Shown: positions 1-64,000 of the stretch, piece by piece | Numbering within the stretch: the stretch's first letter is position 1 | How the letters are laid out: every line of letters begins with the position of its first letter | Source: Mesorhizobium sp. NZP2298 | Lineage (GTDB): Bacteria; Pseudomonadota; Alphaproteobacteria; Rhizobiales; Rhizobiaceae | NCBI RefSeq assembly: GCF_013170825.1 | Contig: NZ_CP033365.1 | Location: 4,848,001-4,912,000 of the forward strand | DNA: 64,000 bases | Direction of reading: 5' to 3' | Translations under genes and position numbers: made by a program | The notes under the pieces: generated by a model | Told to the model about the DNA's origin: nothing | The model's database searches: none | The model's input: the letters and a program-made list of their open reading frames with translations, nothing else

Positions 1-746
1 ACGTCGTCCTGCTCGACGAAGCTCATTTCGAGGTCGAGCTGATAGAATTCGCCTGGCAGACGGTCGGCGCGCGGGTCCTCGTCGCGGAAGCAGGGCGCGA
101 TCTGGAAATAGCGGTCGAAGCCCGACACCATGATCAGCTGCTTGTACTGCTGCGGCGCCTGCGGAAGCGCGTAGAAGGTGCCGGGATGGATGCGCGACGG
201 CACCAGGAAGTCGCGGGCGCCTTCCGGCGACGAGGCGGTGAGGATCGGCGTCGAGAATTCGGTGAAGCCGACATCGTTCATGCGCTTGCGCATCTCGGCG
301 ATGATTTTCGTGCGCGCCACGATGTTCCTGTGCAGCGTGTCGCGGCGCAGGTCGAGGAAGCGGTACTTCAGCCTGATGTCCTCGGGATAGTCCGGCTCGC
401 CGAACACCGGCAGCGGCAATTCCTTGGCTGCCGACAGCACCTCGATCTCGCGGGCGAAAATCTCGATCTCGCCGGTCGGCAGGTTGGCGTTGACCGTCTC
501 CGGGAGGCGCGCCTTTACCTCACCGTCGACGCGGATCACCCATTCGCCGCGCACGGTCTCGGCGATCTTGAAGGCAGGCGAATCGGGATCGGCGACGATC
601 TGGGTCAGGCCGTAGTGGTCACGCAGGTCGATGAAGAGCAGGCCGCCATGGTCGCGCACGCGATGCACCCAGCCCGAAAGGCGAACGGATGAGCCGACAT
701 CGCTCTTTCTCAACTGGGCACAGGTATGGCTGCGGTAACGGTGCAT
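1..746 (-). CDS. aspS: Aspartyl-tRNA synthetase, 5' part (3' end outside the window)
   Basis: This gene charges tRNA-Asp (possibly also tRNA-Asn in organisms lacking AsnRS) in the cytoplasm. Read on the minus strand from ATG at 746, it begins [18 protein letters not shown] and continues into the N-terminal OB-fold anticodon-binding domain ([19 protein letters not shown]). It then enters the class II catalytic core: [20 protein letters not shown] is followed by motif 2, [19 protein letters not shown]. The reading frame is open to base 1, so about 248 codons are present and the C-terminal half lies beyond the window. It diverges from the MFS gene at 1154. Confidence 0.96.
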
Positions 747-1153
747 GGTCATTGGTAAAGTCCGGGGTGCTGGGTGGCAGGCCAAAGCATCAAAGCCCGG
801 CCCAAAATTTGCGCGAAAAGCGCATGGGAGGCCGGATTTGTCAAGGCGAGCGCCCACGCCCGTCCCTCGAGCGAGGTGCCGTTGAAGATCGCACGCCTGT
901 CCTCGGCGACGTTCAGCCGGGGTGTTGTGGATACGGTTGCCAGACGCGGCTGAAGGCCGTCGACACCCGCGGCGAAGAACGTTCATCCCCGCAGGCACGG
1001 TCCTGGAGCGAGGTCAATGGAAAGGCATCTGTCAGATCGCATCTGGCGATTCTCCAAGTCCATGGGTTCGCATCCTGAATAGCGCGGCAATTGCCGCTGG
1101 CATTGATGGATGCAATGGTTCAAGAAGGGATCACCGATACGTGATCGCCTTTC
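747..1153. other. Divergent intergenic region, aspS / MFS
   Basis: This 407-bp stretch separates two divergently transcribed genes. Open frames crossing it lack coding character and run into aspS or the MFS gene. It must carry both promoters, but I see no clear sigma-70 boxes, operator or structured RNA. Confidence 0.5.
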
Positions 1154-2398
1154 ATGTCCTCCATCCGCCCGCTGATCCCGCTTCTTCTCGCCGCAGGCAT
1201 CCTGCTTGGCGGCAATGGGCTGCAGAGCACGCTGATCGCGCTGCGCGGCGCGCAGGAGGGGTTTTCCGCTTCCGACATCGGCCTGATGGGCACTTTCTAT
1301 TTCGCCGGCTTCCTGCTCGGCTGCCTGGCCATCACCCGCATCATGAAGGCGGTCGGCCATATCAGGGCGTTTTCGGCGCTGGCCGCGATCGCCTCGGTCG
1401 GCACCCTGCTGCTGGTGCTGGTCCTCGATCCGGTGATGTGGTGCGCGGTGCGCTTTGCCGGCGGCTTCTGCTTCGCCGGTTTGTTCACCATCGTTGAAAG
1501 CTGGTTGAATTCCGGCGTCAGCAATCACGACCGCGCGCGTGTGCTGGCGATCTACCGGATGGTCGACACTGGTTCCGTAACCGGTGCTCAGTTCCTGATT
1601 CCGATCTTCGGCGCCGGCGGCTTCACCATCTTCGCCATCATGTCGATCATGATCACGCTGTCGCTGGTGCCGGTGTCGCTCGGCGACCGCTCCAACCCGA
1701 CCCCTCCGGAGGAGGTCAAGCTCGACCTGGCGCGCGTCTGGCGCATTTCGCCGCTGGGTTGCTTCGGCTGCATTGCCGTCGGCGTCACCAACAGCGCCTT
1801 TCGCACCTTGTCGCCGGTCTATGCCGAGCAGATCGGCATGTCGGTCGCCGATGTCGTTACCTTCGTCAGCGTCGGCATCTTCGGCGGCGCCATCATCCAG
1901 TATCCGCTGGGCTATCTGTCCGACCGCTGGGACCGGCGCCGGGTGCTGTTGCTAACGACCTGCTGCGCAATGCTTTCGGCATTGGCGCTGGTGTTCATCG
2001 CCGGCAGCAATCCGCTGCTCAACTTCGTCATCATCTTCATCTTCGGCTGTTTCGCCATGCCGCTCTATTCGCTGTCGGCCGCGCATTCCAACGACCGCGC
2101 CGACACGGGCGAGTTCGTGCTGATCAATGCGGCGCTGATGCTGTTCTACTCCTTCGGCGCCATCGGCGGCCCTTTCGCAGCCTCCACGGCGATGCAGTAT
2201 TTCGGACCGAGCGCGCTGTTCGTGTTCAGCGCCATCGTCTATGCGATCTTCATCGCCGTCATCCTCTACCGCATGCAGGCCCGGTCCGGCGTGCCTTTGG
2301 GCAAACGCAGCCGCTTCACCGCTCTGCTGCGCACCTCCACCATTTTCGCGCGGCTGGCCAGACGGAATGGTGATTCCGACGGCCCCGGAAGCTCATGA
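1154..2398 (+). CDS. MFS transporter (YcaD/UMF-like, 12 TM)
   Basis: This is a 414-aa inner-membrane secondary transporter of the major facilitator superfamily; its substrate is unknown. Two bundles of hydrophobic helices are visible. After TM2 the typical cytoplasmic loop is degenerate (TRIMKAVGHIRAF), while the matching loop in the second half is well kept (GYLSDRWDRRRVL). The central loop near residues 180-195 is short and charged. The C-terminal tail after TM12 is basic. The start is the first ATG, MSSIRPLIPLLL; no strong ribosome-binding site precedes it. It stands alone, 75 bp upstream of rnd, on the same strand. Confidence 0.88.
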   Translation: MSSIRPLIPLLLAAGILLGGNGLQSTLIALRGAQEGFSASDIGLMGTFYFAGFLLGCLAITRIMKAVGHIRAFSALAAIASVGTLLLVLVLDPVMWCAVRFAGGFCFAGLFTIVESWLNSGVSNHDRARVLAIYRMVDTGSVTGAQFLIPIFGAGGFTIFAIMSIMITLSLVPVSLGDRSNPTPPEEVKLDLARVWRISPLGCFGCIAVGVTNSAFRTLSPVYAEQIGMSVADVVTFVSVGIFGGAIIQYPLGYLSDRWDRRRVLLLTTCCAMLSALALVFIAGSNPLLNFVIIFIFGCFAMPLYSLSAAHSNDRADTGEFVLINAALMLFYSFGAIGGPFAASTAMQYFGPSALFVFSAIVYAIFIAVILYRMQARSGVPLGKRSRFTALLRTSTIFARLARRNGDSDGPGSS

Positions 2399-2473
2399 TG
2401 GAGGCGCCAAAGCTTGACGAAAGCCTTTCCGGCTGAAATCTAGGAAGACCTTACTCCTGCCAAAAGCGATTTG

Positions 2474-3625
2474 ATGCACGTCATCACCACCCAGAAAGAA
2501 CTCGAGACCGTTCTCGCCGCTTTCGAAAAGTCGGACTTCGTCACCGTCGACACCGAATTCATCCGCGAAACGACCTTCTGGCCTATCCTGTGCCTGATCC
2601 AGATGGCGGCCCCAGGCGTGACGGCGCTGATCGATCCGCTGTCGCCTGACATCGACCTGGCGCCCTTCTTCAGGCTGATGGCCAACGAAGCGGTGGTAAA
2701 GGTCTTCCATGCCGCCCGGCAGGACATCGAAATCATCGTGCATCTCGGGGATCTGGTGCCGCATCCGGTGTTCGATACACAGGTTGCGGCGATGGTCTGC
2801 GGCTTTGGCGACAGCGTTTCCTACGACCAGCTCGTGCAGCGCATCACCGGTGCGCGGCTCGACAAATCTTCGCGCTTCACCGACTGGCGGCACCGGCCGC
2901 TGTCCGACAAGCAGCTCGATTACGCGCTGGCCGACGTCACCCATCTGATCGAGGTCTACCAGCACCTGAGCGCCGAATTGACACGGGAAAACCGCGCCCA
3001 CTGGCTGAACGAAGAGATGGATGTGCTCACCTCGCGCGAGACCTACGATCCGCATCCCGAAGATGCCTGGAAGCGGCTGAAGATGCGGCTGCGCAAGCCG
3101 CAGGAACTGGCGATCGTGCAGGCCGTGGCGGCATGGCGCGAGCGCGAGGCCAGGGAACGCGACGTGCCGCGCGGCCGCGTGCTCAAGGACGATGCGATCT
3201 ACGAGGTGGCGCAACAGGCGCCGCGTGACGCGGCGGCGCTTGCCAAGCTGCGCACAACACCCAAGGGCTGGGAGCGCTCCTCGACGGCGACAGCCCTGCT
3301 TGGGGCGGTCAATGCCGCACTGGCCTTGCCCAAGGAGCAGATGCCGAAACTGCCGAAGAATTTTCAGCCGCCGGAAGGCTCAAATGCCGCGGCGGAACTG
3401 TTGAAAGTTCTGCTCAGGATCGTTGCCGAGAAGCAGGGCGTGGCCTCGAAAGTATTGGCATCCAGCGACGACATCGATCGCATCGCGGCCGAGGGCGAGG
3501 ACGCCGATGTGCCGGCGCTGCAGGGATGGCGGCGTGCCGTATTCGGTGAACAGGCGCTGAAGCTGGTGCGCGGCGAGATCGGCATCAAGTTCGACAAACG
3601 CAAGATCGCGGTGTTCGATTTATAG
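2474..3625 (+). CDS. rnd: Ribonuclease D
   Basis: A 3'-5' exoribonuclease acting in tRNA 3'-end maturation and RNA turnover. The N-terminal DEDDy exonuclease domain shows motif I (TVDTEFIRETTFW, acidic pair D and E), motif II near VKVFHAARQDIEI, and motif III YALADVTHLIEVY with its tyrosine and aspartate. An HRDC domain follows (RKPQELAIVQAVAAWRE onward), then a second HRDC-like segment to the C terminus. The length, 383 aa, is normal for the family. ATG at 2474 is chosen; an adjacent TTG at 2471 is possible, since TTG starts are known for rnd in enterobacteria. Confidence 0.95.
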   Translation: MHVITTQKELETVLAAFEKSDFVTVDTEFIRETTFWPILCLIQMAAPGVTALIDPLSPDIDLAPFFRLMANEAVVKVFHAARQDIEIIVHLGDLVPHPVFDTQVAAMVCGFGDSVSYDQLVQRITGARLDKSSRFTDWRHRPLSDKQLDYALADVTHLIEVYQHLSAELTRENRAHWLNEEMDVLTSRETYDPHPEDAWKRLKMRLRKPQELAIVQAVAAWREREARERDVPRGRVLKDDAIYEVAQQAPRDAAALAKLRTTPKGWERSSTATALLGAVNAALALPKEQMPKLPKNFQPPEGSNAAAELLKVLLRIVAEKQGVASKVLASSDDIDRIAAEGEDADVPALQGWRRAVFGEQALKLVRGEIGIKFDKRKIAVFDL

Positions 3626-3628
3626 CGC

Positions 3629-3700
3629 CTGCCCTCGCCCCGCTCCGCTTTGCGGAGGGACCTTCCCTGCAAGGTGAGAAGGGGGCCGCAGGCCGCGAAA
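3629..3700. repeat. GC-rich intergenic hairpin, possible interspersed repeat
   Basis: Just after rnd lies a GC-rich patch with a 6-bp stem, CTCCGC-TTT-GCGGAG (3643-3657), followed by a less regular CCTTCCC/AAGGTGAGAAGGGGG segment. There is no T-tract, so it is not a canonical intrinsic terminator. Its composition resembles short intergenic mosaic repeats of rhizobia, but I cannot search for other copies. Confidence 0.3.
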
Positions 3701-3762
3701 GCCAATTGCCTGGCTGTTCGACCTTCGAACGCCCCAAGCCTTACGAAGGGCCGGGGCGCGGT

Positions 3763-4182
3763 TTAGACCACTCCCAGCAGATGCAGGGCGAACCAGATCC
3801 AGCCCAACAGGATAATCACGGCTCCAAAAGAGAAAGAGCGGCTGCGCAGCAGCAGATTGTTGCTGGTCAGATGAACCCAGGCGTGGAAGCAGCGCGAGGC
3901 CACAAAAATCCACATCAGTGCCAGGGTCAGATAGTTGACGCCATTGGTGACATGCAGCGTCAGGCACAACACATAGAAAAGCACCGGCAGTTCGAACTGG
4001 TTGCTGAGATTGGCGGCAACGGTGACGCTGGAAGCCGGCTCGGTCGAGCGGACCTTGTATTGACCAACCTTGGCCTCTCCCGACTTGATTGCGCCATATC
4101 TGCGACGACCCAACACGCCGTAGACGATGTAGATCAGCAGCACGTGCGCCAGAACCGGCCAGAAAATCGCGGTCTGGTTCAT
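3763..4182 (-). CDS. MAPEG family membrane protein
   Basis: A 139-aa integral membrane protein of the MAPEG family (eicosanoid and glutathione metabolism superfamily; the bacterial role is mostly undefined). Four hydrophobic segments are visible: FWPVLAHVLLIYIVYGVL, the FELPVLFYVLCLTLHVTNGV helix, the NYLTLALMWIFVASRCFHAW helix and the C-terminal FGAVIILLGWIWFALHLL. The motif NLSNQFELPVLFYVL, with its conserved N, Q and E, is the family signature. The start is ATG at 4182, MNQTAIFWP; the longer open frame would add 29 polar residues. It lies 25 bp downstream of the next membrane gene and probably shares its transcript. Confidence 0.87.
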   Translation of the reverse strand: MNQTAIFWPVLAHVLLIYIVYGVLGRRRYGAIKSGEAKVGQYKVRSTEPASSVTVAANLSNQFELPVLFYVLCLTLHVTNGVNYLTLALMWIFVASRCFHAWVHLTSNNLLLRSRSFSFGAVIILLGWIWFALHLLGVV

Positions 4183-4207
4183 GATGTTTCCCCTGCCCTG
4201 TTTAGCA

Positions 4208-4831
4208 TCAAGCCTGGGGTCTCTGGCCCACGAGCCAGAAAGCGGCGATGACGACCACCGGGATGGCAAGAAGCGCGAATTTGGTGACGATCAGCGACGA
4301 GGCGAAAGACAGCGAATCCGGGTTGGCCGACAGGAAATCGGACAGAAGGCGCGCCACGGCGATATTCTGGGCATAGTCGGCAAGCGTATAGGGCAGCACC
4401 AGCACCAGGGCGAAGATCGACTGCACCTGCGGCTGCAGCACGCGGAAATTCTTCAGGCGCCGGCCGGAGGCCAGGATCAGGCTCACCAAGGTCAGCGACA
4501 ACAGCGCCGGGAACAAGAGATCGAAGGTGAGGTAGTGCCAGACAAGAATGATCTCGCCGCCGCGCCGGCCGAGCGCCGTCAGCCAGGCCATGCCTTCGTC
4601 GGGCGTGAAGCCGAAATAGCGCATGTCGAGCGACGGCAAGCCGCCGCTCAACTGGCGGAAATAGAAGAATTCCATCAGCGTCATGGCAATGAAAACCGAC
4701 GCCGACAGGAAACAAAGCGCTGCCGCGTGGCGAGACAGCCGCAAGATCGTCGCGGTCAGGCTTCGCCCGAGCCCGTATTGCTCAGGCTCCGCCGGGATAG
4801 TTCGGGCTTTCGCGGGTAATCGTGACGTCAT
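4208..4831 (-). CDS. Unrecognised integral membrane protein downstream of guaB
   Basis: I do not recognise a named family. The 207-aa product starting [18 protein letters not shown] has about five hydrophobic helices: AAALCFLSASVFIAMTLMEF, LTFDLLFPALLSLTLVSLIL, IFALVLVLPYTLADYAQNI and ALLAIPVVVIAAFWLV are the clearest. A charged soluble loop follows the first helix. The chosen start overlaps the 3' end of guaB by 50 bp in another frame; no later start keeps the first helix intact. Translational coupling to guaB is plausible. With the MAPEG gene it forms a guaB-membrane protein-MAPEG string on one strand. Confidence 0.68.
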   Translation of the reverse strand: MTSRLPAKARTIPAEPEQYGLGRSLTATILRLSRHAAALCFLSASVFIAMTLMEFFYFRQLSGGLPSLDMRYFGFTPDEGMAWLTALGRRGGEIILVWHYLTFDLLFPALLSLTLVSLILASGRRLKNFRVLQPQVQSIFALVLVLPYTLADYAQNIAVARLLSDFLSANPDSLSFASSLIVTKFALLAIPVVVIAAFWLVGQRPQA

Positions 4832-6284
4832 GGGCGTGGCTTTCACGAAGTCCGGCGTTGGATATGCGCACAAAGGTGGCGCGCTCGCGGAAATCGGCAA
4901 GGTCGCGGCCACCAACATAACCCATAGCGGCTTTTAGCCCGCCTGCAAGCTGGTGCAGCACGCCAGACACAGGTCCTTTGTAAGGGACCTGGCCTTCAAT
5001 GCCTTCCGGCACCAGTTTCAGCGTGTCGCGGACCTCGGCCTGGAAGTAGCGATCGGCCGAGCCGCGCGCCATGGCGCCGACCGAACCCATGCCGCGATAG
5101 GCCTTGAAGGAGCGGCCCTGGTGCAGATAGACCTCGCCCGGGCTTTCGTCGGTACCGGCCAGCAGCGAACCGATCATGGCGGCGCTGGCGCCCGCGGCGA
5201 GCGCCTTGGCAAGGTCGCCGGAATATTTGATGCCGCCGTCGGCAATCACCGACACACCGGATTTGTGCGCCGTCTCGACGGCCGACATGATGGCCGAAAG
5301 CTGAGGCACGCCGACACCGGCCACGATGCGGGTGGTGCAGATGGAGCCAGGGCCGATGCCGACCTTGACCGCGTCGGCGCCGGCGTCGATCAGCGCCTGC
5401 GTGCCTTCGGCGGTGGCGACGTTGCCGGCCAGGATGCGAACCGAATTGGAAAGCTTCTTGGCACGCGTCACCGCGTCCAGCACGCGCTGCGAGTGGCCGT
5501 GCGCGGTGTCGATGACCAGAAGGTCGACGCCGGCATCGATCAGGCGCTCGGCGCGCTCGAAGCCGTCGTCACCGACGCTGGTGGCGGCTGCCGCGCGCAG
5601 GCGTCCCTGCGCGTCCTTGGTGGCGTGCGGGTTGAGCTGCGACTTCTCGATATCCTTGACCGTGATCAGGCCGACGCAATTGCCCGCCTTGTCGACAACA
5701 ACGAGCTTTTCGATGCGGTGCTGGTGCAGAAGCCGCTTGGCCTCGTCCTGGTCGACATTCTCCTTGACCGTGATCAGGTTCTCACGGGTCATCAATTCAT
5801 AGACCTTCTGCGCCGGGTCGGAGGCGAAGCGCACGTCGCGGTTGGTCAGGATGCCGACCAGCCGGCCGATCTTCTGGCCGCCGGTGCCGCCATTCTCGAC
5901 CACCGGAATGCCCGAGATCGAATAGGTGCGCATCAGCGACAGCGCATCGGCAAGGGTGGCGTCGGGGCCGATGGTGACGGGATTGATCACCATGCCGGAC
6001 TCGAATTTCTTGACCTGCCGCACCTGCTCGGCCTGTTCAGCCGGGGAGAAATTGCGGTGGATGACGCCGATGCCGCCGGCCTGGGCCATGGCGATGGCAA
6101 GACGCGCCTCGGTGACGGTGTCCATCGCGGCGGAGAGGATCGGCACGTTGAGGTCGATGTCGCCGGCAATGCGGGTGCGGACATCGGTTTCGCCGGGCAT
6201 GACCTCGGAATGACCCGGCTGCAAAAGCACGTCGTCAAAGGTCAGCGCCAGTGCGCCGGTGGACGTTTCGATGATTTTTGCCAT
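4782..6284 (-). CDS. guaB: Inosine-5'-monophosphate dehydrogenase
   Basis: Catalyses the NAD-dependent oxidation of IMP to XMP, the committed step of GMP synthesis, in the cytoplasm. The 500-aa protein starts [20 protein letters not shown] at ATG 6284, with [11 protein letters not shown] conserved at the N terminus. A CBS-domain pair occupies roughly residues 95-215. The catalytic loop [15 protein letters not shown] contains the active cysteine, followed by [20 protein letters not shown] and the flap motif [10 protein letters not shown]. The length is normal. A longer open frame upstream of 6284 has no family similarity and was not used. Confidence 0.97.
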
Positions 6285-6489
6285 GGCCAGCCCTTTAGAA
6301 TGCGGAAAAAGCGCTGGACCGGGTTGGACAGCGCCGACTCTCATCTTCCCTTTCAGGATTGGCGGTGGCTGGTAACACGTCGCGGCGCGGATGAAAAGCC
6401 GATCGTTGCATCGCACAACAGCGTTATCGCGTGATCCGGCGCCACCGCTGGTTGCAGTCGCACAAAAGTGACAGCAAATTAACACGACA

Positions 6490-7989
6490 TTGGTGTCCAG
6501 CCGTGATAACCGCGCCCCTGTACCGGCTTCCTCCCAGCCGGAAAGAAAATTTGAAACGGTCACGCTCGTGAATCGCACCATTCCGCTCATCCTGGCGGTC
6601 GCACTTTTCATGGAGAACATGGATTCGACCGTCATCGCGACATCGTTGCCGGCGATCGCCATCGACATCCATACCAGCCCCATCGCGCTCAAGCTGGCGT
6701 TGACGGCCTATCTGGTGTCGCTGGCCATCTTCATTCCGATCAGCGGCTGGATGGCCGACCGTTTCGGCGCCAAGACCGTTTTTCGCGCCGCGATCGCGGT
6801 GTTCATCGTCGGTTCGGTCGCCTGCGCCTTATCAGGTTCGCTGCCGGCCTTCGTGGTGTCGCGCTTCCTGCAAGGCATTGGCGGCGCGATGATGACGCCG
6901 GTTGGGCGCCTGGTGCTGGTGCGGGCCACGCCCAAGAGCGACCTGGTCGCCGCCATGTCCTGGCTAACTGTTCCCGCCTTGGTCGGACCGCTGGTCGGTC
7001 CACCGATCGGCGGCTTCATTACCACCTATTTCACCTGGCACTGGATATTCCTGATCAATGTGCCGATCGGCCTGATCGGTATCTGGCTGGCCACACGCTT
7101 CCTGCCGGAAACCGAATCGATGGAGACGCCGCCGCTCGACTTCGTCGGCTTCGTGCTGAGCGGGGTGGCGGCATCCGGTGTGGTGTTCGGCCTGTCCGTG
7201 GTCAGCCTGCCCTATCTGCCGCCGGCGACCGGCTTCATCACCGTGGCCGTCGGGCTGCTTTCGGGCGCGCTCTACCTGATGCATGCGCGCCGCGCCAGGA
7301 ATCCACTGCTGGCACTCGACCTGTTCCGCAACCAGGTGTTCCGCTCGTCGGTGCTTGGCGGTTCGCTGTTTCGCATCGGCATCGGGGCGGTGCCGTTCCT
7401 GCTGCCGCTCATGTTCCAGATCGGCTTCGGGTTGACGCCGTTCCAATCCGGCATGATCACCTTCGTCTCGGCGATCGGCGCCATCGGCATGAAATTCGTC
7501 ACCGCGCTGATTTTTCGCGTTGCCGGCTTCCGCCGCGTGCTGATCGTCGGCTCGCTGGTCGCCGCCGCATCGATCGCCATCTACGGCCTCTTCACCCCCG
7601 AAACACCTTACGTGCTGATGCTGGCCATATTGCTGGTCGGCGGCTTCATCCGCTCGATGTTCTTCACCGGCGTCAACGCGCTGTCCTATGCCGAGGTGTC
7701 GGCCGAGGACACCAGCAAGGCAACGCCGATCACGGCGGTGTTCCAGCAGCTGTCGATCGCGCTCGGCGTGGCGCTCGCCGGCGGCATCCTGGAAGTCTCG
7801 ACCTCGATCCATGGCGGCCCGCTGACGCTGGGCGATTTCCATATCGCCTTCTTCATCGTGGCGGCCGTATCCGCGGCGGCGTCGCTGTCGTTCATGCGGC
7901 TGGCGCCCGATGCGGGCAACGCCGTCTCCGGCCATGGCCGGCTGACAACGCCCAAGACACTGGAACCTGCGAGATCGCCGGGCGAGTAA
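6490..7989 (+). CDS. DHA2-family MFS drug exporter (HsrA/EmrB-like)
   Basis: A 14-helix proton-driven exporter of the DHA2 family; its substrates are unknown. Motif C-like residues are visible in VPALVGPLVGPPIGGFI, the loop-2 signature is GWMADRFGAKTVFRAA, and the N terminus VNRTIPLILAVALFMENMDS is typical of HsrA-like proteins. Two start regions are possible: TTG/GTG at 6490/6493, giving a 26-residue polar leader, or GTG at 6568, directly before NRTIPLIL. The second fits the family better, but I report the longer frame. It diverges from guaB. Confidence 0.87.
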   Translation: MVSSRDNRAPVPASSQPERKFETVTLVNRTIPLILAVALFMENMDSTVIATSLPAIAIDIHTSPIALKLALTAYLVSLAIFIPISGWMADRFGAKTVFRAAIAVFIVGSVACALSGSLPAFVVSRFLQGIGGAMMTPVGRLVLVRATPKSDLVAAMSWLTVPALVGPLVGPPIGGFITTYFTWHWIFLINVPIGLIGIWLATRFLPETESMETPPLDFVGFVLSGVAASGVVFGLSVVSLPYLPPATGFITVAVGLLSGALYLMHARRARNPLLALDLFRNQVFRSSVLGGSLFRIGIGAVPFLLPLMFQIGFGLTPFQSGMITFVSAIGAIGMKFVTALIFRVAGFRRVLIVGSLVAAASIAIYGLFTPETPYVLMLAILLVGGFIRSMFFTGVNALSYAEVSAEDTSKATPITAVFQQLSIALGVALAGGILEVSTSIHGGPLTLGDFHIAFFIVAAVSAAASLSFMRLAPDAGNAVSGHGRLTTPKTLEPARSPGE

Positions 7990-8014
7990 GCCGAAGGCTG
8001 CTTATAGGCTTAAG

Positions 8015-8333
8015 CTTCGGCGTCCCCCGGCCCTTCGCTATGGCTCCGGGCGCTCGAGTCCTTCGGAACGTCCACTGGACGTTCCGATCCACCTGACGGC
8101 GGACCGGCTATTGGTGGCCTGCTTAGGCTTCGGCGTCCCCCGGCCCTTCGCTATGGCTCCGGGCGCTCGAGTCCTTCGGAACGTCCACTGGACGTTCCGA
8201 TCCACCTGACGGCGGACCGGCAATTGGTGGCCTGCTTAGGCTTCGGCGTCCCCCGGCCCTTCGCTATGGCTCCGGGCGCTCGAGTCCTTCGGAACGTCCA
8301 CTGGACGTTCCGATCCACCTGACGGCGGACCGG
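8015..8333. repeat. Tandem 113-bp repeat, about 2.8 copies, overlapping the end of rlmE
   Basis: Three near-identical units start with the same GCTTCGGCGTCCCC segment, spaced exactly 113 bp apart (landmark CGTCCCCCGG at 8021, 8134 and 8247). The last unit is the actual 3' end of rlmE, including its stop codon. The first two lie beyond the stop, between rlmE and the convergent MFS gene. Each unit contains a near-perfect inverted repeat with 10-bp arms GGAACGTCCA / TGGACGTTCC around one base. The unit length is not a multiple of 3. The pattern suggests recent tandem duplication. Confidence 0.9.
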
Positions 8334-9033
8334 ACTCTCGCCCCTTGAAGTCTTTCGCCAACAGATAAAGTTCGACCGATTCATCGCGCGAGGCCGGCGG
8401 CTTGACGTGATGCACGGAGCGGAAATTCTTCTTCAACATCGAAAGCAGCTCGTTTTCAGCGCCGCCCTGGAAGGTCTTGGCCAGGAAATGCCCGCCCGGT
8501 TTCAGCACGGACAGAGCAAAGTCGGCCGCCACTTCGCACAGATGCATGGTACGGATGTGGTCGGTCCGCTTGTGACCGGTGGTGGGTGCGGCCATGTCGG
8601 ACAGCACGACATCGGGATCGCCGCCCAGCGCCTCGGACAGCTTGCGCGGAGCATCCGCGTCCAGGAAATCCATTAACAGCACCGGCGCGCCGGGCACGGC
8701 ATCCATTTCCAGATAGTCGATGCCGACGACATGCGGATTTTCCGCCGTCGATTTCGTGCGCGCGGCCGCGACCTGGCACCAGCCGCCGGGGGCGGCTCCC
8801 AGATCGATCACCTTCATGCCGGGTTTGAGCAAATGGTGCTTGTCGTCGATCTCGATCAGCTTGTAGGCGGCTCGCGAGCGGTAGCCGTCGGCCTTCGACC
8901 GTTGGACATAGGGATCGTTGATGTGGCGCTGCAGCCAGCGGCGCGACGATTCCTTCAGGCCGCTCTTCTTCTTGATCCGCGTCTTCAGCACGCGAATGCT
9001 GGCCGACCCTGGTTTTTCCGGTTTCTTGGTCAT
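8236..9033 (-). CDS. rlmE: 23S rRNA 2'-O-methyltransferase
   Basis: RlmE (FtsJ/RrmJ) methylates the 2'-OH of U2552 in the A-loop of 23S rRNA on the 50S subunit, using SAM. The SAM site [15 protein letters not shown] is intact. The catalytic K-D-K-E tetrad is recognisable in [34 protein letters not shown] and [13 protein letters not shown]. The N terminus [20 protein letters not shown] is basic and RNA-binding. ATG 9033 is chosen over an upstream ATG that would add 22 residues and run back into ppx. The last about 30 residues ([20 protein letters not shown] onward) lie in the 113-bp repeat and are an unusual polar tail. It follows ppx by 25 bp. Confidence 0.95.
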
Positions 9034-9058
9034 TGCCTGATTTCTTGCTTGAGCACGT

Positions 9059-10477
9059 TCATGCCCTGCCACGCCCATCGTTGCGCCAGACGCCGTCATC
9101 GGCCATCAGCTCGCTCAATATGCCTTCGCGCAGCCCACGGTCGGCGACGCGCAGCCGCTCCGACGGCCAGACGGCACGGATCGCTTCCAGGATAGCACAG
9201 CCAGCCAGCACCAGATCGGCGCGGTCCGCACCGATGCAAGGGTTGGCGCAGCGTTGCTGGAAATCCCAGCCTACCAGTCTCTCCACCATGCGGTCGACGC
9301 TGTCGCGGTCCATCCACAGCCCGTCGACCCGCCGCCGGTCGTAACGTTCCAGATCAAGGTGAACACCGGCCAACGTCGTGACCGTGCCGGAGGTGCCGAG
9401 CAGGTGGAAGTTCGGGCTGGCCTTGAGGTGGCTCAGCCGGTCGCGGCCATCGAAGGTGGCCAGCCGGCCGGCGACGTCGTCGACCATGGCGGTGAAGATT
9501 TCGCGCGTCACGGTGCGGCCGCCAAAGCGTTCCGCCAAGGAGACGACGCCGACCGGCAGCGACGTCCACGAGACGATGTGGTTGGCGAGACGTGGGGAAC
9601 GGCGGCCGGTGAGATCGATCAGCGCGATTTCGGAAGAGCCGCCGCCTATATCGAACAGGACGACACCTTGCGTGTCACGCTCGACCAGCGAGCCGCAGCC
9701 GGAAACCGCCAACCGCGCCTCGGTCTGGCGGTCGATGATCTCGAGCTTCAACCCGGCCTCGCGCTCAACGCGTTCAAGAAACTCGACGCCGTTCTCGGCC
9801 GAGCGGCAGGCTTCCGTGGCGATCAGCCTGGCCTTCCTGATCTTGCGGCTGCGCAATTTGTCGCCGCAGACCTTCAGCGCCTCGACAGCGCGGTCCATCG
9901 CCGGCTTGCCGAGCCGGCCGTTGGCGGTGAGCCCCTCTCCAAGCCTGACGATGCGCGAAAAGGCGTCGATGACGCGGAACTGGCCATGGCGCGTGGGAAC
10001 AGCGACCAGCAGCCGACAATTGTTGGTGCCGAGGTCGAGGGCCGCGAATACGGGAAGCTCGTGCACCGGCGGCCGGCGGGTGCCCTGCTCGTGGCGCGGC
10101 GCTTGGAGAACGGGCGAGATCGCTGGGCCGGCCGGCTGCTGCTTCGGCTCCACGGCCGAAGCAGCAGCCTTGCCTGGCACCGGCGATCGATTGTCCTGCG
10201 CTTCATCGCGCGCAAAGACCTTGCGTCCGCGCCTTCGCTTGCGCCGCTTCTTGGGTTTGCCCTTCTGGTGATGGGTCGCGTCGCCCGCCTGCCCGTCGGC
10301 GGAGTGCGGCTCCGTCGGGCGGCGTTGCTGCCAACCGGCTGTCCCCGAGCCCGATGGCCCTGGGGAAGCGCTGGACGCGCCCACCTCCGGCGCGCCTGCG
10401 CCGGTGTCGCGGTCTTCCACTATCGTTCCTTCCGGCGCCGCGCGAACCGGTGACGGACGCAGCAGGCGCTTTGGCAT
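9059..10477 (-). CDS. ppx: Exopolyphosphatase / guanosine pentaphosphatase with long basic N-terminal extension
   Basis: A Ppx/GppA phosphatase that hydrolyses polyphosphate or pppGpp. The actin-like ATPase-fold core starts near residue 140 with [14 protein letters not shown]; the second phosphate-binding motif is [16 protein letters not shown], and [15 protein letters not shown] follows. The first about 135 residues are low-complexity, rich in Pro, Gly and Ala, and contain a highly basic patch, [15 protein letters not shown]. This extension is not part of the catalytic family and could bind RNA or polyphosphate (inference). The gene runs directly into rlmE, a conserved pairing in alphaproteobacteria. 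Confidence 0.92.
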
Positions 10478-10834
10478 GTTTCAAGTTGCCGCCAGACTAA
10501 CAGTGCCGTGCCCGATCACCAAGAGCCGCACGCCGAATTTTGCGGCTGGGCGCGAACCGCCTTTCGCCCCGCCGCGAAATGTGCCCGCGAGGCTGTTGGT
10601 ACGCGATGCCGGCGAAGACAATCTCCTGTCAAAGCCGATGCGATCACCGCATGCCGGCGCCTTCGCGCCATCTTGGCCGCGGGCGGATCTTTGCCGGCCG
10701 CGGCGCGACAAGTGTTCGCGGTTGAATAGCCGGCTTCAATGAGGCATTTCTGAAATGTACGGAAGTCGCCGGGCAGCCGGCTTCCCACCATCAGGCGAAA
10801 AGGAAGCGGACACGCAGCGCATGGCAGTCAGGCA
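10478..10834. other. Divergent intergenic region, ppx / YbhN-like gene
   Basis: This 357-bp region contains only short GC-rich open frames without family resemblance. It should hold promoters for both flanking genes. No convincing boxes, repeats or RNA structures were seen. Confidence 0.45.
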
Positions 10835-11767
10835 ATGAACTGGAGACGTTATTTCTGGCCGGTCGTCGGCATCGCCGCGGTGATCTTCTCGCTGCTGCTG
10901 CTCTGGCACGAACTGCGCGGCATTTCGCTCGACGATGTCTGGGACGGGCTCGCGGCCATTCCAACCCGCGGCTGGATCCTGGCAGCGCTGAGTTCGGTCA
11001 TCGCCTATGCCGCGCTCGCCGGCTACGACCACATCGCACTGCTCCATATCGGCAAACGGGTGTCGTGGCTGTTCGTGACGCTATGCTCCTTCACCACCTA
11101 CGCGCTGTCGCACAACATTGGCGGCTCGGTGTTCTCCGGCGCCGTCATCCGCTACCGCGCCTATGGCACAAGGGGCCTGACCGGCCAGGATGTCGGCGTG
11201 CTGGTGGCGATCTGCTGGATCACCTTCGTGTTGTCGACGATTCTGGCCTCCGGCCTCGTGCTGGTATTCGAGCCTCAGATCATCGATCGTTTTTCGGGCA
11301 TCGCCCATCACGGCCTGTCGGAAGCGGCTGGTATCGCCATGCTGCTGATCGTCGCCGCCTACGTCTTCGGCAGTTGGCTGCATCTGCGCCCGCTGAAGAT
11401 CGCCAGCTTCCAGTTGCACTACCCAGCGCTGCCGATCGTCGCCAGGCAATTGCTGATCGGCCCGATTGAATTGCTTGCCGCGGCCGCCATCATCTTCTTC
11501 GCCCTGCCCGAGGCCCACAATCCCGGCTATTTCGTCGTGCTCGGCGTCTTCCTCGTCTCCTTCTCGGTCGCCCAGATCTCGCACGCGCCTGGCGGGCTGG
11601 GCGTGTTCGAGGTGGTGTTCCTGGCCGGGCTTTCGGACATGGAGCCGGTCGGCGTGCTGGCGGCGCTGCTGGTGTTCCGGTTGTTTTATCTCATCATCCC
11701 GCTGTTTCTGGGACTGGGCATCGTACTGTTCTTCGAACGCTCGCAATTCAGCCGGACAGAGAGCTGA
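10835..11767 (+). CDS. YbhN / LPG-synthase TM-region family membrane protein
   Basis: A 310-aa integral membrane protein of the UPF0104 / lysylphosphatidylglycerol synthase TM-region family, with about eight helices. Family marks include YALSHNIGGSVFSGAVIRYR near residue 90 and SHAPGGLGVFEVVFL near residue 250, matching the conserved P-G-G-L-G-xx-E segment. It lacks the soluble C-terminal aminoacyl-transferase domain of full MprF, so it is unlikely to make lysyl-PG alone. A lipid-transport or flippase role is inferred for the family. It starts at ATG 10835 and is monocistronic. Confidence 0.86.
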   Translation: MNWRRYFWPVVGIAAVIFSLLLLWHELRGISLDDVWDGLAAIPTRGWILAALSSVIAYAALAGYDHIALLHIGKRVSWLFVTLCSFTTYALSHNIGGSVFSGAVIRYRAYGTRGLTGQDVGVLVAICWITFVLSTILASGLVLVFEPQIIDRFSGIAHHGLSEAAGIAMLLIVAAYVFGSWLHLRPLKIASFQLHYPALPIVARQLLIGPIELLAAAAIIFFALPEAHNPGYFVVLGVFLVSFSVAQISHAPGGLGVFEVVFLAGLSDMEPVGVLAALLVFRLFYLIIPLFLGLGIVLFFERSQFSRTES

Positions 11768-11945
11768 GGCGCGGATTGGATTTCATATCCGCGCTTGAAG
11801 CGCTGCGAGGCAATGGGTCTGCACCCGGCTGACAAAACGTGGCGATTGAACCGCAAAGCAGGCTTGACTATTTTCCGCTGGCGGCTACAAGGCAGCGCTC
11901 AAGCGGCTCAGCCGTTCGGCCCGCGCGGTTCGTGACCGCGCCTGC

Positions 11946-12019
11946 TGGGGAATAGGTTAACGGTAGACCCACGGACTCTGACTCCGTTAGTCCTGGTTCG
12001 AATCCAGGTTCCCCAGCCA
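11946..12019 (+). tRNA. tRNA-Gln (anticodon CTG)
   Basis: A 74-nt cloverleaf. The acceptor stem TGGGGAA (11946-11952) pairs with TTCCCCA, followed by discriminator G and an encoded CCA. The anticodon arm ACGGA-CTCTGAC-TCCGT shows CTG in the loop. The T arm is CCTGG-TTCGAAT-CCAGG. The 3' end is the apparent integration site of the region to the right, because its last nine bases plus seven flanking bases recur at 22,093. Confidence 0.95.
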
Positions 12020-12115
12020 AACTGGACTCTCTCTCGCTAAAGCTGTCTGCTGTGCACCCGTTGCTGCGCCGACTGCGACCGTTTCCGCAAGTAGATCAAA
12101 CGGTTGCCTGAAGAC
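12011..12115 (+). repeat. att-like direct repeat, left copy, at the tRNA-Gln 3' end
   Basis: The 16-bp sequence CCCCAGCCAAACTGGA (12011-12026), comprising the tRNA 3' end plus flank, recurs exactly at 22093-22108. A second block at 12087-12115 (GCAAGTAGATCAAACGGTTG plus nine more bases) matches 22169-22197 at about 24 of 29 positions, and sits at the same 76-bp offset. The sequence between the blocks is not conserved. This two-block arrangement is what one expects of an attachment site pair. Confidence 0.75.
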
Positions 12116-12449
12116 CGGATGAACCTCCCCTTGATTCCGGTGGCAGTTCGACACCACGAGATTCAAGAGCCGCTTTTTCTCGTGCGAAGGCTGTGTCCAC
12201 GGGCACATTCAAGTCGCGCGACACTCCGGTGGCGGGAATATTCCTTTCCGGCGGCGGGCGTGCATCTCCGTTCTGCGCCCCAACATTTTCCCTCCCCGGC
12301 CCAGGTTCCCGTTCCTGCATGGGCTCGCCGTCTCCGGGCGATCGCAACCCGTCCAGCAACCCTTCGATCCTGTCGCGCAACTTCGCTGGGTGATCCGAAT
12401 GGCGCGGTAAGTTTGGCCGCAGATCGGATCATTTTGCCGTGCGGCATCT
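12116..12449. other. Gene-poor DNA between tRNA-Gln and the acetamidase gene
   Basis: A minus-strand frame of about 94 codons (12096-12380) reads RDRIEGLLDGLRS followed by a polar Pro/Arg-rich stretch. It might be the C-terminal scrap of a mobilisation protein, but I do not recognise it. Nothing else is supportable. The region lies just inside the presumed island boundary, where broken mobile genes are common. Confidence 0.35.
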
Positions 12450-13376
12450 TCAGACAGGCAAGACGCTCTTTGGAATCGAGCAAAGGACGCTGAAGGACGG
12501 ATTGACCAGGTTTCCGACGCGCAATTTGCAGCATTGGCTGACAAGCTGGTGGGCGTCCATCAGATCCAGTTTCGTCCGCCGAGCGACCCATCTGACAAGG
12601 CCTGATGCAGCGATCCGGACAGCGTCTTCGACAGGCCGTGCGCAGCCGATGACGCCGATGTGGCTCTCGGTTTCCAGCCTCGGCCAATCGAACCCGTCTT
12701 CAGGCGCAAGCCGGTCGATCGACAATGTCGTGTTGAAGGCGCCTTCGATCGCGGTACCCGCGATCTCGCCGTCGCCCTGCGCATAATGCCCGTCGCCGAT
12801 ATAGACATGCCCGCCATCGACATTGGCCCTGATGTAGAGCGTGGCGCCGGTGCCGAGATCCGGAATGTCGAGATTGCCGCCGAAGTCACCCGGGACGACG
12901 CCGAGGCGGACTTCGCCATGCGCTGGCGCGACTCCCAGAGTGCCATGAAATGGCCGGAAAGGGACTTGCAGCCGAGCCCCGGAACGCGTCGGCGTCACAA
13001 GCGAGGTGCGGTCGGCGTCGAAGGTCCAGATCCAGACGCGCTCGTCCTGTGGCTGCTGGAGGTTGGGATTGGCACGCGTGCCCGAGAGCAAGCCGAAATC
13101 CGGCGAGATCGTCGCGACGCCCCAGTCGCGGGCGGGCTCCAGCGCGATCAGGCGGATGGCGAGAATGTCCCCGGCGACGACGCCGTCGACGGCAATCGGC
13201 CCTGTCAGCGGATTGACCTTCGGGTATGGCGCAACCTCACGCGGCCGGCCGTCGACATCGGTCAGCTTGCCGGAAAAGCAGTCCTCGGTGAAAACCGTGA
13301 AGATCTCCCCGGGCCGCACGGTCCTGCGAGGCGCATGGCCGCCGAAATGAAACACGAAGTCATCTTCTCGCTGCAT
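12450..13376 (-). CDS. Acetamidase/formamidase family protein
   Basis: Belongs to the FmdA/AmdA family, which hydrolyses formamide, acetamide or related small amides to ammonia and the acid. It is about 308 aa, starting MQREDDFVFHFGGHAPRR. Family features are the N-terminal SGKLTD segment, NPLTGPIAVDGVVAGDIL, the FHGTLGVAPA segment and the metal/active-site region GGHVYIGDGHYAQGDGEI. ATG 13376 has AGGCGG seven bases upstream; the in-frame ATG at 13397 has no such site. It is the last gene of the nucleoside-transport operon and overlaps nothing; the permease ends 26 bp before it. A role in releasing ammonia from a base-derived amide is inferred. Confidence 0.88.
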   Translation of the reverse strand: MQREDDFVFHFGGHAPRRTVRPGEIFTVFTEDCFSGKLTDVDGRPREVAPYPKVNPLTGPIAVDGVVAGDILAIRLIALEPARDWGVATISPDFGLLSGTRANPNLQQPQDERVWIWTFDADRTSLVTPTRSGARLQVPFRPFHGTLGVAPAHGEVRLGVVPGDFGGNLDIPDLGTGATLYIRANVDGGHVYIGDGHYAQGDGEIAGTAIEGAFNTTLSIDRLAPEDGFDWPRLETESHIGVIGCARPVEDAVRIAASGLVRWVARRTKLDLMDAHQLVSQCCKLRVGNLVNPSFSVLCSIPKSVLPV

Positions 13377-13402
13377 GGGTTGGCCGCCTTGCGTCATGGT
13401 GG

Positions 13403-14356
13403 TCAAAAATTTGAACGTTGCGGATCGGATGACCCGCTCGCTGGCGCCGGTTCGAGAATCCTGGCCGGTCGGTTGCGGAGGTGAAGCCGCCAGCGCGCGA
13501 ATGTCAGTCCGAGAATGGCCGCGAGATAGGGCAACATCAGGACGAACTGCGAGGGGATTGCGAGCGCCTGAAGGCGGTCGCCCAACGCCCCGAAGAAGCC
13601 GAACAGCACCGCAGCGGCAGCCGTTGTCCAGGGCAAGCCGCCGCTGAACAGCGTCGCGGCGAGGCCGATGAAACCACGGCCGCTGGTCATTTCCGGAAGG
13701 AAGAAGTGCAGCTTGTCCATCGATATCTGCGCGCCGGCGAGACCCGCCAGGAGGCCGCTGATGGCAAGCGCCAGCGCCTTCATGCGTGCAACATCGATGC
13801 CGGCGGAGCGCGCCGCATGCTCGTCTTCGCCCGCAGCGCGCAAATAGGAGCCGACCGGCGTCTTGTAGAGGAAGACAAAACAGGCCGGCACGGCCAGGAA
13901 CGCCAGGACCACAATCACACTCTGCCCCTCCAGCGCCGGACCGAGCGGCGGCACAAGTGAAAGCGCACCAGCCGGAATGTGCCAGAGATCGGGGAAGGTG
14001 ATCGGACGCAGGCCACCGGGGCTCCTGTAGAACCATTCCAGCGCAAACAGGCTGCCGCCGGCGGCCAGAAGGTTGATGCCGAGGCCGGCAACGATGAAAT
14101 CCGCGGAAAACCGCAAGGTCATCAGCGCCAGAAGCTGCGACATCAGGATCGACGCAACCAGGGCACACAAAAGCGCAAGTGCCGCACTTCCGGATGCATT
14201 GCCGACGGCAATGGCTGTGAACGCGGCCACCAGCATCATCCCCTCCACGGCAACGTTGAGGATATTGGCGCGCAGCGTGATCATCGCGGCCAAGGCGGCC
14301 AACACGATCGGCGAGGATTGTTCGAGCACCGAGGCGAGAAAGGAGATGTATGCCAT
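13403..14356 (-). CDS. BMP-type nucleoside ABC transporter permease 2
   Basis: A 317-aa inner-membrane permease of the BPD_transp_2 fold used by BmpA-type purine-nucleoside importers (YufQ/NupQ-like). It has about eight to nine helices. Diagnostic segments are ITLRANILNVAVEGMMLVAA, FSADFIVAGLGINLLAAGG and the ATPase-coupling loop VGSYLRAAGEDEHAARSAGI. The C-terminal tail is polar. It is five bases downstream of the first permease, so the two are probably co-translated. It is the partner of the ATPase at 15386 and the binding protein at 16984. Confidence 0.92.
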   Translation of the reverse strand: MAYISFLASVLEQSSPIVLAALAAMITLRANILNVAVEGMMLVAAFTAIAVGNASGSAALALLCALVASILMSQLLALMTLRFSADFIVAGLGINLLAAGGSLFALEWFYRSPGGLRPITFPDLWHIPAGALSLVPPLGPALEGQSVIVVLAFLAVPACFVFLYKTPVGSYLRAAGEDEHAARSAGIDVARMKALALAISGLLAGLAGAQISMDKLHFFLPEMTSGRGFIGLAATLFSGGLPWTTAAAAVLFGFFGALGDRLQALAIPSQFVLMLPYLAAILGLTFARWRLHLRNRPARILEPAPASGSSDPQRSNF

Positions 14357-14360
14357 CGGC

Positions 14361-15386
14361 CTAGCCCCTCGCCCGGGCGTTGAGCCGAGCCGTCATCAAG
14401 AGCACAAGAAGGCCCGTGAGGAGATTGACCAGCGAACGCGGCACGTCGGTGGAGATCTGCATGTAGGCGGCGCCATTAATGATCATGGCATAGAACAAGG
14501 CCGTCGCCAGCGCGCCGATCGGGTGGATGCGCGCCAGCAAGGCGCATGTGAGCCCGACCAGCCCGTAGTTGGGGGAGAAATTCTGTTCGAAGCGATGGCC
14601 AATCCCCAGCACGTAGAGCGTACCCGCCAGACCGCCGAACCCCCCGGCCAGCAGCATGGCCATGACAATACGCCTGTCGGCGGGAACGCCGATGGTCCTG
14701 GCAAAGCGCAGATTGGTGCCGGATGCGCGCAGCTGCGCGCCCCATTCCGTCCTGAAAAGCACCACCCAACTCACCACCGACAGCAAGGCGGCAACTATGA
14801 TGCCGCTGGTGGCGCCCGGCACGCCGGGAAACGCCGGCAGCCATATCTTCTGCGGCAGCAAGGCGCTGACGGCGCCGTAGCTGGTTGGGTCGCGGATGAT
14901 CTGATTGGCGAGATAGGATGTGCACAACAGCACAATGATGTTCAACATCAGCGTGGTGACGACCTCGTCGACGGCAAGCCTGACCTTGAGGACTGCGGGT
15001 ATCCAGCCGAGCAACGCACCAGCGAGAATGCCCCCGACGACCACGAGCGGAAAGAGCACCACCGTCGGAAGACCGGAAAGGGAGACGCCGATTACGGTCG
15101 CGGTGATGGCACCGGCATAGAGCTGGCCCTCGCCGCCGACATTGAAGACGCCGGCCCGGAACGAAAAGATCACGCCGAGCGCGATCAGCGTCAACGGCGT
15201 TGCGCGATTGAGGAACAGGGCGAAATTGCCGAGTGAATCGAAATTGGCCAGAAGCAGGTCGCGATAGGCGCGAACCGGCTCGTCGGTGATGGCGGCAACC
15301 AGCACGAAGCCGATGGCGAGCGTCAGCGCGATCGCGGCGACCGGCGCGCGGATGGCCTTCAGCAGGTCGATAACAGTGCTACGCAT
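14361..15386 (-). CDS. BMP-type nucleoside ABC transporter permease 1
   Basis: A 341-aa permease (YufP/NupP-like). The stretch ATPLTLIALGVIFSFRAGVF, followed by NVGGEGQLYAGAITATVIG, is the hallmark of the first permease in these systems. The coupling loop LRASGTNLRFARTIGVPADR sits near residue 215. Its ATG overlaps the stop codon of the ATPase by one base, indicating translational coupling. Confidence 0.92.
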   Translation of the reverse strand: MRSTVIDLLKAIRAPVAAIALTLAIGFVLVAAITDEPVRAYRDLLLANFDSLGNFALFLNRATPLTLIALGVIFSFRAGVFNVGGEGQLYAGAITATVIGVSLSGLPTVVLFPLVVVGGILAGALLGWIPAVLKVRLAVDEVVTTLMLNIIVLLCTSYLANQIIRDPTSYGAVSALLPQKIWLPAFPGVPGATSGIIVAALLSVVSWVVLFRTEWGAQLRASGTNLRFARTIGVPADRRIVMAMLLAGGFGGLAGTLYVLGIGHRFEQNFSPNYGLVGLTCALLARIHPIGALATALFYAMIINGAAYMQISTDVPRSLVNLLTGLLVLLMTARLNARARG

Positions 15387-16924
15387 CAGTTGACCGCCCC
15401 GAGCGAACCGTTCATCAGCGCACCGACCGTCACTTCGTCGGCATCGCCGCGCTCGAGGACGCGCAACAGCTTTCCCGAATACATCACGCCGATCCTGTCG
15501 GAGAGCGCGAATATCTCGGACAGTTCGGACGATATCAGCAGCACGGCGCGGCCGCGATCGGCGGCCGCCATGATGCGCTCGTAGATGAATTCGGCGGCGC
15601 CGATGTCGAGGCCCCGCGTTGGCTGGCTGACCACCAGAAGCGTGGGATCGCGGTTCAACTCGCGTGCGATGACGACTTTTTGCATGTTGCCGCCCGAAAG
15701 GCTGCCGACCGGCGTCGACGGTTGCGCGCCTCGGATGTCGAACTCCGCGATCTTGCCTGCCGCGAACGCATCAACCCTGTCGGTGCGCACCAGTCCGTGC
15801 CTGATCAGGCCGGCAAGCCTGTAGTTGGTCGCGGCCAGGTTCTCGCCGACGCTCATGGTGACGCTGAGGCCACGATCCAACCGGTCTTCCGGGACGAAGC
15901 CGAGGCCTGCCTGCTGGCGGCCCGGCACGTCGACTGTGGTAACGTCCCTGCCGTCGAATTCGATCGTTCCGGCCTGGATATCGGTGAACCCGGCGATGAC
16001 TTCGGACAGCTCGGTCTGCCCGTTGCCGTCAACACCGGCGATGCCGACGATCTCGCCGGCGCGGACCTCGAGTGAAATGTCGTCGAGCAGCCGCCTGCCG
16101 GCGGCATTGGCCACCGCGACATGGCGAAGCCTGAGCTTGGTCTCGCCGAAGGCGCGTTTGCGCGACTGACCGGCACGGCCGACGAGAAAGACATCGCGGC
16201 CGACCATGTCGCGGGCGATGTCGGCCTCGCTGACGTCGCGCGTCAGATGCGTCGATATGGTTTTGCCGTGCCGCAGCACCGTCACCCTATCCGACACCGC
16301 CTTCACCTCGCGAAGCTTGTGGGTGATGAAGAGGATCGTCCGGCCGCGCGAGCGCAGCCCATCGATGACGTTGATCAACTCATCGACCTCGGGAGGCGTC
16401 AGCACCGCGGTTGGCTCATCCAGGATCAGCAGTTCGGCGTCGAAGGCGAGCGCCTTCAGGATCTCGACACGCTGACGCTGTCCGACAGACAGGTCGCGGA
16501 CCGGCGTCCGCGGATCGAGGCCGAAATTGTAGCGCTCTATGAGTGCCGTGGCCCGCGCGACCATGGCCTTGCGGTCGGAGAAGATCGCCAGCCGGGTGAG
16601 ATGCCGGCCAAGGAAAATGTTTTCCGCGACCGTCATCGAGGGGACCAAGGTAAAATGCTGGTGGACCATGCCGATGCCGAGCCGGCTCGCGGCGATCGGG
16701 CTGGCGATCTCGACCTTGCGGCCATCGAGTTGAATGACGCCGGCGCTCGGCTGGTGGATGCCGGCCAGGATGTTCATCAAGGTCGATTTGCCCGCGCCAT
16801 TCTCGCCACAGATGACATGGACTTCGCCGCGCCGGACGCTCAACGCGACGTCTCGCAATGCCACCTTCTCGCCGAACGTCTTGGCGATCCCCGAAAGGTG
16901 CAGGATTTCATCCGAGCCGGTCAT
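15386..16924 (-). CDS. BMP-type nucleoside ABC transporter ATPase (two NBDs)
   Basis: A 512-aa ATPase with duplicated nucleotide-binding domains, as in sugar and nucleoside importers. In NBD1 the Walker A is GENGAGKST, the signature LSVGQRQRVEIL, and Walker B ELLILDEPTAVLT with switch histidine FITHKL. In NBD2 the Walker A is GVDGNGQTE (degenerate, no GKS), the signature LSGGNMQKV, and Walker B is LLVVSQPTRGLD, where the usual DEP is SQP. NBD2 is therefore probably the non-hydrolysing site, which is common in this class. The start is ATG 16924, MTGSDEILHLSG. Confidence 0.94.
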   Translation of the reverse strand: MTGSDEILHLSGIAKTFGEKVALRDVALSVRRGEVHVICGENGAGKSTLMNILAGIHQPSAGVIQLDGRKVEIASPIAASRLGIGMVHQHFTLVPSMTVAENIFLGRHLTRLAIFSDRKAMVARATALIERYNFGLDPRTPVRDLSVGQRQRVEILKALAFDAELLILDEPTAVLTPPEVDELINVIDGLRSRGRTILFITHKLREVKAVSDRVTVLRHGKTISTHLTRDVSEADIARDMVGRDVFLVGRAGQSRKRAFGETKLRLRHVAVANAAGRRLLDDISLEVRAGEIVGIAGVDGNGQTELSEVIAGFTDIQAGTIEFDGRDVTTVDVPGRQQAGLGFVPEDRLDRGLSVTMSVGENLAATNYRLAGLIRHGLVRTDRVDAFAAGKIAEFDIRGAQPSTPVGSLSGGNMQKVVIARELNRDPTLLVVSQPTRGLDIGAAEFIYERIMAAADRGRAVLLISSELSEIFALSDRIGVMYSGKLLRVLERGDADEVTVGALMNGSLGAVN

Positions 16925-16983
16925 GGCACAAGTCCACCAACGAGATGACGGGCGGGACCGAACCCGCCCGTCTGCTTCCAAGT

Positions 16984-18000
16984 CTACTTGAAGGCCGTCT
17001 CGACCTTAAGCGCGCCGCTGACGACTTTCGCCTTCGCCTCGTCGATCTTCGCCTTTACCGAGGCCGGCACCAGGGCATCGTTGTAGACCAGGCCGACACC
17101 GTTGTTGGCGAGGCCGTAGATCTTGAGCTTGCCGAACTCGGCCTTGCCGTCGCGAACCTGCCCGATCGAGTCGTAGATCGAGTTGCCGATCTGCTTCAGC
17201 ATCGAGGCCAGGACGTTGTCGGGGTGCAGTCCGTTCTGGTCGGAATCGACGCCGATTGCATATTTCTTCGCATCCGCAGCGCCTTTCAATATGCCGAGGC
17301 CAGCGGGGCCAGCGACGTTGTAGACGACGTTGGCGCCATTCTCGATGGCGGTCTTGGTGAGGTCGTAGGCCTTCTGCGCATCGTTGAAGTTGCCGATGAA
17401 GATCACCTGGACTTCGATGTTCGGCACCACCGTCTTGGCGCCCTGCTTGAAGCCGACGATGAAGTCCTGGATGACCGGCAGATCCATGCCGGCGACCACC
17501 GCGATCTTCGGCTCACCAGAGGAAAGCGGGAACTCCGCCTTGTCCGTCGCCGCGATCGCCGCGAGCGCACCGGCGAGATAGGATCCCTCGTTTTGCGCGT
17601 ACTTCACCGAAAGAACGTTCGGCAGATCCAGCTGATCGTCGAAGAAGACATATTTCTGTTCGGGATGCTGGGGCGCGACCGCCGCCAGATTGTCGTGCAT
17701 ATTCGGTCCGGTGAAGATGATGTTCCATTCGCCGGAATTGGAAACCGCTTCCAGATTCTGGCGCCACAGTTGCGGGTCGCTCGGCGAGGCCTGCAGCAGG
17801 CGCGTGCGCACGCCATCCGCCTCCGCGCGGGCAAAGCCGGTTGCGGCATTGTCGTTGAAACCCATGTCGCCCAGATTGTCGCTCATCACGTAGACGGCGC
17901 TGAGCTTGTCGGCCGCGTTGGCCGCGCCCGCCATGATCGAGACGGACAGCAATCCGCCGGCAACGCCGGCCAGTAACTTCGAAAGGATTCTCATCATCAT
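16984..18000 (-). CDS. BMP family nucleoside-binding periplasmic protein
   Basis: A 338-aa solute-binding protein of the basic membrane protein (BMP/PnrA-like) family, which delivers purine nucleosides to the ABC importer. The signal peptide is MMMRILSKLLAGVAGGLLSV onward, with probable cleavage after ANA; there is no lipobox cysteine. The motif GDMGFNDNAATGF matches the family motif (DxGFND). ATG overlaps the stop of the nucleoside hydrolase. ATGs at 17997 and 17994 are alternative starts. Confidence 0.93.
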   Translation of the reverse strand: MMMRILSKLLAGVAGGLLSVSIMAGAANAADKLSAVYVMSDNLGDMGFNDNAATGFARAEADGVRTRLLQASPSDPQLWRQNLEAVSNSGEWNIIFTGPNMHDNLAAVAPQHPEQKYVFFDDQLDLPNVLSVKYAQNEGSYLAGALAAIAATDKAEFPLSSGEPKIAVVAGMDLPVIQDFIVGFKQGAKTVVPNIEVQVIFIGNFNDAQKAYDLTKTAIENGANVVYNVAGPAGLGILKGAADAKKYAIGVDSDQNGLHPDNVLASMLKQIGNSIYDSIGQVRDGKAEFGKLKIYGLANNGVGLVYNDALVPASVKAKIDEAKAKVVSGALKVETAFK

Positions 18001-19004
18001 CGTGTTCCCTGTTGTTGTTTCGTTTGATGTGCTGCTGGAATTATGCTGCCTGCTTCGACATCGCCGCGCTGCAGCGCCGCGATCGATGCGATCGACGCGA
18101 AAAGAGCCTCTTGCGTCGCCTCGATATCGAATTCGATGACCACGTCGCAGTTGGTCGGCTTGTCGGACCTGCCGAGAAAATCGACGACGGTGCGGCCATA
18201 GTTCAGCCCTGGTGACGTCTCGACATCGACGCGGGCCCTGACGGTCTTCGCAATCCCCGGCTGCGCCGCCACGAGCACCGCGCAGGGATCATGCAGCGGC
18301 GCCTCGGTCGGCGTAAGGATGTTCGGCCGGTGCGTTGCGCGCAGCGATGCCAGCAATTCCGCGGCCAGTTTCGCGGCAGGCGCAGGAAGTGCCGCGACAC
18401 GATCGATCAGCGCATGCGTGATCGGCACGGTGCCACTCGCGTCCACCGGGACCATCGTCAACGCAATGCCCGAGCCATAGACGATCGCCGCCGCCTCGGG
18501 ATCGCACAGGATGTTCCATTCGGCCGCCGCCGTCTTCGTCCCCAGGCCCCACGCACCGCTGAGCGTGACGATCCTGCCGATGAGCGGCTGGATCCGCGGG
18601 TGCCGGCGCAAGGCAAGGGCGAGATTGGTCAGCGGTCCGGTAGCGACGATCGTCAGGCCGGGATGCGCGGCGGCCTCGGCCGCGATCCGATCGACGGAAT
18701 GCTGCGGGTCGAGTTCGACGCGCGCCAGATCATCGCGAGCGGGGTCGAGCGCGCTCTCCATATCGAGAATGCGGGCGATCAGGCGCTCGCGAAGCAGTGG
18801 CCCGACCGAGCCTTCGCAGACGGGCGCGACCAGCGGATGGGCCGCGGCAACAGTGATCGCAGCATTGATCGCGGTGCGGTCGCTCGCAAGATGTCCAGCC
18901 CCCGTGGTCACAGCCAGAAGCCGCACCGCCGGATGTCCCAGCGCGGCCAGGATGGCGAGTGCGTCGTCGTTACCGGGGTCGCAGTCGTGCAGAAGGTCAA
19001 GCAT
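17997..19004 (-). CDS. Nucleoside hydrolase (IU-nucleoside hydrolase family)
   Basis: Cleaves the N-glycosidic bond of ribonucleosides to ribose plus base. The 335-aa product starts MLDLLHDCDPGNDDALAI, containing the calcium-binding DxDPGxDD motif that defines the family. The second metal/sugar motif is EWNILCDPEAAAIV, and ATGPLTNLALALR is typical. ATG 19004 is chosen; a TTG at 19016 overlaps the previous stop codon. Its 3' end overlaps the BMP gene. The pairing with a BMP importer strongly indicates that nucleosides are taken up and hydrolysed in the cytoplasm. Confidence 0.94.
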   Translation of the reverse strand: MLDLLHDCDPGNDDALAILAALGHPAVRLLAVTTGAGHLASDRTAINAAITVAAAHPLVAPVCEGSVGPLLRERLIARILDMESALDPARDDLARVELDPQHSVDRIAAEAAAHPGLTIVATGPLTNLALALRRHPRIQPLIGRIVTLSGAWGLGTKTAAAEWNILCDPEAAAIVYGSGIALTMVPVDASGTVPITHALIDRVAALPAPAAKLAAELLASLRATHRPNILTPTEAPLHDPCAVLVAAQPGIAKTVRARVDVETSPGLNYGRTVVDFLGRSDKPTNCDVVIEFDIEATQEALFASIASIAALQRGDVEAGSIIPAAHQTKQQQGTR

Positions 19005-19012
19005 CGGCGTCG

Positions 19013-19765
19013 TCAACCGCGACCCGTCCAGGCGACCAGATTGCACCACATGGCCTTGTAGCCGGGCCAATTGGTGAATTCGGCGGGACACCAATGCGGG
19101 CTGCAGTCCGACATGAAGGCAGCCGTGCGGCCCTTGCCATGTTCGGTCAAGGCCAGAAGCGGATCGTTGCCGATCGTCGCCAGGAGCTCCGCGCCTTCGG
19201 CCAGCGTCACACGATTGTAGCCGAGCAATGCCGGCAGCGGCCCCTGCACCCCATTGAAGACAGGATGGGTATCGCGCACGATTGTGCCGACAACGCCTTC
19301 GGGATGTTCGCGCCGGTCGTCCGTCGCCATCAGGCGAACGGGAAGACAGGCCTCGACCGGCGTATCCTTCCAGCAACCCTTGGCCTCGATCCCGGTGAAG
19401 GTCAGATAGCCGCCGACCATGACCAGTCCACCGCCGCGCTTCACGTAATCCGCGATCACGTCGAGCCTGTTGGGCGAACGCTGCGCGTGCAGCCAGGTTT
19501 TTGGCGCGAGCAGCAGCGTGTTGGCCCCGATGTCGCTCAGGATGACGGTCGCGTATTTCCGCAGCCCGTCGACAGTGTCTGGGAAATCCGTCGGAGCGGC
19601 GTGGTTCTGGATGACATCGACCTGGTAACCGCCGGCCTCGAGTGCGGCCTTGAGGATAGAATAGCCCTCGCCGAACGATGTCGTGGTGAAGGAATCGAAG
19701 CCTTTGGTGTGCGTCGCCGTCGTGAACCAAGTCTCGCCGACGATCAGGATCCTCTTGCCACTCAT
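19013..19765 (-). CDS. Class I glutamine-amidotransferase-like protein (GATase1-like)
   Basis: A 250-aa cytoplasmic protein of the GATase1-like family often annotated as 'putative glutamine amidotransferase'. Visible features are the N-terminal Rossmann-like strand RILIVGETWFTTATHTKGFD, the segment ILSDIGANTLLLAP, VKRGGGLVMVGGYLTF (a glycine-rich turn after helix 3), and C-terminal MSDCSPHWCPAEFTNWPGY. I do not see the canonical GATase nucleophile-elbow cysteine, so amidotransferase activity is doubtful. It is the first gene of the nucleoside operon; its exact role is unknown. Confidence 0.8.
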   Translation of the reverse strand: MSGKRILIVGETWFTTATHTKGFDSFTTTSFGEGYSILKAALEAGGYQVDVIQNHAAPTDFPDTVDGLRKYATVILSDIGANTLLLAPKTWLHAQRSPNRLDVIADYVKRGGGLVMVGGYLTFTGIEAKGCWKDTPVEACLPVRLMATDDRREHPEGVVGTIVRDTHPVFNGVQGPLPALLGYNRVTLAEGAELLATIGNDPLLALTEHGKGRTAAFMSDCSPHWCPAEFTNWPGYKAMWCNLVAWTGRG

Positions 19766-19858
19766 CGCATTCTCCAGACTTGGTCGCGTCGCTTATCGGA
19801 GGCTGATGCACGCATGGGCGATCGGCCGGATGCTCGACATTACCTCGTTTAAATGTTA

Positions 19859-19872
19859 TCTACACGAGTAGA
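19859..19872. promoter_or_regulatory. Candidate LacI-family operator
   Basis: TCTACACGAGTAGA is a 14-bp near-palindrome with a central CG, the usual layout of LacI-family operators. It lies in the 229-bp gap between the divergent GATase-like and hydrolase genes, one gene away from the LacI regulator. A wider inverted pair CTCGT / ACGAG (19844-19868) overlaps it. Assignment to this regulator is inference. Confidence 0.4.
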
Positions 19873-19994
19873 ATTGGTCTTGCAAGCATGGTTGGCCGAA
19901 GTGCCGGCGCAAAAAAGAGCGTCATGCCACGGGCTGGACGCAACAGGATCTCTGCGCCACGCTGCGTGTGCAGATAAGAGGGAAGGATGTTCGA

Positions 19995-20879
19995 ATGCCG
20001 CTGTACCGTCAGTTCGAAACGCAGGAACAGCTCGACTGGGAGTACAGGCCCGAGCTCAGGATAGACGCCCCCAAGGCGTTCGAGAAAATCATCGCCGGCC
20101 GCATTGCGGAGGCCGAAAAGGCGAGAAAAACCCTCAACCGCACGCCCGACGTCCATTACGGACCAACCCGTATGGAGAAGCTCGACATCTATCCCGCCAG
20201 CACGACCGGCGCGCCGATCGTGGTCTTCATCCATGGCGGCTACTGGTTCGACGGTCGCCTGAAAAAGGAAAACTACATCTGGGTGGCCAAGGGCTTTACC
20301 GGCAATGACGTAACCACCGTCATCATCGACTACGACGTTTGCCCAAAAGTCACCGTCGACGAGATCGTGCGCCAGTGCCGGGCCGCGATTGCCTGGACCT
20401 ACAAGAACGCCGCCACATTCGGCGCCGACGGCAACCGGATCTATGTGACCGGCAATTCCGCCGGCGGCCATCTGACCGCGATGATGGCGGTGACCGATTG
20501 GGTCAACGACTACGGGCTGCCGGCGGACGTCATCAAGGGGGGCTGCCCGATCAGCGGGCTCTATGATATCGAGCCCTTCCAGTACACGTGGATCCAACCG
20601 AAGATACAGTTCAACGGCCAGCAGATCAGGCGTAACAGTCCGATACTGCACGTGCCGCAGAACGGAATACCGCTGCTTGTCAGCTGGGGTTCCAACGAGA
20701 GCCAAGAATTCTGGCGGCAGTCGGAGACGTTCTGCGCGGCCTGGCAGGCTGGGGGCAACAAGGTCCAGGCCCATCCGCAGGAGGGTTGCGATCATTTCAC
20801 CGCCATCAGCGCATATGCCGACAAGAACAGCTCCTTCTTGAGTCATGTCATGGACCACATGCATGAATGCTGGACTTGA
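19995..20879 (+). CDS. Alpha/beta-hydrolase (kynurenine-formamidase-like esterase)
   Basis: A 294-aa serine hydrolase. It has the oxyanion-hole motif VVFIHGGYWFDG, the nucleophile elbow TGNSAGGHLT, and a C-terminal catalytic histidine in GCDHFTAISAYA. The closest family resemblance is to arylformamidase-like alpha/beta-hydrolases; the substrate is unknown. The start is ATG 19995 (MPLYRQFETQEQL), with GGAAGG eight bases upstream; a longer frame adds nine residues. It is divergent from the nucleoside operon and 36 bp upstream of the LacI gene, and is probably co-regulated. Confidence 0.88.
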   Translation: MPLYRQFETQEQLDWEYRPELRIDAPKAFEKIIAGRIAEAEKARKTLNRTPDVHYGPTRMEKLDIYPASTTGAPIVVFIHGGYWFDGRLKKENYIWVAKGFTGNDVTTVIIDYDVCPKVTVDEIVRQCRAAIAWTYKNAATFGADGNRIYVTGNSAGGHLTAMMAVTDWVNDYGLPADVIKGGCPISGLYDIEPFQYTWIQPKIQFNGQQIRRNSPILHVPQNGIPLLVSWGSNESQEFWRQSETFCAAWQAGGNKVQAHPQEGCDHFTAISAYADKNSSFLSHVMDHMHECWT

Positions 20880-20915
20880 CGGAGAGTTCGCCGGTTTCTC
20901 GGGGCAAGGCAGGTA

Positions 20916-21947
20916 ATGGTCACTCGATCCGATGTTGCAAGACGCGCAGGGACCTCGACAGCCGTCGTCAGCTATGTCGTCAATGACGGGCCGCGGCCGG
21001 TCGCGGCCGAAACAAGGCAGCGCGTGCTCGACGCCATCGCTGCGCTTGGCTACCGCCCGAACCGCGTGGCACAGGCCTTGCGGGGGCAGCGGTCGCGTGT
21101 GCTTGGCTTGATCGTTCCCGATATTTCCAACCCGTTCTACGCCGAGCTGGCTCGGGTGATCGAGAACTGCTCTGACCTGTCGGGATATACGCTCGTGCTC
21201 GGCAACAGCGAGCAGGATGCGCAGCGGGAACTACGCTATGTCCGTACCTTTCTCGACCGGCAGGTCGACGGGCTCTTTCTGATCAGCGGCAGCAGCTCCG
21301 ATGAACTGACTGCCCTGTTTTCGGAAATCGCCGTACCCTTCATCCTGCTCGACCGCCGCATCAACTATGCGCCGAACGCCTTTCTGCTTGCTACGGACAG
21401 CTTTGCTGGCGCGGTCACCGCGACCCGCCATCTCCTCTCGCTTGGCCACACCGACATCGCTGCGCTTTGCGGCCCGGTTCGGGTGCCAAGCGAGCGCGCA
21501 CGGGGATACGCGCATGCGATGACCGATGCAGGCTTCAAGCCGGTCCTACATCACAGCCAGGAGTACGACCGCCAGTCGTCCCACGAGCTTGCGCGCAGCA
21601 TCTTGGAAGCGCCCGCAAGGCCGAGCGCGATCTTCGCCACCTATGATCTCGCCGGGATCAGCATTTTGCGCGCCGCGGCAGACCTCGGGTTCAGCGTTCC
21701 AGCAGACGTCGCGGTCGTCGCTTATGACAACATTCTGGAGGGACAATACACTGTCCCTCGCCTGACGACGGTCGCCCAGCCAACTGAAGAGCTGGGCAGC
21801 AGCGCAACCAGACATCTCATCGGCTTGGTTGAAGGCAGCATCGAAGTCAAATTCGGAATGGAATTCATCGTGCCGAAGCTGATCATACGCGAGAGCTGCG
21901 GCGGAGCGAATGACGCTTTGGCCGTTCATGCAAGCCATCGCTTCTAG
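20916..21947 (+). CDS. LacI family transcriptional regulator
   Basis: A 343-aa regulator. The N-terminal helix-turn-helix reads SDVARRAGTSTAVVSYVVND, followed by hinge helix NRVAQALRGQRS. The periplasmic-binding-protein-like effector domain begins VLGLIVPDISNPFYAELARV. The DNA-recognition region is typical of the GalR/LacI family. It is the last gene in the cassette on this strand and probably controls the divergent nucleoside operon, with a nucleoside or pentose as the likely effector (inference from neighbours). Confidence 0.93.
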   Translation: MVTRSDVARRAGTSTAVVSYVVNDGPRPVAAETRQRVLDAIAALGYRPNRVAQALRGQRSRVLGLIVPDISNPFYAELARVIENCSDLSGYTLVLGNSEQDAQRELRYVRTFLDRQVDGLFLISGSSSDELTALFSEIAVPFILLDRRINYAPNAFLLATDSFAGAVTATRHLLSLGHTDIAALCGPVRVPSERARGYAHAMTDAGFKPVLHHSQEYDRQSSHELARSILEAPARPSAIFATYDLAGISILRAAADLGFSVPADVAVVAYDNILEGQYTVPRLTTVAQPTEELGSSATRHLIGLVEGSIEVKFGMEFIVPKLIIRESCGGANDALAVHASHRF

Positions 21948-22065
21948 GCAGCGACTGCAGAGATCGACCGACTGGACGATCTGCTCCGTTGGAGTTGGTC
22001 ATCTGTAGGTGACTGACCTTAGCGAATGTCCCATAAGCGCATGCAATTCCGGCTGGGGTGCGACA

Positions 22066-22098
22066 CAGAAAGTTCGAAAACCCCTCCAAGAACCCCAG
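22066..22098 (+). repeat. att-flank repeat, second family member near 48.8 kb
   Basis: CAGAAAGTTCGAAAA, then 12 bases, then CCCCAG, recurs at 48778-48809 as CAGAAAGTGCGAAAA, then 11 bases, then CCCCAG. It sits immediately left of the tRNA-end repeat. The tRNA-Gln copy lacks this left flank, which is what one expects if the left flank is the end of an integrated element. Confidence 0.55.
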
Positions 22099-22197
22099 CC
22101 AAACTGGATGTCCTTTGGACACGACGATCCCTTGGGACTGTTCCGTCGATAGCACCGCAGTCGTTTCAGCAAGCAAATCAAACGGTTGTCGAAAGAC
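22093..22197 (+). repeat. att-like direct repeat, right copy
   Basis: This carries the exact 16-bp CCCCAGCCAAACTGGA found at the 3' end of tRNA-Gln (12011-12026), and a second matching block (22169-22197) at the same 76-bp offset. The orientation is direct, so the two copies bracket 10.1 kb. The rest of the tRNA is absent here. Confidence 0.75.
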
Positions 22198-22213
22198 AGT
22201 GCGAACCAACAAG

Positions 22214-22325
22214 GGCGAGCCAAATCGCAAACCGCCTGATTCATCCGGATATCGTGATCCTGAATGAACTCGGCTATTTGCCGTTCCGCGCCTCCGGCTG
22301 AGCATTGCCGTTCATCTGCTCAGCG
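22214..22325 (+). pseudogene. istB fragment (IS21 family)
   Basis: The translation ANRLIHPDIVILNELGYLPF matches the Walker B/sensor segment of IstB-type ATPases that assist IS21 transposases. A stop codon follows RASG; a shifted frame then gives VHLLSGL, resembling the next IstB helix. Walker A and the whole N-terminal half are missing. It is a small scar of an IS21-like element next to the att-like repeat. Confidence 0.65.
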
Positions 22326-22342
22326 GGCTCGGGTGGCCAAGG

Positions 22343-22768
22343 TTACGTCTGGTCCGCAATCCCAAGCTTTTCAGCGCGGTCCCGCATTTCGACTGGGAGT
22401 TTGGCCTTGCAGCGCTCCAGTAGGTCGAAATGCACGCTGACAACACGCATTCGGGCCCGAGGGATATCATCGAGCGTCCCGGTCAATCTATGCACATAGG
22501 TCAGCGAGGATGTGCCGATGGCTTCGACGTGCGAGTGGACCGAAACATTCGTGCCGGCCGACGTCTCCCGGAGATAGTCTATCTCCATGCGGACATCGGC
22601 CCAGCCGTAGCGCTTCGTGTCCATCTCCAGCCCGCCGACGCGGCCTAGCAACTGGAAGCTGGCGTCGTCGAACATCCCGACATAATGCCGGACGTTGAGG
22701 TGTCCCATCGCATCGCACATCCAGGGGTGCACGACGCCGGCAAAGGTAATGACCGGTGCCCTCGTCAA
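22343..22768 (-). CDS. Thioesterase (4HBT hot-dog fold)
   Basis: A 141-aa acyl-CoA thioesterase of the YbgC/4HBT type. The active-site segment HPWMCDAMGHLNVRHYVGMF contains the conserved D-x-x-G-H-x-N-x-x-x-Y. It overlaps the upstream BKACE gene by four bases and is clearly its partner. The same pair is known in carnitine catabolism, where a BKACE forms betainyl-CoA from 3-dehydrocarnitine and a thioesterase (CdhB-like) releases betaine. Here no carnitine dehydrogenase is visible, so the acyl group is unknown. Confidence 0.87.
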   Translation of the reverse strand: MTRAPVITFAGVVHPWMCDAMGHLNVRHYVGMFDDASFQLLGRVGGLEMDTKRYGWADVRMEIDYLRETSAGTNVSVHSHVEAIGTSSLTYVHRLTGTLDDIPRARMRVVSVHFDLLERCKAKLPVEMRDRAEKLGIADQT

Positions 22769-23700
22769 AACGCCACCTCGTTCCCACCCTTGAGTTTGAG
22801 GATGGTTCTCGCCTCCTCCGGGGTCGCCACTTCCAAAGAAAGCTCGTCCAATATGCGCCTGATCTTCGCCACCTGCTCGGCATTGCTCTTGGCGAGCTTA
22901 TGCTTGGCGAGGTAGAGGCTGTCTTCCAGGCCCACGCGGACGTTGCCTCCCATTACAGCTCCCATCGTGCACAGCCCCATCTGGTGCTTGCCTGCCGCCA
23001 AGATCGACCAGAGATAATCCCGGCCGAAGAGCCTGTCGGCGGTCCGGCGCATGTGCATCATGTCTTCCGGACTCGCTCCTATCCCGCCGAGCAGGCCGAA
23101 GATCGTCTGCACGAAAAGAGGAGGCGTCAACAGCTTGCGGTCGAGGAAGTGGGCCAGGGTGTAGAGATGGCTGACGTCGTAGCACTCAAACTCGAACTTC
23201 GTGCCGTAGGCCTGCCCCACCTCGACGATGACCCTCTCGATCTGCTCGAACGTGTTTGAGACGATGCCGCCCTTCGTTCCTTCCAGATAGGGCTTCTCCC
23301 ATTCGTGCTTCCACGTATCGTATTTCGGCACGATATGGTGGAGCGCGAAGTTCATCGATCCCATGTTGAGAGAGCACAACTCCGGCCTTGCGGCATGGGC
23401 GGCCTCCAGCCTCTCCTCAAGCGACATCTTGAGGCCCCCGCCAGTCGAAATGTTCATAACGGCGTCTGTCTGCTGCTTGATGCGCGGCAGAAAGTCCATG
23501 AACAGTCGCGGGTCGGGCGTGGGCTTGCCGGTTTCCGGGTCACGCGCATGCAGGTGTATCACGGCGGCGCCAGCCTCGGCCGCTCCGACGGCGGCTTCCA
23601 CGATCTCGTTGGGCGTGATCGGCAGATAGGGACTCATCGTCGGCGTGTGGATGGATCCCGTCACGGCACAGGTGATGATCACCTTGGGCGTTGCAGTCAT
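22765..23700 (-). CDS. Beta-keto acid cleavage enzyme (BKACE, DUF849), copy 1
   Basis: A 311-aa Zn-dependent enzyme that condenses a beta-keto acid with acetyl-CoA and splits it to acetoacetate and a new acyl-CoA. The metal-binding motif is AAVIHLHARDPETGKP. Further family marks are NISTGGGLKMSLEER, SLNMGSMNFALHHI and the C-terminal GGNVRVGLEDSLYL with its metal-binding region. The subfamily looks close to 3-dehydrocarnitine-cleaving enzymes (KVIITCAVTGSIHTP, WEKPYLEGT, FECYDVSHLYTLAHF), but this is by memory of the pattern. It is followed by the thioesterase in a 4-bp overlap. Confidence 0.92.
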   Translation of the reverse strand: MTATPKVIITCAVTGSIHTPTMSPYLPITPNEIVEAAVGAAEAGAAVIHLHARDPETGKPTPDPRLFMDFLPRIKQQTDAVMNISTGGGLKMSLEERLEAAHAARPELCSLNMGSMNFALHHIVPKYDTWKHEWEKPYLEGTKGGIVSNTFEQIERVIVEVGQAYGTKFEFECYDVSHLYTLAHFLDRKLLTPPLFVQTIFGLLGGIGASPEDMMHMRRTADRLFGRDYLWSILAAGKHQMGLCTMGAVMGGNVRVGLEDSLYLAKHKLAKSNAEQVAKIRRILDELSLEVATPEEARTILKLKGGNEVAF

Positions 23701-23739
23701 GTTGTCCTCCCCTTGTCCGGCCTCCTGCCGGCCCTATCC

Positions 23740-24846
23740 TCATGGCGCAAGCGCAAGACAGTCGCGCGCCCACCATCCTATGTTCACCTCCGTACCGGGA
23801 CACACATCGCGCCGGCCAGCTTCATTCGGTGTCTTGAGCACGATCGGGCCCATGCCGGGCACATCGCAGATTATTCTGACATGGTCGCCGACATAGATGA
23901 CCTGACGCACCGTCGCGACGAACCCATTGTCGCGTTCGCCGGCTCGGGCCAGAAGGCTCACCCGCTCCGGCCTGACCGACACGATGGTGGCGGCACTGGC
24001 GGACGAGGGATGTTCGCCGACCGGCATCGCGACAACGTCTGCGCCATCGTTCAGCCTGACGATGGCGGTGTCGCCTTGCTTGCGCACTATCGTTCCGTGG
24101 AACTGGTTGTTCTCGCCGATGAAGTTCGCCACGAAGCTGGTCTGCGGACGCTCGTAGAGTTCAGCCGGGTTCGACAGTTGCTGGACCGAGCCCGCATTGA
24201 AGACCGCGATGCGGTCCGACATGGTCAGCGCCTCTGTCTGGTCGTGGGTGACATAGACGAATGTCACACCGAGCCGGGCATGGATCTCCTTGATCTCATA
24301 TTGCATCTGCTCGCGAAGCTGCTTGTCGAGGGCGCCGAGCGGCTCGTCCATCAGCACCAGCGACGGCTGGAAGATGAGTGCGCGCGCCACAGCGATCCGC
24401 TGCTGCTGTCCGCCTGAAAGCTGATCCGGCCTGCGCGCGCCCAGACTTGGCAAGCGGACCATCTCGAGAAGAGACTTGACCCTTTCCTCAACCTCAGCCC
24501 TGCCGATGCGGCGGACCTGCAAGGGAAACGCCAGGTTTTCCGCAACGGTCATATGCGGGAAAAGCGCATAGTTCTGGAACACCATCCCGATGCCGCGCCG
24601 GTTCGGCGAAACATTGTCTATACGCCGGCCGTTGATCAGGATCTCGCCCTGCGACGGCTCCTCGAACCCGGCGAGCATCATGAGGGCGGTTGTCTTGCCC
24701 GAACCGGAAGGACCGAGCAGGGTCAGAAACTCGCCCCGCCTTATATCCAGGTTGAGGTCACGCACAGCCTGCACGGCGTTGCCGTAGCTCTTTGCGATAT
24801 CGCGGAATTCCACATGCGCCCGGGTGGCGGTCGAACCCTCAGTCAT
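23740..24846 (-). CDS. Spermidine/putrescine-type ABC transporter ATPase (PotA-like)
   Basis: A 368-aa importer ATPase. Walker A is LGPSGSGKTT, the signature QLSGGQQQRIAVARAL, and Walker B LVLMDEPLGALD with switch TFVYVTHDQTEAL. A C-terminal TOBE domain follows (about residues 285-365). It serves the divergently encoded binding protein and two permeases at 25816-28897. Its ATG overlaps the stop of the GntR gene (24843-24846), so regulator and ATPase are translationally coupled. Confidence 0.94.
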   Translation of the reverse strand: MTEGSTATRAHVEFRDIAKSYGNAVQAVRDLNLDIRRGEFLTLLGPSGSGKTTALMMLAGFEEPSQGEILINGRRIDNVSPNRRGIGMVFQNYALFPHMTVAENLAFPLQVRRIGRAEVEERVKSLLEMVRLPSLGARRPDQLSGGQQQRIAVARALIFQPSLVLMDEPLGALDKQLREQMQYEIKEIHARLGVTFVYVTHDQTEALTMSDRIAVFNAGSVQQLSNPAELYERPQTSFVANFIGENNQFHGTIVRKQGDTAIVRLNDGADVVAMPVGEHPSSASAATIVSVRPERVSLLARAGERDNGFVATVRQVIYVGDHVRIICDVPGMGPIVLKTPNEAGRRDVCPGTEVNIGWWARDCLALAP

Positions 24847-25592
24847 AGCGACAAGGTCCTCTTGCTCCTGGCATCAGGGCGCCGCCGCGCCTTTGGCAGA
24901 ACGCGCAGAGGCGTCGCAGCCGCGCGCAGGATGACATCCGCCGCGTCGGTGATGTCGGCGACCAGCGCCTGGCGCGCAGCATTGCCGTCGCCGCTCCGCA
25001 GGGCGGCAATCATCTCTTCATGATGGTGCAGGCCGGTGCCGGCCATCGTTCCGTCACGCACGAGATTGAGCCAGGGGCCGGCACGAAGCCACATGCGCTC
25101 GATGATCTGGTTGATTTGGACGGAACGCGCAGCGCGGTAGATGGTGAAATGGAAACGGCGGTTGAGCGTCAGATATTCCACCATGGCCCGAACCCGGACG
25201 CATTCGCCCATTGCCCCGTTGACATGCTCCAACTGCTCCAGCTCAGCCGTGCTGATGGTAGCGGCCGCCCATTCGACAGCGGCGCCCTCGATCTTGCAGC
25301 GCACGCGTGTCAGATCCCCGATCGTATCCACCGTCGCCTCGGGAACGATCACCCCGCGGTTCGGATGGTCATAGAGCGCTTCATCGCTGACGAGTTGTCG
25401 CAGCGCCTCGCGGACCGGCATTGCGCTTGTCTCGAACTGCTCCGCCAGATGACGCACGACAAGCCTCTGCCCCGGCACGAAGTCGCCGCTCATCAGCCGC
25501 TGCTTCAGATCGGCATAGACGCGCCTGTGAGCGGTCTCCGGAATGTCGCCACCTGACATCTGGCCGGGCGCCGCGTCCCTCTTGGCGCGCAT
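24843..25592 (-). CDS. GntR family regulator with FCD domain, copy 1
   Basis: A repressor-type regulator of the FadR/VanR (FCD) group. The winged helix is VYADLKQRLMSGDFVPGQRL followed by LAEQFETSAMPVREALRQLV. The effector FCD domain contains the helix RRFHFTIYRA and HHHEEMIAAL, with metal-binding histidines. It is strongly similar along its whole length to the regulator at 40090, so the two are paralogues. ATG 25592 gives 249 aa, matching the paralogue's 257; a GTG at 25676 would add 28 residues. It probably binds the ATTTGATCAAAT palindromes near its own promoter. Confidence 0.92.
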   Translation of the reverse strand: MRAKRDAAPGQMSGGDIPETAHRRVYADLKQRLMSGDFVPGQRLVVRHLAEQFETSAMPVREALRQLVSDEALYDHPNRGVIVPEATVDTIGDLTRVRCKIEGAAVEWAAATISTAELEQLEHVNGAMGECVRVRAMVEYLTLNRRFHFTIYRAARSVQINQIIERMWLRAGPWLNLVRDGTMAGTGLHHHEEMIAALRSGDGNAARQALVADITDAADVILRAAATPLRVLPKARRRPDARSKRTLSL

Positions 25593-25694
25593 CAGTGCCG
25601 CCGCGTCTCGGGAGCGGCCGCGCACACACAGAGGGGAAATCGTTTCGCCGATTGTCCTAACGTCAGGTTTCGACACGCAGTTCTGGCACTTCGC

Positions 25695-25706
25695 ATTCGA
25701 TCAAAT
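25695..25706. promoter_or_regulatory. Candidate GntR operator, imperfect site
   Basis: ATTCGATCAAAT matches the ATTTGATCAAAT palindrome at 11 of 12 positions. It lies upstream of the GntR gene in the divergent promoter region. An additional palindrome, TTGATTATCAA, is at 25751-25761. Confidence 0.5.
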
Positions 25707-25778
25707 CCGACCGCTCGATTCATTTTTTCGCACCATACAAGATTTTTTGGTTGATTATCAATGCATTTTAGGATTGTG

Positions 25779-25790
25779 ATTTGATCAAAT
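25779..25790. promoter_or_regulatory. Candidate GntR operator, perfect palindrome
   Basis: ATTTGATCAAAT is a perfect 12-bp palindrome, 26 bp upstream of the binding-protein start at 25816. The same sequence occurs twice upstream of hyuB at 30.3 kb. The surrounding 25740-25800 region is AT-rich, as expected of a promoter. Confidence 0.7.
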
Positions 25791-25815
25791 ATAACACTGA
25801 AACAGGGGAAGTACG

Positions 25816-26871
25816 ATGGGCAGATACTTGAATGCGATTTCGACCGCCGCTCTTGGCGTGGTTCTCACCGCAGTGGCCGCGCAGGGTGCGGAGCCGATCA
25901 CCGTCGTCGGGTGGGGCGGCACGTGGGATAAGGCGTACAAGGAAGGCGTCTGGGACAAATATACGAAGCAGACCGGCGTGCCCGTCGTGCAGGAGGAGTG
26001 GGAGGGCGAGGTTGCCAAAGTCCGGGCACAGGTCCAATCAGGATCGATCACCTACGACCTAGTATCGGTGGAAGCGCCGGCAGCCGAGATCGGCTGCGCC
26101 GAAGGCCTGTTCGTTCCCCTCACCCCGGAGATCACCGGCGATCCCTCCAGTTATCTCGACGGCAGCGTGCACGAATGCGGTGTGGCGTCAGACACTTGGG
26201 CGACGATTCTCACCTACAACACCGACGTCTTCAAGGGCGACAGCGGGCCGAAGAGTTGGGCGGACTTCTGGAATGTCGACAAGTTCCCGGGCAAGCGCGG
26301 CGTCTTATCCCAGGCCCAGTACACTCTGGAAAACGCACTGATGGCGGATGGCGTAAAGCCGGCTGACGTCTACAAGGTTCTTTCCACGCCGGAAGGTGTT
26401 GATCGCGCTTTCGCCATGCTGGACAAGATCAGGCCGAACGCCGTCTGGTGGTCCGGAACGACCCAGGCCATCCAGAATCTCGACAGCGGCGAAGTCGTGA
26501 TGTCCGATCAATACAACGCACGCATCACCAACGAGGCGCTCAAGGAGAAGAAGCCTTACGCCATCGTGTGGGAGGCCGGCTTCTTCTACGGCACGGACAT
26601 CTGGGCGGTGGTCAAGGGTGCACCGCACGAGAAGGAGGCCCTGGATCTTCTCAAATGGTTCTCGGAACCTCAGAATCAGGCGGGCTTTTCGGCGCTCTAT
26701 GCCTACGGAACAGGTCGCAAGGAAGCGGCGCAGTTCATCCCTGCGGAACAACTCGCAAACTTGCCGACATCGCCGGAGCATCTGAAATACGGCATGGCCT
26801 ACGACAACGCCTTCTGGACCGAGCATAAGGAGGCGCTGGAGGAGCGCTTCAAGGCTTGGCTTGGAAAGTGA
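25816..26871 (+). CDS. PotD/opine-type ABC transporter substrate-binding protein
   Basis: A 351-aa periplasmic protein of the spermidine/putrescine-binding (SBP_bac_8/PotD) superfamily. The signal peptide is MGRYLNAISTAALGVVLTAV, with likely cleavage after AQG. The mature protein begins with ITVVGWGGTWDKAYKEG, a motif typical of this group. Segments such as SVEAPAAEIGCAEGLFVPL and VMSDQYNARITNEAL place it with amino-acid/opine importers. It is the first gene of a plus-strand operon with two permeases and an M20 hydrolase; the ATPase is on the other strand. Confidence 0.92.
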   Translation: MGRYLNAISTAALGVVLTAVAAQGAEPITVVGWGGTWDKAYKEGVWDKYTKQTGVPVVQEEWEGEVAKVRAQVQSGSITYDLVSVEAPAAEIGCAEGLFVPLTPEITGDPSSYLDGSVHECGVASDTWATILTYNTDVFKGDSGPKSWADFWNVDKFPGKRGVLSQAQYTLENALMADGVKPADVYKVLSTPEGVDRAFAMLDKIRPNAVWWSGTTQAIQNLDSGEVVMSDQYNARITNEALKEKKPYAIVWEAGFFYGTDIWAVVKGAPHEKEALDLLKWFSEPQNQAGFSALYAYGTGRKEAAQFIPAEQLANLPTSPEHLKYGMAYDNAFWTEHKEALEERFKAWLGK

Positions 26872-26894
26872 TGTTGCGGCGTGAGTGATAACCG

Positions 26895-28100
26895 ATGAAC
26901 CGGCGGCGGCACAGACGTGATGGACTTTTCATCTTGCTGGCGCTGCCGCTGATTCTCTTCGTGCTGGTCGTATTCCTGTGGCCGGTCGCTCGCTTCCTCG
27001 CTCTTTCGGTCGACAATTCCGACCTGTCGGACAATCTGACCCGGACTGTCGCCTCGCTTGACGGGTGGAATCCAGCACAGGGCCTACCCGGCGAAGACAC
27101 TTTCGTGGCGCTAGTGGACGATCTGGCCCGCGCGCGGCGTGCCGGCAGGGACGGTCTTGTCGGTCAACTGATCAATCAGCGCTTGGTGGGCACCCGCTTC
27201 CTCGTCATCAAGACCGCCAAGGACGCCGCCGCCGGCAAGTTCGACCAGCGCCCGTTGCGCGAAGCCGTGCTGGCCGCTTATCCGGGATGGTCCGACGTGA
27301 GCCTCTGGCGGACCATTGCCCTGCAGCGCAGCGCCTACACCGACTATTATCTGCTCGCCAGCCTCGACCTTCAGCGCGCGCCCGACGGGTCGATCGAGAA
27401 GGCTCCGGCGGACAAGGCGGTTTTCCTGGAGATCCTGTGGCGTACGGTGTGGATCAGTTTCGTGGTCACGATGATCTGCGCGGTCGTCGCGCTGCCGCTG
27501 GCGCAGGCGATCGTCAGCGCACCACCCGTACGGTCGCGAATACTGTTCGCGCTGGTGCTTTTTCCTCTATGGGTTTCGCTCCTCGTCCGCACTGTGATCT
27601 GGATCATCGTTCTGCAGAAGAACGGACCGATCAATTCCGCCCTCCTGGCAGTCGGATTGACAGACCATCCACTTTCCCTCGTCTATACGCGCTTTTCCCT
27701 CTACATCGCCATGGTCCAGGTACTGCTTCCGATGATGGTGCTTTCGCTGGTTTCGGTAATGCGCCGCATCCCGGCCAGCTATATGAGGGCCGCTCTTTCG
27801 CTCGGTGCCTCATGGTTGACGGCCTGGAGGCGCGTCCAATTGCCTCTTGTGATGCCTGGCCTTCTGTCCGGCGCGGCGATCGTCTTCGTGTTCGCGCTCG
27901 GCTACTATATCACGCCTACCCTTGTCGGCGGCCCCACCGACCAGATGATATCGTCCTACATAGCCTTCTACACCAACAAGACATTGAACTGGGGCATGGC
28001 GGCAGCGCTGTCGGTGCAGTTGCTGCTCATCCTGGCCGCCAGCGCGATACTGTTCTGGACCGCGGCGGCTTTGCTCAGGCGCTCGGCTGCCACCTCATGA
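26895..28100 (+). CDS. PotB-like ABC transporter permease with long periplasmic insertion
   Basis: A 401-aa permease of the BPD_transp_1 type. The coupling EAA-like loop reads YMRAALSLGASWLTAWRRVQLPL. Between TM1 (FILLALPLILFVLVVFLWPV) and TM2 there is an insertion of about 135 residues, much longer than the usual about 60 in PotB, with hydrophilic composition (residues 40-175). Such long insertions occur in some rhizobial members of this class, but their role is unknown. Its stop overlaps the ATG of the next permease. Confidence 0.9.
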   Translation: MNRRRHRRDGLFILLALPLILFVLVVFLWPVARFLALSVDNSDLSDNLTRTVASLDGWNPAQGLPGEDTFVALVDDLARARRAGRDGLVGQLINQRLVGTRFLVIKTAKDAAAGKFDQRPLREAVLAAYPGWSDVSLWRTIALQRSAYTDYYLLASLDLQRAPDGSIEKAPADKAVFLEILWRTVWISFVVTMICAVVALPLAQAIVSAPPVRSRILFALVLFPLWVSLLVRTVIWIIVLQKNGPINSALLAVGLTDHPLSLVYTRFSLYIAMVQVLLPMMVLSLVSVMRRIPASYMRAALSLGASWLTAWRRVQLPLVMPGLLSGAAIVFVFALGYYITPTLVGGPTDQMISSYIAFYTNKTLNWGMAAALSVQLLLILAASAILFWTAAALLRRSAATS

Positions 28101-28897
28101 ACGCCGCAACGCTTCGCAGCCGGGCCATGTATATCTACGCAGCCCTGCTACTTGCCTTCATGCTGGGGCCACTTCTCATTGTCGTGCCTATGTCACTGAC
28201 CAGCGGCACTTCGCTCACCTTCCCAACTCCTGGATATTCTTGGCGCTGGTTTCGTGAACTTGCGGACGATCCGCGCTGGCTGTCCTCCTTCGTCAACTCG
28301 GTGCTGATCGCCTCGAGCGTGACCCTGCTGTCCAGCGTCCTCGGCATACCGGCGGCGATGGCGCTTGCCTGGACGAAATTCCCTGGCAAGCGGGTCATCT
28401 ATGCGATCATCGCCGCGCCACTGGTCGTTCCGGTGGTAATCGTCGGCGTGGCCGCCTTTTCCTTTTTCTCGGCCCTGGGGATGGTCGGGAACAAGCTTTC
28501 CATAATCCTCACCCACACCGCCCTTGCCGTGCCGGTGATGTTGACCACCGTCATGGCCAGCCTCTCGAATTTCGACAGGACGCTGGTGCGCGCGGCTGCA
28601 TCGCTTGGGGCAGGTCCGCTGCTCATATTCTTCAGGGTCGTCTTGCCGTTGATCGCGCCCGGCGTTGTCAGCGGCGCCATCATTGCCTTCATCATCTCGT
28701 TCGACGAAGTCGTGGTGGCAAGCTTCCTGTCGACGGGCGAGGAGCGCACCCTTCCGCGCATGATCTTCTCCGGCGTCCGGGAATCCATCAGTCCGGCAAT
28801 CGCCTCCGCCGCAGTCCTGCTTGTCCTTTTCTCGGCAATCCTGCTGATCTTGATCGGCTGGCTCCAGTCAAGGACTTCGAAATCCCGAGCCTCATGA
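28097..28897 (+). CDS. PotC-like ABC transporter permease
   Basis: A 266-aa permease, partner of the one before. It has six helices, starting MNAATLRSRAMYIYAALLLA; the coupling loop is LVRAAASLGAGPLLIFFRVVLPL. The motif AFIISFDEVVVASFLS near residue 200 is typical of PotC. The ATGA overlap with the preceding gene (28097-28100) fixes the start. Its own 3' end overlaps the M20 hydrolase. Confidence 0.93.
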   Translation: MNAATLRSRAMYIYAALLLAFMLGPLLIVVPMSLTSGTSLTFPTPGYSWRWFRELADDPRWLSSFVNSVLIASSVTLLSSVLGIPAAMALAWTKFPGKRVIYAIIAAPLVVPVVIVGVAAFSFFSALGMVGNKLSIILTHTALAVPVMLTTVMASLSNFDRTLVRAAASLGAGPLLIFFRVVLPLIAPGVVSGAIIAFIISFDEVVVASFLSTGEERTLPRMIFSGVRESISPAIASAAVLLVLFSAILLILIGWLQSRTSKSRAS

Positions 28898-30075
28898 TGA
28901 ACATTCTCCCGTCTATCCGTCAGTTGGAAAGCCAGATGGGCGAATGGCGGCGGCACCTGCACCAGAATCCCGAACTTGGCTTCGAGGAGATCGAGACGGC
29001 GCGTTTCGTCACCGACAAGCTGCGCGGCTTTGGCATCGAGACCGTGGAGGGCGTGGGCCGCACCGGCGTGGTCGGAACCCTGCGCGGGAGGCTGGGCGAC
29101 GGGCCTTGCGTCGGCATACGCGCCGACATGGATGCTCTCCCCATGACGGAGGTTCGCGATCTTCCGCACGCCTCCCGCTTTCCGGGCAAGATGCATGGCT
29201 GCGGCCATGACGGCCATACCGCGACATTGCTCGGCGCGGCTGCGGCGCTCGCCAGGTCTCCAGAATTCGCGGGCACGGTGCGATTCATCTTCCAGCCGGG
29301 AGAGGAAGGATGCGGCGGCGCCCTCGCCATGCTCGACGACGGGCTTTTCGAGCGATTTCACTGCGACGAAATCTACGCCTTTCACAATGTCGAGCGCCCG
29401 GTCGGACAGGTCGTTGTCCACGACAGCGTAGTGGCGGCTGCCGCAACGCGGTTCACGATCGTCGTTCATGGCAGTGGTGGCCATGCAGCGACGCCCCACA
29501 TGACGATCGATCCGCTGCCGACCGCCGCCCGCATCCTTCTGGCGATTGAGGCACTGCCCGGCAGGCTGACCGACGCAGCTTCGCCGGCGATCGTCACCGT
29601 CGGAAGCATCCATGCCGGGGAAGCGTTCAATACGATCCCCGACAAGGCGGTGCTGGTGGGCACCGTGCGCTGCTTCAACGATGAGGTGCTGCGCGTTCTG
29701 GAGGCCGGCATAAAACGGGTATGCGATGGCGAGGCATCCATCAGCGGCGCACGTGTCGAGATCACCAGCGAAGTTCTCTTCGCACCGACGGTGAACGCAG
29801 CCGAGCCGGCAAGCGTGGTCACCCGTGTGGCGGCGGAAATCGTCGGGCAGGAAAACCTTGTTCTCGGTCCGCCGGCGGAAATGGGATCCGAGGATTTCTC
29901 CTTCATGCTGCAGCGGCGTCCGGGCTGCTACTTCCTGATCGGCCAGGCCGACGACGACCACCGGGCGGTCGCCCACGACACCCGCTACGACTTCAACGAT
30001 CGAATCCTGTCTATCGGCGCCAGCATATGGGTCAGGCTCGTGGAACACAGGCTGGCGAAGCGGGACGTCCTTTAG
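28894..30075 (+). CDS. M20-family amidohydrolase (hippurate-hydrolase-like)
   Basis: A 393-aa metal-dependent amidohydrolase of the M20D group, which removes acyl or carbamoyl groups from amino acids. The metal motifs are VGIRADMDALPMTE, MHGCGHDGHTATLLG with the binuclear-site histidines, and the catalytic FQPGEEGCGGALAMLDD; the last ligand region is AEMGSEDFSFML. The dimerisation lid domain sits at about residues 185-295. It closes the importer operon, with an ATGATGA overlap, suggesting that the imported compound is an N-acyl or N-carbamoyl amino acid. ATG 28897 is an equally possible start. Confidence 0.92.
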   Translation: MMNILPSIRQLESQMGEWRRHLHQNPELGFEEIETARFVTDKLRGFGIETVEGVGRTGVVGTLRGRLGDGPCVGIRADMDALPMTEVRDLPHASRFPGKMHGCGHDGHTATLLGAAAALARSPEFAGTVRFIFQPGEEGCGGALAMLDDGLFERFHCDEIYAFHNVERPVGQVVVHDSVVAAAATRFTIVVHGSGGHAATPHMTIDPLPTAARILLAIEALPGRLTDAASPAIVTVGSIHAGEAFNTIPDKAVLVGTVRCFNDEVLRVLEAGIKRVCDGEASISGARVEITSEVLFAPTVNAAEPASVVTRVAAEIVGQENLVLGPPAEMGSEDFSFMLQRRPGCYFLIGQADDDHRAVAHDTRYDFNDRILSIGASIWVRLVEHRLAKRDVL

Positions 30076-30282
30076 AGCCGTTCAGCTCTCACGGAATCGC
30101 CGAACCGCTCTCTGTGTTTTGACAATTCCGGACGGAAAACCGTTACACCTTTCCTGGATTTGTTCCAGGTGCATCGCACGAAGCCGGCGATGGCCGTCGA
30201 AGGCTGCCCGAGCGGGAGGCTGCCTCATCGGATCAATTGTCCAGTGACGCAGACCTCACACCCGCGGTCCAATTGGTCAACC

Positions 30283-30300
30283 CATATTTGATCAAATATG
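30283..30300. promoter_or_regulatory. Candidate GntR operator, 18-bp perfect palindrome
   Basis: CATATTTGATCAAATATG is perfectly symmetrical over 18 bp. It contains the same ATTTGATCAAAT core found at 25779. Confidence 0.75.
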
Positions 30301-30314
30301 GGTTGACATGGGTG

Positions 30315-30329
30315 CATATTTGATCAAAT
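30315..30329. promoter_or_regulatory. Candidate GntR operator, second site
   Basis: CATATTTGATCAAAT repeats the core 32 bp (three helical turns) from the first site, centre to centre. This spacing would let two dimers bind the same DNA face. Confidence 0.72.
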
Positions 30330-30376
30330 CCTATCTCGGCTTAACGGAGAAATAGCTCATGGGAGGAGAAGAGCCG

Positions 30377-32161
30377 ATGCTCGCGGAATTCGATCCGCTG
30401 CTGCTTGCTGTCCTCTCGAACCGGATGCAGTCGATCGTTCGCGAAATGTCGAACATCGTGAAAAAGGCAAGCCGCTCGACGGCGATCACCAATGCACGCG
30501 ATTTCTCATGCGGTCTTCTGACATTCGATCACCGGCTGGTCTGCGTCGAGGAGGCGATGCCCGTTCACGTCACCGCGATGGATCTCTCGACCCGGCCGGC
30601 AACGGAACTTTTCGACGACATCGCCGAGGGAGATGCCTTCTTCTCCAACAGCCCGTATCACGGCGGTACCCACCATGCCGACATGACGCTGTGCGTTCCG
30701 GTCTATCTCGACGGGGTACCGATGTTCTGGACCGTCGCACGGTCGCATCACGCCGATACCGGGGCGCATGTTCCCACCACGATGGATGCCTACATGCGCA
30801 ATGTCTACGAGGAAGGCATGCACATCCCCGTCGTGCGCTTCCAGTCCCGATATCGGGACCGCGAGGACGTCATCCGCTGGTGCCGGCAGAACATACGCGA
30901 GAGTCACATCTGGTACGGCGACTATCAGGCGCAGGTCGGCGCCGCCAGGACCGCCGAGACGAGGCTGAAGGAACTTGGCGCGCGCTATGGCCGCGAGACG
31001 ATCCTCGCCTTTCTTGATGCATGGATGGACTATGGCCGCCGAAGGGCGCAAGCCGCGATTGCCGCCTTGCCTGCCGGAACGCTGTCATGGACATGCTGGC
31101 ACGACCCGGTGCCAGGCGTCGCCGAGAACGGCGTGGCGATCACCGCGAAGGTCACGATCCAGCCCGAGGCCGGCAAGATCGTGGTGGACCTGCGCGACAA
31201 TCCCGATTGCGTTGACGGCGGCATCAACCTCTCAGAGGCATGCGCCACCGGCGCGGGGCGGATCGGCGTCTTCTACAATCTGGACCCGTCCCTGCCCCAC
31301 AATGATGGTTCGGCAAGCTGCATCGACGTGCTGCTGCGCGACGGATGCATTGTCGGGCGCCCCACCTATCCAGCGGGAACGTCCAACGCCACGATGGGCA
31401 TAAACGACAGGCTCATCAATGCAGTCCAATGCGCCTTCGCCCAGTTGGGGAGTCCCTATGGCCTGGCCGAGGGCGGAACGGAATTCGGCGCGAACATGGG
31501 CGTTATCTCCGGCACTGACGACCGTTCCGGAGCATCGTCGCCCTACATCAACATGCTGTTCCTCGGCCTGTCGACCGGCCCGGCGGTTCACGGACATGAC
31601 GGCTGGCTTACATACGAGGCGCCCAATGGCGGCGGCGTGCTGGCGCTCGACCAGGTCGAGATCGACGAGATGACCTATCCCATCCTTGTCGAGGAGCGGA
31701 AAATCGCAGCCAATGCCTTGGGCATGGGGCAATGGAACGGCGCGCCCGCGATGCAGGGCGTCTATCGGCCGCTGTCGCAGGCAATGACCGTGGCCTATTG
31801 CAGTGACGGCGACGTCAATCCGCCCCGCGGCGTGGTTGGCGGACGCGACGGCACCCGCGCCATAAACGCCAAACGCTTGGCCGATGGCAGCGAGTTTGCG
31901 CTGCCGGCCTTTCACATGGAAACGCTTGGCGCGGGCGAGCGCATTGTGTTCCGCACCGTTTCCGGCGGTGGGTATGGTGCACCTTTCGACCGTGACCCCG
32001 CGCGCGTAGCCCGTGACGCCGATCGTGGCTGGATCGACACGGCAATGGCCAGAGACGTCTATGGCGTCGCACTCGTCCACGCCGAAAATGGCATCGACCA
32101 TGTCGTCGACACCCAGGAAACCGCGCGGCTCCGGTCCGTATCGACGGAAGGAGTCGACTGA
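30377..32161 (+). CDS. Hydantoinase B / oxoprolinase-type subunit
   Basis: A 594-aa subunit of an ATP-dependent amide-ring-opening enzyme (HyuB family, related to 5-oxoprolinase and N-methylhydantoinase). Family segments are HVTAMDLSTRPATELFDDIA, FFSNSPYHGGTHHADMTLCV (metal/active-site region) and RSHHADTGAHVPTTM. The C-terminal region ends with GAGERIVFRTVSGGGYGAPF. Start choice: ATG 30377 is preceded by a strong GGGAGGAGAA, eight bases away, which lies inside the longer frame beginning at ATG 30359; the latter is therefore rejected. It overlaps hyuA by one base. Confidence 0.92.
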   Translation: MLAEFDPLLLAVLSNRMQSIVREMSNIVKKASRSTAITNARDFSCGLLTFDHRLVCVEEAMPVHVTAMDLSTRPATELFDDIAEGDAFFSNSPYHGGTHHADMTLCVPVYLDGVPMFWTVARSHHADTGAHVPTTMDAYMRNVYEEGMHIPVVRFQSRYRDREDVIRWCRQNIRESHIWYGDYQAQVGAARTAETRLKELGARYGRETILAFLDAWMDYGRRRAQAAIAALPAGTLSWTCWHDPVPGVAENGVAITAKVTIQPEAGKIVVDLRDNPDCVDGGINLSEACATGAGRIGVFYNLDPSLPHNDGSASCIDVLLRDGCIVGRPTYPAGTSNATMGINDRLINAVQCAFAQLGSPYGLAEGGTEFGANMGVISGTDDRSGASSPYINMLFLGLSTGPAVHGHDGWLTYEAPNGGGVLALDQVEIDEMTYPILVEERKIAANALGMGQWNGAPAMQGVYRPLSQAMTVAYCSDGDVNPPRGVVGGRDGTRAINAKRLADGSEFALPAFHMETLGAGERIVFRTVSGGGYGAPFDRDPARVARDADRGWIDTAMARDVYGVALVHAENGIDHVVDTQETARLRSVSTEGVD

Positions 32162-34224
32162 TGTTCCGTGTCGGTATCGATATAGGCGGGACCTTCACGG
32201 ACTGCGTGGTCCAGACCCCCGAAGGGCGGGTGGTCATCGTCAAGAGCCCATCGACGCCCGGCGATTTCGCCAGGGGCTTCATGAACGCGCTCAAGGTGGC
32301 GGCGGATCGCTTCGCGCTCAACCTTGCGGATTTCCTCGCCCGAGTCGACGTCATCGTCCACGGCACCACGGTCTCGACCAACGCCCTGGTCACGCGGCGC
32401 ACCGCGCCAACCGGGCTGCTCGCCACGCGCGGCCATCCCGACGTGCTGACGCTTCGGGAAGCCCCTCGAAAAAAGGCGTGGGACTGGCGGCTGGACTATC
32501 CCGACCCGTTCGTGCCCCGAAACCGGACGATGGAAGTCGGCGGCCGCATCGATTCGCTGGGCAACGAAGTCGAGCCCCTGTCCGAGGCGGACGTGCGCGC
32601 CGCGGCCAGGCTGCTTCGCCAGGCCGGTGTGGAGGCGATCGCGGTCAGCCTCCTATGGGCCTTCGTCAACCCTTCCCACGAACTGCGTGCCGCCGAGATC
32701 ATAGAGGAGGAGTGGCCGGGCGTACCCGTCAGTCTCGGTCACCGCGTGAACCCTATTCCGCGTGAATACCGGCGCACCATCGCGACCGCCATCGACGCGT
32801 CGCTGCGGCCGGTCGTGAACGCCTACATCGAGGCATTGACCGGCGCGCTCGCCGAAGCCGGCTTTCGGGGCAAACTGCTGATCGCCAATTGCACCGGCGG
32901 GATGATGCCGCCCGACGAGATCATCGGCAGCCCTATCCAGTCGGTCATGTCGGGACCCACGATGGCCCCGGTCGCCGCACGGCACGCGGTCCCCGGCCAA
33001 GATGTCGTGGTGGCGGACATGGGCGGCACGACATTCGACGTCGCGGCGATCCGTTCCGGCCAGATCCTGGTGACACCGGAAGCGATGGTCTACGACCATG
33101 ACATGCTCGGCTTGCCCAAGGTCGACGTGCGGTCCGTGGGCGCGGGCGGCGGCTCGATCGCCTGGGTCGATGACGGCGGTCTTCTTCATGTCGGTCCCCA
33201 GAGCGCCGGCGCCCGGCCCGGCCCGGCCTGCTACGGGCACGGCGGAGATCAGGCGACCGTCACCGACGCCAATGTCGTGCTCGGCATCATTGATCCGGAC
33301 TTCTTCCTCGGGGGAGCGATCCGGCTGGACAGGAACCTCGCCGAGCAGGCGGTCGACCGCATAGCTGGGCAATTGCGCATAGGCCGCCTGGAGGCAGCCT
33401 ACGCAATCCATGCCACGTCGAACCACAACATGATCGGCGCCATCGAGGACATCACCGTCAATGAGGGGCTCAATCCCCGCGACAGCCTGATCGTCACGGG
33501 CGGCGGCGCGACGGGGTGCCACATCGCCGGCATGGCGCAGGCACTCGGCCTGCCGCGCTTCATGGTGCCGCGCCTTTCGTCCGGCCTCAGCGCCTTTGGC
33601 GGTCTGGTGTCGGATATACGCTGGCAGGTTTCGGCGAGCGCCTATTCGGACAGCGGCAATTTCGCCATCAGCCGCGTAAACGCGGCTCTGGCGGACCTGC
33701 TGCGGCGCTGCAACGGCTTTCTGGATCGTTCGGGCGTTTCCCATGAGAGCCGTTCGATCGAGGTCGCGTTCATGGGCCGCTACCAGTTCCAGTCATGGGA
33801 AATCGAGGTGCCGTTCATCCTGCCCGCGGGCGGCGTGTTCACATCGGCCGATCTTGCAGGTCTGACCGACGCCTTCCACGACATGCATCGCCGCGTCTAT
33901 GGAATATCGGACGAGGGCAACCGGGTGGAATTCGTCTCCTGGAAGATGACGGCGGTCGGTCACACCAACCCACGGCCGGCAGCCCCCGCTCCAGGCAAGG
34001 AAGCTCCCCTGGCTGCGCCGAAGGCGAAGTCCGAGAGGGCCGTATGTTTCGAGCCGGGAGCGAAGGCTCGCGCGATCCCTGTGTACGACGGATCGGCCTT
34101 TGGAGCGGCCTCGGGGATACGCGGACCCGCAATCATCGAGGAGGAGACGACGACGCTGCTCCTGCTGCCCGGCATGGCGGCGCGCGTCGATGCGGACGGC
34201 AACTACTGGGTGGAATGCTCGTGA
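32161..34224 (+). CDS. Hydantoinase A / oxoprolinase-type ATP-binding subunit
   Basis: A 687-aa ATP-binding subunit of the HyuA family. The phosphate-binding motif FRVGIDIGGTFTDCVVQTPE is at the N terminus, and a second motif VVADMGGTTFDVAAIRSG follows near residue 280. GGGSIAWVDDGG and VTGGGATGCHIAG are conserved. The enzyme couples ATP hydrolysis to opening of a cyclic amide. ATGA overlap with HyuB and 40 bp to the next gene place it in one long operon. The ring substrate cannot be read from sequence; hydantoin, oxoproline, or a lactam are the options. Confidence 0.92.
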   Translation: MFRVGIDIGGTFTDCVVQTPEGRVVIVKSPSTPGDFARGFMNALKVAADRFALNLADFLARVDVIVHGTTVSTNALVTRRTAPTGLLATRGHPDVLTLREAPRKKAWDWRLDYPDPFVPRNRTMEVGGRIDSLGNEVEPLSEADVRAAARLLRQAGVEAIAVSLLWAFVNPSHELRAAEIIEEEWPGVPVSLGHRVNPIPREYRRTIATAIDASLRPVVNAYIEALTGALAEAGFRGKLLIANCTGGMMPPDEIIGSPIQSVMSGPTMAPVAARHAVPGQDVVVADMGGTTFDVAAIRSGQILVTPEAMVYDHDMLGLPKVDVRSVGAGGGSIAWVDDGGLLHVGPQSAGARPGPACYGHGGDQATVTDANVVLGIIDPDFFLGGAIRLDRNLAEQAVDRIAGQLRIGRLEAAYAIHATSNHNMIGAIEDITVNEGLNPRDSLIVTGGGATGCHIAGMAQALGLPRFMVPRLSSGLSAFGGLVSDIRWQVSASAYSDSGNFAISRVNAALADLLRRCNGFLDRSGVSHESRSIEVAFMGRYQFQSWEIEVPFILPAGGVFTSADLAGLTDAFHDMHRRVYGISDEGNRVEFVSWKMTAVGHTNPRPAAPAPGKEAPLAAPKAKSERAVCFEPGAKARAIPVYDGSAFGAASGIRGPAIIEEETTTLLLLPGMAARVDADGNYWVECS

Positions 34225-34264
34225 TGGCAGAAAACGTCAACAACCAGAGATGGGGACAACGACA

Positions 34265-35245
34265 ATGAAAATTGGATTGCGCCAAACTTATCTTGCACTG
34301 GCATTCGCCACTGCTCTTTCCGCGCCCGCCGGCGCCGTCGATCTTTCCGGCAAGCACCTCATACTGGTCAGCTGCGGCCCGTCCAATCCGTGGTGCAAGA
34401 CCTTCAACGAGCGCATCACCGGAATTCTGAAGGAGACCGGCGTCAAGATCACGGTGCTGGAGAATGATCTCGACCCGGTGCAGGTCAATCAGCAGGTGGC
34501 GCAGGCAGTGGCACAGAAGCCGGACCTCATCATGGTCGAGCCGGCCGATGACAAGTCCCTCATCGCCGCGATCAAGAAAGCCAAGGCCGCCGGCGTTTCG
34601 GTTCTTTACATGGACAGCCCTGCCGACCCGGCAATCATGGAAGACATCGCGCTGCAGGTGGTCGCCGACAATTACGCGCTCGGAAAGTTCGCCGGCGAGA
34701 ACATAGTGGAAGGGCTCAAGGCACAAGGCCGCAAGGAGGCCAATGTCATCGCCATTACGGGCTCGGCCGGCACCGCGATGGTGGCGGAGCGGCAGCGCGG
34801 CTTCATGGACGCCATGGCGCAAGAACCGGCATACAAAGTCGTCGAGGTGCAGGCCAACAACTGGGATCCAGTCGAAAGCGGCCGCATGGCCCAGCAGCTC
34901 TTTGCAAAGTACGGGTCCCAGGGCGGCATACAGGGCGTGCGCGCCGACGCGGACTACATGGCGATCCCCGTCCTGGAGGCGGCGCGTCAGGCCGGCCTGA
35001 AGCTGGGCGGCAAGGATGGGCTCGTCGTGTCCGGAAGCACCTGCTCGCCGGAGGGCATCGCCGCCATCAAAACCGGAGACATGATCGGCACGGCGACGGC
35101 GGATCCCTGGACCCAGGGCGAGGCAAGCGCCAACGCCGCTATCAAGTTCCTCAGCGGAGAGCCCGTCGAGAAGACGGTGAAGGTGCCCGAGTACCGTGTC
35201 ACCGCCGCGAATGTCGACCAGTATGGCGAGGTCTGCGCGAAATGA
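34265..35245 (+). CDS. Sugar-type ABC transporter substrate-binding protein (RbsB-like)
   Basis: A 326-aa periplasmic protein of the peripla_BP_4 group. The signal peptide is MKIGLRQTYLALAFATALSA, with cleavage probably after GAV or AGA. The first strand LILVSCGPSNPWCKTFNERI and the motif PDLIMVEPADDKSLI are typical. It contains several cysteines (CGPSNPWC, STCSPEG, GEVCAK) that could form a disulfide. The start is ATG 34265; the longer frame beginning upstream runs into hyuA. Its stop overlaps the ATPase ATG. Confidence 0.9.
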   Translation: MKIGLRQTYLALAFATALSAPAGAVDLSGKHLILVSCGPSNPWCKTFNERITGILKETGVKITVLENDLDPVQVNQQVAQAVAQKPDLIMVEPADDKSLIAAIKKAKAAGVSVLYMDSPADPAIMEDIALQVVADNYALGKFAGENIVEGLKAQGRKEANVIAITGSAGTAMVAERQRGFMDAMAQEPAYKVVEVQANNWDPVESGRMAQQLFAKYGSQGGIQGVRADADYMAIPVLEAARQAGLKLGGKDGLVVSGSTCSPEGIAAIKTGDMIGTATADPWTQGEASANAAIKFLSGEPVEKTVKVPEYRVTAANVDQYGEVCAK

Positions 35246-36753
35246 TGCCTGAGGCCCCTCTCCTGTCATTCGAGCGCGTGTCGCTGAGCTACGGCAGCTT
35301 CAAGGCTGTTCGCGAGGCAAGCTTCTCGCTCAAGGCAGGAGAGGTGCTCGGACTCTGCGGCCACAACGGCGCCGGCAAGAGCAGTGTCGTCCGGATGCTT
35401 TCCGGGCTGCACCGGCCCGACGAGGGAAGGATCGTGCTGGGCGGCGCACCCTGCTCATTCCGAAGCGTGCGCGACGCGCAGAGGCAGGGTGTGGCGCTGG
35501 TGGACCAGGAACTAAGCGTGATCCCGGCCCTGACGGTGGCGGAAAATCTGGCGCTTGGCGAACCCGGCCTCGGCTTGCGGGGCGCTCTGCCTCGCGAAGA
35601 GGTGCGAAGACGCCTGGACGCCGTCGGGCTTGATCAGTTGGACCCATTCAGCCACATCGAGGACCTGTCTATCGGCGAACGTCAGCTCGTGGAGATCGCG
35701 CGAGCGATGGGCCGCGACGCGCGGCTGTTCATTCTCGACGAGCCGACAGCGACCTTGAACACTGCCGACATCGCCCATGTCTTCAGAGCCGTGCGGAAAG
35801 TTGCGGCCGCGGGCTGCGGAGTGATCTACGTTTCGCATCGACTGGACGAAGTCCTCTCTCTTTGCCAGCGGATCGTGGTGATGCGGGACGGTGCCGTCAC
35901 TGCCGATGAACCGGCTGGGAGCCTCGATGCGGCAAGGCTTGTTGAGCTCATGATCGGCCACGCGCCCGCGCCGGTCGCAAGATCGGGCGGAGCAACCGTC
36001 GGCGGGCACCCGATCCTGGAGATTCGCAACCTTTCGACCGGTCCCACGGTGGAAAATTTCAATCTGTCGGTCATGGCGGGAACCGTCACGGCGATCGCCG
36101 GCCAGGTGGGGTCGGGAGGAAGCGATGTCCTGCATGCGCTCGCGGGGCTCACGCCAGCCGCCAAGGGCGACATCGGCGTCGGCGGCAGACGCGTGCCAAT
36201 CGGATCGCCGCATGCCTCGATTTCCGCCGGCGTCGGCTTTCTTTCAGCGGACCGCAAGGGTGACGGCTTGTTCCTGTCGCGCTCAATCCGCGAGAACCTT
36301 CTAGCCACGCGCCTCTCGACCCTGTCGCCGAGGGGATTCCTCCATCGATCAAAAATGCGGGCCACCGCCCGGACGATCGCGTCGCGGGTCGGCATAGACC
36401 AGAACCGGCTCGGCGAGTCGGTGAGACGATTGAGCGGGGGCAATCAACAGAAGACTTTCCTCGGCCGCTGCATGGAACGCGATGACATACGCGTCCTCCT
36501 CCTCGACGAACCGACACGCGGCGTCGACGTCGGCGGGCGCGCGGACATCCATGTGCTGTTGCGGGCGCTGGCGGCGCAGGACGTCGCCGTGGTCTTTGCT
36601 TCGTCGGACCTCGATGAAGTCCTGTCGCTGGCCGACGACGTGGTGGTCATGCGCTCGGGCCGCATCGTGTCCCAGGTTCCCGTGGCAGAAACGGACAATG
36701 TCAGACTCCTGTCGGACATGACGCACGGGCCGCTGACGGGAGCTGTAGCTTGA
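35242..36753 (+). CDS. Sugar-type ABC transporter ATPase (RbsA/MglA-like)
   Basis: A 503-aa double-NBD ATPase. NBD1: Walker A CGHNGAGKSSVV, signature LSIGERQLVEIARAM, Walker B LFILDEPTATLN. NBD2: Walker A GQVGSGGSDV (non-canonical, no GKS/T), signature LSGGNQQKTFLGR, Walker B VLLLDEPTRGVD. The altered second Walker A is normal for this class. It works with the binding protein at 34265 and the permeases at 36753 and 37688. All boundaries in this stretch overlap by about four bases. Confidence 0.92.
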   Translation: MMPEAPLLSFERVSLSYGSFKAVREASFSLKAGEVLGLCGHNGAGKSSVVRMLSGLHRPDEGRIVLGGAPCSFRSVRDAQRQGVALVDQELSVIPALTVAENLALGEPGLGLRGALPREEVRRRLDAVGLDQLDPFSHIEDLSIGERQLVEIARAMGRDARLFILDEPTATLNTADIAHVFRAVRKVAAAGCGVIYVSHRLDEVLSLCQRIVVMRDGAVTADEPAGSLDAARLVELMIGHAPAPVARSGGATVGGHPILEIRNLSTGPTVENFNLSVMAGTVTAIAGQVGSGGSDVLHALAGLTPAAKGDIGVGGRRVPIGSPHASISAGVGFLSADRKGDGLFLSRSIRENLLATRLSTLSPRGFLHRSKMRATARTIASRVGIDQNRLGESVRRLSGGNQQKTFLGRCMERDDIRVLLLDEPTRGVDVGGRADIHVLLRALAAQDVAVVFASSDLDEVLSLADDVVVMRSGRIVSQVPVAETDNVRLLSDMTHGPLTGAVA

Positions 36754-37691
36754 TGTCCATGAACCCGGCAAAGCGGATACTGCTTCCTGCGTTCGCCGTG
36801 GCCATGGCGATCGTCGTCGTGTGGTGCGCGGTGACGACGCAAGGCTTCTTCACGCTCGAAAATGCAAGGGCCATACTCGCCTCCATGATCTTCGTCGGCA
36901 TGGTGTCCGTGGGCATGACCCTGATCATGGTATCGGGCGCCTTCGTATCGATGGCGCTGGCGACCACCGCCACCATTTCCGCGATGATCTTCATGGCCAG
37001 CCTCTCGCTTGGCCTGCCCGCGGCAATCGTGTTGACCATTCTCGCCGGCGCGCTCACCGGCGCGCTGCAAGGGCTTGCAATCGGCGGCTGGAATGCCAAT
37101 CCCATCATCGTCACGATCGCCGCCGCCGCCGTGCTTGAGGGTGTGGCCGTGGCATTCTCGCACGGAGCGACGATCAATCCGGTCGGCACGTCGTACCAGG
37201 TGCTCAATGGGCGGCTGCTCGGGCTTCCCGTGGGCCTCTATGCCTTGGCGGCCCTGGCGCTGCTGGCAGAAGCGGTCTTTCGCTTCACTCGTCTTGGCCC
37301 GATGATCTACCTGATGGGCGACAGCCGCGTCGCAGCGAGATCGGCCGGCCTTCCCGTCGGCTGGATCGGAACTGCCGTATTCGCTATCGCCGGGGGTACG
37401 GCCGCGCTCGCCGGCATCTTCATGGCGAGTTTCAATCACTCGGCCTCGCTGCTGCTCAGCCGCGGCACGCTCGGCTACGATGCGATCGCAGCGGTGCTCA
37501 TAGGCGGCGCGGCCATCGGCGGCGGGCGCGGCAGCGTGCTCAACACCATGGTGGGCGTGGCAATCATCGCCGTAGTCTCCGACCTCGTGCTGCTGCGGGG
37601 TTTCACTACCGGAGAACAGATCTTCCTCAAGGGCCTCGTGATGGTCATCTTCGCCGTCGGCGTTCACCTTCGCCAGGAGCGCGCCCTATGA
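36753..37691 (+). CDS. Sugar-type ABC transporter permease (RbsC-like) 1
   Basis: A 312-aa permease of the BPD_transp_2 class, about eight to ten helices. Marks are MIFVGMVSVGMTLIMVSGAF, NPIIVTIAAAAVLEGVAVAF and the coupling segment MGDSRVAARSAGLPVGWI. The start is ATG 36753, one base into the preceding TGA; the in-frame TTG at 36750 and ATG at 36759 are alternatives. Confidence 0.9.
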   Translation: MSMNPAKRILLPAFAVAMAIVVVWCAVTTQGFFTLENARAILASMIFVGMVSVGMTLIMVSGAFVSMALATTATISAMIFMASLSLGLPAAIVLTILAGALTGALQGLAIGGWNANPIIVTIAAAAVLEGVAVAFSHGATINPVGTSYQVLNGRLLGLPVGLYALAALALLAEAVFRFTRLGPMIYLMGDSRVAARSAGLPVGWIGTAVFAIAGGTAALAGIFMASFNHSASLLLSRGTLGYDAIAAVLIGGAAIGGGRGSVLNTMVGVAIIAVVSDLVLLRGFTTGEQIFLKGLVMVIFAVGVHLRQERAL

Positions 37692-38761
37692 CCGGTTCCG
37701 CCTTTCAAAGCAGCGCCAGGCGCCAGAGACGCATTCGCGCGACACTGCCGCTCGCCACCGTGGTGATCATCGCCCTTGTGGCGCTGAGCCTCCCTGGCTG
37801 GACAGACACCGGTTTCTCGATCTTTTCCGTCTTCAACACATTCCAGAACACCGCGACGCTGGGGCTTCTCGCACTCGCCGTCGGATTGACCGTGATGATC
37901 GGGGAATTCGATCTCTCCTCCATCGCCATATTCACGCTTGGCGGGCTTCTGGCGGTGAAATTCGGCGAGGCCTCTCCGCTGCTGGGCATCGCCATCGCGG
38001 TGGCCGCGGGAGCCCTTCTGGGGGCCATACAGGGCGGGGCGCTGGTGCTGACGGGGATCAGTTCGGTGCCGCTGACGCTCGGTGGATACATCGTCATCCT
38101 TGGCTTCTGTCACATCGTCGCCGGCGAGGGCATCCTCGCATATGGAAACTACGACATCGGCATATGGCTGGATGATCCGGTGGCGTTGCTGTTCTCGCGC
38201 CGCAGCCTGCTGATCCTCTCGATCTTCCTCCTGCTGTGGGCGGCCATGCGCTTCACCCGGGTCGGTCCCCTGATCCGCTCGGTCGGAGCCGATCGTCGCG
38301 CGGCGCTCGCCTCCGGCGTCTCGGTCGGTCGCGTCGTCACGGGGGTCTTTGTCCTCTCCGGAATACTCTGCGCCCTGGGCGGAGCGCTGTTTTCCTATTC
38401 GACGACGGCGGCGAAATACGATCTCGGGCTCGATCCCTTCATCTTCGCTGTTACCGCCATCCTGCTCGGGGGAATAGACGTTTCCGGCGGGCGGGGCAGT
38501 GCCCTGGGGATCCTGGCAGGCGTTCTGGCGATGAGCCTTCTCGACACGATCTTCATTCAACTCGCCATGCCGACCTACATGATCGACCTTGCGCGTGGCG
38601 CGCTTCTGCTGGTCGTCGTGCTGATAGAGGCGCCGGACCTGACCCGAAGCATTGTCGCATGGAGGAACAACCGCGTCAGTGCGGCCGAGGCGGTATCACG
38701 CGGCATTTCCAAACCAGGCGCAATTGGCGCATCGGCCGAACATCAACGGAGGATTCAATGA
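37688..38761 (+). CDS. Sugar-type ABC transporter permease (RbsC-like) 2
   Basis: A 357-aa permease, second half of the heterodimer. It shows LGLLALAVGLTVMIGEFDLS, GISSVPLTLGGYIVILGFCH and the coupling segment SVGADRRAALASGVSVGR. The C-terminal tail of about 45 residues is polar and longer than usual. It overlaps both neighbours by four bases. Confidence 0.9.
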   Translation: MTGSAFQSSARRQRRIRATLPLATVVIIALVALSLPGWTDTGFSIFSVFNTFQNTATLGLLALAVGLTVMIGEFDLSSIAIFTLGGLLAVKFGEASPLLGIAIAVAAGALLGAIQGGALVLTGISSVPLTLGGYIVILGFCHIVAGEGILAYGNYDIGIWLDDPVALLFSRRSLLILSIFLLLWAAMRFTRVGPLIRSVGADRRAALASGVSVGRVVTGVFVLSGILCALGGALFSYSTTAAKYDLGLDPFIFAVTAILLGGIDVSGGRGSALGILAGVLAMSLLDTIFIQLAMPTYMIDLARGALLLVVVLIEAPDLTRSIVAWRNNRVSAAEAVSRGISKPGAIGASAEHQRRIQ

Positions 38762-40086
38762 ACGACACCAATCAAGCCCGCCGGAACTCGGATTTGGACG
38801 ATGCAGTGTCGGACGCCTATGCTCGCTTCGAGGCGGCCAATCCCAGGAGCCTCGCGCGTCACCAGGCAGCAATCGGCGTGCTTCCCGGCGGCAATACACG
38901 GGCAGTTCTCTATTATCCTCCCTTCCCGCTCACCTTCACCGGCGGAAACGGCTGTAAGGTCACCGACCTCGACGGACATGAGCATATCGACCTCGTGTCG
39001 GAATATTCGGCGGGCCTGTACGGGCACTCCAATCCGGTGATCGCGGCGGCGCAGAAGGACGTGATCGACGGCGGCTTGTCGCTCGGCGCACCGAATGTCG
39101 TCGAGGCTGAATACGCACGGGCGCTGGTCGACCGCTTTCCGGCCTTCGAGCGCGTGCGCTTCTGCAATTCCGGCACGGAAGCGAACATCATGGCCATCTC
39201 CACCGCCCGGGCGGTGACCGGACGGCCCAAGGTGATCGCGATGCATGAAGGATATCATGGCGGCGTACTCACCTTTGCCCATGGCGGATCGGAACTGAAC
39301 CTGCCCTTCCCGTTCCTGTTCGCAGAGTACAACGATGTGGCGGCGATCCGGGCGTTGATCCGCGAGCATGCGCCGGACCTTGCTGCGGTCATACTGGAAC
39401 CGATGATGGGCGGCGGCGGCTGCATTCCCGCCACCTCTGAATTTCTGGCGGCGATCCGCGAGGAAACGCGCGCGGCTGGCGCCTTGATGATCATCGACGA
39501 GGTGATGACGTCGCGGCTCGACTATCGCGGATTGCACGGTGCGCATGGCGTCCTGCCCGACCTGCTGACGATGGGCAAATACCTTGGCGGCGGCGCAAGC
39601 TTCGGCTGCTTCGGCGGCCGCGCCGACATCATGGACCGGTTCGACCCGGCACGGAAGCATGCCTTCTCCCACGGCGGCACCTTCAACAACAATCTGCTGA
39701 GCATGGCCGGCGGCATGGCAGGCTTCACCAAAGTGCTCACCTTGGAAGCGAGCCGCAAGGTCAACGAGCAAGGCGACAGGCTCCGCAGAGACCTGCAGGC
39801 CATGTTTGATCGGCATAGGGTGGTGGCGACGGTGACCGGTCGGGGCTCGCTGATGGCCCTGCACTTCCTGAAGGGTCCTATCGACAATCCGGCAATCATC
39901 GACAGCGCGGACCCGCGCGGTCTCTCTCTTTTCCATGTCGAGATGTTGTTGCGAGGCGTTTATCTGGCGCCGCGCGGCATGATCGCGCTGTCGATCCCGT
40001 TCGGCGACGAGGAGGCATCGCGGGTGCTGGATGCGGTCGACGACTTTTTGCAGGTCAATGGACATCTCCTGCCGCGGGAAGCGTGA
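38758..40086 (+). CDS. Class III aminotransferase, beta-amino-acid aminotransferase-like (annotators may call it GSAM)
   Basis: A 442-aa PLP-dependent aminotransferase. The PLP lysine is in LLTMGKYLGGGASFGCFGGR, and the phosphate/ring contacts in FCNSGTEANIMA, EGYHGG and MIIDEVMTSRL. Automated pipelines often label this family glutamate-1-semialdehyde aminomutase. I judge it closer to the beta-phenylalanine aminotransferases described from Variovorax and Mesorhizobium, which share VLYYPPFPLT, EYSAGLYGHS, SHGGTFNNN and LAPRGMIALSIP-like segments; this is from memory. The start is ATG 38758 with GGAGG seven bases upstream. It would turn a beta-amino acid into a beta-keto acid. Confidence 0.87.
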   Translation: MNDTNQARRNSDLDDAVSDAYARFEAANPRSLARHQAAIGVLPGGNTRAVLYYPPFPLTFTGGNGCKVTDLDGHEHIDLVSEYSAGLYGHSNPVIAAAQKDVIDGGLSLGAPNVVEAEYARALVDRFPAFERVRFCNSGTEANIMAISTARAVTGRPKVIAMHEGYHGGVLTFAHGGSELNLPFPFLFAEYNDVAAIRALIREHAPDLAAVILEPMMGGGGCIPATSEFLAAIREETRAAGALMIIDEVMTSRLDYRGLHGAHGVLPDLLTMGKYLGGGASFGCFGGRADIMDRFDPARKHAFSHGGTFNNNLLSMAGGMAGFTKVLTLEASRKVNEQGDRLRRDLQAMFDRHRVVATVTGRGSLMALHFLKGPIDNPAIIDSADPRGLSLFHVEMLLRGVYLAPRGMIALSIPFGDEEASRVLDAVDDFLQVNGHLLPREA

Positions 40087-40089
40087 TCC

Positions 40090-40863
40090 ATGGCCGTCAA
40101 GAAAGTTCCGATCCCCGACGCGGAGGAAGCCCCTCAACGCAACGAAGTGGTGACCGCGCATGCGATCATCTATGCCGAGCTGAAATCCGCACTGATGAAT
40201 GGGGATTTCCAACCCGGCGACCGGCTCATCGTACGCGAATTGTCGGAACGCTTCGCTACCAGCGCCATGCCGGTGCGCGAGGCGCTGCGCAAGCTCGTTA
40301 ACGATGAAGCCCTTTTTGATCACCCCAATCGGGGTGTCACCGTTCCAACCGCGGACGTCGCGTCCGTGGCTGACCTTTTCCGGGTACGCTGCGCCATTGA
40401 AGGGCAGGCCGCGGAGTGGGCGGCCGCGACGATCAGCGCCGCTGAGCTTGATGCGATCCATCGCATCAACGACGCGATGAAGGCTTGCGTGCAGACCCAC
40501 GAGGTTTCGCAATATCTGGCGCTCAACAGACAATTCCATTTCACGATCTATCGGGCATCACGATCGAAAGTGCTCGTTCCGATAATCGAGCGCCTTTGGT
40601 TACGGGCCGGTCCGCTGCTCAACATCATGCGCCAGGAAGCAACCATCCAGCAGGGCCTGGATCACCATACCGACATTCTGGACGCCATAGGCAAAGGGCA
40701 GGGACCGCAATCCCGCAGAGCGATGGCGGCCGACATTGCCGATGCCAGCGACATCCTTCAACGCGCTGTTCCCTACTGGGAACCTGGCGCAGGCAGTCTT
40801 CACCAAGCGTCTGACGAAACCGGCTCCGGTGATGGTCGAAATCTTATTCAGAATCCGGAGTAG
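40090..40863 (+). CDS. GntR family regulator with FCD domain, copy 2
   Basis: A 257-aa FCD-type GntR regulator. The helix-turn-helix reads LSERFATSAMPVREALRKLV; the effector domain includes NRQFHFTIYRASRSK and LDHHTDILDAIG. Over its length it matches the regulator at 24843 closely (for example DHPNRGV and AAEWAAATIS in both). It sits inside the catabolic operon between the aminotransferase and BKACE genes. Both regulators probably share the ATTTGATCAAAT operator. Confidence 0.92.
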   Translation: MAVKKVPIPDAEEAPQRNEVVTAHAIIYAELKSALMNGDFQPGDRLIVRELSERFATSAMPVREALRKLVNDEALFDHPNRGVTVPTADVASVADLFRVRCAIEGQAAEWAAATISAAELDAIHRINDAMKACVQTHEVSQYLALNRQFHFTIYRASRSKVLVPIIERLWLRAGPLLNIMRQEATIQQGLDHHTDILDAIGKGQGPQSRRAMAADIADASDILQRAVPYWEPGAGSLHQASDETGSGDGRNLIQNPE

Positions 40864-40866
40864 ACA

Positions 40867-41790
40867 ATGGCACGTCCCGTTATCATCACCTGCGCGCTGA
40901 CCGGCGACAGCAACACACCCGCCAAGAGCCCACACGTGCCGGTCACGCCGGCTGCCATCGCCGCCGATGCGCTGGCGGCCGCCGAGGCAGGAGCAGCCAT
41001 CGTCCATATCCACGTCCGCGACCCGGCTACGGGCAAGGGTAGCCGAAACACCGACTACTATCGCGAGGTCGTCGAGCGCATCGCCGACAGCGGTGCGGAT
41101 GTCATCGTCAATCTCACGGCCGGAATGGGTGGCAAGCTCGTGCTCGATGACGTGAACGCTCTGCCTTTCGATGGCTCGACCGATCTCGTAGGCGCCGCCG
41201 AACGGCTGGTCCATATCGAAGCGCTGAAGCCGGATATCTGCAGTCTGGACTGCGGCAGCTTCAACAATGGACTCGATACCGAAGTCTACGTCAGCACATC
41301 CGGCATGGTGCGAGAGATGGCCGAACGGATCGCGACGGCGGGCGTGAAGCCTGAACTCGAGGTCTTCGATTTCGGCCATCTGCGTCTCGCATGCAGCTTG
41401 GCGGAGGAAGGGCTGATCAAAGGACCGGCGTTTTTCCAGTTCGCGCTTGGCCTGCGCTGGGGCGCGCCATCCGACGCGGCGACCATGCTGCTTATGCGCA
41501 ACATGCTTCCGAAAGATGCCGTTTGGGTCGCATTTGGCGCTGGGGCGGAGCAGATGTCGGTGGCGGCGCAGTCAATCCTGCTTGGGGGACACGTCCGGGT
41601 CGGCCTGGAGGACAACATCTACCGCAGCCGAGGCGTGCTGGCGACGAATGCCCAGTTGGTGGAGGATGCCGTGCATCTGGTGAAGAGCCTAGGAGGAGAG
41701 CCCGCGAATACGACCCAGGTTCGGCGAATTCTTGGACTTAAGCAGTCCAGCGTAGGCCAAGGAGGGCTTGGGGCCGTTGTCGGCGCTTAG
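40867..41790 (+). CDS. Beta-keto acid cleavage enzyme (BKACE, DUF849), copy 2
   Basis: A 307-aa Zn-dependent enzyme. The metal motif is AAIVHIHVRDPATGKG; the catalytic/substrate region is VNLTAGMGGKLVLDD, and GGHVRVGLEDNIYRS completes the active site. It differs clearly from copy 1 at 22765, so they probably act on different beta-keto acids. As the last gene of the aminotransferase operon it is the natural enzyme to cleave the product of transamination into acetoacetate and an acyl-CoA. Confidence 0.92.
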   Translation: MARPVIITCALTGDSNTPAKSPHVPVTPAAIAADALAAAEAGAAIVHIHVRDPATGKGSRNTDYYREVVERIADSGADVIVNLTAGMGGKLVLDDVNALPFDGSTDLVGAAERLVHIEALKPDICSLDCGSFNNGLDTEVYVSTSGMVREMAERIATAGVKPELEVFDFGHLRLACSLAEEGLIKGPAFFQFALGLRWGAPSDAATMLLMRNMLPKDAVWVAFGAGAEQMSVAAQSILLGGHVRVGLEDNIYRSRGVLATNAQLVEDAVHLVKSLGGEPANTTQVRRILGLKQSSVGQGGLGAVVGA

Positions 41791-42013
41791 CCAGTGTTTG
41801 TTCAGTCCAAAGATAGATGGACCAATAAGGGTAAACGACACCGGCGAGCTTCTCGGGGCCGGTTTGTGAACAGCTTGGTCAAACCGAGAAGCTTGGTTTC
41901 GGCCTCAGGGAGCATTCTCGCCGAACGCAACCCGAACGTTTGACAGCGCAGTGGAGGATGGAAATCAGCCCGAGAAGGCGAACGAACAGGTCGAGGTATC
42001 GGTCGGTGGCCTG
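41791..42013. other. Gap before the IS3 remnant
   Basis: About 220 bp with short frames only. A minus-strand frame reading YLDLFVRLLGLISILHCAVK looks like non-coding IS-flank sequence rather than a protein. No terminator was recognised. Confidence 0.35.
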
Positions 42014-42565
42014 CTGCCAGTTTCGTGGACACCGAGATAAGGGGTTTAACGGCACTAGAGAGTGGGAATGCAGAAGGAAGTTCAGCCGCGAGTTCAAGCT
42101 CGAGGCGGTGAGATTGATCAAGGATCGGGGCGTTGCGGTGGCCCAGGCTGCCCGCGACTAGATGTCCACGAGAATGTGCTGCGCAAATGGGTGCGCGAGC
42201 TATCGGCAGATCCGCAGCGTGCGTCTCCCGTTGTGGGCAGATGAAGCCGGAGCAGCAGGAGATTGACCGGCTACGCAAGGAAAGTCGCGAAGCTGAAGGC
42301 GGAGCGCGACATCCTAAAAAAGGCCGCAGCCTGCTTCGCGAGGGAAGTGACATGAGGTTCGCTTTCATCGCGAGGCACCGGAACAGCTGGCCGGTGGCAT
42401 GGCTGTGCAGTGCGCTGAATGTGTCCCGCTCCGGCTTCCATGCCTGGCTCAGCCGCAGCGCTAGCGTTCGCTCCCAGCATGACGAGATCCTCGTTTCCAG
42501 GATCGACCGAAGCTTCAAGAGCAGCGACCGCACTTACGGCGCGCGTCGGGTCTGGCACGACGGTC
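42014..42565 (+). mobile_element. IS3-family insertion sequence remnant
   Basis: A left end resembling IS3 termini (TGCCAGTTTCGTGGACACCG at 42014) is followed by orfA in pieces. RKFSREFKLEAVRLIKDRGV ends at a stop after AQAARD, the next part, DVHENVLRKWVRELSADPQR, is in another frame, and QMKPEQQEIDRLRK is in a third. The A6G slippery sequence (42316-42322), used for programmed -1 frameshifting between orfA and orfB, is present. orfB keeps only its N-terminal domain (MRFAFIARHRNSWPVAWLCS to YGARRVWHD) and lacks the DDE catalytic core. The element is dead. Confidence 0.8.
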
Positions 42566-43045
42566 TGTTCTATCGCGGCAAATGGCTTTGGATGTGGCCG
42601 AACTGGACGCTGTCGCTTTTCGATGGCGGCATGAACGTTAGCCGGATCAACCCGACCTCACCGCATCACACAGACCAGCACTACCATTTCTTCTTTGCCG
42701 ACACCTCTGCTGAAGCATCCGAGAGCAGGGCGAAATCCGTGCAAGGCACCTTGACGGCTAGGCGCGGTTCACGCATTCCCGGAAGAAGCCGTCTGGAACG
42801 GGTTCTCAATAGCGACGTCGGTTTTCTTAATGCCCGATGATTCGCCCAACATTAAGACCCGGAATTCGTAGCCTTCGTTTGCGGCAAGCTCCTTGAGGTT
42901 CATTTCCGAAATCTTCTTCGCGGCAACGCCGGCCTCGTCGCTGTCCAGTACCTGCATCCCATCACTGCCCGATTGCAAATGCCGCATACATCGGTGCTTT
43001 AATTGATGTGGCAGCAGGCCAATTAGCTTTTCTCGTTCACGCTTC
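42566..43045. other. Gap between IS remnant and LysR gene
   Basis: 480 bp without a confident gene. A minus-strand frame (42769-42987, 72 codons) encodes DSDEAGVAAKKISEMNLKEL and GYEFRVLMLGESSGIKKTD. It has protein-like composition, but no recognised family and no clear ribosome-binding site. It may be a small gene or a fragment. Confidence 0.3.
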
Positions 43046-43960
43046 TCAGCTCCAGCAAGGTGGGGTTCCCACGTGATCTTTCAGCGCTTGCGTGAATGCC
43101 TTGACTTTCGCGGGTGGCGCCGGGAGGGCGCGCAGGAGATAGATCCCTGAAGGCCTCTCATTCCACCTCTCCCTCAATATCGGCAGGCGTACAAGATCAC
43201 CCGCCTTTACTGAAGGTCCCGATACCCAGCTTGGGAGGAACGCAACGCCCATCCCGGCCAGCGCGGCCCCGTTCAGCGCTTCAAAATCGTCCGACCGGAA
43301 GACAACATGCTCACAGGTCTCCCCTGTCGGCGCGCCGAGAATCGAAGACCACCCAAGAAGATCGTTGCCATGGAGCTTGTCGAGAAGGCGATGGCTGCGA
43401 AGCGCGGCTTCGCTTTCCGGCACGCCGTGCTGCTCAAGATATGCAGGACTTGCCACGAGGATGCGATCGTGAGGTGCCAGTTTGGTTGCGATCAGCGTGC
43501 TGTCCGATAGCTCCCCCATTCTCACCACTAAATCAAGGCGCTCCGCGACCGGGTCGGCCAGCCGTTCGGTCAAGTCCAGCTCAACATGCAAACTCGGGTA
43601 TTGCTGTGCAAGCGATGCCAGAACAGGAATGACATATCGTTTTCCGAAGGTCGGGAAGCAAGCGAGCCGCAATGTGCCGCCGACCTCGCCATCGAACGCT
43701 GCCACCTCGGCATGCGTATCGGCCAGTTCATCGAGCAAGCGCTGTGCGCGCTCGAAGAGATGATGCCCCGCGTCCGTTAACGACAGTGCCCTTGTCGAGC
43801 GGACAAGGAGTGGGACTCCCAGGTCCTGCTCGAGCGCGTCGATCTGTCGAACGATAGCCGACGGAGTGACAGCCCGACGCCGAGACGCAGCCGAAAAGCT
43901 GCCCGCGCGGACGACGTCGACATAAACCGCCAGATGTTCGGCGAAGCGTGGGTCCCTCAT
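43046..43960 (-). CDS. LysR family transcriptional regulator
   Basis: A 304-aa LTTR. The N-terminal winged helix reads LAVYVDVVRAGSFSAASRRR, followed by AVTPSAIVRQIDALEQDLGV and RSTRALSLTDAGHHLFERAQ. The C-terminal effector domain starts GTLRLACFPTFGKRYVIPVL. It diverges from the small-protein/quinone-oxidoreductase operon across a 118-bp gap, the normal arrangement for a LysR regulator and its target. The target is inferred from position. Confidence 0.93.
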   Translation of the reverse strand: MRDPRFAEHLAVYVDVVRAGSFSAASRRRAVTPSAIVRQIDALEQDLGVPLLVRSTRALSLTDAGHHLFERAQRLLDELADTHAEVAAFDGEVGGTLRLACFPTFGKRYVIPVLASLAQQYPSLHVELDLTERLADPVAERLDLVVRMGELSDSTLIATKLAPHDRILVASPAYLEQHGVPESEAALRSHRLLDKLHGNDLLGWSSILGAPTGETCEHVVFRSDDFEALNGAALAGMGVAFLPSWVSGPSVKAGDLVRLPILRERWNERPSGIYLLRALPAPPAKVKAFTQALKDHVGTPPCWS

Positions 43961-44078
43961 CTTTGCCTACGACGCAAAACCGTTCCGACCATTCAGTTGG
44001 TTATCATCCAAGGTCATCAGGAGCACATTCCTTCTCGTCAACGGGCAGTTTTGCTCACCAAACACAAGGAACACTCCC

Positions 44079-44630
44079 ATGGTCAAGGTCCTCGATTCAA
44101 TCCTCTCACAGTCCGCCTATTCCGCAGAGATCGACGTTCCGCTCGAGAAGATCGACATCGCCGATTGGCTCTTCAACTTGCCAGAAGCGGAATATCTTCG
44201 CTGCTGCCCGCCCGACCACATTGCAGCGGGCGTCACCTGGACGGACGACGGCCGTCGTATGTCGATCAATGTCGAACAGATCGGCTCGGGCCTCGTGGTG
44301 CAGCACTATGTCGCCGAGGTCGCCGAACCAACCTATTGCCGGATGAACTCAATCTCGGATGTCTTCACTGCCAATGGCAGGACCCAGGTCAATGTTGTCT
44401 GGGAACTCTCTGTTGAGAAGATTGATGACCGCAGATCGCGCTACACCAACAAGGTCACAGCCCATCCGACGGACGCGTTCATGACCTTCATCCAAAACCA
44501 TGGGGTCACCTATGAAAACGCCGCCGCAGCCCGTCAGACGGCAGGCGGAGATCACAACCGTCGCGAAACTCCGCTGTTTGCTGCCAGCCTCGCCCGGCGC
44601 GCGCTTTCGAAGGAAGGAGCCTTGCGATGA
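44079..44630 (+). CDS. Unrecognised small protein, possibly SRPBCC-like
   Basis: A 183-aa soluble protein starting MVKVLDSILSQSAYSAEIDV. It has the alternating strand pattern of a ligand-binding START/SRPBCC fold (for example NVEQIGSGLVVQHYVAEVAE and VNVVWELSVEKIDDRRSRYT), but no diagnostic motif, so the fold is a guess. AAGGAAC lies upstream of ATG 44079. It overlaps the oxidoreductase by four bases and so is probably coupled to it. Confidence 0.75.
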   Translation: MVKVLDSILSQSAYSAEIDVPLEKIDIADWLFNLPEAEYLRCCPPDHIAAGVTWTDDGRRMSINVEQIGSGLVVQHYVAEVAEPTYCRMNSISDVFTANGRTQVNVVWELSVEKIDDRRSRYTNKVTAHPTDAFMTFIQNHGVTYENAAAARQTAGGDHNRRETPLFAASLARRALSKEGALR

Positions 44631-45613
44631 AAGCGATCATCTTCGATGACTTCGGAAGCGCCGATGTAATGCGACTTGCCGACGTCCCTATGCCCGAAGT
44701 GCGTCCCGACGACCTCCTGGTGAAGGTCATGGCGGCAGGTGTCAACCGCGCCGACCTTCTTCAACGTGAAGGTGTCTACGGTTCTCGGACTTACGGCGAC
44801 AGTAGCATTCTGGGCCTTGAGGTCGCGGGAGAAGTGATAGCCGTCGGAAACGCAGTCAGCGACTATGCCGTTGGCGACAGTGTCATGGGGATTGTCGGCG
44901 GCGGCGCCTATGCCCAGTATGCGCGCCTCGACAGCGGCATGGCGACCGTCATTCCATCCGGCATGTCCTTCACCGACGCTGCCGCAGTCATGGAAAGCTT
45001 CGCGACAGCTTGGGAAGCGCTGGCAAATCTCGGAGGAATCGCGAAGGGCGAACTCATTCTCGTCCATGCTGCTGCAGGCGGCATCGGATCGGCTGCGGTC
45101 CAACTTGCAAAGGCTCAGGGCGCGACAGTGCTGGCCACTGCGTCTGGAAACAACATCGAAAGGGTACTGGCCCTCGGCGCGGATGCCGTCTTTGATTACA
45201 GGCAGGTCGACTTTGAGGCAGAGATCATTGACGTGACAGCCTCACGCGGTGTGGACCTGATCATCGACTTTGTCGGCGGGTCCTACTTGGCCCGTAACAT
45301 CAGAAGTCTTGCGCCTGGCGGTCGGCTTGTTCAGGTCGGCCTGTTGGGGCGTGATGACAATGCCATCATTCCCCTCGGTACCGTTCTTCACAACCACCTG
45401 CAACTGCTGGGGACGGTCATGAAATCCAGATCTCGGGCAGAGAAGAGAAAGATGATCCGGCGGTTCAGGGACCAGGTGCTGCCAATGATGGGCAAAGAAC
45501 TTCATCCCCTCGTTGGAGCAACGTATCCGCTCTCGGCAACCTCGGATGCCCATCGTCGCATGGAAGCCGGCGGTGTGTTCGGCAAAATCGTTCTTGGCGA
45601 TTTTCATCCGTGA
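44627..45613 (+). CDS. Quinone oxidoreductase, zinc-type MDR superfamily
   Basis: A 328-aa NADPH-dependent oxidoreductase of the QOR group. The dinucleotide-binding motif is LVHAAAGGIGSAAVQLAKAQ; the N-terminal GroES-like domain contains AAGVNRADLLQREGVYG. It lacks the cysteine/histidine zinc ligands of true alcohol dehydrogenases, as expected for QORs. Its role may be detoxification of quinones or enals. It is controlled, by position, by the divergent LysR gene. Confidence 0.9.
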   Translation: MKAIIFDDFGSADVMRLADVPMPEVRPDDLLVKVMAAGVNRADLLQREGVYGSRTYGDSSILGLEVAGEVIAVGNAVSDYAVGDSVMGIVGGGAYAQYARLDSGMATVIPSGMSFTDAAAVMESFATAWEALANLGGIAKGELILVHAAAGGIGSAAVQLAKAQGATVLATASGNNIERVLALGADAVFDYRQVDFEAEIIDVTASRGVDLIIDFVGGSYLARNIRSLAPGGRLVQVGLLGRDDNAIIPLGTVLHNHLQLLGTVMKSRSRAEKRKMIRRFRDQVLPMMGKELHPLVGATYPLSATSDAHRRMEAGGVFGKIVLGDFHP

Positions 45614-45909
45614 TGCCGAAAGAAAGATTCCGCTCTTGAACGGGATAGGAGTGACGGACCTACCCTCAGATATCGGCGTACGGATCACGAACCGTCGTCG
45701 CGGGTGCGTCCGCTTATAGGCGCGCGCCGCGATGACTTCTATGGCCGAAATGAGGCGCATTGCGTCCGGCAGCATTGGGCCGAAGGCTGACTGGCAACTT
45801 CTGGCCTCAGATGGTCAACAACGGACTTTTCAGTCAGCTCGAGTATCGTAGTGACCCGACCCCGGGTGAAAGCCCAGCGCTCTTGGTGCCGGGCGTCGGA
45901 TCTTTTCCG
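45614..45909. other. Gap between quinone oxidoreductase and DUF1127 gene
   Basis: 296 bp where the two genes converge. Only short frames without family features are present. No clear intrinsic terminator was found. Confidence 0.4.
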
Positions 45910-46152
45910 CTAACGCATCGAGATCAGGTTGGTGACAAGGCCGGCTTTGACAACCAGCTCGGGCCGAGAAGGCTGAGGAAGGCCAACATCCCGCAACTGG
46001 TCGGCAGTCAAATCGGCCAGTGCGCTGCGTGTAGCCGTTGCGCGCTGCCACTTTCTGACAGCCGCAATCGTCGTTTTCATGTTCGCCAGTCCGAATAACA
46101 ACGCGCGCTTTCTCGGCGCGCGATCTTCGAGGTGCGTTGTCATCTCAATCAT
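45910..46152 (-). CDS. DUF1127 protein
   Basis: An 80-aa protein with the DUF1127 signature RKWQRATATRSALADLTADQ followed by LRDVGL. DUF1127 proteins are small, arginine-rich and widespread in alphaproteobacteria, where some bind RNA or take part in stress and phosphate responses. The first 25 residues are an extra leader. GGAGA lies seven bases upstream of ATG 46152. It is divergent from the BTAD-TPR regulator. Confidence 0.85.
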   Translation of the reverse strand: MIEMTTHLEDRAPRKRALLFGLANMKTTIAAVRKWQRATATRSALADLTADQLRDVGLPQPSRPELVVKAGLVTNLISMR

Positions 46153-46321
46153 TGTTCGTCTCCGCTTTCTGTATCACCTCCAGAACTTCCCACCATGGCG
46201 CTTGGCCGCCGTTGGGCTGTGCGCTAACAACATGGAAAAGGCCGGCGCTCTGGCGCTAAATCTGCGTTAAATCGAACGACGGACTTGCTATTTTTGCAGC
46301 TCGGGTCGAACTCTGGCGACG

Positions 46322-48334
46322 ATGGTGCGCATCCGGTTGTTCGGCGGCATAGAAGTCATATCTCCAGGGGGCCAGGCCGTGCGCTTTGCCACCCGCAAGG
46401 CTGCGCTGCTTTTGGCAGCCCTCGTCCTGGCCGGCAGTCGCAGCCTGCGGCGGGAGCAGATCTCCGAAGCGTTGTGGCCGGGCCGCGACAATGTTCAGGC
46501 GCGCAACAGCCTGCGGCAGGCACTTGTCGATATCAGGCGTTCCTTTCCGAACGACGGCAGCGCCGACATCCGCATCGAGGGAGATCAGGAGACCGTCGCG
46601 CTCGTCGTCGCTCCGGATCATACGGACATCTCGCTCTTCGATCTGAAGCTCGAGGCCAGCCAAGCCGCCGATCTTGCCATTGCCGCGGATCTCTATCGCG
46701 GTGAATTGCTTGCGGGCGAGGCCATCCCGGATGGGCTGGACGAGTGGTTCGGGCCATATCAAAGCAGCTACCAGCGCAAGGCGTTGCAACTGGTGGAGCA
46801 GCTCGGTCTTGCACAGGCTGCACCCGGCTCGGCGGAAGAGGCAGCTTGCGAGAGGCTCGCGGAGAGGCTGCTCGCTTCAGACCCTGCCGCGGAAGCCGCC
46901 CATCGGGCGTTGATCCGCATCCACGCTCACCGGGGGCACGAGAACCTGGCCTTGCGCCAGTTCGAGCTGTGCCGGGCTGCCTTGAGAAAGCAGCTCGGCG
47001 TGGAACCGGAAGCGCAGACCAATTCCCTGGCCGCTGCCCTGCAATTGCGCGAAGGAGCCGAACATCGTATCGTCCCGGCCTCCGAGATCACGTCGCAGCA
47101 GGTGGCAGTCCCGGCTCCGATGAAACAAGACGACCGCCCGTCGGTCGCGGTGCTGCCATTTCAGAATTTGAGCGGCGATGCCGAGCAGGAATATTTTGCC
47201 GACGGCATCGTGGAAGACATCATCACTGCGCTGGCTCGCTTCCGTCACCTGTTCGTCATAGCCCGAAATTCGAGCTTCACCTACAAGGGGCGGGCCGTCG
47301 ACACAAAGCAGGTTGGGCGTGAGTTGAACGTGCGCTACGTCGTCGAGGGAAGCGTGCGCCGGGCTGGCGAGCGTCTGCGCATCAGTGCGCAACTGATCGA
47401 CGCCTCGACAGGCGCTCATCTATGGGCGGATCGTTTTGACGGACCGCTGGCCGATGTCTTCGATCTGCAGGACCAGGTCGCATCGAGCATCGTTGGCGCC
47501 ATAACGCCGAAGGTGGAGGAGGCGGAGATCGAGCGTGCCAAGAGCAAGCCGACCGAGAGCCTCGATGCCTATGACTACTATCTCCGCGGCCTGGCGGTGT
47601 TTGACCGGACCGCGACCAGCAGGGCGGCCATAGACGAGGCTTTACAGCTCTTCACGCAGGCGATCGCTCATGACCCGGAGTTCGCCATAGCCTATGCCAG
47701 GGCGGCGCGATGTTATGTCACCCGAAAGAGCAACGGCTGGATGGTCGATCGCGCAAAAGAGGTTGCCGAAGCCATGCGACTGGCGAGGCGCGCGGTCGAG
47801 CTCGGGCGGGATGACGCGATCGCGCTGTCGTTCGGTGGATATGTGCTGGGCTACATTGGTGGAGAGCTTGAGGACTGTGCTGCCTGTATCGACCGGGCCC
47901 TTGTCCTCAACGCGAATCTGGCTGTGGCGTGGGGCTACAGCAGTTGGGCGAAGGCCTGCCTGGGCGAACCGGACGAGGCCGTCGAGCACGCCGCCCTTGC
48001 CATGCGCCTGAGCCCATTGGACCCGCGCCTGTTCGCATGGCAGTTTTGCACTGCGCTGGCGCATTTCTGCGGTGGCCGCTACGACAACGCGGTCTCGTGG
48101 GCAAGAATGTCCTTGCTCTCCCAGCCCAACTACGCGAGCGCGATGCGCGTCATTGCGGCCAGTCATGCCCTTGCGGGACGGCTCGGGAAAGCACAGGAAA
48201 TGGTCGCCCGCCTGCGCGTCCTCAATCCCACCCTCCGGCTTTCGAATCTCGCCGACGTGCTGCCCCCGTTCCGTCGAGCGGATGACCGCGATCGGTATAT
48301 CGAGGGCCTCAGGAAAGCCGGGCTGCCAGAGTGA
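46322..48334 (+). CDS. BTAD-domain transcriptional regulator with CyaA-type and TPR region
   Basis: A 670-aa protein. The N-terminal OmpR-type winged helix (about residues 1-95: RIRLFGGIEVISPGG, RREQISEALWPGRDNVQARN) and BTAD helices (about residues 95-240) match SARP/AfsR-like activators. The middle region SVAVLPFQNLSGDAEQEYFA followed by DGIVEDIITALARF is the beta-sheet domain found in adenylate-cyclase-like and TolB-like regulators. TPRs follow to the end (about residues 420-660). The effector and targets are unknown. It diverges from the DUF1127 gene, which could be a target. Confidence 0.9.
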   Translation: MVRIRLFGGIEVISPGGQAVRFATRKAALLLAALVLAGSRSLRREQISEALWPGRDNVQARNSLRQALVDIRRSFPNDGSADIRIEGDQETVALVVAPDHTDISLFDLKLEASQAADLAIAADLYRGELLAGEAIPDGLDEWFGPYQSSYQRKALQLVEQLGLAQAAPGSAEEAACERLAERLLASDPAAEAAHRALIRIHAHRGHENLALRQFELCRAALRKQLGVEPEAQTNSLAAALQLREGAEHRIVPASEITSQQVAVPAPMKQDDRPSVAVLPFQNLSGDAEQEYFADGIVEDIITALARFRHLFVIARNSSFTYKGRAVDTKQVGRELNVRYVVEGSVRRAGERLRISAQLIDASTGAHLWADRFDGPLADVFDLQDQVASSIVGAITPKVEEAEIERAKSKPTESLDAYDYYLRGLAVFDRTATSRAAIDEALQLFTQAIAHDPEFAIAYARAARCYVTRKSNGWMVDRAKEVAEAMRLARRAVELGRDDAIALSFGGYVLGYIGGELEDCAACIDRALVLNANLAVAWGYSSWAKACLGEPDEAVEHAALAMRLSPLDPRLFAWQFCTALAHFCGGRYDNAVSWARMSLLSQPNYASAMRVIAASHALAGRLGKAQEMVARLRVLNPTLRLSNLADVLPPFRRADDRDRYIEGLRKAGLPE

Positions 48335-48980
48335 CTTGCCCGCGAAATCGGGCTAGCGATCATTTCCCGAAGTCGACTCCAGATCAGCAACGGCTGTCGA
48401 AGCAGTGCCAGTCTCATCGCCCACTTCTTCAACAAAATCGGCGCAACCGCGACTTCCAGAGTGGTCGCCAGCCATGTCCGCTTCCAGGCGGTGGCAGAGC
48501 TGACCTTAACGGCCGAAACCAGGCGCAAAGCTGCCGTTCGCGTCGTGATAGCTTTTCGGGCCAGACTCTCCCATTCCCTGCCGGTCTGTGCAGCACCGAG
48601 ACACGCCCATCACGCCCGACGCTGTAGAAGATATCGCATGCTCTCCGAGTGGGGGGAAGGGCGGTAGCGCTCTCCCGACTCGAACCCCCATAGATGCTTG
48701 GATCAAGTTGCACCACAGCGGATCCAGACACCCCGACCTCCTTCAGTAGCGCGCGCATCTCGACGGGAGCCGCAAGACAGAAAGTGCGAAAAGTTTCCAG
48801 GAACCCCAGTCGATGGCCAATTGTAGAACCGTTGACGTCCGCATTGAGACCGGCAGCGGATCGACGGCTCTTGTTGTGAATTAATAGCCGACCACTGCAT
48901 TACGACGCAGCGCAGCGCCACTTGAACCAGTGGCAAGCATCGGCTTTTTCGCTAAGAAGCGCGCGCTCCGGCAGGAATTG
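48335..48980. other. Gene-poor region with an att-like sequence
   Basis: 646 bp without a confident gene. Minus-strand frames show LGFLETFRTFC-like peptide, as also seen at 22.07 kb, which is the translation of the att-flank repeat rather than a protein. A 48778-48809 repeat is listed separately. The region might be the edge of an accreted element. Confidence 0.5.
48778..48809 (+). repeat. att-flank repeat, third copy
   Basis: CAGAAAGTGCGAAAA, eleven bases, then CCCCAG. It matches 22066-22098 in sequence and almost in spacing. The following bases (TCGATGG) differ from the tRNA-derived CCAAACTGGA, so the core has decayed or belongs to a different site. The 76-bp-offset block of the other copies is absent. 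Confidence 0.5.
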
Positions 48981-49523
48981 TCACGCTCCAGCGAGGACGC
49001 CAAGCCTGTCCAGAGCAGGTGCAAGCCCTTTCAACGACACGGGCAGGACCACATCCTTCTGGTCCGTGCTTCTGACCTTGATCTTCAGCACCGAACCGGC
49101 CCGCAAAGCTGCGACTGTCTCTTTCCCGAGGCTGAGGGGCACGATGCAGCCGGCCGGCAAGCAGGTGGAGAAGCGCAGCGCCTCCAGCGGCTGCCCGTCG
49201 TCGATCTGCAAGGTGGCGCCAGCGTCGAGCATAAGCCCAAACGGAAGGACGAGGTTGCCGCCAAGCGTCGCACCGCTGTTTCCCCTAAGCTCGACAGCCA
49301 TGACTCGCTGGCCGTTCTGCTGCGTTTGTTGCTGGGAGACGGCGCACGCTATTTGTGGTGCCCCGCTTTGACAGGTCAGGTTCCAGTCCTGGTAGCTCTC
49401 CTGGAGCGAAGTCGCACCGCCTGGAAGCCCTGTCGTCTCTTGAGCAAATGCCGAAATCGCAAAGCCCATTACGAGCAGCGCGGTGGCCGCCAATAGGCTT
49501 CTGCCCCAGTTCTTGCGCGTCAT
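48981..49523 (-). CDS. Invasion-associated locus B (IalB) family protein
   Basis: A 180-aa secreted protein. The signal peptide is MTRKNWGRSLLAATALLVMG, ending AISAFA before QETT. The mature protein has the IalB-family pattern SLQESYQDWNLTCQSGAPQI, then CAVSQQQTQQNGQRVMAVEL. Four cysteines lie at conserved spots for disulfides (LTCQ, IACA, STCLPAGC). The start is ATG 49523, with AGGAG eight bases upstream; a GTG at 49532 is inside this region. IalB proteins were first linked to host-cell invasion in Bartonella; in soil bacteria their role is unclear. It follows the giant autotransporter gene by 75 bp on the same strand. Confidence 0.92.
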   Translation of the reverse strand: MTRKNWGRSLLAATALLVMGFAISAFAQETTGLPGGATSLQESYQDWNLTCQSGAPQIACAVSQQQTQQNGQRVMAVELRGNSGATLGGNLVLPFGLMLDAGATLQIDDGQPLEALRFSTCLPAGCIVPLSLGKETVAALRAGSVLKIKVRSTDQKDVVLPVSLKGLAPALDRLGVLAGA

Positions 49524-49598
49524 ATCATCCACTCCTATCGAGCCGGGCGCACTCGATCCCGCTCCTGATCCTTACATGCCAGCCCGGGTATCGGCTGA

Positions 49599-52500
49599 CT
49601 ACCATGTGACGCTGAGGCCGAGCTTCGCGCCGATCGACTGGCTGTCGCCAAACTCCTTCAGGCTCGACTTGGCAAAGGCCTCGCCAAAGACCGTGTAGCG
49701 ATCATCGGCCCAAGAGAGCGATCCGCCGAGACCTGCGCCGGCCCACAGAGGCTGATCGTGCTCGTGAAACGAAGTGCCCGAGACGTCCACGTTGTTGCCA
49801 TCGAGGAAATCGTAATAGAGGTTGGCGATGCCGTAGAGGTGCGAGCGGTTTACCTTGCCTCGTGCACCCGTCCAGGCATCCTCATAGTCGAGGGACAGGC
49901 CGGCACGGCCGATCAGCGCCTCGCTGCTGTCAAGCGAAACCGCCGCGTCGAACGGATCGGTGAAGCTGTCGAAGCGGACCGCGGAATAGGAGAGCTGAGC
50001 CTGCGGCGCCAGCGTCCATTTGCCCCCGAGCGCTAATTTCTGGCCGGCTTCGATGCTCAGCGCATAGCCGAATCCATTATTGCCCTTGGCGAGCTCGCTG
50101 CCCAGCGTGGCGGACTTCAAGTCGCTGTCATACCACGACACCTGCGCCTGGCCATCGGCGTAGAAACCGTTATCGCCATACCAGGTCAGGGTACCAGCGA
50201 AGCCATAGCCCTTGGCATTGATGGAGCCGACGCCATAGATCGACGAGACCTCCGACGAGGCTGTGCCATAATGGAAAGAGACACCGCCGAGCAGGATACC
50301 GGTAGCGTCCTCGTAGAGCAGCCCGTCGACCCCCGTCTCCAGCTTCCATGTCGTCACGTCATAGTCCGAGACCGTTGTGGCGCTCTCGGGGCTCTGGCTC
50401 GTGTGAGCGGCCTCGATGCGGGCCCAAATGGCGTTCTGTGTCGGAACGCTGCCGATCTCGTCGGCGCCCTGAGCGGCACCTGTCCAGGAGCGGTTGCCGA
50501 GCCGCTGCTGCAGGGTACCCAGCTCGTTGAGACTCTGCAGGACGCCTGGATAGGCCTCATAGATCGGCACCGCCGGCGAATAGAGCGGGTTCGGCGATCC
50601 ATTGATGAGCGCGGAGCGCAAATACCAGTCACCATCCGTCGGCGTGCTCACGCCGTTCTTGTAGAGCCTGTAGGCATAGGCGCCGCTGACCACGGCCTGG
50701 TCGCCCTGGAAGACATAGTCACCGGCAAGAGAGAAGGTGCCGACCGAGCTCCCGTCGATATCGACGATCTTGATGCCCTCGACGGTCTGGGCCCCTGCCC
50801 CACCGACATTGGCGACGGCAAGAATGCCGGTGCCGGAGGTGCTGCCGTGGATGACGACCTTGTCGGTGGTCGAAGCATCGCCATCGAGCGCTGCATTGAG
50901 GAAGATGGTTCCGCCGTTGCCGGTGTAATCGCCATTGACGGTCAGCGTCGTGCCCGGCGCGCTGCCCAACCGCACGGACCCCGCATTGCCGAGCGAGGCC
51001 ACGGTCTGGTTGAAACTGCGGAGATCGAGCGTTGCACCTGAGGCGACGGTGTATGCCGATGCCGCGCCCAGCGCATCCGCCGCACCCGCCGACAAGGTGC
51101 CCTGCTGGACAGAGGTCGGGCCGGCGAAAGCGGAGCCCCCTGCGGTCAGCACAAGGGTTCCATCCCCGGCTTTGGTGAATGCACCCGATCCGGTCAGCGC
51201 GCCGTTCATGGTCAAAGTCGTGGCGGCGGCGGTGGAGACCGTGCCGGAGCTCATCACGTTCACCGCGCGCGCGGTGGCGAAGCTGCCAGTGGTGCGCAGC
51301 GTGCCGCCGTCGAAGCTGAGTCCGCCTGCCGCGTCGCCAAGGTTAGCGTCGGCGGAGACCTGCAGCGTGCCGCCGTTGATCGCTGTACCGCCGGTGTAGG
51401 TATTGGCGCCGGTCAGGACCAGCGCGCCGCGGTCGGATTTGACCAATTGCGCGTCGCCCGAGAGAACCGAGGCGATCGTTGCCTTCATCGTGGCGCCGGC
51501 GGCGGTGCCGTCACCGACGACGATGCTGCTCGACGGTCCGGTAAGGTCGATGCCGTCACCCTGGACAACATAGCCATCGGTCATGAACTGCATGCCGGAG
51601 GCCGTCACCTGCCCCAAGCCGTCATCCACCGTCACCGCGCCGGCCTGGCCGGCAAAGATTCCAAAGGAGCCATCGTTAAAGGGAGCATTGATGGTGCCGG
51701 CCTCGTTGGCCCAGTTGTCATTGCCGGCCGAGGTCTGCCAGACGCCATCGCCGCCATTGATTACCCCGTTGTTCTTCGGCCCGGCAGCGCCGTCCCAGTA
51801 GTTGAAGGTCAGGCCTTGGGTGTTGACTAGGTTCACCTGGTGATCGATCGAGGTCTGGATCGAATAGCCGGTTGACGGGATCGTGCCCACGACGAGGCCG
51901 TTGTTGGTCAGCGTGCCGCCATAGCTGAAGACGCGGTAGACGCCCGGCCCGAAGGTACCGCCTGCGCTCGTGGTGACATTGAGCTTGCCGTCGAGGACGA
52001 GATTGCCGCCGACTGTCGTGAGGTCATTAAGCGCGCCACCGACGACGTTCGCCTCGCCGAAGGAATAGTTCAGGACCGAGCCGCTGGAGAGGTTGAGGTT
52101 ACCAGTGATGGCCAGCGTGCCTGGGGTGCCGTCGACTGAGCCGGGCGCCAAGGTACCTCCGTCGGAGACAATCACATCGCCGCCGATCGAGCCCTTGCCG
52201 CCAATCGTCGCGCCGCTCGCGACCGAGACGAGGCCGGTAGCAGCGCTGTTGTCGCCATCGACATAGAGGCCGCCCGTCGTCACCGTGGTCGGCCCGGCAT
52301 AGCTGTTGGAGCCGGTCAGTGTGAGTGCTCCGATGCCGGTCTTGTTCAAACCGCCAGCGCTGGTGATCGGGCCCGAAAGGGTAAGATTCGCATCGGTCTG
52401 GAAGGTGGCGGTACCTGCATTGAGAGTGACGTCTCGCGCCGAGGTGAAGGCCGCGGTGGTCTGCAGCGTTGCGCCATCGTCCAGGCTCAAGCCGCCGGAG

Positions 52501-55500
52501 GGATCGCCCAGATTGGCATCGGCCGAAACCTGCAGCGTGCCGCCCTTGATGGCCGTGCCGCCGGTGTAGCTGCTGGTGCCGGCCAGCACCAGCGTGCCAA
52601 GGTCGGTCTTCACCAGCTGAGTGGCGCCTGTGAGGTTCGATGCGATGGTTCCGCTGAAGCCTGCCCCGACCAGCGTGCCGTCGCCGACCCGGATGGTCGA
52701 CTGCGGCCCGAGCAATTCGATGTCCTGTCCCTGGACCACATACCCGCCGGTCGCGAACTGCATGCCCACGGCCTGCACCTGGCCATTGGTGTTGTCGACG
52801 CTGACCATACCGGCTGCGCCGGCAAAGATGGCAAGGCTGCCGTTGGTGAAGGCCGCGTTCAGGTTGCCATCCGAACCGGTCCAGTTGTCGTCTCCAGCGG
52901 CCCGCCAGGTTCCGTTTCCTCCGTTGACAACGTCATTGCTTTTTGGACCGGCGTCGCCATCCCAGAAATTGAGGGTCTGGCCGCTGATGTCGACGAGGTT
53001 GACCTGACCCGCGACCGACGTCTGCACCACGTGGTTGGCCGATGTTGTGTCCAGCCCGTTGTCGGCAAGCGCGCCGTCATAGCTGATGACGCGATAGATG
53101 CCCGGCCCGAAATTGCCGCCCGGGGCTTCCGTGACATTGATGGTACCATCGAGCGTCAGATTGCCATGCACGACGGTCAGATCGTTGTAAGCGCCGCCGA
53201 CCACGCCCGCCTGGCCGAACGAATAGTCGAGGTTCGACCCGGAGGCCAGATCGAGACTGCCATTGATCGTGAGCGTGCCGGGCGCGGCGCCAAGGCCGCC
53301 AGGAGCCAGTCTGCCTGCCACGTCAACAAAGACGTCACCGCCGACAACGCCCGTGCCGCCAAGCGTACCCGCGGCGACGATGGTCTGTCCGTTCGCCGCA
53401 GTCTGGTCTCCATTGATGTAGAGCCCACCGCCACCGTTGATGATGGTGAAGCTGGAATAGCTATTCTCGGCCGTGAGCACGGTGGTCCCCGTTCCGGCCT
53501 GGGTAACGCTGCCGCTGCCGGAGATCGTGCCGTCGAATGTATAAAGGTTGGAGCGATTGAAGCTGAGCGTGCCGTCGTCGACCACATCGCCGAGAACCGC
53601 ACCCGTCGTGCCGCCAGTGCCCAAAGCCAGGACGCCGCCCGCAATGGTCGTGCCGCCGGTGTAGGTGTTGTCGGCACCGAGGAACAGCGCTCCCGTGCCG
53701 GTTTTTGTCAGCCCGCCCGCGCCGTCGATGGTTCCATTCCATACAAGCGTATTGTCAATCTCGAATGTGCCGCCGCCCGCTTCAAGGGTCGCGTTGCGTC
53801 CGGAAGTCACGTTGGACAGGCTGCTCACGTGCAGGGTGCCGCCATCGAAAGTGACCTTGCCCGCCGCACTGCCAAGATTGGCGTCGGCCGTGATCAGGAC
53901 CGTGCCCCCTTTGATGAACGTGCCTCCCTGATAGGTGTTGGAGCCTGCCAGGACGAGTGTGCCGCCGCCTTGTTTGGTCAACGCGCCAACACCTGCGATG
54001 GTGCCGCCGAGCGCCAGGTTGGTCGCGCCGTCGATATCGAATGTGCCGCCGCCGGCGTTGAGCGTCACGAAGCGCCCGGAAGCGATACCGGCGGTTGTAT
54101 GCAGCGTGCCGCCGTCAAGCGAAAGAACCCCGGGGAAGCCGCCGAGATTGCTGTCGGAGGAAATCTGCACGGTGCCGCCGTTGATCGCGGTGCCGCCGGT
54201 GTAGGTGTTGGCACCTGCCAAAACCAGCGTGCCGGCGTCGGTTTTGACCAGTTGCCCGGCCCCCGTGAGGTTCGAGGCGATGGTTGCCGTATAGCCCGCG
54301 CTCGCCGCCGAGCCGTCGCCAACGCGGATGATCGACTGCGGCCCAACAAGCCCTACGTCCGCGCCCTGCACCTGGTAGCCGCCGATCGCGAATTGCATGC
54401 CGACAGCCAAAACCGGGCCATTCGTGCCGTCCACCGTCACCATCCCAGCCGTACCCTGGAAGATGGCGAAGCTGCCATTGGCAAAGGGAGCGGCGAAAAG
54501 TCCGGTCGAGTCCGTCCAGTTCTGGTCGCCGGCGGCACGCCAGGTGCCGTTGCCGCCATTGACGGCACCGTTGGAATGCGGACCGGCGTCGCCGTCCCAG
54601 TAGCTCAGCGTCAGGCCCGCCGAGTTGACCAAATTGACCTGGTTGGCGACCGATGTCTGCACGAAATAGTTCGGATCGGTGACGTTGAGGCCGTTGTCGA
54701 TCAGCGAGCCGCCATAGTTGAACACGCGATAGATGCCGGGGCCGAAGCTGCCGCCCGATGTCTGCGTAATGTTGAGCATACCGTCGAGGGTGAGATTGCC
54801 GCCGACGTTGATCAGGTCGTTGAGCGCGCCGCCAGGCACATTGGCCTGGCCGAAATCGACGTTGAGGTTGGAATTGCCGAGGGCGAGATTGCCGTTGATG
54901 GTCAGCGTGCCGGGCATGCTGCCTGCTCCACCGGCGCTCAACGTGCCGCCGTCGGCGACCGTGACGCTGCCGCCGATAATGCCTGTGCCGCCAAGCGTCG
55001 CGCCGCCGGCGACCGAAATCTGCCCGGCCGCGCCCGACTGGTTGCCGTTGACGAGCAGGGTGCCGGCATTGACGTTGGTCGCGCCGCTATAGCTGTTGGT
55101 GCCAGTGAGCGTCGTAACGCCGCTGCCGAGCTTGTTGACCGTGCCGCTGCCCGAGATCGCGCCGGCAAAGATGTAATCGCTGTTGAGGTTGAAGGCGAGC
55201 ACGCCGTTGTTCGTAACGGCTGGCGTCGCGAGCGCCCCGGCCGTCGCGCCGTTGCCGATTTGCAGCGTCCCGGACTGTATAGTCGTGCCGGCACTGTAGC
55301 CGTGGTTGCCGGTCAGCGTTAGTGTGCCGGCGCCCTGCTTGGAGAGAGTCTCGAAATTGCTGACATTGGCGGCGTCCAGTGTCCGCCCCGCGGCGGTAAC
55401 CACTTGCAGCGTGTCGCCCGCGCCGGTTTCGCCGCCGGTGCCCGCATCGACGCCCGCGCCACTGATGACGGCGGTGTCATTGAGCACCAGCGTGTCGTTG

Positions 55501-58500
55501 CCGGCGCCGAGGTTGAGCTGTGCGGCGCCTGTGGCGAGCGTGCCGCTGACATTCACCGTGTCGTTGCCGGCGCCAAGATTGCCATTGCCGCGCAACGTAT
55601 CGCCGGCGCCAATGTTGATGGTGCTTGCCCCGCCATCGCCGGTGATCGTCGAGAAGCCGCCGGCGGCGGCTCCGACCGTGCCGTTGACGGTGAGCGCGCC
55701 GGTGCCGTTCAAGGCGATCGTCGGCGTGGTGAGACCGCCATTGACCTGCAGGACACCCGCGTCGACTCGGGTCGCGCCGATGTCGTTGCCGGCTTGCGTC
55801 AGCACGGTGGTGCCCGTCCCGACCTGCGCGATGGTGCCGGGGCCGCTGAGAAGGCCGTTGAAATTGAACGTGTCGCTGCGGTTGAACGACAAAGTCGATG
55901 TGGCGGCATTGACGATCACATTGCCGGCGCCTGCATTGCCGGTGGTGCCGCCATTGCCGATCATCAAATTGCCGTTGTTGATGACGGTGTTGCCGGTAAA
56001 GGTGTTGTTGCCGGTGAGCGCCCAGGTGCCGGCATCGTTCTTGGCAAGCGTTGTCGCGCCGCCCGCGCCGTCGGCGATCGCCCCACCCATGATGTTGAGC
56101 GCGGTGTTGGTGCCGCCGAGCGCGATGGTGCGCGGACCGCTGCCGGAATAGGTCACGGCGGCCGTGTTGCTGAAGACGACGGCGCCCGTGCCGGAGGATT
56201 CGATGAAGCTGGTGCCGGCGGAAAGCGTGAACAGCCGGTCGGTCGTATCGCCGCTACCGGTATAGCGCAGGGTCGAGCCGTTGCCGATCACGAGGTTGGC
56301 GGCCGCGTTGGACGAGGCGCCGATGCTGCTTGCCGCGCCGCCATTTGCCAGCTTGCTGACGCCGAGTACGCCGCCATTGATCGTGGTGACGCCGGTGTAG
56401 CTGCTGTTTTGATTGTTGAGGATCCAGCTGCCGGCACCGTCCTTGGTCAGCGCGGTGACGCCGGCGCCATTGTTGGTGATCTGCGTGGCAAGGCTGTTGT
56501 TGCCGGTGTTGGTGCCGCCGAGCGCCAGCGTCTGGGGCGTGCCGGGAGTCGTGAACGCGATCGCCCCGGTATTCGTGAAGGCGATCGCGCCGGTACCCGA
56601 GGATTCGAGCCGGCTGCCGGCCGAGGCGCCGAGCGTGAACAGGCGATCGGTGCTGTCGCCAGTCCCGACATATTGCAGGGTGCCGCCGTTGAGGACGAGA
56701 TTGGCCGCCGCGTTGCTCGACGCACCGATCGCGCTGTTGACGCCGCCGTTGGCTAGGCACGAAACCTGCAGTATTCCGCCTTTTGCTGTCGTGCTGCCGG
56801 TATAGGAACTGGCGCAGCCGGTGAGCGCCTGGGTGAAGGTTCCGCCCTTGACCAGCCCACCGCTCCCGCTGATCGCGCCGGCAAAACCGCCCGCTCCGCC
56901 GTTCGAGGCCATGGTCAGCGTCGCCGTGCCAAGCGTGACGTTGCCGCCTGCTGCGCCACCGCCATTCAGATAGGAGATGGAGGTGCTGAAATTGTTGAGA
57001 TCCAGTGCGGCACCGGCGGTGTTGTTCAGGCCGAATCCACCCACTCCGATAGCACTGGTGGAGCCGGCGCGCAGGATGCCACCTGTAACCGTCGTGATGC
57101 CTGTGTAGGTGTTGTTGCCAGACAGGACGAGCGTGCCTGAGCCGTCTTTCCGGAGGGCGCCGGCACCGACGATCGGGCCGCTAACGCCGAGCACGGTGGC
57201 GGCATTCACCACGTTGATGGCGCCACCGGTAGTGGCGAGCGTGATGCCGCGGTCGATGCTGACGCTGCCGCCGGTATAGGCAAGGACGCCGCCGTTCAGG
57301 CCAAGGTTCGCCGAGGCGCTGGTCGAAGCGCCGATGCCGCTTGCCTGCCCGCCATTGGCAAGGCAATCCACGCTCAGCGTACCGCCAATGACGTTCGTCG
57401 CGCCGGTATAGGTGTTGTTGCAGCCAACCAGTGTCTGCGTGCTGCTGTTGTCCTTGGTGATGCCGCCGGCTCCAGTGATGGAGCCGCTGAAGCTGACGGT
57501 CGTCCCGCCCACCGTCAGGGTCGCTCCGCCGAGGCGCACGGTGCCGCCATTCGCGCCGCCTCCCGATAATCCGCCGACCTTGTTGTTGAAACCGTTGAGG
57601 TCGAGCGTGACGCCGGCGACATCCGCCAAATTCATGGCGTTGGGACCACCGAAGGCCTGGGTAGAGCCGGCGCGCAACGTGCCGCCGTCGATCATCGTCG
57701 GGCCGTTATTGGTGTTGGTACCCGAAAAAACCAAAGTGCCGGCGCCGGCTTTGTGGAACGGCACGGCGCCAACCACCGTGCCGCCGACGGTGAGCGTCGT
57801 AGCCGCATTGGTGACATCGATCGTACCGCCCGCGCTTCCGTTGAGCGTGAAGCCGCGATCGGTGCTGGCCGTCGCCCCGGTATATTGCAGCGTTCCGCCG
57901 GTCTGGATCACGAGGTTCGCGGCATCCGACGACGATGCGCCGATGCCGCTCGCCAGACCGCCATTGGCCAGCGTGCTGACAGACAGCGTACCGGCCGAGA
58001 TGGTCGTGACGCCGGCATAGGTGTTGGCAGCGTTTGCGAGTGTCAGCGTGCCGGCGCCGGTCTTGTTGAATCCGGCATCGTCCGAACCGACGACCACGCC
58101 GCCGAAGCTCAGATTCCCGCTGTCGACCTGAATCGTCCGCGGCGCACCGCCATTGACCAAAGTGAAGCCGCGGTCGGTCGTGCCCGCGCCGACGCCGGTA
58201 TATTCCAGCGTGCCGCTCTCGAGCACCAGGTTCGCCGAACCCGCGCTCGAAGCGCCAATGCTGCTCGCGGAGCCGCCATTGGCGACGCTGTCGATGGCCA
58301 GCGTGCCGCCGCTCAGCGTCGTCCCGCCGGTATAGCTGTTCGCGCCGGTCAGCGCGACCTTGCCGGTGCCGCCCTTGGCGAAGCTGGTGGCACCGCCATT
58401 GTCGACGATGGTCGACGCGATCGTGAAGGTGCCGGTGCCCGTGCTGTTGTCGAGCACGCCCAGCGTACCACCGCCAGCCGCGCCGGTGATCGAGCCGCCG

Positions 58501-60977
58501 GTGATGGTCTGATTGGCATTGTTGACACTGGCGGCGACAATGATCGTGCCGTCCACGCCGAGCGTGTTGCCGGCGCCGATGGTGACTATGGAGTTGGACG
58601 GGGCGGTGTATTTGATGCCGCCGAGCTGGACATTGCCGGCAACGGTGTTGGTGAACGGGGTGTTGGCCGCTCCGCCCGCGTCGCTGACCACGTCGCCGGT
58701 CAGCCAGGTGCTGGCATTGTCCTTGTTCGCATAGGCGGTGAAGGCGGTGATGACGCCGCCGCTGACCTGCGCGTAGTCAGTGCCGTTTATGGTTGCCCAG
58801 CTGAGCGCGCCGTCGCCATTGGTTGTGGTGATGCTGCCGCTCGTCGGGAGCTTGAAATCGAGCAGGCCGCCGGTATGCGTGATCGCGCCGAGGTTGAGCG
58901 TCATGCTGCCGCCCGCACCGGCTGTCGTGACGATCTGGTTGTTGCCCGCGTTGACGTTCAGACCGTCGAAAGTCTGGCTGTTTGCCACGCCCGCTACGCC
59001 GGTCAGTGTGACCACGCCGCCAGCCAGGTTGAGGCCGGACGAGCCTGAGATGATGTTGCTGGTCGGCGCTCCTGGCGCGGCGAAGTTCAGCGCCAGCGTG
59101 CCGCCATTGACCGTGGTGTCGCCGGTATAGGTGCTCGCCCCGCTCAGCGTGAGCGTGCCGGTGCCGCGCTTGATGAGGCCGCCGCCGCTGGTGGCGCCGT
59201 CGGCGATGACGCCGGCATAGCTGGTGCTGGCGGTGCCGTTGACAGTCAGGTCGGCGCCATTGAGCGTCACGCTGCCGCCCGTGCCGGCGAGCGACGTGGC
59301 CGTGGCGTCAAAGCCATTGAGGTCGAGCGTGCCGCCATTGACGACCACCGCATTGGGCGCGCCGAACGCAGTGGCGCTGCCGGCCCGGAGGGTTCCGCTG
59401 GTGACGGTGGTCGACCCGACATAGGTGTTGGCGCCGCTGAGCAGCCAGCTGTTTCCCGCCGCGCCGTTCATGACCAGATTGCCGTTGCCCGAAAGTGCGC
59501 CCGAAAAGGTGCTGCTGCCGGCGAAGCTGCCGCCAAGGGTGAAGGTGTCGCCGGGATTGGCTGGATTGAACGACGCCGCGCCGCTCAGCGCCAGCGAGCC
59601 GGTGCCATCATTGAGGATCGCGCTGGCGCCGTTGAGCGACAGTGTGCGGTCGGTGCTGGCCGCCGCGCCGGTATAGGACAACACGCCGGTGTTCAGGTTG
59701 ATGATTGAGCCTGAACCCAGCGAGCTGGCGGCCCCCTGGTTCGCCAGTGAGCTGGCCTTCACGGTAACGGTCTGGATCGTGGCGGCACCGCCAAAAGTGT
59801 TGGCCCCACCCAATGTGATGGTGCGGTTTGTCCCGCCGCCCGTGAATACAAATGGCCGAACTGCAAGGTTGCTGCTGATGACGCCCAGCAGCCCCAGGTC
59901 TGCCGTCTGTGCGTTCAGAATGACAGATGGCGTATACCCGCCCCCCGCGATTATGTCCCCGGTTACCGTCAGCGTGCCGGTTCCCTGATTTGTCAGGGCG
60001 GAAGCACCGGTGCTGGGCGCCATGTTCCAGGCGCGGTTCGAGGTATCGCCGCTGCCGGTATAGATGGCGGAGGCATTGCGGACGAAGACCGTGCCGTTGG
60101 CCACCGTGGTCGCCGCGCCGAGGGAGCTCGCCTCGCCCAGATTGCCGATCGACGAGAAGTACAGGTTGAAGCTGTCGGTACCGACCGCACCTGTGAAATC
60201 GTTGGTGTCGTCGCTCAGCACCGTCTGTGCGATCAGGGAAAAGCCGCCGGCCCCGGTGATGTGCGCCGAGCCGACGCCCCCGCCAATGCCCGCGGAACCG
60301 GAGAGCAGCGTAACAACGCGGCCAGCGGCGAGCGCGCCAGTGCTTCGCAGATTTGTGCCCGCTGAGAGCGTGATGCCGTTGCTCGCGGCGCCGAGTGCAG
60401 AATCGCCGCTGAGGAGCAGCAACCCGGCGGTGACGTTGACGCCACCGCTGAAGGTGTTGGCCCCGCTCAACGCCAGCGATCCCGCGCCCGCCTTGGTCAG
60501 CCCCGCGGTGCCGGCGAGGATCGAGCTGATGGTCGCATTTCCGTTGGTGGTGATCGCCGGCGTGGCGCCGGCGAGTGTCAGCGTGCTGCCCGTGACCGTG
60601 TAGGTGGCGCTGGCATTGATGGTGAGGCTGTTGGCGGTAACCGGCGCGCCCAGCGTCACCGTGGCGGTGGTTCCATTGGCGCCGCCGAAGATGGCATTGT
60701 CGAGCGCACCGTTGTTCCACGGCGTGTAGGGACCGCTGACGCCGTCGCCATTGGGGCTCCACCTGTTAGAACTCACGTCCCAGGTCCCGGTGCCGCCCGT
60801 CCCGGCCGCCGTGCCGTTGGGATCCCAGTATCTGTCGGCGGCGCCGGCCGTCCCGGTGGCCAGCGTCATCAGCAGGATCGCAGGCAGGAACGGGGCGGCT
60901 AACGCCCGCGCCGCCGAAAAGGCCGGCTGCGCCATATGAGCGGCGTAGCTCGCCGCTTTGCCCTTCCACTTGGTCAT
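49599..60977 (-). CDS. Giant autotransporter adhesin (type Va), passenger of PATR repeats
   Basis: About 3,792 aa. The long signal peptide is MTKWKGKAASYAAHMAQPAF onward, with a hydrophobic core PAILLMTLATGTAGA and cleavage near residue 46. The passenger is a predicted beta-helix made of at least 20 PATR-type repeats, with the pattern G-L-x-K-x-G-x-G-T-L-x-L-x-G-x-N-T-Y-T-G-G-T. From residue about 1,950 three larger modules recur, each with a WDG(D/A)AGP segment (near residues 2127, 2670 and 3062). The autochaperone-like part contains YRLYKNGVSTPTDGDWYLRS. The C-terminal 280 residues form the beta-barrel (from IWARIEAAHT to GAKLGLSVTW, final W). Only four cysteines occur, at residues 1186, 1205, 1388 and 1407. 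Start choice: ATG 60977; longer frames add residues of unlikely composition. Confidence 0.94.
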   Translation of the reverse strand: MTKWKGKAASYAAHMAQPAFSAARALAAPFLPAILLMTLATGTAGAADRYWDPNGTAAGTGGTGTWDVSSNRWSPNGDGVSGPYTPWNNGALDNAIFGGANGTTATVTLGAPVTANSLTINASATYTVTGSTLTLAGATPAITTNGNATISSILAGTAGLTKAGAGSLALSGANTFSGGVNVTAGLLLLSGDSALGAASNGITLSAGTNLRSTGALAAGRVVTLLSGSAGIGGGVGSAHITGAGGFSLIAQTVLSDDTNDFTGAVGTDSFNLYFSSIGNLGEASSLGAATTVANGTVFVRNASAIYTGSGDTSNRAWNMAPSTGASALTNQGTGTLTVTGDIIAGGGYTPSVILNAQTADLGLLGVISSNLAVRPFVFTGGGTNRTITLGGANTFGGAATIQTVTVKASSLANQGAASSLGSGSIINLNTGVLSYTGAAASTDRTLSLNGASAILNDGTGSLALSGAASFNPANPGDTFTLGGSFAGSSTFSGALSGNGNLVMNGAAGNSWLLSGANTYVGSTTVTSGTLRAGSATAFGAPNAVVVNGGTLDLNGFDATATSLAGTGGSVTLNGADLTVNGTASTSYAGVIADGATSGGGLIKRGTGTLTLSGASTYTGDTTVNGGTLALNFAAPGAPTSNIISGSSGLNLAGGVVTLTGVAGVANSQTFDGLNVNAGNNQIVTTAGAGGSMTLNLGAITHTGGLLDFKLPTSGSITTTNGDGALSWATINGTDYAQVSGGVITAFTAYANKDNASTWLTGDVVSDAGGAANTPFTNTVAGNVQLGGIKYTAPSNSIVTIGAGNTLGVDGTIIVAASVNNANQTITGGSITGAAGGGTLGVLDNSTGTGTFTIASTIVDNGGATSFAKGGTGKVALTGANSYTGGTTLSGGTLAIDSVANGGSASSIGASSAGSANLVLESGTLEYTGVGAGTTDRGFTLVNGGAPRTIQVDSGNLSFGGVVVGSDDAGFNKTGAGTLTLANAANTYAGVTTISAGTLSVSTLANGGLASGIGASSSDAANLVIQTGGTLQYTGATASTDRGFTLNGSAGGTIDVTNAATTLTVGGTVVGAVPFHKAGAGTLVFSGTNTNNGPTMIDGGTLRAGSTQAFGGPNAMNLADVAGVTLDLNGFNNKVGGLSGGGANGGTVRLGGATLTVGGTTVSFSGSITGAGGITKDNSSTQTLVGCNNTYTGATNVIGGTLSVDCLANGGQASGIGASTSASANLGLNGGVLAYTGGSVSIDRGITLATTGGAINVVNAATVLGVSGPIVGAGALRKDGSGTLVLSGNNTYTGITTVTGGILRAGSTSAIGVGGFGLNNTAGAALDLNNFSTSISYLNGGGAAGGNVTLGTATLTMASNGGAGGFAGAISGSGGLVKGGTFTQALTGCASSYTGSTTAKGGILQVSCLANGGVNSAIGASSNAAANLVLNGGTLQYVGTGDSTDRLFTLGASAGSRLESSGTGAIAFTNTGAIAFTTPGTPQTLALGGTNTGNNSLATQITNNGAGVTALTKDGAGSWILNNQNSSYTGVTTINGGVLGVSKLANGGAASSIGASSNAAANLVIGNGSTLRYTGSGDTTDRLFTLSAGTSFIESSGTGAVVFSNTAAVTYSGSGPRTIALGGTNTALNIMGGAIADGAGGATTLAKNDAGTWALTGNNTFTGNTVINNGNLMIGNGGTTGNAGAGNVIVNAATSTLSFNRSDTFNFNGLLSGPGTIAQVGTGTTVLTQAGNDIGATRVDAGVLQVNGGLTTPTIALNGTGALTVNGTVGAAAGGFSTITGDGGASTINIGAGDTLRGNGNLGAGNDTVNVSGTLATGAAQLNLGAGNDTLVLNDTAVISGAGVDAGTGGETGAGDTLQVVTAAGRTLDAANVSNFETLSKQGAGTLTLTGNHGYSAGTTIQSGTLQIGNGATAGALATPAVTNNGVLAFNLNSDYIFAGAISGSGTVNKLGSGVTTLTGTNSYSGATNVNAGTLLVNGNQSGAAGQISVAGGATLGGTGIIGGSVTVADGGTLSAGGAGSMPGTLTINGNLALGNSNLNVDFGQANVPGGALNDLINVGGNLTLDGMLNITQTSGGSFGPGIYRVFNYGGSLIDNGLNVTDPNYFVQTSVANQVNLVNSAGLTLSYWDGDAGPHSNGAVNGGNGTWRAAGDQNWTDSTGLFAAPFANGSFAIFQGTAGMVTVDGTNGPVLAVGMQFAIGGYQVQGADVGLVGPQSIIRVGDGSAASAGYTATIASNLTGAGQLVKTDAGTLVLAGANTYTGGTAINGGTVQISSDSNLGGFPGVLSLDGGTLHTTAGIASGRFVTLNAGGGTFDIDGATNLALGGTIAGVGALTKQGGGTLVLAGSNTYQGGTFIKGGTVLITADANLGSAAGKVTFDGGTLHVSSLSNVTSGRNATLEAGGGTFEIDNTLVWNGTIDGAGGLTKTGTGALFLGADNTYTGGTTIAGGVLALGTGGTTGAVLGDVVDDGTLSFNRSNLYTFDGTISGSGSVTQAGTGTTVLTAENSYSSFTIINGGGGLYINGDQTAANGQTIVAAGTLGGTGVVGGDVFVDVAGRLAPGGLGAAPGTLTINGSLDLASGSNLDYSFGQAGVVGGAYNDLTVVHGNLTLDGTINVTEAPGGNFGPGIYRVISYDGALADNGLDTTSANHVVQTSVAGQVNLVDISGQTLNFWDGDAGPKSNDVVNGGNGTWRAAGDDNWTGSDGNLNAAFTNGSLAIFAGAAGMVSVDNTNGQVQAVGMQFATGGYVVQGQDIELLGPQSTIRVGDGTLVGAGFSGTIASNLTGATQLVKTDLGTLVLAGTSSYTGGTAIKGGTLQVSADANLGDPSGGLSLDDGATLQTTAAFTSARDVTLNAGTATFQTDANLTLSGPITSAGGLNKTGIGALTLTGSNSYAGPTTVTTGGLYVDGDNSAATGLVSVASGATIGGKGSIGGDVIVSDGGTLAPGSVDGTPGTLAITGNLNLSSGSVLNYSFGEANVVGGALNDLTTVGGNLVLDGKLNVTTSAGGTFGPGVYRVFSYGGTLTNNGLVVGTIPSTGYSIQTSIDHQVNLVNTQGLTFNYWDGAAGPKNNGVINGGDGVWQTSAGNDNWANEAGTINAPFNDGSFGIFAGQAGAVTVDDGLGQVTASGMQFMTDGYVVQGDGIDLTGPSSSIVVGDGTAAGATMKATIASVLSGDAQLVKSDRGALVLTGANTYTGGTAINGGTLQVSADANLGDAAGGLSFDGGTLRTTGSFATARAVNVMSSGTVSTAAATTLTMNGALTGSGAFTKAGDGTLVLTAGGSAFAGPTSVQQGTLSAGAADALGAASAYTVASGATLDLRSFNQTVASLGNAGSVRLGSAPGTTLTVNGDYTGNGGTIFLNAALDGDASTTDKVVIHGSTSGTGILAVANVGGAGAQTVEGIKIVDIDGSSVGTFSLAGDYVFQGDQAVVSGAYAYRLYKNGVSTPTDGDWYLRSALINGSPNPLYSPAVPIYEAYPGVLQSLNELGTLQQRLGNRSWTGAAQGADEIGSVPTQNAIWARIEAAHTSQSPESATTVSDYDVTTWKLETGVDGLLYEDATGILLGGVSFHYGTASSEVSSIYGVGSINAKGYGFAGTLTWYGDNGFYADGQAQVSWYDSDLKSATLGSELAKGNNGFGYALSIEAGQKLALGGKWTLAPQAQLSYSAVRFDSFTDPFDAAVSLDSSEALIGRAGLSLDYEDAWTGARGKVNRSHLYGIANLYYDFLDGNNVDVSGTSFHEHDQPLWAGAGLGGSLSWADDRYTVFGEAFAKSSLKEFGDSQSIGAKLGLSVTW

Positions 60978-61400
60978 CCGGCCGCCGCGCAGGAGCCGGG
61001 AGAAAATAGGCCTATCTGCTTCTCTCGCCGCCCGTCCCTTGTGACCCGGTAGCGCTTGGGAGGATGCGCGCCCGGGATGTAGGTGGCCAGCTTTCAGCCT
61101 CGGGTCGCCGGCACCGCCGCCGCTATCCCTCTGGTCATGGATGGTCCCGCCGTAGGCCAACCCAGCCATGTATCCCCCTACATTAGAAAGTTGTAATGCA
61201 ATGCATCCCAAGGAATCAGGACACTAGCGCCAACATGGGCATGGAAACGTCCGGACGTATTTCAAAAAGGTACGACGTTTGACAAAAAAATCCGACGCGT
61301 TTTGATCTAATTACACACTTCTACCGGAGTGTTACTGTAATATCACAACTCATTATTTCGTAACGCTAATATAGGCTTAACGGACCCCCGAAATCGGGCG
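60978..61400. promoter_or_regulatory. AT-rich upstream region of the autotransporter gene
   Basis: The 423 bp between the AraC gene and the chosen autotransporter start include an AT-rich patch at 61255-61390, unlike the surrounding GC-rich coding DNA. It contains GTGTTACTGTAATATCAC, an imperfect inverted repeat (61331-61348) that could be a regulator site. A minus-strand open frame continues upstream of 60977 to 61211, including an ATG at 61169 with a nearby GGGGG; this is a possible alternative start. No firm -35/-10 pair was identified. Confidence 0.45.
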
Positions 61401-62294
61401 TTAGATTGAGGATCGAAAGCGGGTTGGGGTCGTGCCTCGATATTTCCTCATCGCAGCAGTCAGGTGGCTCTGGCTGGAAAACCCGCTCAAATAGGCAACT
61501 TCCGCAATCGTCATGGCTTCGTCCGAAAGCAGACGTGTGGCGTGATCGAGCCGTAGGTCCAAAAGGTAGCGATGAGGTGCCATCCCGAAAGTTCGGCTGA
61601 ATGCTTGGGTGAAATGCTTCGGTGAAAGCTTTGCAAGTGCGGCCAGCTCGTCGACAGAGATCTTGCGGGTGAGATTGATGCTCAGGAACTCCCGCAGTTT
61701 CTGCGCGGACTGCCTGGAAAGACCGCCCTTGAACTGCGCCGGTCCGCTGGTTCGTGTGGCATATGCGTGAAGCACGTGAATGCCCAGGATCGCGATTAGC
61801 TGCTCGACGTGGAAGCGGCTTGCGCCTTCCTTCTTCGTGAGCTCCGCCTTGAGCAGTTGGGCGACACGCAACGCATTGTCGTCCCGTGTGCCCAGGGGCG
61901 GAGGCGTCAACTCCGTTTCCACTGGGCCAAATTGCTGCCTGGCAAGTTCTTTGAGACTGTCGTCCGGGTAGACGATAGTGGCGCTCTCCCGCGCCTGTGA
62001 TAGACGCAGCCGCGCTTCAAGATGTGCCGGCTTGACGATGATGCTTCCTGCCGGCGCGTCATAGCGCTCGGCCTTGCCCCCTCCAAGTGTGGCACACACT
62101 GGTGCGGCCTCGAGACCGACAAGGACGACGTGTTCACTCGCCTCGAAGGTGTGCAGCCCGGGTGGCATGAGGTGATAAGTTGCCCTCCCCCGCTGCGTCG
62201 CAATTGTCCGCTCACCGGTTGTCGAAGAAAAAGCCTGCAAATCCTGATCGGATGAATTGAAGTCGGCATCAAGCTCGCGATCAGAAGAAATCAT
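61401..62294 (-). CDS. AraC family transcriptional regulator
   Basis: A 297-aa regulator. The C-terminal AraC DNA-binding domain has two helix-turn-helix units: ISVDELAALAKLSPKHFTQA and MTIAEVAYLSGFSSQSHLTA, ending MRKYRGTTPTRFRSS. The N-terminal half (about 170 residues) is cupin-like and of unknown ligand. It lies directly upstream of the autotransporter on the same strand, so it probably controls that gene; this is inferred from position. Confidence 0.93.
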   Translation of the reverse strand: MISSDRELDADFNSSDQDLQAFSSTTGERTIATQRGRATYHLMPPGLHTFEASEHVVLVGLEAAPVCATLGGGKAERYDAPAGSIIVKPAHLEARLRLSQARESATIVYPDDSLKELARQQFGPVETELTPPPLGTRDDNALRVAQLLKAELTKKEGASRFHVEQLIAILGIHVLHAYATRTSGPAQFKGGLSRQSAQKLREFLSINLTRKISVDELAALAKLSPKHFTQAFSRTFGMAPHRYLLDLRLDHATRLLSDEAMTIAEVAYLSGFSSQSHLTAAMRKYRGTTPTRFRSSI

Positions 62295-63346
62295 GTTAGT
62301 CGGTCGGTGTCATGGGCGGGCAGGAAACACATTCATGGCCTCTATTAGAATTCTCTAATCTACATAACGATCTTCCATACAGCCTGGCTGAGCGTCTTCA
62401 CCATTTGGTATGTAAACTGTTCCTCGAATGACCCGGTTCCCGGTCGTTCGATTTTGATTCAACTTAACGATGGGACAGCAGTCCTGTACCATACAAACGC
62501 AGCGGTTGTGGGCCACAGTCAAGCGGCTCTGCCCAGCGAAGCGGCTGCATCCGACCGCGCCTTGGCTCAATCATCGCCTCTGCCGTCCATGCGATGCCGG
62601 GCAAGCGGACGATAGGTCTATTACGGGCGTCGTCCGTGCAGTAGACGGCTGAAGGAGGCGTCTCGCCGATCGCGCTTTTAAGTCAGTCCATAGGCTCCGA
62701 GTGTCACTCAATTTGACCAAACCCAGCCGCGAAAAAAATCCCATCGATAGGTTGCCGTGCGCAGATGCCGACGCATATTGATCGAGTTTTGAACCGCGGC
62801 TTGTGGCGCGAGCCACAAAATATCCAACAATGGTGACGGAACTTGCGTGACTCCGAAGCAGCAGCGCCTCCGGGGCTTTTGACTAAAGCATCGGAGGACC
62901 AGGAGAATGCGAGGTCGAAGCTGGATCCGGCAAGAGCGGCAGGCCGAAGCCCAACTGCTCAGGGAACAGATCGTCCAGCTGGAAACTGAGCTACTTACCT
63001 AGAGAGGCGCTGCCGAGCCAAGAAGGCTTACCGAGCTCGGCTACCACATTCATTCCAGCAAATTGCGGCTTCAGCGCCTGGAACGCTGCATCTCTGACCT
63101 GCAATCCGCCAATCGACGGCGAGAAGAACAGGCCCCATCAGGTCTAGGGATATTTCCTTAACACCTTGAACCCTTCGAACGCGTCATCCCACTGTTATAA
63201 CTCCTGAGGACTCACCCGTTGTGGCTTCTGGAAACGAGAACCCAGTGCCTCGATCAACCGCCATTCGGCCTCCCTGGCGTCTAGGCGTCCGAAAAAGATT
63301 GATGGCCGCGGTTGCCGCTGGCTAAGCTCCGTGAAGGTTTGCTGTA
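62295..63346. other. Gene-poor 1-kb region
   Basis: No recognisable protein family is encoded. Short minus-strand frames at 62355-62570 and 62571-62816 have irregular composition. The possible small gene at 62907 is listed separately. The rest holds no repeat or RNA structure that I can support. Confidence 0.4.
62907..63002 (+). CDS. Possible small coiled-coil peptide, interrupted by a stop
   Basis: ATG at 62907 follows GGAGGACC and CAGGAGA, a good ribosome-binding site. The 31-codon frame encodes MRGRSWIRQERQAEAQLLRE, then QIVQLETELLT, a heptad-like helix, and ends at TAG (63000-63002). Beyond the TAG the same frame stays open for 52 more codons with another helical part (LRLQRLERCISDLQSANRRR). 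This suggests either a small peptide or an 84-codon gene broken by an amber mutation. Confidence 0.35.
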   Translation: MRGRSWIRQERQAEAQLLREQIVQLETELLT

Positions 63347-63979
63347 TTGGGCTCCATAGTGGTCACTGACACCGAATTCATTCTCGAAAGCATCCGCCAA
63401 GGCTGCGTGATTCTTGCCGAGGACGAGTTCCTCATCGACAGGCTGGTGAAGTATGTCGGCAACGGAAGGATCCGTTGGCATGTCGAGTTTCGTGGGCATC
63501 GCGTCGAGTTCACAACCGGCCAGTTGAAGAAGCAGCCCACCTTCCGCAGGAAGATGCTCGAACAGGCCGGTGTGCTCCCGCCGCAGCGTGCCGGGGCCGA
63601 TTACAGGCGATGGGCTCTCGATCTGAGAAAGAATGCCATCGAGCTTCCCTGGCGGGATAGACCGGTTGATGCCGGTTTTGCCATAGACAGGCTCACCAGC
63701 CATGGGAATGACCGCTGGACGGTTGAATACCAGGGCAAGGCCATCAAATTCACGACGACCAAACTCCGCCGGCAGACCAGCTTCCGCAAGCGGATGCTGC
63801 TCAAGGCCAAGGTTCTGCCGCCCCAGCTGGATCCTGCTGCCTATCGCAAGTGGATGGATTGGCTCATTCAAAACGCCACCCAGGCAGACCTTCAGACCGG
63901 CGCTGCTTTGATGACCGAGAAAAGTTGGCTTGACGACTTGCCCGAGCTGGCCGGCTGGCAAAGTGAAGGAACCAACTAA
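63347..63979 (+). CDS. Unrecognised protein with two similar halves
   Basis: A 210-aa protein, not assigned to a family. Two halves resemble each other: residues about 18-98 and 105-188 both have a beta-hairpin (RIRWHVEFRGHRVEFTT; RWTVEYQGKAIKFTT), a basic helix (FRRKMLEQAGVLPPQ; FRKRMLLKAKVLPPQ) and DYRRWALDLRKNA / AYRKWMDWLIQNA. This indicates internal duplication. TTG at 63347 is the likely start; GTG at 63359 is an alternative. A nucleic-acid-binding role is possible given the basic character, but is only a guess. The last bases of the window hold nothing more. Confidence 0.65.
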   Translation: MGSIVVTDTEFILESIRQGCVILAEDEFLIDRLVKYVGNGRIRWHVEFRGHRVEFTTGQLKKQPTFRRKMLEQAGVLPPQRAGADYRRWALDLRKNAIELPWRDRPVDAGFAIDRLTSHGNDRWTVEYQGKAIKFTTTKLRRQTSFRKRMLLKAKVLPPQLDPAAYRKWMDWLIQNATQADLQTGAALMTEKSWLDDLPELAGWQSEGTN

Positions 63980-64000
63980 GGCGGCTGGTGTGCCGGCGAT

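Follow-up and report, generated by a model that had tools for sequence, protein, structure and literature searches.

Genes for an amidohydrolase, for hydantoinase-type ring-opening subunits, for a class III aminotransferase, for two BKACE proteins and for two different importers lie side by side at positions 22343..41790 of the window (the whole 64,000-nucleotide stretch of Mesorhizobium sp. NZP2298 DNA analysed here), which raises the question whether they serve one catabolic route and by what chemistry. The sequence evidence presented below suggests that two catabolic modules probably feed one beta-amino-acid/BKACE chemistry, and the core of the first-pass annotation, in which a beta-amino acid is formed and then processed by BKACE cleavage, holds.

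Gene content of the cluster

Open frames terminate exactly at 22343 and 41790, and the gene inventory given initially is borne out when the cluster is scanned against Pfam and NCBIfam; it comprises one 4HBT_2 thioesterase, two BKACEs, a Pot-type and an Rbs-type importer, two FCD-GntR regulators, an M20 amidohydrolase, Hydantoinase_B, Hydantoinase_A and a class III aminotransferase (AT). Starts were revised for PotC (28097), RbsB (34265) and AT (38758). Module A consists of the thioesterase, BKACE1, PotA, GntR1, PotDBC and M20, and module B of HyuBA, RbsBACC, GntR2 and BKACE2.

22343..22768, minus strand: 4HBT_2 hotdog acyl-CoA thioesterase (Pfam 57 bits, cut-off 25.5)
22765..23700, minus strand: BKACE1, short-loop, Tyr at the catalytic position (Pfam 349.2 bits; NF053538 516.9, cut-off 430)
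23740..24846, minus strand: PotA-type ABC ATPase (NCBIfam TIGR01187 373.8, cut-off 355.6)
24843..25676, minus strand: GntR1, FCD-type regulator (Pfam GntR and FCD)
25816..26871, plus strand: PotD-type solute-binding protein (Pfam SBP_bac_8)
26895..28100, plus strand: PotB-type permease (Pfam BPD_transp_1)
28097..28897, plus strand: PotC-type permease (Pfam BPD_transp_1, matched on the longer frame before start revision)
28894..30075, plus strand: M20 amidohydrolase (TIGR01891 327.3, cut-off 153.75; metal motifs present)
30359..32161, plus strand: HyuB, hydantoinase B/oxoprolinase type (Pfam 409 bits)
32161..34224, plus strand: HyuA, hydantoinase A/oxoprolinase type with ATPase motifs (Pfam; motif check)
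34265..35245, plus strand: RbsB-type binding protein (Pfam Peripla_BP_4)
35242..36753, plus strand: RbsA-type ATPase (Pfam and NCBIfam)
36750..37691, plus strand: RbsC-type permease 1 (Pfam)
37688..38761, plus strand: RbsC-type permease 2 (Pfam)
38758..40086, plus strand: AT, beta-amino-acid aminotransferase by similarity, fold-type I class III (VpAT 405.6, MesAT 403.6 bits)
40090..40863, plus strand: GntR2, FCD-type regulator (Pfam; alignment to GntR1)
40867..41790, plus strand: BKACE2, long-loop, Phe at the Tyr position (Pfam 323 bits)

Among the cluster genes, the Pfam and NCBIfam scans detect neither lysine aminomutase nor diaminohexanoate dehydrogenase, and no carnitine 3-dehydrogenase beside a BKACE; the Pfam scans detect no GGT or ChaC. 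The thioesterase weakly matches the thioesterase part of the carnitine 3-dehydrogenase model NF005716, and relatives of it occur at loci L159, L160 and L223. The highest-scoring NCBIfam model for HyuA is caprolactamase alpha (565.8), and HyuB scores 240.5 against caprolactamase beta; both fall below equivalog cut-offs of 1000, and caprolactamase was therefore rejected as a name for HyuAB. The solved chains nearest to RbsB are sugar-binding proteins (88 bits). A plasmid origin of the cluster was rejected, as no record covers 80% of it.

The aminotransferase and its linkage to BKACE

The best solved relatives of AT, VpAT and MesAT, are beta-phenylalanine aminotransferases and rank ahead of GSAM (209 bits); at the substrate-binding positions R41, V43, E75 and Y76 (VpAT numbers; motif from passages of PMC9850050) AT keeps R, V, E and Y. 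Its score against the hemL equivalog TIGR00713 is 258.2, below the cut-off of 527.3, and on this result together with the PDB ranking a glutamate-semialdehyde enzyme was rejected; the match and the kept residues argue for the beta-amino-acid type that had been proposed.

The genomic surroundings of AT relatives were surveyed at 60 fetched loci, out of 119 distinct matches with AT itself excluded. A BKACE lies within the fetched stretch at 11 of the 60, and the other 49, some of them on short contigs, have none there. When a line is drawn at 55% identity, which was chosen post hoc after the data had been seen, BKACE accompanies 8 of the 10 relatives at or above it and 3 of the 50 below it, against a chance expectation of ~0.02 per 19.5-kb locus (calculated from a density of 7 BKACE matches per 7.34 Mb). 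AT belongs to a clade of 13 aminotransferases (SH-aLRT 98), 11 of which have a BKACE nearby, a count that becomes 9 of 11 once the window and one locus picked for its BKACE are left out; the clade member at L161 has neither BKACE nor operator. VpAT and MesAT share the binding motif but stand outside this separate clade, and a near-identical MesAT relative (L205) has no BKACE within its 19.5-kb stretch. The pairing of aminotransferase and BKACE to which the first-pass annotation drew attention is thus found for an AT subclade in other genomes. Amide hydrolases occur at 10 of the 11 BKACE-positive and 6 of the 49 BKACE-negative AT loci (Fisher 1e-6), a comparison that is partly circular because four of the seven query families came from BKACE-positive loci; with the families of the window only (M20, HyuA, HyuB) the counts are 4 of 11 and 3 of 49.

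Two BKACE types

Both BKACEs score above the Pfam PF05853 cut-off of 24.8 and keep the Zn ligands (two His and a Glu), and their description as divergent is borne out by the position discussed as catalytic, which is Tyr in BKACE1 and Phe in BKACE2, and by a loop that is 17 residues longer in BKACE2. According to PMC12871164 all BKACE sequences have Tyr at this position; BKACE2 departs from that rule, as does the BKACE adjoining the carnitine 3-dehydrogenase of the same genome (L227). Across 80 loci found with BKACE2, Phe is present in 80 of 82 BKACE frames, the remaining two being gaps, and 28 of these loci have a carnitine-dehydrogenase-like gene; the two dehydrogenases tested (L227, L080) both pass the carnitine 3-dehydrogenase cut-off. 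The proposal that BKACE2 is non-cleaving on account of its Phe was dropped because BKACEs beside carnitine dehydrogenases have Phe as well. Against the lysine-fermentation Kce model NF052387, BKACE1 scores 227.7 and BKACE2 241.4, short of the cut-off of 382.

The same place next to AT is held by a BKACE1-type protein in L159, L160, L163, L165-L167 and L223 (copies 73-90% identical to BKACE1) and by a BKACE2-type protein in L027, L162 and L168. The copy of BKACE2 in L026 is 87% identical, that beside an aminotransferase in L027 is 71% identical, and relatives at 52-53% identity occur in 2 others of 146 genus genomes. Benzoylacetate is named among BKACE substrates in passages of PMC4922564.

Operators and regulators

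Sequence pattern searches and inspection identify the following sites.

25779..25790: operator ATTTGATCAAAT, between GntR1 and PotD
25695..25706: operator-like site with one mismatch, ATTCGATCAAAT
30276..30307: 32-bp perfect palindrome containing ATTTGATCAAAT at 30286-30297
30318..30329: second ATTTGATCAAAT, upstream of HyuB

The three exact copies of ATTTGATCAAAT in this genome all lie within the cluster and in both modules. In G914, a Mesorhizobium MAG, a copy with the mismatch of ATTCGATCAAAT lies 84 bp from the main site, and L026 has the same operator pair with identical 32-bp spacing. Twelve exact sites were found in 8 genomes, each in the control region of these clusters, and the reversed pattern was found 0 times. 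Within the genus there are 25 sites in 20 of 146 genomes, hence the operator is not exclusive to the modules: of 23 inspected, 7 lie in modules A or B, 6 adjoin a different GntR (36-37% identical to GntR1) and 4 yet another one (29%), while the remaining 6 have no clear placement. GntR1 and GntR2 are 58.5% identical over 205 residues and have the stretch TSAMPVREALR in common. The 22-base half palindrome has no match in viral contigs. Since both modules carry the same operator, their co-regulation is likely from sequence, and so is the coordinated expression on which the first-pass annotation had made its proposal depend.

The modules in other genomes

In G914 the two modules are separate, on different contigs, and each carries the operator palindrome. 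AT is normally part of module A, not of module B, and in L026 module B (HyuB copy 88% identical) has no adjacent AT; from these comparisons the window is read as a fusion of the modules in which AT is displaced from A into B. Oxidoreductase and cupin genes that stand 3' of M20 elsewhere are absent here. A remnant of a DAO gene in the window was rejected (weak matches only, E 0.02 or worse), and the genome has no DAO ortholog among seven matches at 28-31% identity. HyuB relatives occur in 12 others of 146 genus genomes at 45-53% identity. The combination of BKACE, HyuAB, beta-aminotransferase and thioesterase first remarked on in the window recurs as a compact run in L207, from the same genus with another AT lineage; L201 also has HyuAB, BKACE and beta-aminotransferase together.

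Proposed route and alternative explanations

Overall, opening of an amide or lactam would give a beta-amino acid and then a beta-keto acid, which BKACE would convert to acyl-CoA and acetoacetate for the thioesterase. The Pot-type importer may take up a beta-amino acid in amide-conjugated form for hydrolysis by M20, and the Rbs-type importer a second compound that HyuAB would open with ATP. From family-level evidence, AT would convert the free beta-amino acid to the beta-keto acid, probably with 2-oxoglutarate as amino acceptor, and BKACE1 or BKACE2 would condense this with acetyl-CoA to yield acetoacetate and an acyl-CoA two carbons shorter, cleavage preceding decarboxylation of the unstable keto acid to a ketone. 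The thioesterase would then hydrolyse the acyl-CoA to the acid and free CoA, a step that carnitine breakdown shares, and GntR1/GntR2 would control both modules through binding at ATTTGATCAAAT. The single linear pathway through every gene that had been envisaged gives way to a different arrangement: M20 lies in module A and HyuAB in module B, and G914 has these modules on two different contigs, so M20 and HyuAB are more likely to be alternative entrances, and the BKACEs to be alternative exits, than to act one after another in a single line. We also lean slightly towards a distinct recurring pathway, in which interchangeable amide or lactam openers (M20, C45, penicillin-amidase, GGT or HyuAB types) would feed a dedicated beta-aminotransferase clade and either BKACE type under FCD-GntR/ATTTGATCAAAT control.

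That two unrelated pathways are merely adjacent, with AT serving one alone, would accord with the separate contigs of G914 and with the differing importers, but is improbable given the palindrome common to both modules (in G914 too), the similarity of GntR1 and GntR2, the relocation of AT into module B, and the joint occurrence of HyuAB, BKACE and beta-aminotransferase in L201 and L207. It is similarly unlikely that a gamma-glutamyl conjugate is freed by GGT, ChaC or M20 with HyuAB acting as 5-oxoprolinase: GGT lies near AT and BKACE in L162, L168 and L201, ChaC occurs in L165 and L167, and HyuA is of the oxoprolinase/hydantoinase family, but the cluster has neither GGT nor ChaC and the top model for HyuA, albeit below cut-off, is caprolactamase alpha.

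Two further readings concern the BKACEs themselves. A reversed order, with BKACE acting first on an amino-keto acid and a HemL-like transaminase then on 3-aminoacyl-CoA, has a precedent in Kat, a HemL-like class III enzyme that works alongside BKACE in lysine fermentation according to passages of PMC3149608; it is quite unlikely here, where the Pfam and NCBIfam scans of the cluster detect no lysine aminomutase or diaminohexanoate dehydrogenase, both BKACEs miss the Kce cut-off, AT keeps binding residues for a free beta-carboxylate and the thioesterase would vie for the acyl-CoA. Acetyl transfer by BKACE2 in the manner of flavophos BsfD, with module B making or altering a product rather than degrading one, is very unlikely. 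BsfD is the second-best solved relative of BKACE2 (239 bits) and, according to PMC12871164, likewise has Phe and a long loop, but that Phe is the rule at the 80 BKACE2-found loci, 28 of which have a carnitine-dehydrogenase-like gene; beside carnitine 3-dehydrogenases, as at L227 and L080, the role reported for BKACE is cleavage (passages of PMC12482172). BKACE2 types moreover substitute for BKACE1 beside AT. Two modules feeding one beta-amino-acid/BKACE chemistry is thus the preferred reading.

Comparison with known systems

Caprolactam breakdown employs an omega-aminotransferase. HyuA and HyuB belong to the same ATP-dependent family as CapAB caprolactamase and N-methylhydantoinase, but lie far below the caprolactamase cut-offs and are followed by a beta-, not an omega-aminotransferase. 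The solved chains nearest to PotD include MotA (the nearest, of the mannopine class) and the agropine permease, as would suit uptake of opines such as mannopine and agropine, but the matches are only ~150 and ~130 bits and sequence gives no support for an opine as ligand; a literature search combining agropinic acid and hydantoinase gave no hits.

Lysine fermentation (Kce with Kal or Kat) combines BKACE with a HemL-like beta-transaminase in its Kat variant, but there Kat acts after BKACE (passages of PMC3149608), unlike the order proposed here, and neither its lysine aminomutase nor its diaminohexanoate dehydrogenase is detected among the cluster genes, whose BKACEs score below the Kce cut-off. 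The initial view, which tied BKACE chiefly to lysine fermentation and to the use of carnitine, is fair, but the company of a HemL-like class III beta-transaminase has a precedent in Kat (same passages).

No description of this enzyme combination was found in the open-access papers searched, a scope outside which lie the context data of the BKACE family paper (Bastard et al. 2014), and within that scope the cluster looks like a previously undescribed combination of known enzyme types. Beta-aminotransferases are researched chiefly as biocatalysts in the sources drawn on here, and their beta-keto acids readily decompose in water (abstract of PMC6100204); a dedicated BKACE after the aminotransferase would explain how cells retain the carbon. 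If correct, the route would give a beta-aminotransferase clade a physiological role and BKACE proteins another physiological setting. It would also yield concrete predictions as to the binding proteins worth screening, the keto acids to be assayed and the operator to delete, and the cluster illustrates the joining of two regulated modules and the movement of a key gene between them.

The genome also has its own carnitine cluster (L227), with a carnitine 3-dehydrogenase above cut-off. In the pathway from L-carnitine to glycine betaine, too, BKACE/CdhC cleaves a beta-keto acid with acetyl-CoA (passages of PMC12482172 and PMC5806209), and a hotdog thioesterase frees the acid. There, however, the keto acid arises by oxidation of a beta-hydroxy acid, whereas the route proposed here would begin with amide or lactam opening and reach it by transamination of a beta-amino acid; it would most likely be the transaminase counterpart, or twin, of carnitine breakdown.

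Gene content and modular arrangement

The cluster comprises 17 genes within 22343–41790 of the window; their identities agree with the first-pass annotation, whose coordinates are those of the open-frame ends:

Thioesterase, BKACE1, PotA-type ATPase, GntR1: minus strand, left arm of module A
PotD, PotB, PotC, M20: plus strand, divergent from the left arm
HyuB, HyuA, RbsB, RbsA, two RbsC-type permeases, aminotransferase (38758–40086), GntR2, BKACE2: plus strand, after M20

Elsewhere the two modules occur apart. A Mesorhizobium MAG (G914) carries complete module A on one contig and module B on another:

Module A of G914 (L223, L224): thioesterase, BKACE1, PotA, GntR1, aminotransferase; divergent PotD, PotB, PotC, M20, DAO-type oxidoreductase, cupin
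Module B of G914 (L026): HyuB, HyuA, RbsB, RbsA, RbsC, RbsC, GntR2, BKACE2, without an aminotransferase

Identity to the window is 81–89% for most genes of module B (77% for GntR2) and 60–85% for module A. L160 (G389) shares this module A layout, L159 (G302) differs from it in having PotA at the far end, and the two halves of the layout are visible on the short contigs L163 and L164; in L165–L167 BKACE1, GntR and the aminotransferase lie opposite PotDBC, and a C45-family hydrolase replaces M20. In the window the slot between GntR1 and PotD is empty of an aminotransferase, the gene being located instead between RbsC and GntR2, and on the tree described below it groups with the module A aminotransferases (support 97).

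A DAO-type oxidoreductase accompanies the aminotransferase and BKACE in L223–L224, L159, L160, L165 and L175, and a cupin is present as well in all of these except L175; that of L159 is TIGR03329-like but below the TIGR03329 cut-off. Both genes are absent from the window cluster, and the best DAO matches in its own genome are only 28–31% identical.

Aminotransferase identity and linkage to BKACE

The closest solved relatives of the aminotransferase are the beta-phenylalanine aminotransferases VpAT (405.6 bits) and MesAT (403.6; second construct 403.5), and glutamate-semialdehyde aminomutase structures rank lower, from 209 bits down. A glutamate-semialdehyde enzyme was rejected, as the hemL model scores 258.2 against a cut-off of 527.3 and the PDB ranking favours VpAT and MesAT; the beta-amino-acid type proposed on first reading is supported. 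The window enzyme carries R, V, E and Y at the positions of R41, V43, E75 and Y76, which PMC9850050 names as residues for aromatic beta-amino acids, aliphatic substrates not being excluded by this motif according to the same paper.

Across the samples this protein gave 119 distinct matches, its own excluded, and 60 loci of at most 19.5 kb were fetched, including all 10 relatives with at least 55% identity. BKACE is present in 11 of the 60 loci, comprising 8 of these 10 and 3 of the 50 others. Of the two close relatives with no BKACE in the fetched stretch, L164 is on a 5.1-kb contig ending within the aminotransferase, and L161 is a real exception. In a quick maximum-likelihood tree (66 rows, SH-aLRT support only) the window aminotransferase falls in a 13-member clade with support 98; 11 of its members are BKACE-linked, or 9 of 11 without the window and L027, a locus chosen by its BKACE; VpAT and MesAT fall outside this clade. 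The BKACE label changes 6 times on the tree versus a shuffled mean of 12.9, and none of 500 shuffles was that low.

Two types of BKACE

BKACE1-type genes lie near the aminotransferase in L159, L160, L163, L165–L167 and L223, and BKACE2-type genes in L027, L162 and L168, with more distant forms in L175, L201 and L207; by this distribution they are probably two types in one role. The flavophos paper (PMC12871164) gives Tyr at one position in all BKACE sequences, where BKACE2 has Phe. As far as sequences can tell, Phe cannot alone mean lost cleavage, because it occurs in 80 of 82 BKACE frames (gap in 2) from the 80 loci found with BKACE2, 28 of these 80 loci hold a carnitine-dehydrogenase-like gene, and in L227 (own genome) a Phe-type BKACE lies near a carnitine 3-dehydrogenase (597.3 vs cut-off 592), with an HD-domain gene between.

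The window's own genome (single contig, 7.34 Mb) has seven BKACE matches, two of them in the cluster. It also holds a second group of amidase, class III aminotransferase, BKACE and thioesterase (L226, C1:4642500-4662000), in the order thioesterase, ABC importer, DMFA2_C protein, an aminotransferase from a different subfamily, BKACE (L226:9580-10509; NF053538 519.8) and histone-deacetylase-fold protein.

A shared candidate operator

GntR1 and GntR2 share 58.5% identity across 205 residues and both contain the stretch TSAMPVREALR, and a 12-base palindrome recurs in the two modules:

25695: one-mismatch copy of ATTTGATCAAAT
25779: ATTTGATCAAAT, between GntR1 and PotD
30286: ATTTGATCAAAT, within a 32-base perfect palindrome, upstream of HyuB
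30318: ATTTGATCAAAT, second copy upstream of HyuB

These four sites with at most one mismatch compare with 0.08 in window shuffles. Eight whole genomes having such clusters contain 12 exact sites (reversed pattern, 0): three in the window's genome (G000), three in G914 (one in module A, two in module B) and a single site per genome in the remaining six, all in control regions of these clusters by comparison of positions. L027 carries two copies of AGTTGATCAACT instead.

Within its own genome the exact palindrome marks only these two modules; with up to one mismatch it occurs there in 10 places, 4 in the cluster (control pattern, 1). Across 146 genus genomes it is present in 20, with 25 sites. 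Of 19 such loci viewed, 3 have it between PotD and an aminotransferase, 6 beside a GntR 36–37% identical to GntR1 (L270, L271, L276, L280, L281, L282), 4 beside another GntR (29%; L273, L284, L286, L287) and 6 in places without clear context, so that, adding the three sites of G000 and the single site of G014, 7 of the 25 could be placed in these modules. Its occurrence beside two further GntR families suggests a shared operator class, and because of these genus-wide sites and the one-mismatch places in the own genome the palindrome is most probably common to other GntR proteins.

Flanks of the cluster

Just beyond the thioesterase gene, at about 22240–22300, lies a short stretch that we take by its motif to be IstB-like, its frame having stops; the cluster may for this reason be bounded on both sides by mobile-element remnants. 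Next to BKACE2 (42007–42753) is an IS3-like remnant repeated in genus genomes (90% G016, 81% G001), followed by ~195 bases that are 96–98% identical to several genus genomes and resemble part of a gene for a ring-hydroxylating oxygenase, with Pfam matches below cut-offs. Farther along, gene calls give a single very long open frame of 3792 codons (49599–60977, minus strand).

Proposed route and relation to known systems

A beta-amino acid would be transaminated to a beta-keto acid, which BKACE would convert with acetyl-CoA to acetoacetate and an acyl-CoA, hydrolysis of the acyl-CoA coming last. Published work shows that beta-phenylalanine is transaminated (S)-selectively to its keto acid (PMC6150868), lists benzoylacetate as a BKACE substrate (PMC4922564) and describes conversion of carnitine to betaine through BKACE (PMC12482172). 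The chemistry of each enzyme family is established, and we infer that this cluster performs the route.

The entrance enzyme varies: M20 in L159, L160, L164 and G914, C45 in L165–L167, a penicillin-amidase family protein with GGT in L162, GGT in L168, an Amidohydro_2 protein in L175, and HyuAB in L201 and L207. This variation points to import of a beta-amino acid in the form of an amide or a ring. With window-derived M20, HyuA and HyuB queries only, matches occur in 4 of 11 BKACE-positive versus 3 of 49 BKACE-negative loci, the full amide-hydrolase enrichment test being partly circular in its choice of queries. The nearest solved relatives of PotD, with ligand classes assigned by chain name, are opine, polyamine and GABA-like binders (MotA, 151.5 bits) and those of RbsB are sugar-binding; neither result points to a particular ligand.

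The succession put forward in the first-pass annotation (HyuAB/M20 opening, aminotransferase, BKACE, thioesterase) apparently also exists in compact form, judging by gene content, in the same genus (L207:3955-10904, G028), where BKACE, HyuA, HyuB, a beta-aminotransferase and a hotdog thioesterase follow in a row on one strand over ~7 kb; this aminotransferase is of a different lineage from that of the window, with VpAT as best solved relative (402 bits). L204 (G003) has HyuA, HyuB, aminotransferase and thioesterase, with no BKACE within the fetched stretch, and in L221 (G881, also of this genus) a gene resembling BKACE2 (54%) directly adjoins a HyuB-like gene (27%).

Every enzyme family in the cluster is already known; for amide or lactam opening followed by a dedicated clade of beta-aminotransferases together with BKACE, no description was found in the open-access literature searched. 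Among published systems lysine fermentation in its Kat variant comes nearest; there the transaminase comes after BKACE (PMC3149608), whereas in the route proposed here it would come before.
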